A stretch of 64,000 nucleotides of DNA from Crambe crambe (taxonomy: Eukaryota > Porifera > Demospongiae > Poecilosclerida > Crambeidae), in the NCBI GenBank assembly GCA_963924555.1, contig OZ004589.1, positions 5,332,001 through 5,396,000 of the forward strand. Direction: 5' to 3'. Shown one piece after another: positions 1 to 64,000 of the stretch. The notes beneath the pieces are model-generated. The model was given only the letters and a program-made list of their open reading frames with translations. It did not search any database and was not told the origin of the DNA. Both the position numbers and the translations under genes were made by a program. Every line of letters begins with the position of its first letter. Within the stretch, counting starts at the first letter, position 1.

Positions 1-85
1 ATGGGCCTTTTGGAGGGAAAATTGACTTTTCCTTCCTGGATTTCTTCAGGCTATACTGTTTTTGAATGAAAATATCAATACATAC

Positions 86-537
86 TTGTCTTCCAATTCT
101 TTAATCACTCTATGAAGAATGGAGTGATGGACTTTCACTCCATTAAGTAACAGCAGTTCTATGATATCTTCACGTTTGACACTGACTGCAGCATCAAGGA
201 GCTTTTCCTGCTTGCATAATTAATGTTACATCAATGAGAATATTGCCCAAGGTTTGCATTATGTCACATAAAAACTCTATATCAATTAAAACTATAACTT
301 ACACCATTTTTTAGAGCACACCAGACCTTTTTTGATTGCTTTCTTTGCTATAAAGATAACAATCAATGATGTTAACTGATCGATATAATTATAGTTAATA
401 TAATTATTGATTACATGTGAATCAGCTGTAAAGGAAGTTTCATCAGTATTCTCATGGATTTTTTCATCACTAGTTGTACTTGTGATAGCACCGTTAGGAC
501 TGTTTTCTCTGCAAGTATATAGAGGGAGGGAGGGAGG

Positions 538-622
<85 letters not shown>

Positions 623-972
623 ACGTACATGGAGAGATGAAATCATTACATGTACCTGCCACGCAAAATCATTTTTTGGATGATACTGTATGAACAGTTA
701 TGCTCTATAGCGAAATACAGGGCACTCTTTCCTTCATCATCAATTTCATAGACATCTACAATATAGCTGCCATCTGTGCAAGCATTTTATGAAGAACAGT
801 GATAACAGACATCAATATAATTTAGCAGAGACTAACATACCTGAATCGTTTTTCAGGTCTATTAGGTGAAAAATATGAAGCGGTAACTTGGCTTCCATTG
901 CCATATGTAATGGTGTCTTACGTTCATGGTTGGGAGTGTTAAAAATCCTGAATACCATAAATTAGAAAATTG

Positions 973-1004
<32 letters not shown>

Positions 1005-3221
1005 AGGGACACAGTTATTGTGGAGCTCATGACACACAAATAATTATACTTCATCAATTCCAGCTACATCTTACTTGGCTAGGTCAAGGTTTGATTCCAT
1101 GAGCAAGGCTATCATTTTTTTGAACTCAATGGCTGGCATCTTGCTGGCAATAGCATTGTGAATGATGGTGCATCCTTTACCATCTACCTCTCCTGCACCT
1201 TTGCCTATAAAAATAATAAAATCAGTGATAACTAGATATGATAAATTTGAATTCTTCTTGAAATAAGATCCCTTTGATGTTTTTCAGCATTAGTGAGTCA
1301 TGTCTGTACACATAATTTTAGGTAAGGTGGCACATATGCACCATAATAGGCACTCTTATCACGATTGTACCTTTACAAACTTCCAGGATTATATTGGCTC
1401 TTCTGGGCTTCCCCAGCTTCAAAGCAAAGTTTAATCCTGTCCGAGTGTCACTATTCAGCACACAAAGGGGATTTTTTGAAGATGGTAAGTTTTAAAGTTC
1501 TCATCATGTCTATAAGAAATAACAGATGACATACATAATCATGATGGTAAAGCTGACTGATAAATTTATGGGCATAGTATGGCAGCCTTGACATAAAATA
1601 TTGTTGTGGTACACAAGGATAAGGTAGCTAGCTAGATTACTAGGGTATGTTCGTGTAACATATTCAATCGGTGAGGGAGCGAAGCAGTTGGTGAAAGTCA
1701 TTTGTACTTTGGGCTAAGATATTGCAGTGGTTGTGACACAAGAGGCTGTATAATGCTTACCACAAGCACTTAGAAAGCCAAGCACCTACAATCCACTTAG
1801 TGCCTCTATGAATGCTGTAGAAAGCAATAAGCTCTAGCTGTTTGTTCTAAGTGCTATGGGCATGTTTCATTTGTGGGGTCAAAGGTCAAACAAAGTGCGC
1901 ATGCGTATTATCAACTATGCCCGCTAGCTATTGACATACCAAATATATATATATATCACAAATCTCAATTTACATCACTAGTGTGTGGCTCCCTCGCTCG
2001 CCTAATTATGGTTGATAATTAATTTTAATTTTGCAAAAGCACAGAAATTAACTTTTACCTCATGAATTTCCCACTGTGTGTTACTGTAGCTATGCATGTC
2101 TATTCTGATAGCTAAAATACATTATGCAGCCCACTACCATCTGTCTGATCGGTGAAGGTTTTCATGAATTTTTTTTTTTCGGGGGGAGGGGGGATTTTTT
2201 TCATCCTGAACCAGTCAGAACCAGTCATACCCCACGCATTACATCCTCAGACTAAGCCTTATAAGTCATCTCATCATGTGTGTTTTTTCAGTATTGTAAT
2301 TGTATCCCTGAGGAAGGCCACCGAAACATCAGATATTTTTTTGATATGAATTTTTAAGCTAGTATCTAGAGAAATTTTACATAGTTGTTGTTGTTGTTTT
2401 TTCATTATGCAGATCGATTTTAATAATAAGAAAATAATTATTATGCTTCAATACAATGGTTAATTGTATGGTGGCCAAGTGGCTTAGTGCTTATCTATTG
2501 CTATTGACACTCTCATAAAGTAAGTTATTTGCTTCTACTTTAAACTTGCCTTATATTTTCAAGTACCTCACATGTTTTCTCAAAGTCGCTGTCTGGTCCA
2601 CTACACTTCACAGCAAGATGGATTGCACAGTTACCATCTTTATCTTGTTTAGCTACAATATTCATGATGAGAGGTACGTATAACAGATGCATGGTTGGGA
2701 ACTCACTGATCATTTTATGATAGTAATCTTCATGATTAACTTCAAGTTGAAAGTAGGGAAACATATCTGAATTACATAATGGAAATATGAAAAAAGTGGG
2801 GAAAATTGATTTTGGACTGCCATAATACTTCAGCTCACTTGTGTATGCCTTTATTAGTATATCCAATTGCTTGAACTTGTTCAGTGAAGCTGCTAGCATT
2901 ATAGGGGTCCTGTTTTCTCCATCTTCAAACTCAATGCTATTGAAAATTATTGTATAATGTGAATTTTTCATGGCAAAAATAATGTTAGTGTGCATTTCAA
3001 AGCACGAAATCCACAAAAAAATTTATCCCATAGTTAGCTTATCAGCAATAATTATCACCATTAATTTCACACCTTGGTCTTCCAAGCTTATTCACAACTT
3101 TGGTAAATTCTTCATCAGAATACACATCACTTCTCACTATTTGGTGCAATAGAGTGTTGCCTTTCATCACATACACTATATATGATGATGATAATGATGA
3201 TGATCATAAAATAATAATAAC

Positions 3222-3273
<52 letters not shown>

Positions 3274-6200
3274 TTAATAATAATATTATTATAATAATAA
3301 TAATAATATTAATAATAATAATAATGTATAATAGTAACCACTTCTTTTTGACAGGTTAACAAACAATTTCCTGTTTATATCGATTGATTCTTGCCATTCA
3401 TTGCTGATTCTGAACCAAATTCATTAGCTGAATTCTTACAAATGCAGTTACCAGAAATTGCAGCTGTATTTGCAGGATTATGAATTTCTTCTTTAGTTAC
3501 TGCTTTAGAGGTTCTTTTCCACCTTGTGGGACAAAGTCACTTTCCAAGAAGTGATGGACTAGCACAAGAATTCATGCTTTAGAAGCTCTTGAAGAAGCTT
3601 ACAGCTAACTGAGAACAAAATTCCCATACAATTGGTGGACTGGACTACTGGACTCACTAGAGAATCACTTGTTATTGTAGAACAATTAAGGCTTGAATAT
3701 GACTCGAGTCTAGATATATACTCGAGACTGACTGTCGTGACAGCTCTGCATGTCTGCTAGTGCACTGCAAACAAAATTTGAAGCACGTGCAAACTAGCTT
3801 GACAAAAAACTGCTACTTTTGCAGGGTGCTATGTGGCTATGACATTGAAGTGGGTTTATACATCTATACAGTTGAAAAATAGCTCCAGTCAGGAGATAAA
3901 AAAAATTAATGTGCATTTGTTTTAAATTGGGAACATTCATAGCCATGAATGATCTCAGTGAAGGAGGTGTTTGCTTCTCACCAACAGGTAACTCTGTGAG
4001 GCTCTACATGTATATTGATGATTGTTCATTTTAGGGAGGTTGTCTGCTTCTGGGAAGGTCTGAGTCCGCTAATATTGTATTCTAGCCCAATCCAGTAGAA
4101 CCTATGCCATAGATATAGCCATATAGCGCCCTGCAAAAGTATGTCAGGCTAGTTTGCACGTGCTTCAAATTTGCCACACAGCACACTAGCAGACAATATT
4201 GTATACAGAGCTATCAAGTCTCAAATATATATCTAGACAAGAGTCATGTTTGAGCCTTGCTCTATAATAACAAGTGATTCTCCAGTAGTCCAGTCCACCC
4301 CAAAGGAAGCCACCAGTTGTAATTCCAAAGGAAGCCACCAGTTGTAATCCCAAAGGAAGCCACGAGTTGTAAATCTAATACATCCCACAGGAAGCCATCA
4401 GTTGTACTCCTAATATATCATGGCTACATTAAAGACCAGACAGGATATGACCTGCGTACTTTTATTGCATGTCTATAATAATTGAATTTTATGGTTTGTG
4501 AAATATTAGTTGGTTTGAACTATTATATTGCTCAGGGAAAAGTTTGATTTTTTTTCTTTGCAGGCTCAGCCACCATTTTTGCTCCAAAAAGCAAGATTTA
4601 CAAAATGGAAAAATCTTTCAGTCCTCCTATGCAAAATTGGTTTCAGCTTCTTCTATATTCAATAAAGACGGTGTTATTGTTGGCAACATTGATATAGCTC
4701 ATTCCCAGATTTACCACCTAGTGCAGCTGGTTGCACCTACTGCAGCTGCATAGTTACCTTACTAGACATCATTGAGTACAGTGAATCTTGCAACCTTCGG
4801 AACACCAAACCAAAATTTATATAGCCTCCTTTCAAAGGACTTAATTGTGGCTTTAGAGTTGGGCTGCTTAAAGAAGCTATGTAAATTTTGGTTTGGTGTT
4901 CGTGCTGGCAAGATTGTAAACATTTACCAGACAGTTGTAAAGTTATAGCAAGCCTTTACCTAGCTGACCAGACCACCCATCTAGCATAAACAAATGGTAC
5001 TGTATAATGGTTAATGAATGAATCATGGTATGCAATAATTACTCTTTGGTGCTAGAATAATGCCACCCAGAGACTACACTAGCTCCACCCAAGTCACATC
5101 AGGGTGTAAAATCTAGAGCTAGCCATCCCTCTTGTAGCTATATATAGAACCTCCACTGTATTGTATAACTTACATGGGTCATGTTCAGCAAGAATGGCCA
5201 GTACGATTTTTGGTCTATCAAGGTAGACAGCTACCTTTAGTAGTGGTTCCAGCTGGTCCATGGTGCTTAATAAAATAAATCAAGCAGGTGAGTGCTTGGC
5301 CAACTCAGACTAATTGCAGCGAGCGAGCGAAGCGAGTGAGCTGACTCTCAGGTCATGACTCATTGAAATTTTAAATATATATATATATCTAGGTCTACAC
5401 TCCAAAATGCCCCAGGCGTACGTACGTACGTACGTACGTGTCGTGCAATAGTAGCGCCCCTGCGCGTGCACTTATGCGCATGCTCCAGTTGCAATTGCTT
5501 GATTGATTTCTACATCGCTTTGTATAATAGCATGGTGGATAGTAGGGCTAGGCTTATCTAAGTGGATTGTAGGCACTAGACATATCCAAGTGCTTTGTGG
5601 TAAGTACTTAGCTTTCTATGCATGCAGCTGCTTGCCACTTAGCTACATAACACAACAGCAAAGCACAAATGAACTATCAGCTCAACATTTCTACAGCCTT
5701 TTGGGCAGCAGGCACAGGAGGCTTATCTAAGCGGCTTGTAGGCACTAGGCTTATCTAAGTGCTTTGAGGTAAGTATGTATGCAGCTGCCTGCCACCACTT
5801 ACATGACTCTTAGCAATATCAAGCACTGAAGCCTATCAGCTACTTTAATTGCTCACTGTCAAATGCTGCACATTGCTACAGATACTCAACAGCAAATGAA
5901 AATCGTTGAAGAATACTTACTTGCTCGCTCGCTGTCAACTGAATGTTGAACATTGCCCTAGTTATAATAATTACAATGATTTTGTAGATAACTATTATGA
6001 GAGTGCATTCTTCTGCTCCATTTAGAATAGCCAATTCAAGTGGTAATTGTCCTCTTTGATTAGTCACAGTGTGATCTGTGTATTATGTGTATACAAAATT
6101 ATATGCCAGTAAGAATGATTATTATACTCACCTGCTCCATTGTCCAGCAATATCTTGACATTAGCTTTCATGTTATTTTTACAAGCAAAGTGTAATGCTG

Positions 6201-8668
6201 TCATTCCCTTGCTATCACTTCCACTGATATCCAGTTTTCTATAATTGTGAAGGAGCATTAGCTGGCTATGAGTACATCAACCTCTAATAATGAAAGTGTG
6301 TACTACATTGGTCAGGCAAATAGCCTGACTGTCTCTCTCCTATAATACCTTGAAGAATGTGGGAGGTGTTGGACTAAACAGCATTAATGGACCATATACA
6401 GTTGTAGCTACCAGACTCTCCCTGGAGCGAGACCATCGGATGTGGCAAATACCTGACCTGCCTGACCCAGCACTACACCTATGCTAGGAATGCACTCTGT
6501 AAACAGTAAGGTATAAACTGTATACCCTTAATCTTGTAAACTGATTACAGCGCGCATTCATTAATGGTATAAAGTGCAGTCTTGTTTTGTTTTGTTTTTT
6601 GGCAACTGTGTAGGATTTCCTTTTGAAGAAGCCCATTCAATAAAAGGTGGAACTGAATAGACCTCCTTACATTTGCTCTTGATGTGGAGTTAAGATTTCT
6701 TTCACGACCTCAGGAGATGAGAGACTTGCAGCTAGATGCAGGGCATTTCTGTGCTGATCCTCATCACAGGCACTAGGATCTGCAGTCATATCATATCAAA
6801 TTTTGTCTCATGAATATAGTCAAGTTATTTTCTTTTTGCTCTAATGGTCCACTGACTCATGAGAACACGTACAATGGCGTGCCAGCCCAATCATTAAAGC
6901 CTTGTTTATACTATGGCCCATGAGTGGATACAGTCTTAGCATACATAAATGGTTATTATATCGAAAGTGATGACCAGTTAATGCAGTAGAATGAACCATG
7001 GTATGCAATAATTACTTTATAGTGGCACCAGAACAAGCTTACTATAATGCCACCCGAGACTATACACTACACACCCAGCTAGGTCACTTCAGGGTACAAA
7101 ATCTATAGCCAGCATACTACATCTGGTTCTGCCATGCTATTTCAGAGCTATAGCACACACAAAGGCCCTCTTTTATGGCTTTGGGCATAATTAAACCATG
7201 TGTTTTGGCCACAAATAATGGCCCTGTGAACTAAGAGACAATCCTTAGACCTTAACATGAGATCACGTTCCCTATGCTCATGACATCTTTTCGAATCAGA
7301 ACCTAATTCCTTCTGCCCTTCACCAAGGAGGATAAGTTGATTCCACAGCTCAGTGCAACCCAAACCTATGAGCTACGTAGCTCATGCCTAATACATTTAC
7401 TATTACTGATGTCGCAGACTCACAGTACACATTCCTGTAGAACAAATTTACTATGGAAATGTGACCAGACCCTCTGCCTCGAAAAAAAAATTAATGAGGC
7501 CTACGTGAGCAGTGGACCACTACGTACATACGTAGCTAGCTATACCTGCTCCATTATCCAGAAGGATCTTAACTACTGCTTCATTCTTGCTTTCTGACGC
7601 AAAATTGAGTGGAGTCCAATTATATGCATTTGGCTTATTAACCAACTCTCTGCATTTCTGCTCCCTTAAAATTAATGAATTAATAATAAAGTTAGTTACT
7701 GTTGTTAATACGTATATTCAAACTTTTATACGTTAGTGAATGTAGCAGCAAGTCCACAATTTCTTCTGTTCCACGTATACAAGCAAAATGCAAAGCATTC
7801 AACATTGAATCACTATCCATCAGTAATGCATCTTTATCAAAAATAATAATAATAATTGTAGCAATGCAATTAGGTACTTTAGCTATACCTGCACCATTCT
7901 GGATCAAAATTTTTATCATATCAACTCTGTTGTATAAGACAGCATAATGTAGCAGAGTGAACCCTGTCCTTTTAATGCGATGGTATCTATACTGAAAAGA
8001 TCTCTCAACGAAACCAAGTCTTTCATCTCTGGCATTGATAAAAATTGGAGCATTACAGTTCTCTTCTACTATGTGCAAGGCTTCTTCATATTTCCTCTTC
8101 TCTAAAAACTTTAAAAAGAAAAAAAAACAATTTTTAATATTGCTGCTCCTGTTGGCTTCTGCATGTAAGCTTAAAATATTTCACCTAAGATTCTATATTC
8201 TCACTATCCCTATCAATTGTAGCTACCCATTACTCCCTATGGCAAGTTTTGCTAGGGCCCGTTTTGCTAATAATTATAATACCCTTTGTGTTTATCACTA
8301 GCCTCACCCTAGTAGTATAGTGTTATGGGTGTGTCAGGTGTGCCAAGTTTAGTCTTTAGGTCAGACATGACTCAGTCAGTCTTTCACTTCAAAAATAAAA
8401 AAACTCAACGTGTGGAGAGTGATGTTTCATTTCCAGTGAGGCCATGCAAGCGTTGAGAATGCAAGCTAAAGCAAAACTCCTGTCTGATCTAGCTAAGTGC
8501 CAAAAATCTCCGGAAAGATGTTCAGATTCCTACCGGTATAATATGCAATTATAGCCTAGTCCTTAGTCTGGCGTAGCGGCGACCCTTGCCGCTACGCCAG
8601 CTAGTCTTAACGTTACGTACCTCTATGGCTTGATAGAATAAAGGTGGAGTAGAGCCTTGGGCTTCCAT
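86..8668 (-). CDS. Gene A: TRPA-like channel, N-terminal ankyrin part (partial, two indels)
   Basis: The N-terminal half of a TRPA-like ankyrin-repeat channel; it continues past the left edge, so no transmembrane exon is visible. Exons, 5' to 3': 8668-8621, 8108-7889, 7831-7732, 7664-7546, 6779-6671, 6238-6132, 6075-5975, 5265-5174, 3175-3073, 2936-2839, 2766-2707, 2652-2550, 1509-1371, 1204-1075, 947-841, 773-656, 508-415, 207-86. The start gives MEAQGSTPPLFYQAIE, matching gene C. The exons encode ankyrin-type repeats such as GFTLLHYAVLYNRVDMIKIL. All sizes equal those of gene C except exon 7 (+1 nt), exon 13 (+2 nt) and exon 17 (+9 nt, in frame). The +1 and +2 indels break the frame unless downstream acceptors are used (exon 8 ending at 5252, exon 13 at 1450). 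Intron 12 has a GC donor. It is either a functional gene with shifted splice sites or a young pseudogene. Confidence 0.8.
511..620. repeat. (AG)n microsatellite with GGGA tract in gene A intron 16
   Basis: About 40 AG units follow a GGGA tract. On the gene A sense strand it is (CT)n just upstream of the exon 17 acceptor, so it forms the polypyrimidine tract. Gene C has a shorter (CT)n at the same place (26525-26553). The open frames of Ser-Leu or Arg-Glu repeats here are artefacts. Confidence 0.9.
3200..3335. repeat. (ATA)n microsatellite in gene A intron 8
   Basis: A long ATA/ATT trinucleotide tract lies next to the exon 9 acceptor of gene A. The paralogous intron 8 of gene C carries a (GTT)n tract at the same place (about 23658-23730), so this splice-site-proximal microsatellite is old but changes sequence. 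Confidence 0.85.
3638..4301. mobile_element. Imperfect foldback element in gene A intron 8
   Basis: Arms at about 3638-3830 and 4115-4301 are inverted, imperfect copies. Shared stretches include GGACTGGACTACTGG, AATCACTTGTTATT and CTAGTTTGCACGTGCTTCAA read in opposite orientation. The centre is unrelated. No coding region is present. It resembles a non-autonomous foldback transposon. The paralogous intron of gene C (23561-23764) lacks it. Confidence 0.65.
4298..4412. repeat. Short tandem repeat, about 25-bp period, gene A intron 8
   Basis: Four degenerate units built on AAGGAAGCCACCAGTTGTAA occur in a row directly after the right arm of the foldback element. The third and fourth units have diverged. 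Confidence 0.75.
4790..4916. repeat. Hairpin-forming inverted repeat, gene A intron 8
   Basis: GAACACCAAACCAAAATTTA near 4799 is matched in inverse by TAAATTTTGGTTTGGTGTTC ending near 4903. The stems are about 25 bp and the loop about 55 nt. It may be a small MITE or its remnant. Confidence 0.6.
5313..5957. mobile_element. Insertion in gene A intron 7 with 3-bp target duplication
   Basis: Intron 7 of gene A is about 710 bp, while the matching intron of gene C is 65 bp and aligns to both ends of it. The extra DNA is bounded by CTA at 5310-5312 and 5958-5960. The uninterrupted site is in gene C at 23418-23420 (TAG on the plus strand). Inside are GCGAGCGAGC-like ends and two copies of a motif around GGCTTATCTAAG. 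Related sequence lies at about 1745-1910. The element class is unclear. Confidence 0.6.
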
Positions 8669-8780
8669 GATACTGCAGATTTCACTTGTGTTTGAGGTTA
8701 CTGCGCATTGGAATTTTATACAATGGTAATTAAGGGTCAAAGGTCATATGCATGCTGCGCGCGTGCTATTCGGGGTCATT

Positions 8781-8798
8781 GCGCGCGCATGCGTAGTC
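8781..8798 (-). promoter_or_regulatory. NRF-1-like motif upstream of gene A
   Basis: On the minus strand the segment reads GACTACGCATGCGCGCGC, 113 bp upstream of the gene A ATG. The shared core GACTACGCATGCGC occurs 58 bp upstream of the gene C ATG. GCGCATGCGC-type palindromes are NRF-1 binding sites in animals. Presence in both promoters of a paralogous pair supports a regulatory role or recent shared ancestry. Confidence 0.4.
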
Positions 8799-9415
8799 TA
8801 TCTGGTGATCGCCACGTGAGCTTAAGTTTCTTGGTAAGGGGTTGCTGCTCAAGGGGAAATTTGGTGATATTATAGGTGTGGTTATTGAAAGGGCTAGAAG
8901 TGTGCATGTGATAGGTATAGCTATGGCTATCCCTACTTCACTTTTTAAAGAAATTTTTTGTGCTCACTTGTATGCAAAGTTTTCATACTCGTAATAAAGT
9001 TCTCATGGGGGGGGGGGGGGGGGGGGGGGGGGGGTAGGGGAAGGGAGGCAATGCTCTGGGTAGCTAGGAGAAGTTAAAGGTAAGATTTGACATTGTAAGG
9101 AGAAAATTTTCATACCATTAATCACATGTACAGGGCTTTCTATTTGTACTGTTTTATCAGATAGTAAAATAGTTAGGTTTATGCTATATGCACTAACCAT
9201 GCATTCTCATTTTGAATCCCCAGCAATTATCAGTGCCTGCATGTGCATATAAAAATACTGTTTGGAGATGGCCTATAATGGTTGTACATATTATGCACTC
9301 TATCATAGCATGCAGGTAATTTTATGTAGAAGCTAAATTTTCAGGAATAAAGCTTTTATCCAAAAATAGCTAACACTGAAGAGTATTGTCTAGGCATGGC
9401 TAGTTGATGTAACAG

Positions 9416-9467
<52 letters not shown>

Positions 9468-9950
9468 CTATTAGGAAACCCTAGCTTGCGGCAGAGGGTC
9501 AATATAATGGCTGTAATTGAACTATGGATGTGACTAGTGCATTCATGGGAAGACAGTTGTGGAATGAAGCCATTACAGTCATAACTTAGTGTCATAGGCT
9601 AATCCTGCATGTGGTACGTATAGCTCAAGTATAATTCCTGTGTTGGCTGTAGTTATAAAGTACAACAACCAGATCAGAGACATTCCTTCCCATAATGCCC
9701 AAATAATAACTGCATGACATCACATCCAAAAACTGTAAGTGCTCAAAGGCTGTAAGTGCATATATCCTGCAGGAGTGGATAATTGCTACATAGCTAGCTA
9801 CATGCAAGTACAAATTTAAAGTGCTCAGATGTGTATAATTAGCCATTAGCATTTGTATAAGTTCCTTTGTGCAGGCTAGCTAGCTAGCTACCACTCTTGC
9901 AACGAAGTAAAAATTCACTGGGACAATAACTATTCTGGTTGTTTTTTTTT

Positions 9951-9953
9951 CAG
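9951..9953 (+). promoter_or_regulatory. Possible 5' UTR 3' splice site of gene B
   Basis: A run of ten T followed by CAG lies 17 nt before the gene B ATG. The same arrangement occurs at gene D (minus strand, TTTTCTTGTAG ending at 48421), and the flanking ATCCTATCA is shared. This is consistent with a 5' UTR intron conserved in B and D. No upstream exon was located. Confidence 0.35.
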
Positions 9954-9970
9954 GATCCTATCAAGTGGTC

Positions 9971-12900
9971 ATGGAGAAAGATCAAGACTTCAGTTCACTT
10001 TTCTACCAGATTATTAAGGTACTCAATATCTTAGCTAGCTGTAGCTATAGTTAATGATTCATTATACTTACTTAGTTTTTCGAAACAAGAAAGCATGAGG
10101 AAGCATTGCACATCATACAAGAAAATTGCAACATTCCAGAATTTATTAATGCCACAGATGAAAGACCTGGTTTTGTTGAGGAATGTTTTCAGTATAGGTA
10201 TGATCGTATCAAGAGAAAAGGTTTCACTCTGCTCCATTATGCTGTTCTCTATGAACTAACTGACGTGGTGGACATATTGATTAAAAGTGGTGCAGGTTAG
10301 TTTTTATTTCACTTCAAAGTAACAATGATTATTAATATCGTTGTTAGACTTGCAATATGATTATGACACACATTCAAGTCCTTTGCATTTTGCTTGTATG
10401 CTCGGAACAGGAGAAGTTGTGGAGCTGCTATTACATTCATTACCGTATGTTTCCAGCAGTGTAGCTAAGATCTCGATTTTCAAGCAATCATAGCAATTTA
10501 TGGCCCCTCTGTTCATCTTGTTGTTGTTATTCGTTGTTGTGGTTTTTTGTTGTTGTTGTTTGGTTTGATATCAGTATAACAGAGTCATTAGCTACATAGC
10601 TAATATGCATAAGAACTATTATAAGAATTAGTTAAAAACTTGGAGTAGCTGATTAATGCATGATTACTCTCTTGACTCTCCAAACATTCCAACTCCCCAC
10701 CCAAGCATTCCAACTCCACGATCCAATTTTGTCAGCAAAATAATGATGTGGTATTTCAGACAAAAACTGAAAAAGCCTCAGCATTTTGCCCTTAAAAGTA
10801 GGCTCCAAAGTGCAGTATTAAAAACTGATAGCTACCAAGCTTCTATTAAATTTTGAACTTGCAGATTTAGATGAACCATATTTAGCTAAATAGCTAAAGT
10901 TTCTCTCTCTAGCCATTGGTGAGCTATCTGTGCTCTAATGTGCAATTTTCCAGTGGCTGATATGGTGTACAAATTTTCTGATATTGATGACACAGCAGCT
11001 CAGTTGACCTAGTGGGGCTATTTATTTTTTGTTATAGTTTTAAAGTTTATAGAGTTCTATAATTAGGCCAGTATTAGTGACATTCATGTTTCTGGTCAGG
11101 ATTTTTCCTCACAACCATGCCGGCAGGCGGCCATTATTATTCATGTCAATAATGTCCATTTTCTAGCCACAAAATCATCACAAGTAGCTACAAACACTTT
11201 AAGTCTGCAGCTCAGCTGAAATAGCTGTATAATTAATTGGGTTTTTGGAGCGGTGCCAATCTTCCAATGCGGGCGGTTGACCAGAAATATGAATATTAAC
11301 ACCGGCCTAATGCCCTGCATAGCCATGCCATGTCCATTATAAGAGGTATAGAGATTTGACACATACATGCGTGCACTAGCTACTTATAATGTTGTTGCTA
11401 TGATTAGGGAAGAGAGATGCAAGGAGTTAGTGAATAAGCCAAACAGACACAACTGGACTCCACTCAACACTGCATTGGAATCCAATAATAAGGATGCAGT
11501 TAAGATACTTCTAGATAAGGGTGCAGGTAAGAACAAATAGCTATTACAGAGGTGGAGGAAGATTGTTTCGTTTGGGGGGGGGGGCACTTAATTGATCGAT
11601 GCGTATAAGTGTGAAGAAAACATTCTTATCACAACAATTACAAGCTAGCATGCAAGATATACAGCACATGCAGCTAGTTATTATTAGTAGCAAATTTTTG
11701 GGGGGCACATTGCTATTGTGAAAAAATTTTTTTTTGGGGGGGGGGCACATGCCCCCTGTGCCCCAGTGGTTCCTCCACCTCTGTATTATAATACTGAAAA
11801 GGCATACGAATTGTAGTAGTTGACTGTATCATAATTATTAATGTAACTATATAATATGATACAGATCCAAGTGTTCGTGATAAAGATCAGCAAAGAAATG
11901 CTCTACATCTGGCAGCATGGTTCTCATCTCCGGACATTGTGCAAGATATCTTATCTTCTCGTCATGGAAAAATGTAGATAACTAGTCTAGTCAATACTTA
12001 ATTCAGTTGGCTACTCAACATTATTAAAGCTATCTACAGCTAGCTATGTAAAAATTCTATTCCACAATAATTATAGGAAACTGGGTATCAATGGAGGTGA
12101 TATTGAAGGCATGACACCACTACATATTGCTTGTAAAGAGAACATGAAAGCTAATGTTCAGATATTGCTTGACAATGGAGCTGGTGAGTTAATTCCTAGC
12201 TAGTAATCAAGAGTAGTAAAAGGCATTTGCTGCATACGCATTATTACAGATCCCACTGTGATCAACTATCAAGGACTAACATCATGTGAAGTGGCCATTT
12301 TGAATGGAGCAGAAGAATGTGTCCTTGTACAGCTGTCACACTTCAAAAAACCATTGTAACCCTATAATAACTATAGCTATAGCTGATCTATTGCTATTAC
12401 AATGCAATGTACCCACCAGATCATTGGCATGTGTGGAGCGTTTGATGAAGAGGGTAGTGAAACTTGACAATCCAAAAATTTTACTCAGCTTTCTTGCTAA
12501 GTGTAATCCAGGTATATCACCTTAAGTACCTATACTTTATTTATTCTACCCATCCAAAATCACTATGCAGTACATGTGATAAAAGCATCCACTATCCTGC
12601 ACCAAATAGTGAAAAGTGAATCTTACTCAGATGAGGAATTTGCTGAGGTCGTGAATAAGCTTGGAAAACCATGGTAACAGTAGCTATTATCAGCACACAC
12701 TAATTATCATGTCTGTAACATTATGGCATATTATATTGTATACTGTATAGCATTGAGTTTGAAGATGAGGAAAAAAGAACCCCCATACTGCTTGCAGCTT
12801 CACTTAATAAGTTCAAGCAACTTGATATAATGTTGAAGGCCTATACAAGTGAGTCATTATTATGTTTAGGTGGTGATAATAAATCATTGTACATAAAAGG

Positions 12901-15900
12901 AATTTTAAGGACAAGACACTGCGAACACAAGCATGATAATATGATCAGTAAGTGACACATAATTATGTGTAATTATTATTCAATAGTGTTATGTATGTTA
13001 CTACAGCTAAGCAAGATACAGATGGACTTTGTGCAATCCATCTTGCAGCAAAGTGTTCTGGACCAGATATTAACTTCAAGAAAACCTGTGAAGTTCTTGA
13101 GAGCTTAAGGTAGCTATCTGCATCCATACAATACATGTGATACAAGTAATAGAAACAATGATAGCTACGTACTAGACAGGTGAGCTTCTCATTGGCCAGC
13201 TATTGATTTCAAATGTCTGTAGAATAAGTAGAGACAGAATTTACACACAGGAACTACTGAACGAAGTAATATTCATGATTGTGGTAATTTCTAGGTAGCA
13301 CGTGGACAATAGCAAATCATTGATTTGTGCTAATCTAGTTTCAGTTCTGCCAAGATCAAGAAAGTCAGTTAAGCTACATAAAATTGATTTGCATGACACA
13401 TGCTTGGTCCTAATAAAATTGATATTAATGCCTACTGTACTGATACTCCACAGTCTCGGGTAGAAATTATGATGCATTCTTTTTGGCCACCTTTAGCTCT
13501 CAATAATGACTATAGGGCTGAAAATTTGACTATTCAACCAAATTTCAAGTTGTATTATTACAGCACTCTGGATATATTCCACACATGCAGACATGTAAAA
13601 TCTTTGACATTGTGTCGCGATGAAGATCTTCTCTCAATGGTCAACAGAGATGGTCAATCAGGAGTCAATTTTGCAATGAAACTTGGGAAGGCCAGAAGAG
13701 CAAATATGATTCTAGAAGTTTCCAAATGTAAAAATAATGTTATACACTAGCTAATACATATTTTGCCTCTATAACAGTTCCTGTTCATGCACATTTCTAG
13801 CTTAGCTTTTATCTCCTATATTATTATTTGCTATAGCTAGCCAATTGATGCCAGTGAGTTTATATTATGTACATAATCTTTTCAGGCAGAATTGCAGGAG
13901 AAATAGATGGTGAAGGGAACACTATTATTCACAATGCTATAGCAAGCAAAATATCGGCCCTTGACTTCAAAGAAATGATAACCCTGCTATTAAAATCAGA
14001 CCTTGACCTAACCAAGTATGTCCAAAAATTGTAATGAGCTCAGCTGTATCTTTGTATGCAAATGACTTTAGCTAGCTATATATTGAGAGTTCTCAATAAT
14101 TGCTAGCTATATGTATAAGACAACATAAAGTCGATCTGCTTTTAAACTAGTTACTATAATAAAATGAAAGACTTAAATTAAAAATAGCATGACTTTCAAC
14201 TTATTTTTTTTTCTACGAAGTACCACACAGTAGCTAGCTATGTCAATTCCAATAGGATGGCTTCTAAGTATAGCTACTATGTAGCCTGGGTACATGTGGA
14301 TGTACGTATGTATTTGTAACAGTCACATGTTGTGTTTGTGTTAATCCTATGATATAGGATTTTCAATGCTCGTAACAATGAGAAGAAAACTGCACTACAT
14401 ATGGTCCTGGAAACCAACCTACCTCTCCATATAGCCCTTCTGGTAAACTTGAAATTCAGTTCATGTAAGAATAATACACATATTTTACAGTCCTATAATA
14501 ATTATGTCATATAACCAACCACCTTAGTTATAATTTCAGATAGCATCAATTCTTTGGTCATTAAATTTATAGATTTTGATATTGGTGCAAGCTCTATAAA
14601 CCATGATAGAGGCTACATTGTAGACCTCAATGTGATGGATGGACAAGGAAAAACTGCACTGTGCCTTGCAATTGATCACAACAGTTCCTACGATATCATC
14701 AGAAGACTGTTCATGCGTGACAGGTACCTATTATGTATGATTGTCTATGTATGTAACTTTACTTTCTTTGTTCCTTCTTCCTCTTATCCCACTCCACTTT
14801 GCATGTCTCCTTTCCACAAGATCCTTAAGACCCCTCCCCTCCTAATACATAAGCTCCACTCATCTAAGACCTCTCCTCTCCACTCTTTCCTATAATTGGC
14901 TATGTACATACTAACTACACTTGTATTACAGCACTATATCTGACAATGGAAATATGCAATTAAGTTTGCCCCAGAGAACTGTTATTACAACTGATTTATG
15001 TGTAAGTTTTGTGGGAAAATCATTACAATCATGATAATCTAGCTAAAAGACATCCAATTATACACCTGGTACTATTATGGATATTATCGTTGTCATGTTC
15101 AAGAACCAAAAATGATTGTGATTTTACAAGGGATTTATTATTATACTTGAAAGTTTCCTGGTAATCAGTTTTAGTTAGTTTGCTGTGTTGTAGCTGATCT
15201 AGCCACCACAGATAAGGAAACTGTAAAACATTGAATCAGGTGTTGTGCTAGCTAGACTATTATAATTAAAGGCCAATGATATAAACAAAAATTACACTGA
15301 AGGAAATTGACTGATTTTACAACAAAAATATAGGAAGCAATTCTGAATGCTGCGATAAGTGTCAGACGAAAGGATGTCATAGAAATGATGTTAGTCAATG
15401 GAATGCAAGTCCACCACTCCATTCTTAAAAGGGTGATCATAGACTTGGAAGACAAGTAAGTATAACACCAAGGATTACAATGAGTTTTTCACTCACATCT
15501 GCATTATGAAGAGAGCTTGCATATTTGTTTGTGAGGCATGGTGAAGATATCTTGACACCACTAAGTGAAGTACTTACCTCAAATGATGGCAAAGAAATGG
15601 TATTATTCCACAAACTAATACGGAAAATGCCAGGTATGTAAGTTTGCATCATACAATTTCATTGGATGTCTACCAATATAGCTACGTATTAGTTCTAATG
15701 ACTATTGTGTTGATTACTATTGCAGATGTTGCCAAAGAAGCGTTAAATAGAAGTTATGATTTTTCAGATGATACCAGAGAATCTGAAATAGTGTATAACT
15801 ACAAGTTATTAGACAAGCATTATGAGCGGTGAGAAGCATATAACCACAATGAATAGCTATCATTATGACATATAATTACACTGAATACTTTTAAACATGC

Positions 15901-18900
15901 ATGATAATAAATATATAGATAGCTAGTTACTGTATTTAGTAAGTCTGATGTAGAGACATTATCCTTCAACTGCAACGACTTCTTGACACAATGATTAGAT
16001 CTCATTTTTCTTATGCTAATAGTAATGGTTGTCCTGATACTGAATCTCCAAATGCTTCAAGGAAAAGAAACACTCAATATATCATACCACATCCTATGGA
16101 AGTCATGGTTAGTTGATGGATATTTCTAACAAGCAATAGCTAGCAAATCAACTACCTACAGTTGCGTAACTAGGCTTGATTGAGGGGGGTTCACAAAGGG
16201 GGAAAAATATTGCATGCAGAAAAATTTTGACCTGGCCACACCCATTTTTGACTAACCACACCCATTTTGGAGAACTGCACCCACTACACAGCCAAAATAG
16301 TCTCGCAGGTCGGCCCGCGAGATACTCTATTGTACCTACAGACAGTAGTTTACAGAACAGTTGTCAAGCATAAGGTAGCGGCTCTGGAATAGCTAGTGGG
16401 TAAGAACAATAGGAACACTTGTTACCCAAGCCACAAATACTTCAAGCCACCACCTATCCCTGCCTGATGCAAGACAATTGTTCCACAAACTGCTGTATAA
16501 CCACTATGGCCATACTTCAGTGCATTGAGAGTTGGTGTTCACATGCAACCTGTGAACAATAGTAGTTATGCCCCTGACCTATATGGTACAACCAACTACA
16601 AAAACTGACAACTTGAGCAATTAAGCTGCCACAACCACAAGGTTGATAAAGGGTTACACAGTATCATTACATATGTCACAACAAATGATCGATGAACTTT
16701 GTGCGGGGACTTTGTGGGTACACTAACTTTCGTTGAGGATTTGATACTTAATTGTTAGCCATGAAGTCATCTATACTGCATTATAGCTATAGATACCGAA
16801 GATGTATGTAGCTCATTTCAAAATTACTAGCTATCCAGCGTAATATATCTCCAGATTGTATCCTTTCCTTATCATCACTTCTTTTTTTATACACACCACA
16901 TATGCACACGCATGCACACACGCACACACACACAGGTTGATAAGAAACGATTGGCTTTATTGGAACATCCAGTAGCACACGATTGGTTGCAGTACAAGTG
17001 GTTTGGTTTTGGCTTCATTCTCTACATCATCCAACTCCTCGCATACTTGTGCTTCCTCTGTTCGTTATCGGCACTAATTCAGGTTCTAAACCACCCGCTA
17101 GATGAAATTTGCAGTGAGTTTTAGTTGTGGGTACATACTTACATGCAATAAATTGTAACCCTACGTGCTATGTATAGCTAGCTAGCTATTAGGGCAAGAT
17201 TTCATACTCTGCATTCTAATAGGCATGATAATTATACCTGTATGAACTGAAAAAATGAACTGAAGAGCTATAGAATTGACAGCTGAATAGATACGTGTTC
17301 ACTTGCAATAACCTGTGCACCTTCATATATTATTGCAGGTTCAAATTCATCAAATTTTAACAACAATAGCACTGAAAATGATGGGAATGTTGGTAAGAAA
17401 CACATAGAGCTATGGGTATACTAGGTCATAGTAGTGAGTCATTTGACATTAGCTATAAGGCTCATTATGAATGCAAAAAAATTTCTTTCCAAAAAATCTG
17501 ACTGGATTTACTGCAGCCTCATATCAAACCAATCTCTATTATTGTCTATAACTAGTCAGCTGATATAGGGCTAACTCTGCCAGTGAGTCATGCAGTACTG
17601 CATTTATAACAACAGTGAAACTGAGGTATCTAAGTCCTTTAGCAGCTAATGAGTTTCGAAGTTTTAAACATATATCCCTCTCCTGTGTATAGCTATAGTA
17701 TATTTTATTGAAAATAAATGCATCTAACTGGGACATTTATCCACATCAAGATCTTTTGGATCAAAAAAGTAAAAAAAATTAGCTATCCTTTTAAAATTAT
17801 TTTGTTTCTGATAGAGACCATCCTTCGGACTGCAGCTGTCGTTATCACTGTCATCTTGTTATATCTCTTGGTGGATCTGTTGTTCATAATCATATTGTTT
17901 ATCCTCCAGTGGCATCAAAAGATATATATATTAAGAAATGTTCTGAGTAAGATGGTCCGTGTGCCTGCATTCATTTGCTCACTGGTTCTTGTAGTAACAT
18001 TATTTTTGGCTCCTGGCAATGGATGCCCGACTATATGGCAATTGCATATAGGATTATTCGCAGTCACATATGGATGGATCTACTTTATATTACTGACATC
18101 TAAGCTTCCATTAGTTGGAGTTTATACCATCATATACTCGACTATCACTATAACCTTCACCAAACTCATACTATTTGGTTTACTCTTAAGTTTGGGGACA
18201 TCTGTAGTATTTTCAATAATATTCTATGACTCCCAAAAACAGGTAAGTGGCTATGAAATATGCAGTTCAATAAATATCTTGTGTGCTTTTCCCAAAAGAA
18301 ATCACCATTTTTCCAATTTGGAAGTACTCTTTTGAAGGTGTTCACTATGACAACTGGAGAGCTTCAGTATGAAAGTATATATGACCTATCTTACAATGAT
18401 GTGAAGAGAGAAAACCCTTTGTCACCTGTCGGACAAATAAAGACGTTCCCTACAACTGCACAGATTGTATGGGTTGTCTTCATCATTCTTACACCACTTT
18501 TGCTCTCAAATATGCTGGTAACTTGGTTGTAACTACTGTTAATAGCTAATTCACTAAACTGACTCTATTTATATAGACTGGTCTAGCTGTTGGTGATGTG
18601 AAGGATATACAAGATAATGCAGATCTCACAAAAAAAGCAAAAAGGGTAATTATATGTAGCTACTATTGCGTGTGATAGATATTAAGTGAATAATATGGAG
18701 AGATAGCTATAGCTCACCATATTATTCATGGTTATAATATCACACCAAAATTGTAGCTATTTTACAGTCATAGTATCAACCTGCTGGCTGTACACATGCT
18801 AGGTAGCTACATGCATGCCTTCTGATGTTGGAAATACAAATTTCTGGATCAGTTTATAGCTGGCCACAATTAATTTTATTTCCATCATCATGCAGGTGAA

Positions 18901-20530
18901 GTGGGTGATTGACATTGAGAATCTAGTTCCAGCCAAGAGCAGAAATTTGTTTTGCAAGTGCTACAGAAAGATTGCCGGCTGGATGGATTATCCATTTATT
19001 ACTAAACACCTTGAAGCCAGCAAGAAGATCATTGAAGATTTGCAATCCTATAAAAAGGTAGTGTAGCTGCATATTAGCTAAACTCTTTAAGTTATGCATA
19101 ATTATGATCCATCTATTATAGCTATATAGCTGGCCCCATTCTCCTCAAGTGAACACTGATATCTTCTAGATGGATCTTTGGATCTTATTGCCATCTTATT
19201 GCCAATTGCCAATTGTGGGGGAGGGGGGGAGGAGGAGAGGGAGGGAGGGTGGAGGGGAGTTATAAAACCATTATGTATTCTGATCATAATAATTATCACA
19301 ACAGTATCATCATGAAATGTTATGTAATCATTACAGAAAAGAGAGAGTGAAATAGAGGACATTAGGAATGGACTCTCTCCATCCATTCAAAGCAGAGATA
19401 AAACTGAGACCACGGACACTACCGATGTGGAGAAAACTGTATTGAATTGTGAAATAAAAATAGAGGAGTTCAAGGTACAGCTTGTTAATTGGAACAGAGT
19501 CTCCATGCTGTTTTAATGTGATAGTCCTTAATTACCCTGTTTTCAATTCTTAAAAATATGCTTTGGTGAAGAAGTCAGATTATCTCTAGCTACATCAAGT
19601 TTTCATGGTCAACTGCTATGAAGAATGCAGTGCTCAAAATTTAATTAAAAATTTCTAACCAAACTGATTTGTCAAATTTTTAGAAACCATTCAATATTAT
19701 AAGGAGAAAAAAAAGAAAAAAAACATTTCTGTGAAATGGAAGGAAAAAATGTAGGGATGACCATTGCTCAAAAAGATGGAAGGATGGAAATGGGATCAAT
19801 CTTTATTCTGTATATCCAGCCAACAATCCCTACATATATGTCGAGTATAGCTTCAATGGACGTATAATTATGTAGGGATTGTTGGCTGGATATACTAAAT
19901 AGATTGACCCCATTCCCATCCTACCCTTGTTTCTTTATTCTTTCTTCTTTCTTTTTTTTTTTTTTTTTTTTTTTCATTTCATGGAAATATTTTTTCCCTT
20001 CATGGAAATATTTTTTTCCCCTGGTATTTTTTTCTCTTTCTCTCCCCCAAGCTGAGCATAATGGAACTTAATTACCTTAATATATTATTACTTTACTAAA
20101 CTTATTATCTGATAAGTCATGGATAATCAACCACTCACTCAGTGGTGGGTTGCCCCTCTTTTGCAAGAGGAAGACAAACTTCAATTTTGGCCTGACAATG
20201 TCAAATGTCAGACCATTAATTTGAACACTGTGAATGTATACCAAAGACACCTAGTCTCACTCCTAGCAAGGCTAGGGAATGTATGCCAAACTGAGACTTC
20301 ACAGTGCTGGCCTGATATTCGACCAAATTGGACAAAGACACCTAGTCTCACTCCTAGCAGGGCTAGGGCACACCACCAAAGTTGAAATTTTATTTTCCTG
20401 TTGGCCTAGCTAATTCTTTGTTGCAGTGTTATTTTTGTGTATACAGCTATTACATAATGAAAACCTGAAGAAGATGAAAGATGAACTTAAGAAAGACTTA
20501 CTGGCTGAAATAAATCCAGAATCAAATTAG
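9971..20530 (+). CDS. Gene B: TRPA-like ankyrin-repeat cation channel, complete
   Basis: Predicted tetrameric plasma-membrane cation channel subunit of about 1234 aa. Exons: 9971-10018, 10076-10295, 10348-10444, 11408-11526, 11865-11973, 12077-12183, 12250-12355, 12420-12511, 12571-12673, 12751-12848, 12900-12947, 13007-13109, 13564-13727, 13886-14015, 14358-14464, 14573-14723, 14932-15001, 15334-15455, 15512-15633, 15726-15828, 15954-16107, 16936-17113, 17339-17392, 17815-18242, 18299-18517, 18577-18645, 18896-19057, 19337-19474, 20447-20530. All junctions close in frame without stops. About 15 ankyrin-type repeats cover residues 45-660 (e.g. GMTPLHIACKENMKANVQIL). A pre-S1 linker follows, then S1 (exon 22), S2-S5 (exon 24), the pore TMTTGELQYE plus S6 (exon 25) and TGLAVGDVKDIQ (exon 26). 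The C-terminus is charged and helical. Similarity to animal TRPA in the S1, pore and post-S6 motifs makes the family assignment strong; ligand and ion selectivity are unknown. Exons 11, 16 and 21 are the least certain and were placed by comparison with gene D. Confidence 0.9.
11547..11783. mobile_element. MITE with CAGAGGTGGAGGAA inverted ends, gene B intron 4
   Basis: The 237-bp segment starts CAGAGGTGGAGGAA and ends with its exact inverse, and its interior is rich in G runs. The CAGAG termini recall hAT elements, but no clean 8-bp target duplication is visible. It sits between exons 4 and 5 and does not touch coding sequence. Confidence 0.6.
16936..18645 (+). other. Gene B channel core: S1-S6, pore and TRP-like helix exons
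   Basis: Exon 22 (16936-17113) encodes the pre-S1 motif LALLEHPVAHDWLQYKWFGF and S1. A 54-nt exon (17339-17392) encodes the S1-S2 extracellular loop with NSS and NST glycosylation sequons. Exon 24 (17815-18242) carries S2 to S5, including the S4-S5 segment KLPLVGVYTIIYSTITITF, which follows the TRPA pattern of a G-V/I-Y/F turn and then T-F-x-K. Exon 25 (18299-18517) has the pore loop MTTGELQYE and S6 ending LLLSNML. Exon 26 (18577-18645) starts TGLAVGDVKDIQDNA, the post-S6 helix typical of TRPA. In human TRPA1, as recalled, the filter position after G is Asp; here it is Glu. Confidence 0.9.
19702..20022. mobile_element. Palindromic MITE in gene B intron 28
   Basis: Copy of a foldback family also present at 24598-24838 and 60795-61081. 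Outer arms carry ATGTAGGGATGACC, and the inner arms share TATCCAGCCAACAATCCCTA in both orientations. A poly-T run of about 25 degrades the right arm. Gene D intron 28 lacks it. Confidence 0.75.
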
Positions 20531-20709
20531 TGTGCTCAATACTGAGATCAGAGTAACATGCCTCTGTTAGTTTTTATTGCTACAGTGTATTTTATCTTTT
20601 AAAAAGTTATTAAAGTCAGACGCGATCACGTGCGATCACGCGATTTACTACGACTACGCATGCGCAATGAAATATAGTGCAGATCTGCTGACCGGCGCTA
20701 TCAATTAGC
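20531..20709 (+). promoter_or_regulatory. Short spacer between genes B and C, with ATTAAA and NRF-1-like motif
   Basis: Only 179 bp separate the gene B stop from the gene C ATG. ATTAAA at 20609-20614 could be the gene B polyadenylation signal. The gene C promoter must lie here or in gene B. CpG-rich sequence with two GATCACG motifs and GACTACGCATGCGCA (20652-20666) resembles the gene A promoter. No TATA box is evident. Confidence 0.5.
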
Positions 20710-23700
20710 ATGGAAGTCCAAGACTCTACTCCACCTTTGTTCTATCAGACCGTAGAGGTACGTAACAACTGGTCTAGCCAGCTAATTTATCTTAGGCTAC
20801 AGCATGCACATCATGCTATAATCTTGGGCGCTTAGGCAGACAGGAATTATGCAAATGCTGTTTTGTGAGCTTGCATTTCAACACTTGGTCTCACTCTTCA
20901 GCCTACACATTGTGAAACTTCACTCCACAGCCTGAAATCTTAAGTCTAGTCTGGCTGTAAAAACTGTACAAGTATATAGCTAGTCTGTGGTGGATTGTGA
21001 TGAAAAAGTAACACTGTGCCATAGTGGAAACAGGTACTAGCTACCTAGCTAGCTATGGTGACACAATCCAACAGTTACGGCACACACTCCACACCTTAAC
21101 ACTGTACTGTAGTGGAGACAGGTACTAACTATGGTGACACAAAGGGCATGGCAATTATTAGCAAACTAAATTGAATCTTTGGAAATATGGTAGCTACAAC
21201 TGAGGGGCCATGTAGAATGAGAATCTAAATCTTATAGGTAATTATTTGAGCATAATCTGCAAGAACCTAGTTAGCTACTTAGGAGCAGCAATAAAAATAT
21301 TTTTTATAAAGTTTTTAGAGAAGAAAAAGTATGAAGAAGCCTTGCACATAGTAGAAGAGAGCTGCAATGATCCAATTTTAATTAAAGCCAGAGATGAAAG
21401 ACTTGGTTTCGTTGAGAGGTCTTTTCAGTATAGGTACCATCGTATTAAAAGGACAGGGTTCACTCTGCTACATTATGCTGTCTTATACAAAAGAGTTGAT
21501 ATGATAAGAATTTTGATCCAGAATGGTGCAGGTATAGCCTATATATAAAGTAGCTAATTGCATGCATTGCTACAATTAGCTATTATTATTACTTTTTGAT
21601 TTCTTGTAAAGATGCATTCCTGGAGGATAGTGATTCACATTTGAATGCTTTGCATTTTGCTTGTATATGTGGAACAGAAGAAATTGTGGACTCACTACTA
21701 CATTCACTAACGTATGAAAGTTTGAATATAATAATTATTAGCAAACTAACTTTATTAATTTAAAAGGGAGCAGAAATGCAGAGAGTTGGTTAATAAGCCA
21801 AATGCATATGATTGGACTCCACTCAAGTTTGCGTCAGAAAGCAAGAATGAAGCAGTAGTTAAGATCCTTCTGGATAGTGGAGCAGGTATAGTGGTTGAAG
21901 TCTCACTTAGATGGAGAGAGGGAAGGTTCTACAGGAATGGTGTGATAATTAGACAACTGTGAGTGTTTGTGACATCGTGTGCAATATCGTGAGCTACGTA
22001 GCTCATCTAGTGCCATTATTGCATATCATGTTTCATTCTACACCATTTGAGAGTGTAGGCCATGGTGTAAACAAGGCTTTAAGTGTTTTAAAGGTGTTAT
22101 CATGTAATGAGATGGTGAAGGAGGATTGAAGAAAAACTGGCAACCCAAGTGACCCCGTAACCCACCAGCTGAGTTTGAACCCGCAGCATCTGACTTTAGC
22201 CGTCATAGCCACAGGACCCAACCGAATGAGCCACCAGGCACCCAGGAACCAGCTCTCTCCAATCCACCTTATATACTGCATTGGTGGTACTGCAATACTG
22301 CAGTCTCACACCAGTGCAAGCCACTTAGTATGTGCCGTCAGAATCCCGCTAGGGATCGACCGGAAACATCTCTCTATCAAGAGAGAAGCCATACTAGTAG
22401 ACCCTCTGAAAATTCACAAACGATGGTTATCTCTCATCTAAGCATGTTTTAAAGGTGTTATCATGTAATGAGATGGTGAAGGAGGATTGAAGAAAAACTG
22501 GCAACCCAAAACATGCTTAGATGAGAGATAACCATCGTTTGTGAAGGCTTTAAGTGATTGAGCTGGCACGCCATTGTACAGCATGCTAGGTGTCAATGAT
22601 TATTCTCATGAGTTAGTGGACTACAATCGTACCATTAATTGACTATAATATTATATTAATGAGACAAATTTGATTTAGATCCTAGTGCCTGTGACGAGGA
22701 TCAGCACAGAAATGCTTTGCATCTAGCTGCAAGTCTCTCATCTCCAGAGGTTGTGAAAGATATCTTAACTCCACGTCAAGATCAAACGTAAGGAGGTCTA
22801 TGTAGTTGAATATATTGTATTCCAAGCTCCACCTTTTTATCAAAAGGGAAAAGGCTTCTTCAAAGAGAAGGAACCCTACACTGTTGCTAAAACAAGAATT
22901 GTGTACTTTAATTATGCCATTAATGAATTTCACTGTAAAGAGTTAATTATAAGAGCAAGGGTATGCAATTTACATACACCTTACAATTTATAGAGTTGCA
23001 TTCCTCTGATATGTAGTACAGACTTTCATTTTTAGAGTGTGTACATGGAAGATTACTATACTTCTATAATACACATGCATTGAGGGTTAAAATTGATGTA
23101 CTCATAGCCAGCTAATGCTCCTTCACAAGATTAATATTATAGAAAACTGGATATCAATGGAGGTGATAGCGAGGGAATGACAGCATTACACTTTGCTTGT
23201 AAAAACAGCATGAAAGCTAATGTCAAGATATTGCTGGACAATGGAGCTGGTGAGTATAATAATCATTCTTACTAGCATAATTTTGTATACACATAATACA
23301 CAGATCACACTGTGACTAATCAAAGAGGACAATTACCACTTGAATTGGCTATTCTAAATGGAGCAGAAGAATGCGCTCTCATACAGTTATCTACAAAATC
23401 ATTGTAATTATTATAACTAGTCTGAGTTGGCCAAGCACTCACCTGCTTGATTTATTTTATGCATTAAGCACCATGGACCAGCTGGAACCACTACTAAAGG
23501 TAGCTGTCTACCTCGATAGACCAAAAATTGTACTGGCCATTCTTTCTGGAAATGACCCATGTAAGTTATAAAGTCATCAGAAGCAAAAAAATTACTAGTC
23601 TAAGAGGCCATTCTTTTATTGTATTTGTTGGGAGACTATTAAACAGAAGTGTTTTTGTAGTTGTAGTTGTTGTTGTTGTTTTTGTTGTTGTTGTTGTTGT

Positions 23701-26522
23701 TGTTGTTTTGTTGTTGTGGTTGTTGTTAATAATAGTAATAATTTACTATTATCATCATATATAGTGTATGTGATGGAAGGCAACACTCTATTGCACCAAA
23801 TAGTGAGAAGTGATGTGTATTCTGATGAAGAATTTACCAAAGTTGTGAACAAGCTTGGAAAATCATGGTGTGAAATTAATAGTCACTGTGATACAATAAG
23901 CTGCCATAGGATATAAAATGTGTCATGAATTTCGTGCTTAAAACACACAAAGGAACACTTAAATTTTTATTAAAAAATATTATGCCATGAAAATTTCACA
24001 CTAAATAATAATTTTTCAATAGCATTGAGTTTGAAGATGGAGAAAACAGGACCCCTATAATGCTAGCAGCTTCACTGAACAAGTTTAAGCAATTGGATAT
24101 ACTAATAAAAGCATACACAAGTGAGCTGAAGCATTGTGGCAGTCCAAAATCACTTTTCATATTTCCATTATGCAATTTCAGGTATGTTTCCCTACTATCA
24201 ACTTGAACTTAATCATGAAGATTACTATCATAAAATGATCAGTGAGTTCCTAACCATGCATCTGTTATTATGTACCTTTCATTGTGAATATCGTAGCTAA
24301 ACAAGATATAGATGGTAACTGTGCAATTCATCTTGCTGTGAAGTGTAGTGGACCAGACAGTGACTTCAAGAAAACATGTGAAGTACTTGAAAATATAAGG
24401 CAAGTTTGCAATAGAATCAAATAGAATATACCCATAAACTTAATCAAAGATGGTTGACTGAATAGTCAGCCCGTTACCATCATAATGTCTACTAGGGAAA
24501 TGCGAAGCATTGTGTGGTGATCACGCATGCTCATCACAGAAATAGACTGCTGCTGTAACAATGTAATTAGGACGTACAATAATAATAAGGGAAAAAACAT
24601 TTCAATGAAATGAAAAAAAAATGTAGGGATGACACATTGCTCGAAAAAGTAAAGAAACAAGTTTAATGAAGGTTGGAAATGGGATCAATCTTTGTTCTGC
24701 ATATCCAGCCAACAATCCCTACATATGCGTACATTACTGTGAAGCTACCTGACGTATAATAATGTAGGGATTGTTGGTACTTTTCGAACAATGGTCATCC
24801 CTACATTTTTTCCATTTTCATGGAAATATTTTTTCCCTTACTTGTTCCTGGTATTTTTTTCTCTCTTTATGGTTTTATGTACGTACGCTTTAGAATGTGT
24901 ATGCAGGAACAGAAGCTTCTTGAGATGTAGCTATAGTTCTCCAATAGCATAGCAGCCAAATGATTATTTATCAGCTTGAAATGTTGAGCTAGTTAGTTGG
25001 ACGTTGAGAATGCTGATGAATTTGAAATAGAGTCTACTGGTAATGAATCTAAAATCCCCGAGTTGTATATAGCATGCACATAATTATAGATCTAGTTAGC
25101 TAGCTGAGTAATATTATAATTATTGGATATCAAATACATATGCATGCGTATTATAGAAAAAATGGCTTCCAAGAATTAAGTTAGTTGAGTGCTGTGCTTG
25201 TAATGTCTCCTTTTTCATCGACTCTTTCGAGGATTGACGAGTACAAAAGATCGTAGCTGGTAGAATTTGGAGTAGTAGAAATCATAGCTGTAGCTTGAGT
25301 GTTTTGAGAGATATGGTTGAAGAAGAATAGAGAAGAAGAAGACTCCAGCGACTTACCTGCTTGCCGTATTTCTGAAACAGTAAGCTCCCTGGTCCTGAAA
25401 CTTGGTCTGCACATTGTAGTAGGCTCTAGTAGGTTGGATAATCATTCACAGTAGCTTTTATTAAGTCTAAGGGGTGGAACTAGAATTTCACATGCCGCCA
25501 TCTGTGTCATCCCTACTGCTCTCTCTGGTATTTTTTTATACATCTGCATTATGAGGGTGAAGGGTCATCATCACTGTTAGGGAATCGCAAATTACCATAA
25601 TTATGTATGTATCCATTATTTTTATAGACATGACGAGAACTTTAAAATTTGCCATCTTCAAAATCCCCTTTGCGTGCTGAATAGTGACACTCTATCAGGA
25701 TTAAATTTTGCTCTGAAGCTGGGGAAGCCCAGAAAAGCCAATATAATCCTGGAAGTTTGTAAAGGTATACAGTGTGTTTGATGAAGACAGTGTTTATTAC
25801 AGTGCATGTGTTATAACTACTGTACACAACTCACTAATTCTAATGGGATCTTATTCGAGAAGAATTCAAATTCTGTCATAGCTAATTATCACGATACACC
25901 ATGGTCAATAATGCTGTGATTAATTTTTATAGGCAAGGGTGCAGGAGAGATAGATGGCAAAGGATGCACTATCATTCACAATGCTATTGATAGCAAGATG
26001 CCAGCCATTGAGTTTGAAAAAATGATAGCCTTGCTCATGCAATCAAACCTTGACCTAGCCAAGTAAGATGTGCTAGCTTTGGAAGAACTAAGAAATGATG
26101 AAGTTAATGATTATAGCTGATATTTGTCTGTCATGCGTTTTCATGAGATCCACAACTGTCCTATGAAATTTTTTTTTATGGTATTCAGGATTTTTAACAC
26201 TCCCAACCATGAACATAAGACGCCACTACATATGGCAATGGAAGCCAAGTTACTGCTTCATGTTTCTCACCTAATAGACCTGAAAAATGATTCAGGTATG
26301 TTAGTCTCTGCTAAATCATTATTATTGATGTCTGTTATCATTGCTCTTCATAAAATGCTTGCTCAGATGGCAGCTATATTGTAGATGTCAATGAAATTTA
26401 TGATGAAGGAAAGAGTGCCCTGTATTTCGCTATAGAGCATAACTGTTCATACAGTATCATCCAAAAAATGATTTTGCGTGGCAGGTACATATACGTATAT
26501 AATGATTTTCATCTCTCCATGT

Positions 26523-26557
<35 letters not shown>

Positions 26558-29500
26558 CTTGCAGAGAAAATAGTCCTATCACAAGTACAACTAGTGATGA
26601 AAAAATCCATAAGAATGCCAATGAAACTTCCTTTACAGCTGATTCACATGTAATCAATAATTATATTAACTATAATTATATTGATCAGTTAACATCATTG
26701 ATTGTTATCTTTATAGCAAAGAAAGCAATCAAAAAAGGTCTGGTGTGCTCTAAGAAATGGTGTAAGTTATAGTTTTAATATACAAGATATTGAGTTTGTG
26801 ACATAATGCAATTAAACCTTGGGCAATAATTATTCTCATTGATGTAATATTAATTATGCAAGCAGGAAAACCTTCTTGATGCTGCAGTCAGTGTCAAACG
26901 TAAAGACATCATAGAGTTGCTGTTACTTAATGGAGTGAAAGTCCATCACTCCATTCTTCAAAGAGTGATTGAAGAATTGGAAGATAAGTATGTGTAATAG
27001 AATTAATTTTTTCGTTCATGGTTCTATGATAACAGAATAGCCAGAAGAAATCCAGGAAGGAGGAGTCATAATTTTCCCTCCAAAAGGCCCATGACACATG
27101 ACTAAATTTTATTTTAGAGGGATATTTCCCTGCCTGCCTTCTATGGGACCTTCAGGAAATAAAGAACAGATAGAGAACCATGTTTTCCCAGAAGGAATTG
27201 TAATAAAAAATAGCTATTATTTCATAATCCATCTGGTGTTGCAGCAGGTGTTATTGTATGCAAAATTAATAGCTACACAATGATCTCTATATGCTGCACC
27301 TCATAAAGTGACCTTTTAGCTAATCAGAGAGAACCGAGAAATGCGTACACATATCGATGTCATGATGACATGACTGTTACTATTCAGAGAACTGGCATAT
27401 TTGCTTGTGCGACATGGAGAAAATATTCTGGTACCACTCAGCAAAGAACTTACACCCAAATGTTCTTCGTCAAACAACATACTCTTCCATCATTTAATAC
27501 AAAATATGCCTGGTAAGAATAAGACTAGCTACTTGGCATAGCTCCATGTAGCTAGTTAGTTACTCTTAGCTGAACAGTATGTATATCTTGAATAATCTTA
27601 GGTGTTGCTAAGGAGGCATTAAATAGAAGTTATGATTTGAATGAGAGTGGAGATATTGTCTATGATTTCACATTACTTGAAAGAGAGAACCAACATGACG
27701 ATCTTGAGTAAGTAGCTATTGTTGGTAGCTCTATACCATAAATATGAACAGGAAGGAATGGTAGCTAACCAGGAACAAAATTGTATATTAACATGAATGA
27801 TGTGTAGCAAGGTGCAGGTGGGGTAGGAAATAAATTTGGGTGATTGGATGTATGATCATACTGCATGCAAAGCATGCCATCTAGGAGGGGGGGAGGGGGG
27901 GGGGGCATGCTCCTCCAGGAAAATTAGATTTTAGGGTCAGGTAGAGATTGAATCTGGCACATTTTTGAGCTAGCTATTGGGGTTGATTTTTATGTTAGTT
28001 AACATTGTAATAGGCGGACAGCTTTCTTTGGCAAATTGCTATTGAGTTCAGCTCTTCGATTGAGTTTTAAGACACATGTGATTGTCATACGTACGTAATT
28101 AAGAATGTGTGGGGTAATAAAAAAGAGTGCCTCTGTTTTTATTCTTCTTAGTGATTCTGGACCTCATATTGAGTCTTTTGATGTGCGTGTGACTCCTAAA
28201 AGGAAACACTTGAGACCTGACCCAATGTCAGTCATGGTAAGTTATTTTTTATTCATTTAAATTACAAGACAATAGAACAGTGAAACAGTTTTTATTTATT
28301 TATTTTCTATTGGAGCAATAGTTCAATCCTGCTAGCATGTACGTAATAATGATGCCTAGCTGGAACTATACAATTGTATTAGCATGTAACCACTACAGTA
28401 AACCTAAGGATTAAGAATGGTTGAGTTAGAGCTAAAGTATACTGAAATTGTTAATGGATGTAGCTTGCTTTACATGCAGGTAGACCATAAGTGTTTGGAT
28501 CTCTTGGAACACCCTGTGGTGCTAAAATTATTGAACTTCAAATGGATAGGTCTTGGACTTCTGCTCTACTTGATCCAACTCTTTCTATTCACATTCTTCA
28601 TGGCTTCACTTTCAGCATTGACCCTGACTTTAAACCATCCATTACGCAATATTTGCAGTGAGTAGCTATCACTGTGAAGTGTGCATGTAATGTCTACTGA
28701 TAATACCTATAGCATAAACTTAGTGATAGCGACAGTAGACCATAGCTAAAATCTAATTAGAGCAAGGACTAACTCAGGTAATTAGAGGAATAGGAGAACA
28801 TAGATAATTAGAGTAATTGGTGTAAGGGAGAATGTAGGAAAGGGGAAGGATGATTAGAGAAATAGGGAAGAATATAAGATAATTAGGAGAAGGGATACTT
28901 TAGATGATTGGAGGAATAAGGAGAATGGATAATTGGAGGTAGAGGAAGGGATAGTCCGAATAATTAGAGGAATAGGGAGAATGTGGGTAATTAGAGGAAG
29001 GAGGAATAGGTAATTAGAGGAAGGGATAGTTCAGATAATTAGAAAAATAGGGTAAAGGGGATAGTTCAGATAATTAGAAGAATAGGGAGTAATTAGATGA
29101 AGAGATAGTTCAGATAATTAGAGAAATAGGGGATGTAAGTAATTAGAAGAAGAGAGCACTTATTATTCTTATTATTATGCAGACTCTAGTAATTTGACCA
29201 GAAGAAACAACCGTGAGTATTAAATTAATTATACAGTACAGCTACTGTATTTTCAATAATCAAAATGGTTGCAGCTGAAAAGTATGCACCATTTATCAAA
29301 CAACACAGTAGCTAGAAGGAGGAATATTTCTTGGCTACTAGTTGTGCCTCATCCTGAAAGGGCCCCAGAGAGGTTCTGGAATCACCATTGATTGAACTTT
29401 GACCCTGCATGGTATCCAAATGCAAATGCATTATTATAAGTCCATGTGCATTATGTTCTACCACACATGATTTTCCCCCCACTATATAACACTATTAGTG

Positions 29501-32317
29501 TAAGGACTGCTCACCCAAAAAGTTACGTATAAGAGGATCAGTTATGGTCATTGGTATTATTGAATCATTACACAGGTGCTTCCAATGAGGGGCCACGACT
29601 AGCAGGACTAACCATTGTCATCACCCTGGTCCACTTTCTAGTAGACGTGGTACTCATAGTGCTAATATTTCTTCAGAGGTACAAGCATCCAAAAAGATAC
29701 ATTATGAGAGTCATATGCGTCAAGTTTGTCCGAGAACCTCTCTACGTTTTGTCATTGGTTTTAACAATATCAGTTTTCATAGTGTCTGCACGTAATGGGT
29801 GCATGACAAGGTGGCAATGGCATATAGGACTAATGTGCGTTTTATATGGTTGGATCTACTTCATTTTTCTGACCACCAAGCTTCCTTTGATTGGAGTTTA
29901 TAGTATTATATTCCTCACTATTGTCAAGACCTTTGCCAAGCTTGTGCTATTCAGTCTTCTGTTAATCATTACCTCAACTACAGTATTTTTTATGACATTC
30001 TTCAATCCTCAGGCTGCAGTAAGTATAATTGTAAGCACTGCTACAAGGGCCATCTAAAGGATTAATTAAAAAAATAGGCCGAAGGGCTTATTTGAATGGC
30101 TATTATTAATACTGCACATTGGAAATTGGTACAGCCCAAGTAGCTGACCTGCACATGTCAAGATTTCAAGTTGGGAGAAAAAATAATTATTATAAATAAT
30201 TATCATATAATATAATAGGACTCGCCATTTTTTAACTTCGAAAGAGGCATATTGAAGACAATTACTATGGCCACTGGGGAGCTGGACTTCGAAGAACTAT
30301 TTGGTTTTTCATATGATCGTGTCCAGCGACGAAATAGAATGTTAACTTTTTTCCCACAGTCAGCCAACTTCTTATGGATCATATTCCTTGTCGCAGTACC
30401 TATTTTACTGTCCAATATGTTGGTGAGCAGAATAATACCATATAGGAGGAAATGTTTTTGTGAGGAAAATTTTAAGGATGGCTCGGAAAAAATCCATACA
30501 GGGAATTTGAGTGCTGCACACTTCCAATTTTTAAAAAAATATCCCCACACAAATCTTCATGCTATAAATTATGGTAATAGAGCAAGCTAAAGTCCATTGC
30601 ATTCACTTGACATGTTATTTTAGCCTCAGCCCGAGGCACTTTTTGCAACCTGTCTAAAAGAGAGCCTGGTATCAGTTGTACGTGTTAGTCTAGGAATTCT
30701 GAGGCTTCCGTATATTCTTTGTACACTCTCCATAAATGGATTGAAAAAATAGTCTGAGCACCAAACAATAAAACCAGTCTTTTGGAGCAGTAGCGAATGG
30801 TACAGAAAAACTGGAAAAAACAATAAAGAAAAGGAGAAAGGAATCTCACTCAGTAAACTTTCAGGTATATTGCCTCTATACTACACGCATGCGCAAACAA
30901 TTGATACCAGGCTCTTTTTTCAATAGAGCCTGGGGACGAGGCTAGAGATAAATTCTGAATTTCATGGTTATGGCAGCTCAGCTAGCTACGTACTTCATGT
31001 ATCAAGTGAATTTAAAGCTTATTTTTCATGATGAAAATCATTATAAATGCTATGTAGACTGGTCTAGCTGTTGGAGATGTGAAAGACATACAAGATGGAG
31101 CAGCTCTCCGCAAAAGGGCAAAAAGAGTAAGTCTTTACCTTGTGTAGTGTTCGTCTACTCATCCCATGCACAGGCCTCAAGCTGGGTTTCCAAAATAATA
31201 AAATCAAACGACAATTATTGGAATGCATGCCATAGAAAATTAAGAAGGTACATGAGAAGGTTATTGAATGCATTGAACTTCTGAAGTTTCATCATGCCTT
31301 ACTTCCTCTATTATTATTGTAATGGTCATATCGGTCACTTATCCATAGCTTCAGAGCTGAAATAATAGTCCAACCTTTATGAAACACATAAGTTTGGGAC
31401 ACTTTCAATAAACATTGTGAAATGGCAATAACATTAAATTTTGATTTCTACTGGGCATTCTCAATGAAGGCTAGGAACAAGTCAAGATAAATTATGACTA
31501 TATGGACACTCTCTCCTATAGGTGAACTGGGTGGTGAACATTGATAATCATCTTCCACTTCGCAAAAAGCATTTGTTATACAAGCCTTTTGCATCCATTG
31601 GCCAGTACTTCATATCTTTGCTTACTACACTCAAGATATTTGCATTATATCCTGGGTATTATTCTGACGGGATCATCAAAGATCTCAAATCATATAAAAA
31701 GGTACAAAAAAGAACTGAGAGATAATATGTAATAATTATGTGCAATTATTGCAAGTGCTTCATTCATATCGATATAGAAAAGAGAGTCTGAAAGAAGTGA
31801 TATAGAGGCAAGATTTTTAGCAGGTGTTGATAAGAATGAAACAACAGAGTATACTGCTGATGTGGAGAGAATTGCACTGAGCTTTGAAAGAAAAATTGAG
31901 GAGTTTAAGGTATAGACACTCAAAGGAACCTCCAATAAAGGACGTATGTACACTCTGAAAGAGGATTAACCTCTCACAAAAGACTATCTAAAACTATAAA
32001 AAAAAAAACCTCTCTACAAAGGACAAAAGGCTTAGTCTCAACTCCACATATGTACCTTCTATTATAATTATAAGACTTAATTGTTACACCAGTCAATATG
32101 TGCCACTACTTCCTTAGCTACTAGTAACCTTGGGGCTGAAATCTGGAGTGGAGATAGTCCAACCATTATTATAAAACACAGCTAGAACAGAACAATTTTT
32201 TTCATGTATGGGAAAATGGTTGATATAATACAGATGGAGCATGATGAAGCTGTCAAGAGGATGACCAAATATCGAAATGATGTACTGAATGAAGTCAGAG
32301 AACGACTGAAATCATAA
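20710..32317 (+). CDS. Gene C: TRPA-like ankyrin-repeat cation channel, complete
   Basis: Paralogue of gene A with all parts present, about 1197 aa. Exons: 20710-20757, 21312-21531, 21612-21711, 21767-21885, 22679-22787, 23143-23249, 23304-23403, 23469-23560, 23765-23867, 24023-24120, 24182-24241, 24297-24399, 25628-25764, 25933-26062, 26189-26295, 26367-26484, 26565-26649, 26866-26987, 27388-27512, 27602-27707, 28152-28236, 28480-28657, 29183-29212, 29576-30018, 30219-30422, 31058-31126, 31522-31701, 31778-31909, 32234-32317. Every junction closes in frame; intron 12 starts with GC instead of GT. The ankyrin array covers roughly residues 45-640. S1 is in exon 22, S2-S5 in exon 24, the pore ITMATGELDFEELF and S6 in exon 25, and TGLAVGDVKDIQ in exon 26. 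Exon 27 is 18 nt longer than in B and D, with a more hydrophobic insert. Several introns carry mobile elements. It starts only 179 bp after the gene B stop. Confidence 0.9.
22086..22543 (-). mobile_element. tRNA-like SINE-type insertion in gene C intron 4
   Basis: The insertion is flanked by 13-bp direct repeats AAGGCTTTAAGTG at 22073-22085 and 22544-22556. The paralogous intron 4 of gene A has an uninterrupted form of this site (around 6890-6905). On the minus strand it contains TGGCTCATTCGGTTGGG (box A-like) and GGGTTCAAACTC (box B-like), spaced as in a tRNA. A 65-bp motif is repeated at both ends of the element. A tRNA-derived SINE is the best explanation. Confidence 0.65.
23655..23740. 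repeat. (GTT)n tract in gene C intron 8
   Basis: An imperfect GTT/GTAGTT trinucleotide tract lies upstream of the exon 9 acceptor of gene C, at the position of the ATA tract in gene A. Confidence 0.85.
24598..24838. mobile_element. Palindromic MITE in gene C intron 12
   Basis: AGGGAAAAA at the left and TTTTTCCCT at the right are flanked by TA on both sides. The interior carries ATGTAGGGATGAC and the inner arm TATCCAGCCAACAATCCCTA, as in the copies at 19702 and 60795. The right arm is partly deleted. Confidence 0.75.
24860..25535 (-). repeat. Dispersed repeat in gene C intron 12, related to 59757-60780
   Basis: About 650 bp matches, in inverse orientation, the repeat in gene E intron 13. Shared landmarks are TTTCAGAAATACGGCAAGCA, CTTTCGAGGATTGACGAG-like and CCCCGAGT. 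An adjoining palindromic MITE is present in both places, so the pair is one larger unit. No intact coding frame is present. Confidence 0.6.
26525..26553. repeat. (CT)n tract next to gene C exon 17 acceptor
   Basis: About 13 CT units are followed by CCCTCCTTGCAG at the exon 17 acceptor. It corresponds to the longer tract in gene A intron 16. Confidence 0.85.
28480..31126 (+). other. Gene C channel core: S1-S6, pore and TRP-like helix exons
   Basis: Exon 22 (28480-28657) has LDLLEHPVVLKLLNFKWIGL then S1. Exon 23 (29183-29212) is only 30 nt and gives the S1-S2 loop NSSNLTRRNN with two N-glycosylation sequons. Exon 24 (29576-30018) carries S2-S5 with KLPLIGVYSIIFLTIVKTF. Exon 25 (30219-30422) holds the pore loop ATGELDFEELF and S6 (VAVPILLSNML). 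Exon 26 (31058-31126) gives TGLAVGDVKDIQDGAALRKR. All transmembrane stretches are hydrophobic and uninterrupted. Confidence 0.9.
28735..29160 (+). repeat. Degenerate minisatellite in gene C intron 22
   Basis: Purine-rich imperfect repeats built on ATAATTAGAGGAATAGGGAG and GGGATAGTTCAGATAATTAG occur about ten times with variable spacing. They lie between the S1 exon and the tiny loop exon. Genes B and D have ordinary sequence there. Confidence 0.75.
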
Positions 32318-32705
32318 TAGCTAGCTCATTAACACGAATACTTACACTAGTACGTAGTTATACTTACACTTGTACAGTAAGTTGTAACTTGCACCTACAT
32401 GCACCTCACTTTAATGTTACAGTGTCTAATCACAATTGAACATTGTCAGATTACACTGTTGTTGTTATTGTTGTTGTTGTTGTCATTGTTGTTACAGTGG
32501 GTGGGGGGTAAGGTATGTCAAGGTGGACTATTTTGGTTGGGGTATACATATGGAAATTTTGTTGGACATCCCTACAATGTGTTGAAATCATATTGATTGG
32601 CTATATAGCTAGTATTGTGACCATGCAGTGTTTTATTAGCTACGTACCAGCTCCATTAAGGTTATAAAAATAACTACTACCAATTAATTATAGTCTTCCC
32701 TGAGG

Positions 32706-32851
32706 CTCAGTTTTGTCACACATGGTCCAATCCAAGACTGAGGTAGAGTCTTGATCAAACAATAATGGTGGAGTATAAGGACTATGTGTGATGAAACTGA
32801 GCACTCCACCATTATTGGATCAAGACTCTACATACCTCAGTCTTGATGTTG
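32706..32851. repeat. Inverted repeat downstream of gene C
   Basis: GACTGAGGTAGAGTCTTGAT near 32743 is inversely matched by ATCAAGACTCTACATACCTC near 32818. AATAATGGTGGAGT is inversely matched by ACTCCACCATTATT. A second nested pair is CTCAGTTTTGTCACACATGG with its inverse near 32779. It could fold into a long hairpin in a gene C 3' UTR if transcribed. Confidence 0.65.
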
Positions 32852-33498
32852 ATATTTTTGTGGGCTAAACAGTGCATTGTATATGGTGGAGATAGATTCA
32901 GATAGAGGAATGAGTATTGAGCAGAGAGTAGGAAGTTCAGGAGCAGGCCGGGGTGGTTTGGCTCTCCATACGTGTTGTGGGAGCTAGAGAGAAGATGGAA
33001 ATCAAAAGGGTTTGTGTGACCGTGAAATGGCAGTACAGAAGAAAAGAAATATGATGTTTAGCTACATCAAGTAGCTATGCAGCCAGTAGCAATCAAAACG
33101 TTTTGATTTCAGCTCCAAATTTCCTGGGGAAGCATGCCTCCAGATCTCCCTAAGTGCATACAGTATCTAGGTCACAATCTGAACTATACTCTATTGACTA
33201 GACTATAGACATTCAAATTGTACAAGAAAATTTGAACTTTGAACTAGCTATATCTAGTAGCTATACCTATTAACTAGTCAAAAACCACTAGCCACATGTA
33301 GCTACATGCAAATGAAATTATTGTGGATTCAATAAGTTATGTACGTACGAGAATAGCATACCAATCGCAAGCCCTACATATGAATCAAGAGTTCAAAAAA
33401 ATGAATTTCTCCACTTTTGCCACTAACTATAATGACTACAAGTAGCTAGCTATAATTATTGTATCATAATATTTGAAGGATATGATAACTATTAATAA

Positions 33499-34313
33499 CA
33501 AGTGAATGCAAAAAATTTCTTCGAAATAAAAATGTGAAGTAGGGATGCTATTATAACTGCAGCTTCATTATGAAAACCAAGTACTGCAGCATCGAAGCAG
33601 TATGGCCCAAAAATCTAGCTGGAATATGTATTATAACTGCATGCAAGAGAGTGAACTTAGTGAAGTGACCCTTACCCATCATCAAGTACGAGATACTATT
33701 CCTACTTCACTCCCTTGGCCCTTGATCATGGGAGTGAAGTAGGAATAGTATCTTGTACTTGATGATGGGTAAGGGTCACTTCTAGCCCTGAGCTAATTAT
33801 TCATATATAGATGCCCATTATTCAAGTATTTTATTCAACATTTTGCTCCCTATTATTCAAGAGACAGCCCCCTATTATTCAAGAGACAGCCCCCTATTAT
33901 TCAAAACAGAGTGATGACAACACTCTGACTGACTGACCAATGTGGCTAGAGACAAGTAATAAGGATCATTATTAAGGATGTACATTGACAGGATTGACAG
34001 TCATAACTATTACATAGTTCATTAACTCATCGATTATTGTACTGAAGCATCAAAGATGTCTCAGAGCCTATTATTCAATTTCTGAAAGAAGCTACCTATT
34101 ATTCAAAAAATTATTCCTGAATAATTAGCTCAGGCCTAGTCACTTCACTAAGTTCACTCTCTTGCATGCAGTTATAATACATATTCCAGCTAGATTTTTG
34201 GGCCATACTGCTTCGATGCTGCAGTACTTGGTTTTCATAATGAAGCTGCAGTTATAATAGCATCCCTACTTCACATTTTTATTTCGAAGAAATTTTTTGC
34301 ATTCACTTGTTTG
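33499..34313. mobile_element. Large foldback element, copy 1 (interrupted)
   Basis: The left arm (ACAAGTGAATGC, AATTTCTTCGAAAT, GTGAAGTAGGGATGC, GGTCACTTC) is inverted almost perfectly in the right arm ending GCATTCACTTGT. Each arm is over 200 bp with a short central spacer. The interior also contains the smaller palindrome around TTCACTCCCTTGGCCCTTGA. No coding potential. The right half is interrupted by the hAT-like MITE. Confidence 0.85.
33783..34138. mobile_element. hAT-like MITE nested in foldback element
   Basis: This 356-bp element has terminal inverted repeats beginning TAGCCCTGAGCTAATTATTC (one mismatch between ends). It is flanked by perfect 8-bp duplications GTCACTTC (33775-33782 and 34139-34146). 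The second copy of the host segment has a single GTCACTTC at 35625-35632, the empty site. The 8-bp target duplication and TAG/CAG-type ends fit the hAT superfamily. The interior has a CCTATTATTCAAGAGACAGC direct repeat. Confidence 0.85.
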
Positions 34314-35348
34314 CATTCTTTTTCTTTGTGATTATGAAAATTGATAGACACTAAAGGCTTCCTTGATTGAACTAAATTTATTTAATGATCAGTATTTCAT
34401 TCTGTTCAGGGAGGAGAGTTTGAAGGATGATCATCTGCAGTGTAATGGAGTACTGAAAGGAGTGAACATTTTAAAAAGTGAACAGCATTAGCTAATTGTT
34501 ACATATGTGATCACTGAAATAATTATTGAGATGGTACGTATGTCTTGCTTGAGGGAGGAGTATGGGGAGTTTATGCATTTGGTGTAGTGATCATAATAGT
34601 GGATGCCATCAAATGGCCACATCCTGTGCAGGTGTTATATGAGGAGAACTGCTATTAATTGCCCCACCCCTTTTATGAGGTAATATCGCGAAGATTTTTT
34701 TCATACGAGGCTGCAGCACATTATAGATAGCCCAGCTAGATTTTAGGCTATCCCTACTTAACCTTTTTATTTGAAGAAATTTTTTACGCTCATTTGTTTC
34801 TATCCTTTTTCTTAGTGCTTGAAGTTGAATGAGGGAGGCTACAGTACAGTACTATACAAAGCCAGCTCTACATAAACCTCTTTTGTAGGTACATACAGTG
34901 TCTCTGGTTGAAGAATTTGTTTAGCTATTTAAGTTTTGTTGATATAAAACTTTACAGCAACAGCAATGTAAATGACATGTACACGGCATGGTGAAGTGAG
35001 CTGACTACACTACAGCCAAGTACTGGCTATAATGATGAGCATCTGTACTGTAATTCAGCAAGGAGTGACTGGAACATCATCAGATAATGAATGAAGACCT
35101 TGGCTATAGCTAAACTTAAGCTTACGTGGCTCCGCCCACAAGCCCCGCCCCCTTCAAAATGGCGTAGAAAGATTAGCAGCTGTGTTCTGAGTGCTATCGA
35201 ATAGTGAAGTAGAGCCTTAGTCAAAACTAATAGCAAAAGATCAGCCTCTAGGTGCCGCTCTAACAGATGGCCAAAGCAGAATTTTGATGACTATAGCCAG
35301 TAAGTCGGTAGGTCGATCTTATTATTATTATTATTATCCTTATTATTA

Positions 35349-35803
35349 CAAGTGAATGCAAAAAATTTCTTCGAAATAAAAATGTGAAGTAGGGATGCTA
35401 TTATAACTGCAGCTTCATTATGAAAACCAAGTACTGCAGCATCGAAGCAGTATGGCCCAAAAATCTAGCTGGAATATGTATTATAACTGCATGCAAGAGA
35501 GTGAACTTAGTGAAGTGACCCTTACCCATCATCAAGTACGAGATACTATTCCTACTTCACTCCCTTGGCCCTTGATCATGGGAGTGAAGTAGGAATAGTA
35601 TCTCGTACTTGATGATGGGTAAGGGTCACTTCACTAAGTTCACTCTCTTGCATGCAGTTATAATACATATTCCAGCTAGATTTTTGGGCCATACTGCTTC
35701 GATGCTGCAGTACTTGGTTTTCATAATGAAGCTGCAGTTATAATAGCATCCCTACTTCACATTTTTATTTCGAAGAAATTTTTTGCATTCACTTGTTTGC
35801 ATT
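35349..35803. mobile_element. Large foldback element, copy 2 (uninterrupted)
   Basis: Uninterrupted version of the foldback at 33499-34313, with arms over 200 bp, ends ACAAGTGAATGC and GCATTCACTTGT, and an intact GTCACTTC site at 35625-35632. Confidence 0.85.
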
Positions 35804-36028
35804 CTTTTTCTTTGTGATTATGAAAATTGATAGACACTAAAGGCTTCCTTGATTGAACTAAATTTATTTAATGATCAGTATTTCATTCTGTTCAGGGAGG
35901 AGAGTTTGAAGGATGATCATCTGCAGTGTAATGGAGTACTGAAAGGAGTGAACATTTTAAAAAGTGAACAGCATTAGCTAATTGTTACATATGTGATCAC
36001 TGAAATAATTATTGAGATGGTACGTATG

Positions 36029-36732
36029 TCTTGCTTGAGGGAGGAGTATGGGGAGTTTATGCATTTGGTGTAGTGATCATAATAGTGGATGCCATCAAAT
36101 GGCCACATCCTGTGCAGGTGTTATATGAGGAGAACTGCTATTAATTGCCCCACCCCTTTTATGAGGTAATATCACGAAGATTTTTTTCATACGAGGCTGC
36201 AGCACATTATAGATAGCCCAGCTAGATTTTAGGCTATCCCTACTTAACCTTTTTATTTTTTACGCTCACTTGTTTCTATCCTTTTTCTTAGTGCTTGAAG
36301 TTGAATGAGGGAGGCTACAGTACAGTACTATACAAAGCTAGCTCTACATAAACCTCTTTTGTAGGTACATAGTTACAGTGTCTTGCTTGAGGGAGGAGTA
36401 TGGGGAGTTTATGCATTTGGTGTAGTGATCATAATAGTGGATGCCATCAAATGGCCACATCCTGTGCAGGTGTTATATGAGGAGAACTGCTATTAATTGC
36501 CCCACCCCTTTTATGAGGTAATATCGCGAAGATTTTTTTCATACGAGGCTGCAGCACATTATAAATAGCCCAGCTAGATTTTAGGCTATCCCTACTTAAC
36601 CTTTTTATTTTTTACGCTCACTTGTTTCTATCCTTTTTCTTAGTGCTTGAAGTTGAATGAGGGAGGCTACAGTACAGTACTATACAAAGCCAGCTCTACA
36701 TAAACCTCTTTTGTAGGTACATACAGTGTCTC
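36029..36732. repeat. Tandem duplication of a 352-bp unit
   Basis: Two adjacent copies start TCTTGCTTGAGGGAGGAGTA (36029 and 36381). Copy 1 of the larger segment has only one, so this doubling happened after the segmental duplication. Confidence 0.9.
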
Positions 36733-37169
36733 TGGTTGAAGAATTTGTTTAGCTATTTAAGTTTTGTTGATATAAAACTTTACAGCAACAGCAATGTAAA
36801 TGACATGTACACGGCATGGTGAAGTGAGCTGACTACACTACAGCCAAGTACTGGCTATAATGCTACTATAGGATGAGCATCTGTACTGTAATTCAGCAAG
36901 GAGTGACTGGAACATCATCAGATAATGAATGAAGACCTTGGCTATAGAGCTTACGTGGCTCCGCCCATAAGCCCCGCCCCCTTCAAAATGGCGTAGAAAG
37001 ATTAGCAGCTGTGTTCCGAGTGCAATCGAATAGTGAAGTAGAGCCTTAGTCAAAACTAATAGCAAAAGATCAGCCTCTAGGTGCCGCTCTAACAGATGGC
37101 CAAAGCAGAATTTTGATGACTATAGCCAGTAAGCCGGTACGTCGATCTTATTATTATTATTATTATCCT

Positions 37170-37643
37170 GATTATTATAAAGAAAAAGAACGAAAAGTCA
37201 ATTTTAGAACTCGTTTTTTTCTTATGTTGGCGAATGAATTTTTGGCTTTTGAACATTCTCCTCTCTTCTTTGTAGATATAATAATTCACTGTAGCCTTCT
37301 GAGAACCTGTAGAGTAAGGGTAGAAGAGAAAGAAGAGTTTTTAGTTTATACTGTCCTATGGACTTTGACCTGCCATCCCTACTTAGAGAGTGCTACCGCA
37401 CTCTCTGATTATTATAAAGAAAAAGAACGAAAAGTCAATTTTAGAACTCGTTTTTTTCTTATGTTGGCGAATGAATTTTTGGCTTTTGAACATTCTCCTC
37501 TCTTCTTTGTAGATATAATAATTCACTGTAGCCTTCTGAGAACCTGTAGAGTAAGGGTAGAAGAGAAAGAAGAGTTTTTAGTTTATACTGTCCTATGGAC
37601 TTTGACCTGCCATCCCTACTTAGAGAGTGCTACCGCACTCTCT
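37170..37643. repeat. Tandem pair of a 237-bp unit ending in an inverted repeat
   Basis: Two near-identical units start GATTATTATAAAGAAAAAGA (37170 and 37407). Each ends in AGAGAGTGCTACCGCACTCT, a self-complementary sequence. Related sequence, inverted, occurs at about 40645-40790 in gene D intron 23 and at 59757-59790 in gene E. The open frame across both copies is a by-product of the 237-bp period being a multiple of three. Confidence 0.85.
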
Positions 37644-37824
37644 GAGAGTGCTACCGCACTCTCTGATATTCCTTCTCATGTAGTGAACCCAGTGAGAGTG
37701 TTGACTGAAGTGGACCTGTTGGGTTTTCATTCGTGAGCTAGCTAGCTATAATTAAGTTATAATGATAATAGCTATTATTATAAAATAGAAGCATGTTACT
37801 CTGATCTCAGAATTAAGTGGCAAA

Positions 37825-40800
37825 CTAATTATTTGATTCTGGATTTATTTCAGCCAGTAAGTCTTTCTTAAGTTCATCTTTCATCTTCTTCAGGGTTTCA
37901 TTGTGTAATAGCTGTATATAAAAATCAAATAGGTACAAGTCCACACTGACTGCAACAATAGAATAATGTCCAAAAAAACAAACAAAAAAACTCTGGTGGT
38001 CTAAGCATGCCATTTTCCCTATAGCTTTGCTAGGAGTGAGACTATAGGTGTCACATAAAAATAGGTCCCTTTTTGGTAGCTAGCTATATACATTCTGACA
38101 GTGCTCAAATTAGCTAATGGTCTGACAACTGACATTGTCAGGCCAGCCCCTTAGTTAAATGTTTGCATGCTGTCACACAGATGGAGAAGTTTTGAGTGTG
38201 ATATTGATAGGCTTTGGTAGACTAAACTCAATATTATAGTCTAAAGATTCCGGTATTTAAAAAAATTATTGTTTAGTCTCAATTTTAATTTGAGCACTGT
38301 TATCATAGCAGTTGACCATGAAAAATTGATGTAGAGATAATCCGACTTCTTCATCAAATCATGTTTATTAACAGAGTAATGCGTATTAACTAAGGACTAT
38401 CACATCATATCATGGAGACTCTGTTCCTTTAGGCTAAAAATTAACAAGCTGTACCTTGAACTCCTCTATTTTTATTTCACAATTCAATACAGTTTTCTCC
38501 ACATTGGTAGTATCCATGGTCTCAGTTTTATCTCTGCTTTGAATGGATGGAGAGAGTCCATTCCTAATGTCCTCTATTTCACTCTCTCTTTTCTGTAATG
38601 ATTATGCATATCATGATACTGTTGCATGGCTGGAATATCCCCCCTCCCTCCCTCCCTCCCTCCCTCCCTCCCCTCTCCCATAGGATATGGATGGTATAAC
38701 CAGATCCATGACTGAACAATATTTAATTGGTCTGTCATTTTTGGCTACCAGAATTTAAAATTAGCACTATACATAACCTTTTTATAGGATTGCAAATCTT
38801 CAATGATCTTCTTGCTGGCTTCAAGGTGTTTAGTGACAAATGGAAAATTCATGCAGCTAGCAATTTTTCTGTGGCACTTGCAAAACAAACTCCTGCTTTT
38901 GACTGGAACTAGATTCTCAAAGTCGATCACCCACTTCACCTGATGATGGAAATAAATTAGAGACAATTATCGTAACAGTTTCATAAATCTATTTCCCACA
39001 CCAGAAGGATCACCTATGGTGGATGGTGGTACATGGTATGTATGACATCATGTCATGTACACCCACGTAGCTAATACATTGCACGCATGTGCAGGTGTGA
39101 AGAAAGAAAAAAACAACAAAAAAAAACAACAACAGAGTATATATACCTAGCCACCAGCCGTTACTTCAGTGGATTCAAGCAGAACATGTACAAATCTCGG
39201 AGAATGGACCAAAGAAAGTAACAAACACATAAACAACAGAGACGAAAGAGAAGAGAAATTCGACTACATGCCAGAAAGGTGAGGGTGATGAGATCAAAGA
39301 CTATACAGACTTTGCATGGAAGTGAACATTTGAGAAGCCAATCAGAGGGAAATGAATATATCACTTCTCAAATAAGTTGATAAATTGTAACTCGTCACAG
39401 GAATTGGCATTTGAATTATCTATTTGACATTAAACATACATGAGTCCAGACCCTTCATTGATTAGCTATAATTGAATTTCAACAGTGTGCATTACTCATA
39501 TTTCCTTATAGCTACGTAGCTAGCTACCATTGCCGAGGCATAAGTCTTTTTTAAAGACTAACTTGTTATGGTGATTATAACCATGAATCAATATGGCTTT
39601 TATCCTAGAAGTAGCTATCACACACAACATAATTATAGCTACATGAATAGCTAGCTATATACCCTTTTTGCTCTTTTTCTGAGATCTGCATTATCTTGTA
39701 TATCCTTCACATCACCAACAGCTAGACCAGTCTACATTTAAACAGAGTCAGTTTAGTGAATTATTAACATGTAGCTAGCTACAACCAAGTTACCAGCATA
39801 TTTGAGAGCAAAACTGGTGTAAGAATAATGAAGACAATCCATACAATCTGTGCAGTTCTAGGGAACGTCTGTATTTGTCCTACAGGTGATGAAGGGTTTT
39901 CTCTCTCCACGTTATTATAAGATAGGTCAAATATATCTTCATACTGAAGCTCTCCAATTGTCATGGTGATCACCTTCACAAGCGTACTTCCGAATTGGAA
40001 AAATGGTGATTTCTGTTAGGAAAAACACACAAAATACATGAGAATTGCATAATTTATTTTCACATAGATACTTACCTCTTTTCGGGAGTCAAAGAATACT
40101 ACTGAAAATACTACAGATGTGCCCAAACTTAAGAGTAAAGCAAATAGTACGAGTTTGGTGAAGGTTATAGTGATAGTTGAGTATATAATGGTATACACTC
40201 CAACTAATGGAAGCTTCGATGTCAGTAATATAAAGTAGATCCATCCATATGTGACTGCAAATAATCCTATATGCAATTGCCATACAGTTGGGCATCCACT
40301 GCCCGGAGCCAAAAATATCGATAGTACAAGAACCAGTGAACAAATGAATGCAGGCAGACGGATCATCTTACTCAGAACATTTCTTAATATATATATCTTT
40401 TGGTGCCACTGGAGGATGAACAATATGATTATGGACACCAGATCCACCAAGAGATGTAACAAGACGACAATGAAAGTGATGGCTCCAGTCAGAAGGATGA
40501 TCCCTGTCAGAGACCACATAATTTTAAAAGGATAGCAGGATAGCTATTGTTTGCTAGTATTTTGCTATTAAGATATCCAAGGGGAGATGAATGTTCCAGG
40601 TAGCATTTATTTTCAACCCTCAGCTCTCAAAATAATTATTATCAGAGAGAGTGTTAGCATTCTCTATGTAGCTAGGGATGGCAGGTCATAAGATAGAAAT
40701 CCTTCTTTCTCCAGTGTCCTATACAGGTTCTCGAAACACTATAGCTAGCTACTTTAGCTACACAGAAGAGGGCAAAACTCATTTTGATAGTATGAAAAAT

Positions 40801-43800
40801 CAGATTTGACTTTTGTTAGCTATAAAATGATAGCAGTAGCTACGTAGCTAGCTACTGACTCAGATTCTAGCCCTACATTTCAGCTCACTTGCTATATAGA
40901 CAGTGATCCAGCCAGAAATTCAGGGCGTAATGATATCCCTATGAAATTATTTTATTTGGAGAGATTTTTTGCACTCATAATAGTTATGATAGCTTTAGGG
41001 TGAATATGGAACACACATGTCCTTAGCTATAATATTTAAATGATCATGAATTATAGTATACCTATAGTTCTGTGTATTTCTTACCAACATCCCCATCAAT
41101 TTCAGCGTTATTGATGGTAAAATTTGATGAATTTAAACCTGCAATATAAAGATGCATAGGTGATTGTAAGTGAATACTTATCTATTCAGCTCTTCACTTC
41201 ATTTAATTAGCATGCCTACAGTGTAATAGCTATACACAGCATGCATGATTGTTTACTGTTTAGAGTTATGAAATCATTTATTGTTGTTAAAAAGTGAAGT
41301 ATGTACCCATGACTGACTCACTGCAGATATCCAGTAATGGGTGGTTTAGAACCTGAATTAGTGCTGATAATGGACCGAGGAAACACATATACCCGAAGAG
41401 TTGGATGATGTATAGAATGAAGCCAAAACCAAGCCACTTGTACTGCAACCAATTGCGTACTATTGGATGCTCCAATAAAGCCAATCGTTTATTATCAACC
41501 TGTGTGTGTGTGTGTTGTGTGTGTATTGTGTGAACATACGTGCGTGTGCGTATGTGTGTGTGCATGCATGTGAATGTGTGTGCATACGTATGTGTATGTG
41601 TGTGAAAAAAATAAATGATCAATGAACTTCATGCAGAGACTTGGTGGGTACACTAACTTTCATTGAGGACTTAATGCTTATAATAATGTACCAGCATTAT
41701 TAACTATGTAGCTAGATAGCTACAATTTTCAAACTATCATTATTTGATGCTGCTCTTAATTGTCAGTGGTTGTAGCTAGGTTGTATTAGCTAGCTAGAAA
41801 TAATTAGCTATATCAATCTTAAGTTTATGAACTAACCATGACTTCCATAGGATCTGGTAAAATATATTGAGTGCATCTTTTCTTTGAAGCTTCACAAACA
41901 TTTGGAGATTCGGCATCATGATGATCATCACTATTAGCATAAGAAAAATGATCTCTAACAAGTTTGTCTTTAAAAAGACTTGATGCCTCGGCATGTAGTA
42001 GACTTAGCTATAATGCATTATTATTTTGATTTTCTTTTGTGCTGTGTTTACCTATATAATTATACTGAAGAAGATCTTATTTTATTCTATAATTATCACA
42101 TCAATGACTTTCTATGCTGTAGCAAACTAATATAGTTAGTGGCTAGCTATAGCTTGTTTGCTTAGCTTTGTTGGCTCTTTCTGCTTTTCCTCAGGACTTT
42201 TAACCTACTTGTGACTTTGTAGCTTCTGTTCTTGATTAACTTTCTTGTAGGCTCTCTTGCTGCCTTTTCAGACGATCATCTGTCATAGCTTTCAAGTTTG
42301 TACTAGCTCTCGTTAACTGCTGAGCTGAAGGTCAAGGTCACGTGCATTCATTTGCACGTGCTACTAATAGGACGTCCAGGAATAGGGGGGCAGGGGGGCC
42401 ACTGCCCCCCCCCCCAATAATAATAGGAAGAGCTAACTTGAGTATATTGAAAGTAAAAATATAGCACCAAGGACCAAGCACCAAGCAATTAGCTACATGC
42501 ATGAATGCTGTCATTGCAGTGTGATGTTATCAATTCCACTGCTGACTGTTATCTAATCCATTTTTCGTAAAGAAAAAACTGAAAATCTTAATTTGTGATA
42601 TTGCCAAAGAATTTATTCAATGTAATGACAGAAGGATTTACTTTGGACATTTTTAGATATTAATTTTGCTGCTATTATAATTATTACTGTGATTAACTTC
42701 TTATTGTTCCTGCCCCTCCAATAAATTTCCTATTCCTACTCCACTGCATTGTGTCAAGAAGTGGTTGCAGTTGAAGGATGATGCTTAAACATCTACATTA
42801 AACTAGTAGCTAGCTAACTTACGTAGTTATCATGGATGTCTAAATTACATGTCATAATGATAGCTATTCACGTACGTATTATGCTTCTCACCGCTCATAA
42901 TGCTTGTCTAATAACTTGAAATTATACATCATTTCAGATTCTCCAGTATCATCTGAACAATCGTAACTTCTATTTAATGCTTCTTTGGCAACATCTGCAA
43001 TGGTAAGCAATACAAATAGTCATTAGAATTTATTTAGTCTAAGAAGTGGAATATAATGGTAGACGTCCAATCAACTTGTATACATATATGTAGGGACATC
43101 AGTTTTCAAGGAACCAAACCATACTGCTAGTATTGAACCTTTGAAGAGTGGAAACCTCTTTACGTATTAAGGAAAATAAGGGCAGACAAAGTGTCCACCA
43201 TATATAGCTTCCACTGTATTTGCACAAGAGTCCATAGCTATACATACATGCATGTGTAGCTAACTTACATACCTGGCATTTTTCGTATTAAGTGGTGGAA
43301 TAATACCATTTCTTTGCCATCATCAGAGGTAAGTACTTCACTTAGTGGTGTCAAGATATCTTCACCATGCCTCACAAACAAATATGCAAGCTCTCTTCAT
43401 GATGCAGATGGGAATGAAAATTCTTTGTAATCCTTTGTATATTAATGGTGTGCTATTATATATACTTACTTGTCTTCCAAGTCTATGATCACTCTTTTAA
43501 GAATGGAGTGATGGACTCGTATTCCATTGACTAACATCATTTCTATGACATCTTTTCGTCTGACACTTATTGCAGCATTCAGAACTACTTCCTGTATTAA
43601 TTATACAGTGTGAAGTTAATTTTAGCTGTCAAGCTGCCAAAGGAAATTAGCTCTAGACTGTCATGTTGAACAACTTGTATGGTCTGCCACAAAGAAGCAG
43701 TGTTGTTAAGCTACATCTGCACAGAAGTCTATCATACTCTTTTTAGATAATGATAATACACAGTTTCCTCCTACGTATGTGTACAAAATAACTATTATGG

Positions 43801-46800
43801 TTGAGTTTCCTTCAGTATAATATTATTGGTGCATGATTTCCTTTACGTATAACAGTCTAGCCAGCACAACCTGATTCTTTATCATCAATGTTGTACTGTT
43901 TCCTTATCCGTGGCTAGATCAGCTACAACACAGCAAACTAGACCTATGAAGTAATTGCATTAAAACTGATTACCATAATTATCGGGTAACTTTCAAGTAA
44001 TAATTCATTTTCGGTTATTGAACACAACGATGGCGATGATTTTTAATTATGGTATGGATATGAAGCTTATCTGAAGAGAGTGGTGTACTATGGATGTCTT
44101 TTAGCTAGATTATCTGGTCTGTACATAACCATGTGATATAGCTAATGATTTTCCCACAAAACTTACACATAAATCAGTTGTAATAACAGTTCTCTGGGGC
44201 AAACTTAATTGCATATTTCCATTGTCAGATATAGTGCTGTAATACAAGGGTATATAGTTAGTACTTAGCCAATTATAGGAAAGGGGTCTTAGATGAGTGG
44301 AGGGACTTTGGAGCTTATGTATTAGGAGGGGAGGGGTCTTATAGACATGCAAAGTGGAGTTGGATAGGAGGAAGAAGGAACAAAGGAAGTAAAGTTACAT
44401 ACATACAATAATACATACCAAAACAGTCTTCTGATGATATCATAGGAACTGTTGTGATCAATTGCAAGGCACAGTGCATTTTTTCCTTGTCCATCCATCA
44501 CATTGAGGTCTACAATGTAGCCTCTGTCATGATTTATACAGTTTGCACAACTATCAAAACCTATAAAATGAAGATTTAATGACCAAAGGACCAAAGATTT
44601 GGTGCTATGGTGATCTAATACTATGACGACACTGGGACCTTTTTATATACATATTACTATAATGCAAGAATCTGACATTTAGGACTGTAATTTAGAAATA
44701 GCTATATAAACTGTATTATTCTTACTTGAGCTGAACTTCAAGTCTACCAGAAAGGCTACATGGAGAGGTAAGTTGGTTTCCAGGGCCATATGTAATGCTG
44801 TTTTCTTCTCATCGTTACGAGCATTGAAAATCCTATAGGTATAACACAAACACTGTTATGTACTTCCTTTTTACTACAAGAGTACAAGGACACCACATGT
44901 ACTCTGGCTACATAGCTGTCTGTGCTTAGAAGCCAAATTGACATAGCTACTGTGTGGTGCTTTAATTAAGTTAGAAGCATGATTTAAAATCTTTTTTTCA
45001 TTTCTAGCTAGTTTGAAAGCAAACTTCACATTGTCTTATACATTGTACATAACTTGCAGACTTAGCAGGAATTTCTCAATAATAGCTATAGTCAATCAAC
45101 CTTTGCATGAATTACACAATATATCACTAGCTGCATGAGCTCCATTAATTTTGGACTTACTTGGTTAGGTCCAGGTCTGATTTTAATAGCAGAGTTATCA
45201 TTTCATTGAAGTCAAGGAACGATATTTTGCTTGCTATAGCATTGTGAATAATAGTGTTCCCTTTACCATCTATTTCTCCTGCAATTCTACCTGAAAAGAT
45301 TAATATAAACTGACATCATCAATTATTAGCTAGCTGGCTATAGTTATTGGAGTGGAATAAAAGCAATGTGTGAACAAGAGCTGTTATGGAGGCAAAATGT
45401 TATGGCTGTGAATGCTAGTGCATGTGTATTTGCTATTACATACATTTGGAAACTTCTAGGATCATATTTGCTCTTCTGGCCTTCCCAAGTTTCAATGCAA
45501 AATTGACTCCTGAAAGACCGCATCTATTGACCATAGAGAGAGGATCTTCATCATGGGGTGATGTCAAAGATTTTACATGTCTGCATGTGTGACTGTGATA
45601 ATAATTAATGGAAACATTTAGCTATTATATTTTCTATAATCGTTGAATTATCAAATTGCAACCTCAATATACCTTAGGCTCTCAAGAACTTCACAGGTTT
45701 TCTTGAAGTCAATATCTGGTCCAAAATACTTTGCTGCAAGATGGATTGCACAATGTCCATCTGTATCTTGCTTAGCTGTAGTAAAACATACGTACAACAC
45801 TATTGAACTATTGAACAATAATTACACATGTGTCACTTACTGATCATTTTCTGATAATTATCATGTTTGTGTTGGCAGCGACTTTTCATCAAAGTACCTT
45901 GTAGTAGATTACATGCAATAACTTATCAGGTTCTGCTAATATATATATACTTACTTGTATAGACCTTCAACATTATATCAAGTTGCTTGAACTTATTAAG
46001 TGAAGCTGCAAGCAGTATGGGGGTTCTTTTTTCCTCATCTTCAAACTCAATGCTACAGTACATTACAATAAATGAAATAAATATGGCACTCATGTAAATA
46101 ATAATAATAATTGACTAGCTACCAATCTTTACAGACTTAATATTTTTGTGGAAAGTGGCAAATTATAAGACTAATCATTAGCTGTTACCATGGTTTTCCA
46201 AGCTTATTCACGACCTTGGCGAATTCTTCATCTGAGTAAGATTCACTTCTCACTATTTGATGCAGGACAGTGGATGCTTTTATCACATGTACTACATAGT
46301 GATACAATTGGATGGGTAGAATAATCAGCTATTAAGTAGCTACTTAGGTGATATACCTGGATTACACTTAGCAAGAATGCCGAGTACAATTTTTGGATTG
46401 TCAAGTTTCACTACCCTCTTCATCAAACGCTCTACACTTGCTGATGATCTGGTGGGTACATTGCATTATAATAACAATAGATCAGCTATGGCTATGTATA
46501 GGGTTACAATGGTTTTTTGAAGTGTGACAGCTGTACAAGGACACATTCTTCTGCTCCATTCAAAATGGCAACTTCACATGATGTTAGTCCTTGATGGTTG
46601 ATCACAGTGGGATCTGTAATATTATGCAGGAAATACTACTCTTGATTTCCAGGAATCAACTCACCAGCTCCATTGTCAAGCAATATCTGAACATTAGCTT
46701 TCATGTTCTCTTTACAAGCAAAATGTAGCGGTGTCATGCCCTCAATATCACCTCCATTGATATCCAGTTTCCTACAATATTGTGCAATAGAAACTTTCAC

Positions 46801-48391
46801 CTATAGCTAGTACGTAGCTAGCCTTAGATATAGCTGTTTGCAATAATAGTATTTGAGTAACCAATTGAATTACGACTATACATTTTTCCTTGACGAGGAT
46901 CTAAGATATCTTGAATGATGTCTGGAGATGAGAGCCATGCTGCCAGATGTAGAGCATTTCTTTGCTGATCTTTATCACAAACACTTGGATCTGTATACAT
47001 GGATGACAGTCATTTAACATTCTACATGACTGTATACCTTTCTGTTATGAATTATATTAGCTATATTTATTCTTACCTGCACCCTTATCTAGAAGTATCT
47101 TAACTGCATCCTTATTATTGCATTCCAATGCAGTGCTGAGTGGAGTCCAGTTGTGTCTGTTCGGCTTATTCACTAACTCCTTGCATCTCTCTTCCCTGTA
47201 ATGATGTATAATGATGTAATCATAATATGTAATTAACAGAGATGCTTCAGGATGAGCAGAAAGATTGGCCGAAAGATTCCAGTCTGAGATAACACAACCA
47301 AACAAATAGCAACCAACAAAAAAATTAATAAGCAAATTGGTCCATGCATGTATCATCAAATATCTATCTAATGTAATGGACACAGTAGATATGAGTATGA
47401 ACTACCATGCATACTGATATGGGTAACTTTAGAAGCTGAACTGAGACTAATTACCTTTCTAAAAAGCAATGAATATTGTTAACACTGGCAAAATGTTGCA
47501 TCAAATAAGGTGCCAAGAATGTGTCAACTAAAAATTAATTATTTTAATGCCAGACTTCAGTCGGTCACTGAGCTGAGGCTGCTAATGCTATAATATTGTA
47601 TAATTATAAAACTATTCCAAGAAGCAATAAATATGATTAGCTATGTGGCTACCAAGAATAGGTGAATAATAATACTAATGGCTTGAGTGACATATCAGAC
47701 TTTAGACACTGAGCTGAGTTTATCCCATAATGCTAATTCTGATGGTAGCTATACCAAGAAACAATAATCATAATGGTAACCAAGAAACGGCTAATCATAA
47801 TGCTACGTAATTATAAATTCGAAAAGTATGTAGCATGATGACATGATGACAATAGTAAATGATAATAAATCAGGATCTAGAAGTTGTTATATATAATACG
47901 TATCTAAAGTAGAAACATACGGTAATGAATGCAATAGCAGCTCCACAACTTCTCCTGTTCCAAGCATACAAGCAAAATGCAAAGGACTTGAATGTGTGTC
48001 ATAGTCACACAGAAAATCTAACAAAGTATTAGGCATTCATTGCAGTCAAATGAAAAGAATGAGCTAACCTGCATCATTTTGAATCAATATGTCCACCACA
48101 TCAGTTTGTTCATAGAGAACAGCATAATGGAGTAGAGTAAAACCTTTTCTCTTGATCCGATCATACCTATACTGAAAACATTCCTCAACAAAACCAGGTC
48201 TTTTATCTGTGGCATTAATAAACTCTGGAACGTTGCAATTTTCTTGTATGATACGTAATGCTTCCTCATGCTTTCTTGTTTCGAAAAACTAAGTAAGTAT
48301 AACGAATCATTATCTATAGCTATAGCTAAGATATTGAATACTATACCTCAATAATATGGTAGAAAAGTGAACTGAAGTCTTGATCTTCCAT
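37825..48391 (-). CDS. Gene D: TRPA-like ankyrin-repeat cation channel, complete
   Basis: Close paralogue of gene B in opposite orientation, about 1225 aa. Exons, 5' to 3': 48391-48347, 48288-48069, 48017-47921, 47195-47077, 46990-46882, 46771-46665, 46613-46508, 46448-46357, 46291-46189, 46052-45955, 45897-45841, 45775-45673, 45592-45444, 45290-45161, 44832-44726, 44560-44419, 44236-44167, 43591-43470, 43394-43273, 42994-42892, 41978-41837, 41499-41322, 41138-41085, 40503-40076, 40012-39794, 39731-39663, 38939-38778, 38592-38455, 37911-37825. Exon sizes equal those of B except exons 1, 11, 13, 16, 21 and 29, which differ by multiples of three. The start is MEDQDFSSLFYHIIE. The order is ankyrin array, S1-S6, the pore MTIGELQYEDIF, TGLAVGDVKDIQ, then a charged helical tail. 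No stop or frameshift was found, so it is probably functional. Homology with B extends upstream of the start and just past the stop. Confidence 0.9.
38641..38674. repeat. (CCCT)n tract in gene D intron 27
   Basis: A run of CCCT units on the plus strand. Gene B intron 27 has a related GGGA-rich tract at 19217-19258, so the microsatellite predates the B/D duplication. Confidence 0.8.
39663..41499 (-). other. Gene D channel core: S1-S6, pore and TRP-like helix exons
   Basis: On the minus strand, exon 22 (41499-41322) encodes LALLEHPIVRNWLQYKWLGF and S1. Exon 23 (41138-41085) gives the loop SLNSSNFTINNAEIDGDV with NSS and NFT sequons. Exon 24 (40503-40076) carries S2-S5, nearly identical to gene B. 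Exon 25 (40012-39794) has the pore MTIGELQYEDIFDLSY and S6 WIVFIILTPVLLSNML. Exon 26 (39731-39663) has TGLAVGDVKDIQDNADLRKR. Confidence 0.9.
41499..41602. repeat. (GT)n tract next to gene D exon 22 acceptor
   Basis: Imperfect GT/GTAT repeats abut the exon 22 acceptor of gene D (read as CACACACACAG on its sense strand). Gene B has CACGCACACACACACAG at the same acceptor (about 16902-16935). Confidence 0.85.
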
Positions 48392-48928
48392 GCCCACTAA
48401 CTTTGATTTATGATAGGATTCTACAAGAAAACTTGCTATTGTCCCAGTAAACTTTAACTTTGTTGTAAGAGTGCTAGCTAGCTTGCTTGCATAGAGATAT
48501 AACTGCTAAACTGCTAATGACTAGTATATTTATACTGGATACATGCAGTACGACACACATATGTAGCTATACGTACACTGTATGGTTTTTTGATTATCCA
48601 CTCTGCAGGATACACTTACAACTTTTGGGTACAATGTCATGCACAGTCATTACTATTTGGTTGCAAGTATTATGGCACGACGCAGGAAGGAATGTCACTC
48701 TGTTTATTGTAGCTACTCTATACATGCAGCCAACCATACAGGAAGTGACAATAATTATTACTTACTAGCATGCTCACTTGTGTCAGGATTAGCCTATGAC
48801 ACTTTACGTAGTTATTATGTAATGGTACAACCATCTTCCCACAAGTAGCTACATGTATATACTAATGATAGCCACATCCATAGTTCATGCTACAGCGCTA
48901 GCCTACAGCCAAGAATTCTTGTTTAAAG

Positions 48929-49400
48929 TATACCTATTACTATGAATCTTATCAGACCTATTACTATCATGCATGGTACAAGAACTTAGGACAGATGTGC
49001 ACATATTTCCTCTTAAGAATGTGTATGAATGCACTCCATAGAGAATAGAGATATTTATAGCATCTAGCATCAGTAGTTTTTTGAAAGCTCTCCTGTGGGA
49101 ATCTATTACTATGAATCTTATCAGACCTATTACTATCATGCATGGTACAAGAAATTGTGTCAAACTTAGGACAGATGTGCACATATTTCTTCTTAAGAAT
49201 GTGTATGAATGCACTCCATAGAGAATAGAGATATTTATAGCGTCAGTTTTTGAAAGCTCTCCTGTGGGAATCCTATTACTATGAATCTTATTTAATTCTT
49301 AATCATGCATGATACAAGTCAAACTTGTGAATGTGTATGAATGAGCTCCATAGTAGAGAAGAAATATTATAGCAGCAATTTATGAATGCTGTCCTACATC
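48929..49400. repeat. Tandem repeat of about 170 bp, three units
   Basis: Units begin near 48929, 49102 and 49272 with CTATTACTATGAATCTTAT and contain GCATGGTACAAG and GAATGTGTATGAATG. The first two are near-identical; the third is degenerate. Overlapping short open frames here are repeat artefacts. Confidence 0.85.
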
Positions 49401-49707
49401 AGAAACCATGGAAATTTCACAATCCAAATCCAATAGGGAGGAGAGTTGGAGAGTTTATTCTCACTGTATGGGTCTAAAATTACACCTGATTCATCATCCT
49501 ATACTAGTGTCCTATATATTTGTGTAGCATTCCTCGGCTCTATTGCATGGCTGAAATGGAATCAAGAAGAAGCAATTGCTTTGTGATAACAGAATGATAT
49601 GATCAACATTTCCAGACATCACTCCTGTGGAATCCTATAATTAGCTATCATGTGACATAGTACTTACAGTATGAAAGGTACTAAAATTAATAAGTTTTAG
49701 AGATATT

Positions 49708-49990
49708 GGCATTCGGATGCAAAGTTGAGTGGAGTCCAGTTGCATGTGTTTGGCTTATTCAATTCCCTAATGATGTCAATAGCTACACAGTAAAATTAGC
49801 TAATGCAGGTTCAAAAAGATGTTTCAAGAAGAGCAGAAAGACTCCAGTCTGAGACAACACAACCTAACAATTGTCAAAAAAATTGTGCATGCAGTAGCTA
49901 TATCATCAAATCTCTATCTCATGTAATGGAATGGAATGGACATCTCATTTTTCACCACAGACTCCCTCATTGGCCCATTATTAACATAAG
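49708..49990 (-). pseudogene. Fragment of B/D-type channel gene: exon 4 and intron 3
   Basis: On the minus strand the segment 49771-49708 reads like exon 4 (NKPNTCNWTPLNFASE) and is followed leftward by unrelated sequence. The adjoining 49790-49960 matches intron 3 of gene D at 47235-47385 (GCAGAAAGA, CCAGTCTGAGA, ATCATCAAAT). The exon is truncated and no downstream exons follow. It is a dead fragment left by duplication. Confidence 0.7.
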
Positions 49991-50639
49991 CAATGACAAT
50001 ACAGTAAGTAATTTTATATGTGATGGGATTAAAATATGTATATGAAGCATATGAGGTCAAAAGTACAGACATCTTGCTTGAACATAATATTATGGTAATA
50101 CACATTAACCATATGAAGTAATCAGTTGTGAAGATCTTGCTGGGGCACAGGATAAAGGGATTCGAGTTTATAGCCTATAATTTTTAACAAAATTAATGTA
50201 GAGGTAGTTTACGAAGCTGCTCCATTTTAGTTCATCTAGCTACAGCAGTTTACTGTGCATTCATACATGTTTATAAGAGGAAAATGCATGTGTCCTTATA
50301 CTAATGATGAGATAGTACATCATACTACATGTAGGTCTGATAAGATTTATAGTAATAGGATTCTCACAGGACAGAATTCAAAAATTGCTGATGCTCAACT
50401 ACCTTAAAGCATGTCCAATAGTAGCTAGCTCTTAAGATGTGGCTGATACAACTTCTTGCAACATAATGAAAATTGATAATTAACTAAGTATAGCTATAGC
50501 TAATACATGCATTAGTATTCCCACACAGGACAGTTTTTAAAATGTTGGTGTTATAGCCACATTATAGCTAATAATTATCTCTAGGCTACACTTTCTATGG
50601 AATTGTATAGCTAAGAGGAAAATAATATGTAGCTATGCT

Positions 50640-51830
50640 AGTTTGAAGTTGTTGTTTTTTGTTGTTTTTTTTTCAAAACAAGAAAGCACGAGGAAACATT
50701 GCATATCATACAAGAAAATTGCAACGTTCCAGAATTTATTAACACCACAGATGAAAGACCTGGTTCTATTGAAGAATGTTTTTGGTATAGGTATGATCAT
50801 ATCAAGAGAAAAGGTTTCACTCTGCTCCATTATGCTGTTCTCTACGAACAAACTGACGTGGTGGACATATTGATTCACAATGGTGCAGGTTAATTAGCTT
50901 ATTCTTTAATGCCTAATACTACCTACTTCTTTGCTAGATTTTCTGTGTGACTATACACCTTTGCCTTTTGCTTGTATGTCACCGTTAATGTGTCTCTGAG
51001 TGGAAATCTAGGAATGCTCACTTGGAACGGAACAAGTTGTGGAGCTGCTATTACATTCATTACCAAAATTATGTTTCTACTATAGAGAGGCTAACCACTT
51101 CTGTCACTTATTGTATAAAATAATCATGTCATCATTGTTGATTTTTGTGGTTAAATCTGTGTGCATGTGTTTAATTACTTTCTAGAGCTTGCTGTATCAT
51201 GTTTCTTTCTATCTCAGTCAGTCAGTGTTGTGATTCATGCATGCCTGTATTTCTTTAGTGTATGAAATATTGATTCCAATAACTTCTTTATAGCTAAACT
51301 GTTACTGTATAGGCAAGTATAGTAGCTATTGAGATTTGATGATCACTGCATTCATGGCCCTTCACCTTGGAGAATAATTAGCTGTTTCTTGGTAGCCACA
51401 TGATTATTATTTCTTGGTATACTATCAGAATTAGCATTATGGAAGCGTCTAAAGTCTCATATGTCACTCATGCCATAATTAACAGAGTGTCTAGAGTACC
51501 GGCAGACTAGGACATCAAATTAATACTATGAACCTATTCTTGGTATTGGTAGCCACATAATCATATTTATTGCTTCTTGGAATGGTAGCTAGCTATACCA
51601 TAATGTTTGATATTATAATACAATATTATAGCATTAACAAATTCATCATTGGTAGCAGCCTCAGCTCAGCGACTAAAGTCTGGTATTAAAATAATTAATT
51701 TTTAGTTGACACATTCTTGATACCTTAGCTATTAGCTAATTTGATGCCAGTGTTAACAATATTCATTGTTTTTAGAAAAGTAATTAGTCTCAGCTCAAAA
51801 GCCATCACCCATACCACTATGCATGAGTTC
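50640..51830 (+). pseudogene. Fragment of B/D-type channel gene: exons 2-3 and intron 3
   Basis: 50677-50888 matches exon 2 of B and D (TLHIIQENCNVPEFINTTDE; GFTLLHYAVLYEQTDVVDIL) and ends at a GT donor. Degraded exon 3 follows at 50937-51064, disrupted by a 60-bp insertion with frame loss. Sequence to about 51830 matches gene D intron 3 in inverse order (GTTTCTTGGTA, CAGAATTAGCATTATG). There is no exon 1 and no exon 4 onward, so it is a pseudogene. Its orientation is opposite to gene D. Confidence 0.8.
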
Positions 51831-52455
51831 ATACCATACTGGGGTGTCTTTATTCGGTGGAATAGAACAGTGGAATGGAGGGATGTTGAATTGAGCATGC
51901 GCACAGTAGCTAGTCTAAACTGGTATAGCTAGGCTGAATGTAAATATCTAACTAGCTACGTACATCAGCTGCCAGAAGAGTTTACTACAATTATATATAT
52001 CCAGATATACAGCTGCTGCATGGCTACATTAAATTAAAGTGTCCCTTTCCTACTAAATAAAAATTGATGAAGAGGGGTTGCAACATTCCAGAGGCTTAAA
52101 TTATAGTTCCAGAGGCTTAAATTCCAGCCAGAGTTCTGGAGGCTTATTAAGTTATAGTTCCTTGACTTGATGAAATTCTTAGCTAGCTAGTCATCATTGA
52201 TATCTCTCAATCTCTGTGGCAATGCAGCCTGTTAACTTGAACGTCCACTTTCTTTTCCCTTTGCATATGCACAGCTGATACCATGCAGCTAGCCTTTTTA
52301 TTAATAAATAGGCATGACTAATCTACGTACAGTGGCAGGCAAATACTTATTATGCTGTTACTAATAATTTAAAAACTGTTTCTTGGTATGCTATTTGCTG
52401 GTAGCAAATAGCTATAGCTTCAGCTGAGCATCTATAGAAAGATATGACCTAAAAT

Positions 52456-52512
52456 GCACATGCGCAGTAAAATCTTTAGGGGGCGGGGGCGTGATTGCGA
52501 TCATCTATAAAA
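52456..52512 (+). promoter_or_regulatory. Gene E core promoter: NRF-1-like site, GC box, TATA-like box
   Basis: Upstream of the gene E ATG (52576) lie GCACATGCGCAG (52456-52467), a GC-rich box GGGGGCGGGGGCG (52479-52491) and TATAAAA (52506-52512). The TATA element is 64 bp before the ATG, allowing a short 5' UTR. This is the clearest core promoter in the window. Confidence 0.45.
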
Positions 52513-52575
52513 ACCAAGCGCATAACTGATTTTCCATAACTTCTTTGGATCGGTCCCAGATATCTTACCAACGTC

Positions 52576-55500
52576 ATGGCCACTGATGAAAGTGATTCGT
52601 CTCCACAGATACAGCTCTCAGAAGATGAGCTTAAAAAATACTTCGAGAATATTGTTGAGGTATGTTAGTACGTAGTGCTACGTACGTAGATAAGCATGCA
52701 ATACCGTCGAACCGTACGCGTAAATTCGCGAAGAAATACACAACGTCTGCTTTTCGTAAAGTCGGCGTTGTTAAATTATTATTATTGCTTTATAGCACGA
52801 GATAAAGTGAAGAAAGAGAATAAAGGTAGGAGGGAAAGTCCGTGAAGGAGATTTGCGAGAGAGCTCATAAACTTTAAGTCCTGATGGAATGTATTTCATC
52901 AGGACTTAAGGAATGTCATAGGCGAGGAAGACGCTACGGAATATGGGGGCAAGATTGGGTGGTGGGAGAGCAGCTAATCTCACTAGCGAGAGAGAGTAGA
53001 TATTGAAAATTATTAGCAAATCCATCATCAATATAACTTAGCTAGTTCTTCTTCTTCTACTTCTTTTCTTTTTCTTCTTCTGTGACCGGCAATGCAAGTA
53101 CTCTGAGTAAAGGACACTTTGGGATCAGCCACTTTATCCTGGACTGCAGGGGCGGATTTAGCCAGTCTTCTTACGGTCAATTATTTTTATATTAGGTAAA
53201 GATCGTCAGCGCATGCGCAGACTGATCCTACACTCTTGGAAGCATAGTTTTCGTCTGAGAAAGAAAGGTAAGCACTTAGCATTTGGTTAGGTTTCAGCCA
53301 GTACAGTTTATTGCTAGCAGCTAGTTACAGGCTACAGCTACTAGAATGCTATGAAGCTTTAGACATTGAGGCTTGGTAGCTAGCTAGCTACAGGATGTTA
53401 TGAACCTTTAGAGATAGCTGGACCATCTTCAATGCCATCTTCATCAGCACCAACTTCTACCTAATGTGTTGTGAAATGGGCGTGGCTGAGCAAAGGCGGG
53501 CGTGGTCAGATAAAAAATTTTCCGGCGCGCTTGCGCGCCGGGTAGTACTAAATGGAAGACAGTCTATTTCAAGGGATAGATCCGACCGCCCCTGGAGTCC
53601 TTGTAGAAGGGTTGTCCTTTCCTTGGACGTTAAAAATGTACTAATGCTATGGGAAAGGGGCTTCCAAAAGCATCCTTCATTCCTTTTCTTGGAGGCGTTC
53701 CACTGTAGCAGGACAGCTTGGAGCCAGAGATTCATATCTGTCGAAGGAGGGGTGGTCTATGAATGAAAATGTTGTTGCACACAAATTCGTGCCTGTAGAT
53801 TATTAATCTTGTTGAATTTTTGCTTCATGCACGATGCTTAATTATTTAAGTGAACATTGTATCATGGAGCTGAAACTAAAAAAAGTGTAGTGGAAAGACT
53901 CCCAGCTTCATGTGCATGCGTACGTGTGCGGTTCAACTAAATCTAATCACGTATTAGGGATGGAGAAGTTAAATTCGACAGAACTATTAGCACGAGGTGA
54001 AGCCAGAGTGTTATTTACTACATTATAAGTGCGATCACAGCTTGTGGCAAACTTAGCCTGTCGAAGAATGATGTATATTTCTGGGCAGAAGGACATGTAT
54101 GATAAAACCACAACATTCTTGTATATAATTGGTTGTTGTTTCTTGGTTGATGATGAGTACGGGTAAGGGGTTACTTGACTCACTTGTTGCTGAAGGGGGA
54201 GTGAAGTAAGGATTTAATTTTGGTGATATTGGTGTGGTTATTGAAATTAGGAGGGTTAGTAGTGATAGGAATTGGCAACAAGGCTAGCTAATCAGCGCAT
54301 GCTCATTGAATAAGTGTGCTATTACAGTTCTTCGTAAGTGTGCTATTTCAGCATTCTCTGTAGTTAGTTTCTATAGTACAGCTTAGCTATATAGCTAATG
54401 ATTATAATTATGGTAATTTTTTGTTGTATAAAATTATAGAAAATCGAAAGTGAATGTGGTGGCAAAGAGCAATTTAAAAAATTTTGTGATGAATATAGTG
54501 GAAATGTCTCTAATATGGTTAAGTTTCGAGATAAAAGGAAGGAGAAAAATGAGGGATTCATATTTATGGGCAGAACTGAAATAGAGAGAGAGAGAACTAC
54601 TCTGTTACATTATGCAGTAATGAATGACGATGTAGAAATAGCAAAATTGCTGATTGAGAAAGGTGCTGGTAAGTATGGCTAGTTACATGTATCCATGGTT
54701 TTCAAAGGGAGCCAGCCATGCTTATATTTCTGGGTGGATCCAATTAGTAGCTATTGTGTATAATACAAGTAGCTAGATAATCACATCATTCATTAATAAC
54801 CTTATAACCTTATAACCTTATGACCATTATCAGATATTGCTGCAGAAATGGATGATGGATCAAATGTACTTCGCTATGTTTTTTCTTATGAAATGCTCGA
54901 GAAAATATTTACTACTTACAAATCAAAAGAAAAGAAAGAAATGTATGTAGGTAATTTACCATGGAGCCAGTTTGATGTGTCAACTTGATAGATGCATTGT
55001 CTGTAGCTGTATACATGTGCATGGTTTTGGTGAACACATGGAAGTTATTTGCTATAACAAAAGCAACATTAATTTTATTATTAACAATGCATGATAGCAA
55101 TAGCCAGATGTCATTAGCTTGTGTGATGATTTTACTTTTTATAGAGAAAGTGAAGTAGTTAATAAAAAGAACAGATATGCTTGGACTCCTTTATCATATG
55201 CTATTAAGCAGAAAAATGTCTCAATGGTGAAGTATCTTCTGGATCATGGTGCAGGTATAGCTATAACTATTATAGCTATAAAATTAATTATTATAAAATT
55301 AACTTTCAGATGCCGAAAGAGAATATGGGCATTCTACTTTCCTTTTTGCTGCTAAATTTTCATCTGCTGAAGTTTTTAAGACTATGGTTGAATACTATGA
55401 AGAGTAGGCTAAAGCTAACTGTTGTTAAACAGAATAATGCATGTTTTCATTAATTTTTAGAAAAGAAAATGGTTTCGATGTATCTAAATATGTTAATGAA

Positions 55501-58500
55501 ATCAAGGATGACAATGACAGGCCAATAGAAGTAGCGAAAGAATTTGAAGGTATTGGATTCAGAACTTTATATTTTGCTTGCTGCCAGAAAGCCAAGAAGA
55601 GTGAAAGAATTCTAAAGTTGGTGGAAACATTATTGAGCTTAGGAGCAGGTACATGCATGGCTATTCGTTACCTGTGTATACTGTCTAATTTTGTATTTCC
55701 TTCATTATACAGATCCTTCAAAATGTGATGATAAAGGACAGACTGGTTTGCATTATGCAGCAAGGTGTTCTGATGAGTCCATACTTCAAAAAATACTTGA
55801 GAATGAGAAGATAAAGTGAGTTTTAGGAATAGTAGCTAGCAAGTTAATACAATGTGTGTTGCTTAAGATGAGGTGTAGATGGTGTCATCCACTCAATTCT
55901 GTTAACTACTTTATCTGATCTGCTGTAATTTTAGAAGATGCAAAGGTCGTCTAGTCAATATGAAGGACAAGGAAGGTCATTCACCACTGTGGTATGCATT
56001 CTATCACGGACAGCCAAAATTTGTGCAAATTTTGATGCAAAATGGAGCTAAAATTCAAAAAGAGCCAGGTGTGTATAATTTCATGTTTTCTCTTGAGTAC
56101 ACTGAAGTACATTAGCAAAGAGGCAAATTTAAATTGTACAACCATAGAAAGTGAAATTTAGCCGGCTTGTGTGTACATTTAAACCCAAAGTTGTGCTACT
56201 CAAAAGCATGCATGTGATAGTGTATAAGTTATAGCTAATCCCTAAAACATGTAGAGAAGCAATATTATTTATTGTTGCTTAGTAATTGTAATTAAAACAA
56301 GACTATAAGAATATAATGTAGGTAATGTTCCGGATATGTAGCATTGACAAGTTAATTATACTGCAACATTTTTATTTATATCCTTATAGAAGAATCATTA
56401 GTTGAAATTTTGGTGACACTTATTGAGAGTGATAGCTATGCTGGGGAAATCTTTGAAAGCATTGCAATGTGTGTGGACATAACCTGGTATGTTCTTTATT
56501 TGGGTCTGGTATTAGAGCTACAGCAAAGTGACGACTCTGATGAGGGTTGAAAGAGGGGCACTATTATTATATCATTGTACATTCTGTCCTAAGCTTCACT
56601 CACTACAATGCTTGCATTTCCCTTGTAGTAATTGACCTTTGAACTTAATTAGTCCTAATAATATTGGACGTGCTAAGAACCCGACCAACCCGACCATTTG
56701 CTATGCCCTTGATAACCAATAACTAGCTACTGTACTATACTTTTACGGATAAATCATAATTATTGGATAATGCAGTAGCTATTTAGCTATTTTCTGCAGT
56801 TTTGAAAAGGAGCTGGATTTACAACATCAGGAAAAATGCCTGGGTACGAGGTTAATTCAACAACTACAGAGTCAAGATAGAGATAAAAATATGAATATGT
56901 TTCAGCTTGCTGTTGTATTAAATCAGCCTGCTAAATTGAAAATCTTGTTGAGAGCTTATGAATGTAAGTGTATCTTTACTTCCCATGTATGAATCTAAGA
57001 AATCTTTCATGCATAGGTACGTATACAATTATCTATACTATGTTATATCAATGTAGGTAGCTATTATCATTAACACTTCCTTCCAAAACTGATATCTTAC
57101 TTATTCAGCAACAAGTTAGCTTAGCTATATATGGAAAACATAGCTAATGTGATAGTCCCAAGTAGTTATTAGCTTAATTGAACTTATCATGTGTTCTTAG
57201 TTGCTACACCAAATTTCAGCTACTTGTTATAGTCATCCAAAATGAATGTCTAATTTCATTCCTGGGACTGTACAGCATATTGAATTGTACTTGTTGTATA
57301 CTGTTACTGCAGTTATTCTTATAAAGCTCGAGTTTTCTGATGCAAGTACATTAATTGGTGAGTATGAGTCATATAATAATTATGAATTAGCTTAATGTTG
57401 TATTTCCTCAATAATTCTGCATGTGCGTGTGTGCACGTGGGTGCGTGCGTGTGTGTGCATGTGCATGTGCATGCATGTGTGTGTGGGCATGCATAAATGT
57501 GATAAAAGAGGCCTTGATCACACACAACACACCTGTTCCTGTTTGACAGCTGCTGTTAAACGGTCATGCTTGCCCGCAAAGTCTCACCCCAGCTTCCCAG
57601 CATGCATTTATGAAGAGCCAATCCTCCTCTGCTCTTAAACCAGCACGCACTGGACTGCTCCATGCTGCTCATTCACAGGCTTCTGTCTCTCATTTAAACA
57701 CTTGTGTCTCTTTCTCTACTGAAACTCCTGGAGCACACCTCACACACCACATCCCTGACTACCACCAAAGCCTGAGTAGCCTACAGCTCTCCAAACCAGC
57801 ACAATACAGTGTCCTCCATCCTGCTCTAGACTTTCTGGCTTCCTCATACCATTCACTCTCTTCAACTTCAATGTCCTTAAGGTCCTTGCGCACCACATCT
57901 CTTCATCTCATCCTTGGACCACACCTGGGGCAAGTTTGAGGTAACCAGTTGACTTTGGCAGTCTATGGTCTGACATCCTTGCTACCACTCTAATCTTCTC
58001 TTCCTGACTTTTTCTTCATCTCCCCATCTCCTTCTCACTTCAGCCATGGTAGCTGTGTTCAGTCCACTGTTTTCTGTTGGAGATACCCAAAATGATCCTG
58101 ATGCATCAATGATGAAAGGTGTTCAACTTCTTGATGTGCTTCCTGAGAGGGGTCCAGCATTCCGCTCCATACAGCAGCACTGACAAGACGCAAGCATTTT
58201 ACAGCCTCCTCTTAGTGGAGCTCAGGTTCCTATCCAGAGACAGCTTTCCTCAGTGCACCAAAGCCTTTGATGCCTGAGCCACTCTTTTGTCTACATCAAC
58301 ATCCATTCTCCCCTAAAAGACCTAGCTAGCTAATCCTCCCAACCATCAGCTTTGCCCTTAATAGTCTGATCTGTGATCTGTGTTGCAGTCAGCTCCACGC
58401 ATCACAGATATATTCGTCTATGGGCCTTTCTCATACTATACAGTGTCACCTCTTGGACTTCGGGTGCTGCCAGGTCTGCTTGCAGATATCCCTCTTCTTG

Positions 58501-61500
58501 AAACAAGTGTTGCACACTGTGGCCTTGTTTGTAGAGAGTAAATATAACAGTTCCTCATTGAGCTCACCATACCCACCACTTATCAACCACACCTCTGGAC
58601 CCCACACAAGCATTGAAATTATCCAGCATTGGTTACTGTCCATCTGAAAGTTGGAGTGGGAGGAGTAGTCACCTGCATATTCTATCATGCTATGCTCCAA
58701 CTTTTGCTGCTAGTAGGAATGAGAAGGATGGTAGTCTGCAAGATGCTCTATTGTCAATTCCATCTGATGAATGCTTTGTGATACCTTGAGTTCCAAGCCT
58801 TCCATTGGCTACTGCCTGCCTTCCAAGCACTCAATGCAGGACCAGTGTATGCGATGGCATGCCATCAGATGGCATCACATAATCATAGTTTGCTACAAAG
58901 AATCAACCTAGCATGGTAATTTGTAAACCAAAAGTTAACTGATACAATGCTAATTCACATGATGTCACACAGAAATCACAACCACCTTCATAAAGAACTA
59001 GCTCAAGATGCATATCCTACAATGACACAGTCCAGACTCCTGTGGGAGTGGTCCCACCCTTTTCGTAGCTATAGCCATAGGTCAAAAGACTAATAGAACT
59101 GAAACCTATGGTTGGCAATAATCTCTCCAGATAGAAAATCTAGGCCTATTATCATAAAGACAAACACTGTACATGTACACAACACAACACAACACACACT
59201 ATTAATTTTGCTATAAAAGCATTTGATATTGCTTTGCAGTTTTATAATTATGTATTATCATGTACATAGATAAACACTTCCGCAATCGATTCCCATATCA
59301 TTTAGCCTTGTACTGGGGCTGTTCACCTGACCTTATAGACCAGCTGAACAAAAGGTAAGAATTATAATAATAATTGATAGCTGAGGAATTTATTTTCAAG
59401 GATTATACACTATCTTTCAGTGGATGTACCAAAAACGTTCTTGATTGCTCAAGTGAAACTACTCAGCCTGCAGCAAAAAAGAATTCACCACTTAATTGCT
59501 TAAGTAAAAAAACTCAGCTTGCAGCACTTGAAAGATATAGGGATATTATGGGTGTAAGTGAAGTTACTAGCAGCTACATAGCTCTCAGTGAAAGTGGTCC
59601 TAGGGAACCATTAACCAACCCTGGAGAGGGGTTATTTTGTATGTCATTTTAATGTTTTAGCAATTTTAAATCATTATCTGTTTTCATTATAGCTACTTGA
59701 GTGCCCCATTGAATGATTTGTTCTATATACTTACAAATAAGCATTTGTATTGTTACTATCAGAGAGTGCGGTAGCACTCTCTATGTAGGGATGACTCGGA
59801 CGGCCGCGCGCGCCGCCTATAGACTAATACACAAAAGTGAAATTCTAGTTCCCCCACTTAGACCTAACAAAAGCTACTGTGAATGATTATCCAGCCTACT
59901 AGAGCCTACTACAATGTGCAGACCAAGTTTCAGGACCAGGGAGCTTACCGTTTCAGAAATACGGCAAGCAGGTAAATCGCTGGATTCTTCTTCTTCTCTA
60001 TTATTCTTCTTCTTCTTCTTAGACAACCATATCTCTCGAACCACTCAAGCTACAGCTATGATTTATGGATAAATCCACTCCAAATTCTACGAACTACGAT
60101 CTTTTCTGCTCGTTGATCCTCGAAAGAGTCGATGAAAAGGAGACACTACGGAGCATAGCACTTGACTAATTCAATTAGGAAGCCATCTTTTCTATAATAC
60201 GCATGCGCATGTATTAGATATCCAATTATTCGAAATTATAATATTACTCAGCTGTCTCTAGCTAGCTAGCTAGCTACACAGCGAAAAATCTACAACTTGT
60301 AAGCATTCTGTAACAGGTATGTAACAGAACAAAAATCCGTAAACCCTAGGCACCGGAAGTACTAATTTTTGATCTGTAGGCAGTTGGTGGGGCAGCAGGT
60401 CTGATACAGTCCAAAAATACAGACCTGTTACAGACTTGTAGATTTTACTGACCCGTTACAGACCTGTGTACAGGTCATAACTGGTATGTGGGGCAGTCCA
60501 GACCTGTTACAAGTTGTAGATTTTTCGCTGTGTAGCTAGATAATGATGATAGACTACTGTATCGACTCGGGGATTTAGATTCACGACGGTAGACTCTATT
60601 TCATCTTCCTTCGACCTCCAAGTATAGCTCAACAATAACACAACACCTTGACTCGTTGATAATGATTGGGCTGGTATGCTGGAGAACTATTGGAGAACTA
60701 TTCTTCTTTCATCTGTCCCTGCATACACATAGAAGAATGAACTCTATACATAGCTAAAACCATAAAAGAGAGGAAAAAAGACCAGGAACAAGTAAGGGAA
60801 AAAGCATTTTGTGAAATGAAAAAAAAATGTAGGGATGACCACTGCTCAAAAAAGTAAGGAAACAAGAAGGATGGAAATGGGATCAATCTTTGTTCTGTAT
60901 ATCCAGCCAACAATCCCTACATATACGTACATTACCTGAAGCTACCCGACGTATATGTAGGGATTGTTGGCTGGATATACAGAACAAAGATTGATCCCAT
61001 TTCCATCCTTCTTGTTTCCTTACTTTTTTGAGCAGTGGTCATCCCTACATTTTTTTTCATTTCTTGAAATGCTTTTTCCCTTATCCCATACATTATGGCT
61101 ATATAGCTAGCTAGATTTTTAATACTGAATTGTTTTTCTTTTTTCTGTTCATTTGCTTTTTTGTTTGTTTGTTTGTTTGTTGTTTTTTGTTTGCTTGATG
61201 TTTCATAATCATGATCAATTGTTAGGAGAGTGAGATTAAGAAGATGCTGAGTTCTGAAAAAGTAAGACTTTGCTGAAGTATCATCCTACGTATCTTCAGC
61301 ATTATGGGTAGCTGGCCTGCTAGAATACACCAACATGTAGCTGATAGATAGAAACTAGCTATACCTGGATAACTAATAATTATTATAGGAAAGACAAAGA
61401 CCATTGGAGATTGCTATAGAATGTGAACGTCTGGATATACTGGAGTTGTTTGTGAAACATTGGAAAGTTGATATATATCCTTCTACACTGATATATGCCA

Positions 61501-63973
61501 TTAAAAAGCAGAAAAAAGAGTAAGTAGCTATATATATTTTTTAAACAAAATTTTCAGTCCATAAATGAACTTTTATTTCATCCATGGGTGTTATTGCAAG
61601 CAGGAAAAGTACAATTAGCTAAACTAGCTAGCTAGCTAGCTAGCTACAGGGAATTTAGATATAGGAACTCTCCAATGAGAAGATTAGAATAGGCCATAGC
61701 ATAATTATATATGCACATAAAGAAAATGGTAGCCTATGTTGGCCGAGAACTATAGTGCCAGCTACCATAATGTTTTTACAGAGCCTACAGTGGTTGTTTG
61801 ACTCTGACATTGGAAAATCATGCAATGTCAACTGTGAGATGAAAGGAGTTAAGATACTATAATTATATTGAAAACTTTCCTATGTATCTGAAAAGTAAAG
61901 TTTCAATTTCTCCATCAAGAAATAATACAGCAATGATCAGATTCATTTCACTAGTACAACAATGACGAAATCTCTGATGAAATCTCTCTAACTGCAGGAC
62001 AAACTTATTATAAAGCTTCCATTCATACTTCATACTTGCTAGCTATCATTATCGTCGTTGGGGGGTACCTGTACCACACTAGCAAGCATCCAGTTACCTA
62101 CAAAATAAAATAAATCTAAAACGGGTAAATGGATAAGTAGGAATGGCTGTGTGAAAAGTTCTGAGTTAGCCCTCCTAATTAGCCTGCCCCTTATTACCAA
62201 CTACTGGTAAGCTACATACCTATCCTTACTTCACTCCCCATGAGAGGCCAGGATAGCTAATTACAGGCTCAATAGAACCAGTGTAGTTAGCTTAAGTAGT
62301 TGGTAATAGGAGCAAGGAGTACTTGTTCATGAACTTTTTTGAACTTTATACCTACTTGTCTGTTTAGTGCAGTGGTAGCCTATAGAATTTGGAAGTGGTA
62401 CATATGTAGCTAATTCAATTGACTTTGATGGGTTACCAAATTCATGAATGATAACTTTTTTTAGATACTGTGAAATTATTGTGAAACATGGTGAAAACAT
62501 TTGTCAAATGTTGAGTATTGGTGCATATGCACCTTGTCGACCTTCGATAGCAGAAAATGACACAGAAATGTCCAATCAGACATCAGAAAATGGAAAAAAT
62601 GAAAACCCATTCATACAATTGATCAAATCTATGCCAGGTTAGTATTAATAGGAACAATGATACATATAATTATAGCTGCTGTATGGTACTTCAATAGATA
62701 TGGCCATAGAAGCATTAAATCGCTGTCATGAGAAGGATAAAGAAGATCAAGATGGAGTAGAGAATAGTGGTAACAAAAAAAAGTACACAGATCAATTGGT
62801 CAATGATTGGTAAGTGATTTATAACTAGTATAAGCTATTATTATTCATAATGGTATTAACTACAGTCATTATAGTAGTGAGTCAAAAAACGAACATCCAC
62901 TGGAAGCGATGGTAAGTAAAATGCAAGCTAATCCTCTGGTCAAAATACTCAAAAATAATAATCCCCATATGTTCGCATACACATACTTGTTAGAATAATA
63001 TGTACTTGCATATAACTACAGTGATTCGCAATATGGGGGTGTTTAGTTGACACTGTGTATTGCTACATTTTTATAGGTTAAAGACAAATGTAATATTGAG
63101 CTTTTAGAGCATTCAGATGTGGCTCGAGTCATAAAATCCAAGTGGCTTCAATATGGTTTGTGGTTTTATATACTGAACTTAGTGACATACATCATCTACC
63201 TTGGGTTTCTCTCTGGTCTATCACAAATACCAAGAGGAAGTGTGGTGTGCCATAGTAAGTTCCTTTAATTTGCATATGTAAGATGATACTACTATCTACT
63301 GTTTCTTTCAGCTCCTAATTCCACAATGATCACGAAGAACAGTGAAAAAAAAGGTATAGCTAACTAAATGCTTTGAGAATTAAACATCCATTGAGGGACG
63401 ATAAAATATTTTATTCCAGTTTTCCACCCCAATCATAATTCTATCACATTAAAAATTAGTTCCTCATTAAAATATAGCTAAATTTGATAATTAATGATTA
63501 TAAGTATGCGAAAGAAATCTGAACCTCTAATTTTCATTTCAGTGTTAGCATCACTTGTCATCGTTTTTGCTATTATTCGATTAATCAACGAAGGGATCCA
63601 ATTTATCCTGTCTCTGAAAAAAATTTTCTGCAAAAAGATGCTTCCAAATTATTTCTTCCCCATATTTAACAAACTGGACAGCTACTTGGAGATGTTTATT
63701 TTCATATCAGCCATTGTGATTAGTGGAATAGTGCTTTCAAGCAACACCAGTGGCTGTCTTACATCCACGACATACAACTTCACAGTGTTCATTGTTGCTT
63801 TGAGCTGGATAAACCTCATCCTTTTCTTATCAAAATTGCCTTTCACTGGAGTTTATGCCCTTATATTCATCAGCATGGTTAAAACGTTTCTCAAGTTAGC
63901 ACTCTTTGCCCTACTTCTGGTAATTGGATCCACATTGGTGCTAGTGATGCTATTCTCCAATTCTCAAGCCCCA
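52576..63973 (+). CDS. Gene E: divergent TRPA-like channel, 3' end beyond window
   Basis: Divergent family member; 908 codons are visible. Exons: 52576-52659, 54440-54668, 54834-54942, 55145-55254, 55310-55403, 55461-55648, 55713-55815, 55935-56068, 56390-56486, 56800-56963, 57313-57357, 59270-59354, 59421-59553, 61226-61261, 61389-61519, 62465-62637, 62698-62809, 62866-62911, 63077-63254, 63312-63353, 63543-63973. All junctions close in frame. It starts MATDESDSSPQIQLSEDELK. The ankyrin-type repeats are recognisable (TTLLHYAVMNDDVEIAKLL, TGLHYAARCSDESILQKIL). It lacks the stretch corresponding to exons 14-17 of B, C and D; only a 12-codon exon (61226-61261) lies there. The pre-S1 motif is MPDMAIEALNRC, S1 is in exon 19 and S2-S5 in exon 21 (KLPFTGVYALIFISMVKTF). 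The pore, S6 and C-terminus lie beyond the window. Exons 11 and 14 are the least certain. Confidence 0.85.
52660..54439 (+). other. Gene E intron 1, 1.8 kb
   Basis: The long first intron holds a hairpin TAAGTCCTGATGGAATG with its inverse (about 52876-52910), a CTT-rich tract (53047-53075), a GCGCATGCGC palindrome (53209-53218) and a GC-rich hairpin GGCGCGCTTGCGCGCC (53523-53538). The segment 54150-54270 resembles 8835-8915. A consensus donor (AAAG then GTAAGC) at 53267-53272 lies downstream of the palindrome and could mark an alternative first exon. Open frames at 53457-53766 have no recognisable product. Confidence 0.4.
57421..57500. repeat. (GT)n-rich tract, gene E intron 11
   Basis: Imperfect GTGTGC/GTGCAT repeats directly precede the LINE relic. 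They may represent a low-complexity insertion target. Confidence 0.7.
57525..58640 (-). mobile_element. Degenerate non-LTR retrotransposon (LINE) in gene E intron 11
   Basis: On the minus strand, about 58620-58370 resembles the end of a LINE endonuclease domain (ATVCNTCFKKRDICKQTWQH). About 58320-58060 resembles the C-terminal part of the reverse transcriptase ORF (LLYGAECWTPLRKHIKKLNT). About 57940-57560 resembles the end of the same ORF (DVVRKDLKDIEVEESEW, then EVCSRSFRRERDTSV and a second C..C finger-like stretch). Most of the reverse transcriptase domain is missing between the first two parts, and several stops and frameshifts interrupt the rest. It is inactive. The type is typical of animal genomes (recalled, not searched). 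Confidence 0.75.
59757..60780 (+). repeat. Dispersed repeat in gene E intron 13, related to 24860-25535
   Basis: Starts with CAGAGAGTGCGGTAGCACTC, a self-complementary sequence shared with the 237-bp repeat at 37170. It contains TTTCAGAAATACGGCAAGCA and CTCGGGGATTTAGATTC, matching the gene C intron 12 copy in inverse. It is interrupted by a separate element at 60277-60532 and followed by the palindromic MITE at 60795. Confidence 0.6.
60277..60532. mobile_element. MITE with 26-bp perfect inverted ends, gene E intron 13
   Basis: The element begins CACAGCGAAAAATCTACAAC and ends with the exact inverse over 26 bp. Both sides carry TAGCTA (60271-60276 and 60533-60538), a possible target duplication in a TAGC-rich site. 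The matching repeat in gene C lacks it. The interior repeats the motif ACAGACCTGTTAC. No coding region. Confidence 0.8.
60795..61081. mobile_element. Palindromic MITE in gene E intron 13, best-preserved copy
   Basis: AGGGAAAAAGCATTTTGTGA and its inverse form the ends, flanked by TA. The element is a nearly perfect palindrome over 287 bp, with a short loop around 60940 (GAAGCTACCCGACG). The family includes the copies at 19702 and 24598. TA flanks fit a Tc1/mariner-type target. Confidence 0.8.
63077..63973 (+). other. Gene E S1-S5 exons
   Basis: Exon 19 (63077-63254) is 178 nt, the same length as the S1 exon of B, C and D, and encodes ELLEHSDVARVIKSKWLQYG and a hydrophobic S1. Exon 20 (63312-63353) encodes the short loop TPNSTMITKNSEKK with an NST sequon. 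Exon 21 (63543-63973) carries S2-S5, with the S4-S5 motif SKLPFTGVYALIF. The following pore exon is outside the window. Confidence 0.85.
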
Positions 63974-64000
63974 GTGAGTTGAATTAATTACTGGATCACT

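What the first reader, a model, noticed from the sequence alone, without database searches (positions are those of the whole stretch)
1..64000. Cluster of five TRPA-like ankyrin channel genes
Every gene in 64 kb belongs to one sensory-channel family, with three complete and two edge-cut members. Hand-built models give 29 exons with conserved phases in B, C and D. TRPA channels are chemical and thermal sensors in animals with nerves. If the host is a sponge, a local expansion in an animal without neurons would be notable. The host identity is an inference.
Basis: partly seen in the sequence, partly recalled or inferred. Interest (0 to 1): 0.75.

Follow-up and report, generated by a model that had tools for sequence, protein, structure and literature searches.

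The report
TRPA sensory-channel gene array in sponge
This stretch of a sponge genome carries a row of duplicated genes for TRPA-type sensory ion channels, the family that detects irritants and heat in animals with nerves; such expansions were already known in sponges, but part of this row has lost residues that let human TRPA1 respond to calcium and irritants.

Summary
The window holds five TRPA-type genes: A (reverse, runs off the left edge), B, C, D (nearly complete, about 1,100 residues each) and E (runs off the right edge). It also holds a 5' fragment of a sixth at 50.7-51.1 kb. Ankyrin repeats precede a six-segment channel; in a profile search of the PDB the first nine places are all TRPA1 (E 3.5e-46 to 2.3e-33), then TRPV4 (2.6e-12). 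Of 24 modelled introns in C, 17 share position and phase with both B and D. dN/dS is 0.2-0.4. A has two length differences from C that break the frame. The array continues right of the window: at least nine channel genes over about 179 kb, and seven similar genes elsewhere. The host is a sponge: a silicatein signature occurs six times in this assembly. TRPA diversification in demosponges is already in print (Kenny et al. 2020), so this is a new member of a known kind. Added here: in A-D the positions matching human Ca2+-site residues N805 and E808 are Lys and Arg, and no array gene with a residue there has a cysteine at C621 or C665. No transcripts were available; the only named comparison species were human and fly.

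The parts
86..8096 (-). Gene A: 5' and middle part (first ankyrin exon 7889-8096; 19 of 29 modelled exons lie in the window); the channel part lies left of the window (L029). Probably frame-broken.
10088..19516 (+). Gene B: TRPA-type channel, 25 modelled exons (first exon with start codon not placed), 1114 aa modelled, stop codon at the end
16936..18645 (+). Gene B channel exons: S1 (16936-17113), S2-S5 (17815-18242), pore to S6 (18299-18517), TRP-like helix (18577-18645)
   Evidence: TRPA1 match
21324..31915 (+). Gene C: TRPA-type channel, 25 modelled exons, 1096 aa modelled, stop codon at the end
28464..31126 (+). Gene C channel exons: S1 (28464-28657), S2-S5 (29576-30018), pore to S6 (30219-30422), TRP-like helix (31058-31126)
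33495..37645 (.). C-D intergenic block of nested direct and inverted repeats; its first 283 bp is a high-copy element. Not part of the genes.
38434..48276 (-). Gene D: TRPA-type channel, 25 modelled exons, 1098 aa modelled, stop codon at the end
39663..41499 (-). Gene D channel exons: S1 (about 41322-41499), S2-S5 (40076-40503), pore to S6 (39794-40012), TRP-like helix (39663-39731)
50669..51081 (+). Truncated sixth copy: first ankyrin exon (50669-50890, 92% DNA identity to B) and part of the second; I found no match to the later exons of that copy before E begins
54499..64000 (+). Gene E: 5' and middle part; ankyrin exons near 54.5, 54.8-54.9, 55.1-55.3, 55.7-55.8 and 55.9-56.1 kb; S1 exon 63077-63254, S2-S5 exon 63543-63973; pore onward lies right of the window (L030). 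The exons between 56.1 and 62.4 kb are not reliably modelled.

Best explanation
A tandem array of TRPA-family cation-channel genes in a silicatein-bearing sponge (most likely a demosponge), grown by local duplication: an older split into an A-D type and an E-I type, then the A/C and B/D pairs. Each intact gene encodes a subunit with an N-terminal ankyrin-repeat region, a pre-S1 linker, six membrane segments with a TRPA1-type pore (Gly-Glu at human 914/915) and the TRP-like helix motif LAVGD. By homology, four subunits would form a Ca2+-permeable channel that turns an external stimulus into a Ca2+ signal in non-neuronal cells such as choanocytes or osculum cells. The A-D type probably is not gated like human TRPA1: it lacks the matching electrophile cysteines and carries Lys/Arg where human TRPA1 has the Ca2+-site residues N805 and E808. 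Shown: gene structure, family, purifying selection, array, residues. Inferred: tetramer, ion flow, stimulus, cell type.
For: Channel-domain profile (B, C, D, E and two genes from elsewhere in the genome): the first nine PDB sequences are TRPA1 (3.5e-46 to 2.3e-33), next TRPV4 2.6e-12; with the pre-S1 linker 1.5e-55 to 1.1e-44 against 2.3e-17; D alone 5.6e-13 against about 1e-3 for TRPV3. Ankyrin Pfam families over cut-off in 2 of 2 proteins given. Six hydrophobic segments in B, C, D and E, as in human and fly. Shared introns, 17 of 24. dN/dS B-D 0.41, A-C 0.40, B-C 0.23, C-D 0.20, A-D 0.20. Array and genome-wide copies. Trees. Silicatein signature. Key residues. [quoted passage not shown]
Against: Pfam Ion_trans hits none of the four window channel domains given (B, C, D, E) at E up to 0.1, though it hits the C20 gene, and the genome-wide Ion_trans search listed no place in the window. 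NCBIfam 'trp' matches D far below its cut-off (25 against 499 bits). No transcripts: splice sites rest on GT-AG rules and cross-gene conservation, the model program avoids stop codons by construction, first exons are missing, and D lacks 16 bases around an exon end used by B. A looks frame-broken. The dN/dS of the deeper pairs is biased down because codons in poorly matching stretches were dropped (B-C 821 of 1081 kept, C-D 813 of 1078, A-D 783 of 1066).
Confidence: 0.9

Rival explanations
1. The genes belong to another ankyrin-rich TRP family (TRPN/NOMPC or TRPV/TRPVL) and resemble TRPA only through ankyrin repeats.
For: With full-length C as query the single best PDB hit is NOMPC (7.4e-45), through ankyrin repeats.
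Against: With the channel domain alone, the weakest of the nine TRPA1 hits leads TRPV4 by about 21 orders of magnitude, and NOMPC is not among the 35 hits or the 60 shown of 105. A-I models carry the LAVGD motif after S6, also seen in human and fly TRPA1.
Confidence: 0.05
2. A decaying array: most copies are pseudogenes and only one or two are used.
For: A differs from C by two length changes that are not multiples of three, one in an ankyrin exon and one in the pore exon; a 5' fragment of a B/D-like gene lies at 50.7 kb; further partial hits lie at C12:5508.7-5509.3 kb.
Against: B, C and D can be read from the first ankyrin exon to a stop with largely shared splice sites; dN/dS is 0.20-0.41, including 0.41 between the recent pair B and D.
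Confidence: 0.12
3. The host is not a sponge, so the point about animals without neurons does not apply.
Against: Six copies sit in Peptidase_C1 genes that match exon by exon on a 7.2 Mb contig, with none for the reversed control. The Cys-to-Ser change is described as the key difference between cathepsin L and silicateins (PMC6233156, passages seen).
Confidence: 0.04

Closest known systems
Demosponge TRPA diversification (Ephydatia muelleri genome, Kenny et al. 2020, PMC7385117)
   Same: Diversified TRPA-group channels in demosponges; the same proposed roles in mechanoreception and chemical sensation without nerves (passages seen)
   Different: I could not see their gene table or supplement, so whether a tandem array or the A-D residue changes exist there is unknown. 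Here the arrangement, intron conservation and residue changes are described.
Human TRPA1 (PDB 6v9v and others)
   Same: Ankyrin region, pre-S1 linker, six segments, TRP-like helix; profile alignment covers residues 615-991 of the chain
   Different: No cysteine matching C621 or C665 in the sponge genes with a residue there; Lys/Arg at N805/E808 in A-D; Gly-Glu rather than Gly-Asp in the filter. C641 is kept as Cys in E-I and the C20 gene, and Y799 as Tyr in A-D.
Drosophila TRPA1 (PDB 7ykr; fly by recall of the entry)
   Same: Best single match of the channel domain; Gly-Glu filter as in the array
   Different: Keeps Cys at the three positions 621, 641 and 665 and Asn at 805, but has Ser at 808
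NOMPC / TRPN (PDB 5vkq)
   Same: Long ankyrin region before a TRP channel
   Different: Channel domain not matched among the hits listed; TRP-N was reported absent from two sponges (PMC4494053, passages seen)

Membership tests
TRPA | N-terminal ankyrin repeats | tested here: met
   Pfam Ank families over cut-off in 2 of 2 proteins given, B and C. Repeat number not established: a one-sequence consensus from memory found 4-9 stretches, several with negative scores.
TRPA | Six membrane segments with a pore loop between S5 and S6 | tested here: met
   Six hydropathy peaks in B, C, D and E, the same count as human and fly TRPA1 (the C20 gene gave seven); no structure prediction was run
TRPA | Channel domain closer to TRPA1 than to other TRP families | tested here: met
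   First nine places TRPA1, large gap to TRPV
TRPA | TRP-like helix after S6 with LAVGD motif | tested here: met
   Present in all nine A-I models and in human and fly; that the motif marks TRPA is recalled
TRPA | Groups with TRPA in a tree with TRPs of many animals and choanoflagellates | not tested
   Only human and fly TRPA1 were at hand; no non-TRPA outgroup in the trees
TRPA | Pfam Ion_trans domain | tested here: not met
   0 of 4 window channel domains at E up to 0.1; the C20 gene hits; no window place in the genome-wide search. A general ion-channel model, not a TRPA-defining one.
TRPA1-like electrophile sensor | Reactive cysteines at human C621 and C665 | tested here: not met
   15 sponge genes aligned: Cys at 621 in 0 of 14 with a residue there, at 665 in 0 of 12. 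A more distant gene (C20:1655 kb) has Cys aligned to 641 and 665 (an alignment that also held one chimeric row).
TRPA1-like Ca2+ control site | E788, Q791, Y799, N805, E808 | tested here: not met
   For A-D: N805 is Lys and E808 is Arg in 4 of 4, Y799 is kept. In the other 11 genes, E808 is Glu in 11 and N805 is Asn in 9, Ser in 2. The S2 positions (788, 791) align uncertainly in A-I and shift.
TRPN (NOMPC) | NOMPC-like channel domain | tested here: not met
   No NOMPC among 35 hits with D's channel or among the 60 shown of 105 with the profile
TRPA | Stimulus-gated cation current | not testable with these tools
   Needs expression and recording

The most novel reading that the evidence does not exclude
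The A-D genes are a TRPA type in which the S2-S3 calcium control site has been replaced by built-in positive charges (Lys and Arg at human N805 and E808). This would make gating independent of, or permanently set as if bound by, intracellular Ca2+, and insensitive to electrophiles at C621/C665, so the array would hold two functional classes (A-D and E-I) side by side in an animal without neurons.
Probability: 0.25. Interest if true: 0.55.

Novelty: new member of a known kind. Interest (0 to 1): 0.35.

Why it matters
Sponges sense flow, touch and chemicals without neurons, and TRPA channels are leading candidates. A mapped array with two residue-level classes, plus TRPA1-like genes without obvious introns elsewhere in the same genome, gives concrete genes for testing which stimulus and which cell type each class serves, and what TRPA did before nervous systems. 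The expansion itself was already reported for demosponges.

Tried and rejected
TRPN identity was suggested by the full-length search and rejected on channel-domain searches. Pfam Ion_trans was expected to confirm the channel and did not hit the four window domains given. An early template missed the S2 exon, so the models lack S2 in A-D; corrected after finding a shared phase-1 donor and acceptor. One C9 Peptidase_C1 gene was tried as silicatein and kept the cathepsin active-site Cys; the signature pattern then pointed to C15. The script stopped with an error after the first E-F figure (0.39, 503 of 810 aligned codons kept); dN/dS was not obtained for F-G, G-H, H-I or the two C1 genes. One search held an accidental chimera: a file of four loci was read as one, so its row c6 and its tree are void; one search repeats the tree with that row corrected. 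Non-TRPA outgroups were not at hand. Paper searches on sponge TRPA were 25 of 174 listed; 4 of 4; 4 of 4; 12 of 12; 3 of 3; I saw no title or abstract start about a TRPA gene array among those listed. The library holds only open-licence papers and I could not see the supplement of PMC7385117.
Full report
What is there. The window is C12:5332001-5396000 of a 143 Mb assembly in 119 contigs. Comparing all open frames of the window with each other gave a clear set of paralogous exons on both strands. A small gene finder that scores conserved codons and GT-AG splice sites, then a spliced protein-to-DNA alignment, gave models of 1,096 to 1,114 residues for A, B, C and D. A is on the reverse strand and its channel half lies left of the window; B and C are forward; D is reverse; E is forward and continues to the right (L030). 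The first exon with the start codon is not placed in any gene, and a few very short exons are doubtful.

Is it more than chance? In B, C and D, 17 of the 24 introns of C lie at the same alignment position (within one column) and phase as in both others; 5,000 random draws gave at most 2. Synonymous changes exceed amino-acid changes: dN/dS 0.41 for B-D (1074 of 1090 aligned codons kept), 0.40 for A-C (1049 of 1082), 0.23 for B-C (821 of 1081), 0.20 for C-D (813 of 1078) and 0.20 for A-D (783 of 1066). The deeper values are biased down because poorly matching stretches were dropped. A, however, differs from C by two length changes that are not multiples of three, one in an ankyrin exon and one in the pore exon, so A is probably broken. 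D lacks 16 bases around an exon end used by B, so its exon end there is uncertain. A further B/D-like 5' fragment lies at 50,669-51,081.

I found no gene of another family in the window. I listed 53 ORFs of 60 aa or more in six gaps, some of them parts of E, and gave 10 to Pfam; none passed a cut-off. There are no tRNAs and no Rfam matches. Much of the C-D gap (33.5-37.6 kb) is nested repeats.

What family. With the whole protein C, the best PDB hit is NOMPC through ankyrin repeats, followed by TRPA1. The channel domain decides. D alone hits TRPA1 (5.6e-13 best) with TRPV3 next at about 1e-3. A profile of six channel domains (B, C, D, E, the C20 gene and one C1 gene) puts TRPA1 in the first nine places at 3.5e-46 to 2.3e-33, then TRPV4 at 2.6e-12. 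A second profile with the pre-S1 linker (B, C, D, E, the C20 gene and the C15 gene) widens this: 1.5e-55 to 1.1e-44 against 2.3e-17. NOMPC is not among the listed channel hits. Ankyrin families are over cut-off in 2 of 2 proteins given, and six hydrophobic segments are present in B, C, D and E. Against: Pfam Ion_trans misses all four window domains given and lists no window place genome-wide, and NCBIfam 'trp' matches D only weakly.

The array is larger than the window. Six-frame searches of the genome with channel domains of D, of the C20 gene and of E show channel exons of the same type at C12:5328-5330 (A), 5349-5350 (B), 5361-5363 (C), 5371-5373 (D), 5395-5397 (E), 5427-5430 (F), 5453-5455 (G), 5485-5486 (H) and 5505-5507 kb (I): at least nine genes over about 179 kb, with partial hits at 5508.7-5509.3 kb. 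I read only parts of the stretch right of the window (L030, L042-L045), so other genes between them are possible, and the ankyrin parts of F-I are not reliably modelled. Seven similar genes lie at C12:3033, 3185 and 4400 kb, C1:4161 and 4193 kb, C15:3764 kb and C20:3895 kb. More distant ones lie at C6:3500 and C16:2695 and 2705 kb, and as open frames of 1,193 to 1,215 codons at C20:1651 and 1655 and C21:4944 kb. All counts are lower bounds.

Trees of the channel part (17 rows, 23 rows) place A-D (100) and E-I (100) as sister groups (91/89 and 93/92), with A+C and B+D as pairs (99-100); the C1, C12 and C15 genes are next. In one search the three C20/C21 open-frame genes fall on the human and fly TRPA1 side of the tree, but several branches are long, the tool warned of long branches meeting, and the root is a midpoint. 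The tree is void because of a chimeric row.

Host. A degenerate pattern for the silicatein active site (Cys-Gly-Ala-Ser-Tyr/Phe-Ala-Phe, recalled) matched six places, all at C15:872.8-884.9 kb, all reading Ser, and all inside Peptidase_C1 exons listed; the reversed control had none. The Cys-to-Ser change is described as the key difference between cathepsin L and silicateins (PMC6233156, passages seen). So the host is a sponge; that it is a demosponge is an inference.

How it probably works. By homology these are subunits of tetrameric, Ca2+-permeable cation channels with an ankyrin region that senses or relays the stimulus (inferred). Residues that matter in human TRPA1 (C621 and C665 for electrophiles; E788, Q791, Y799, N805 and E808 for Ca2+; G914 and D915 for the upper gate; PMC8036557, passages seen) were read off an alignment of 15 sponge genes with human and fly. 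Cys at 621: 0 of 14 genes with a residue. Cys at 665: 0 of 12. Cys at 641, by contrast, is kept in E-I and the C20 gene; A-D have Ser. N805/E808: Lys/Arg in 4 of 4 of A-D; in the other 11 genes Glu808 in 11, Asn805 in 9, Ser805 in 2. Tyr799 is kept in A-D. Fly has Ser at 808, so that position is not fixed in TRPA1. The S2 positions align uncertainly in A-I. The filter is Gly-Glu in all nine array genes, as in fly. I infer that A-D are not controlled by Ca2+ and electrophiles in the human way; this is untested.

What is known. Kenny et al. [quoted passage not shown] muelleri and other demosponges as a mechanism for mechanoreception and chemical sensation; they also cite earlier work implicating TRP channels in osculum sensing (PMC7385117, passages seen). 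That earlier paper discusses mainly polycystin-type channels, and the word TRPA does not occur in its text (PMC3890488, passages). TRPA homologues are upregulated with the aquiferous system in Halichondria panicea (PMC9798719, passages). Choanoflagellates have TRPA (PMC11526382, passages). TRP-N was not found in two sponges (PMC4494053, passages). The finding is therefore correct but of a known kind; the array layout and the A-D residue changes are the additions.

Noticed in passing
window 33500-33782 (and 33495-37645): The first 283 bp of this repeat block occurs at 100% identity in 39 other listed places on six other contigs, each with an overlapping 93-96% inverted copy shifted by about 160 bp; the first look had 1135 candidates, only 40 scored. 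It looks like a very young high-copy, near-palindromic element.
   Followed up: partly
window 60793-61083, 24585-24877, 19718-19943; also L042, L043, L037: A second dispersed, largely palindromic repeat (81-93% identity) sits in introns or flanks of several of these TRPA genes.
   Followed up: partly
G000:C15:872-886 kb: Six silicatein signatures on alternating strands, in three units spaced 5,050-5,055 bp apart with identical motif DNA: three head-to-tail copies of a silicatein gene pair, either real or an assembly artefact.
   Followed up: no
G000:C12:3033 kb and C12:3185 kb: Two TRPA-type loci whose main channel exon has identical match scores in three searches, 152.6 kb apart; a second exon scores slightly differently. 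A recent large duplication or an assembly duplicate.
   Followed up: no
L007, L008 and L050 (C20:1655, C20:1651, C21:4944 kb): Open frames of 1,193 to 1,215 codons that match TRPA channels (two were read here and have ankyrin-like repeats and the LLIGLA motif); they fall on the human/fly TRPA1 side of the tree, and one has cysteines aligned to human C641 and C665. Possibly intron-poor or retroposed TRPA1-like genes.
   Followed up: partly
G000:C9:8658-8682 kb and C3:8571-8580 kb: Dense clusters of Peptidase_C1 exons; one C9 copy read here keeps the cathepsin active-site Cys.
   Followed up: partly
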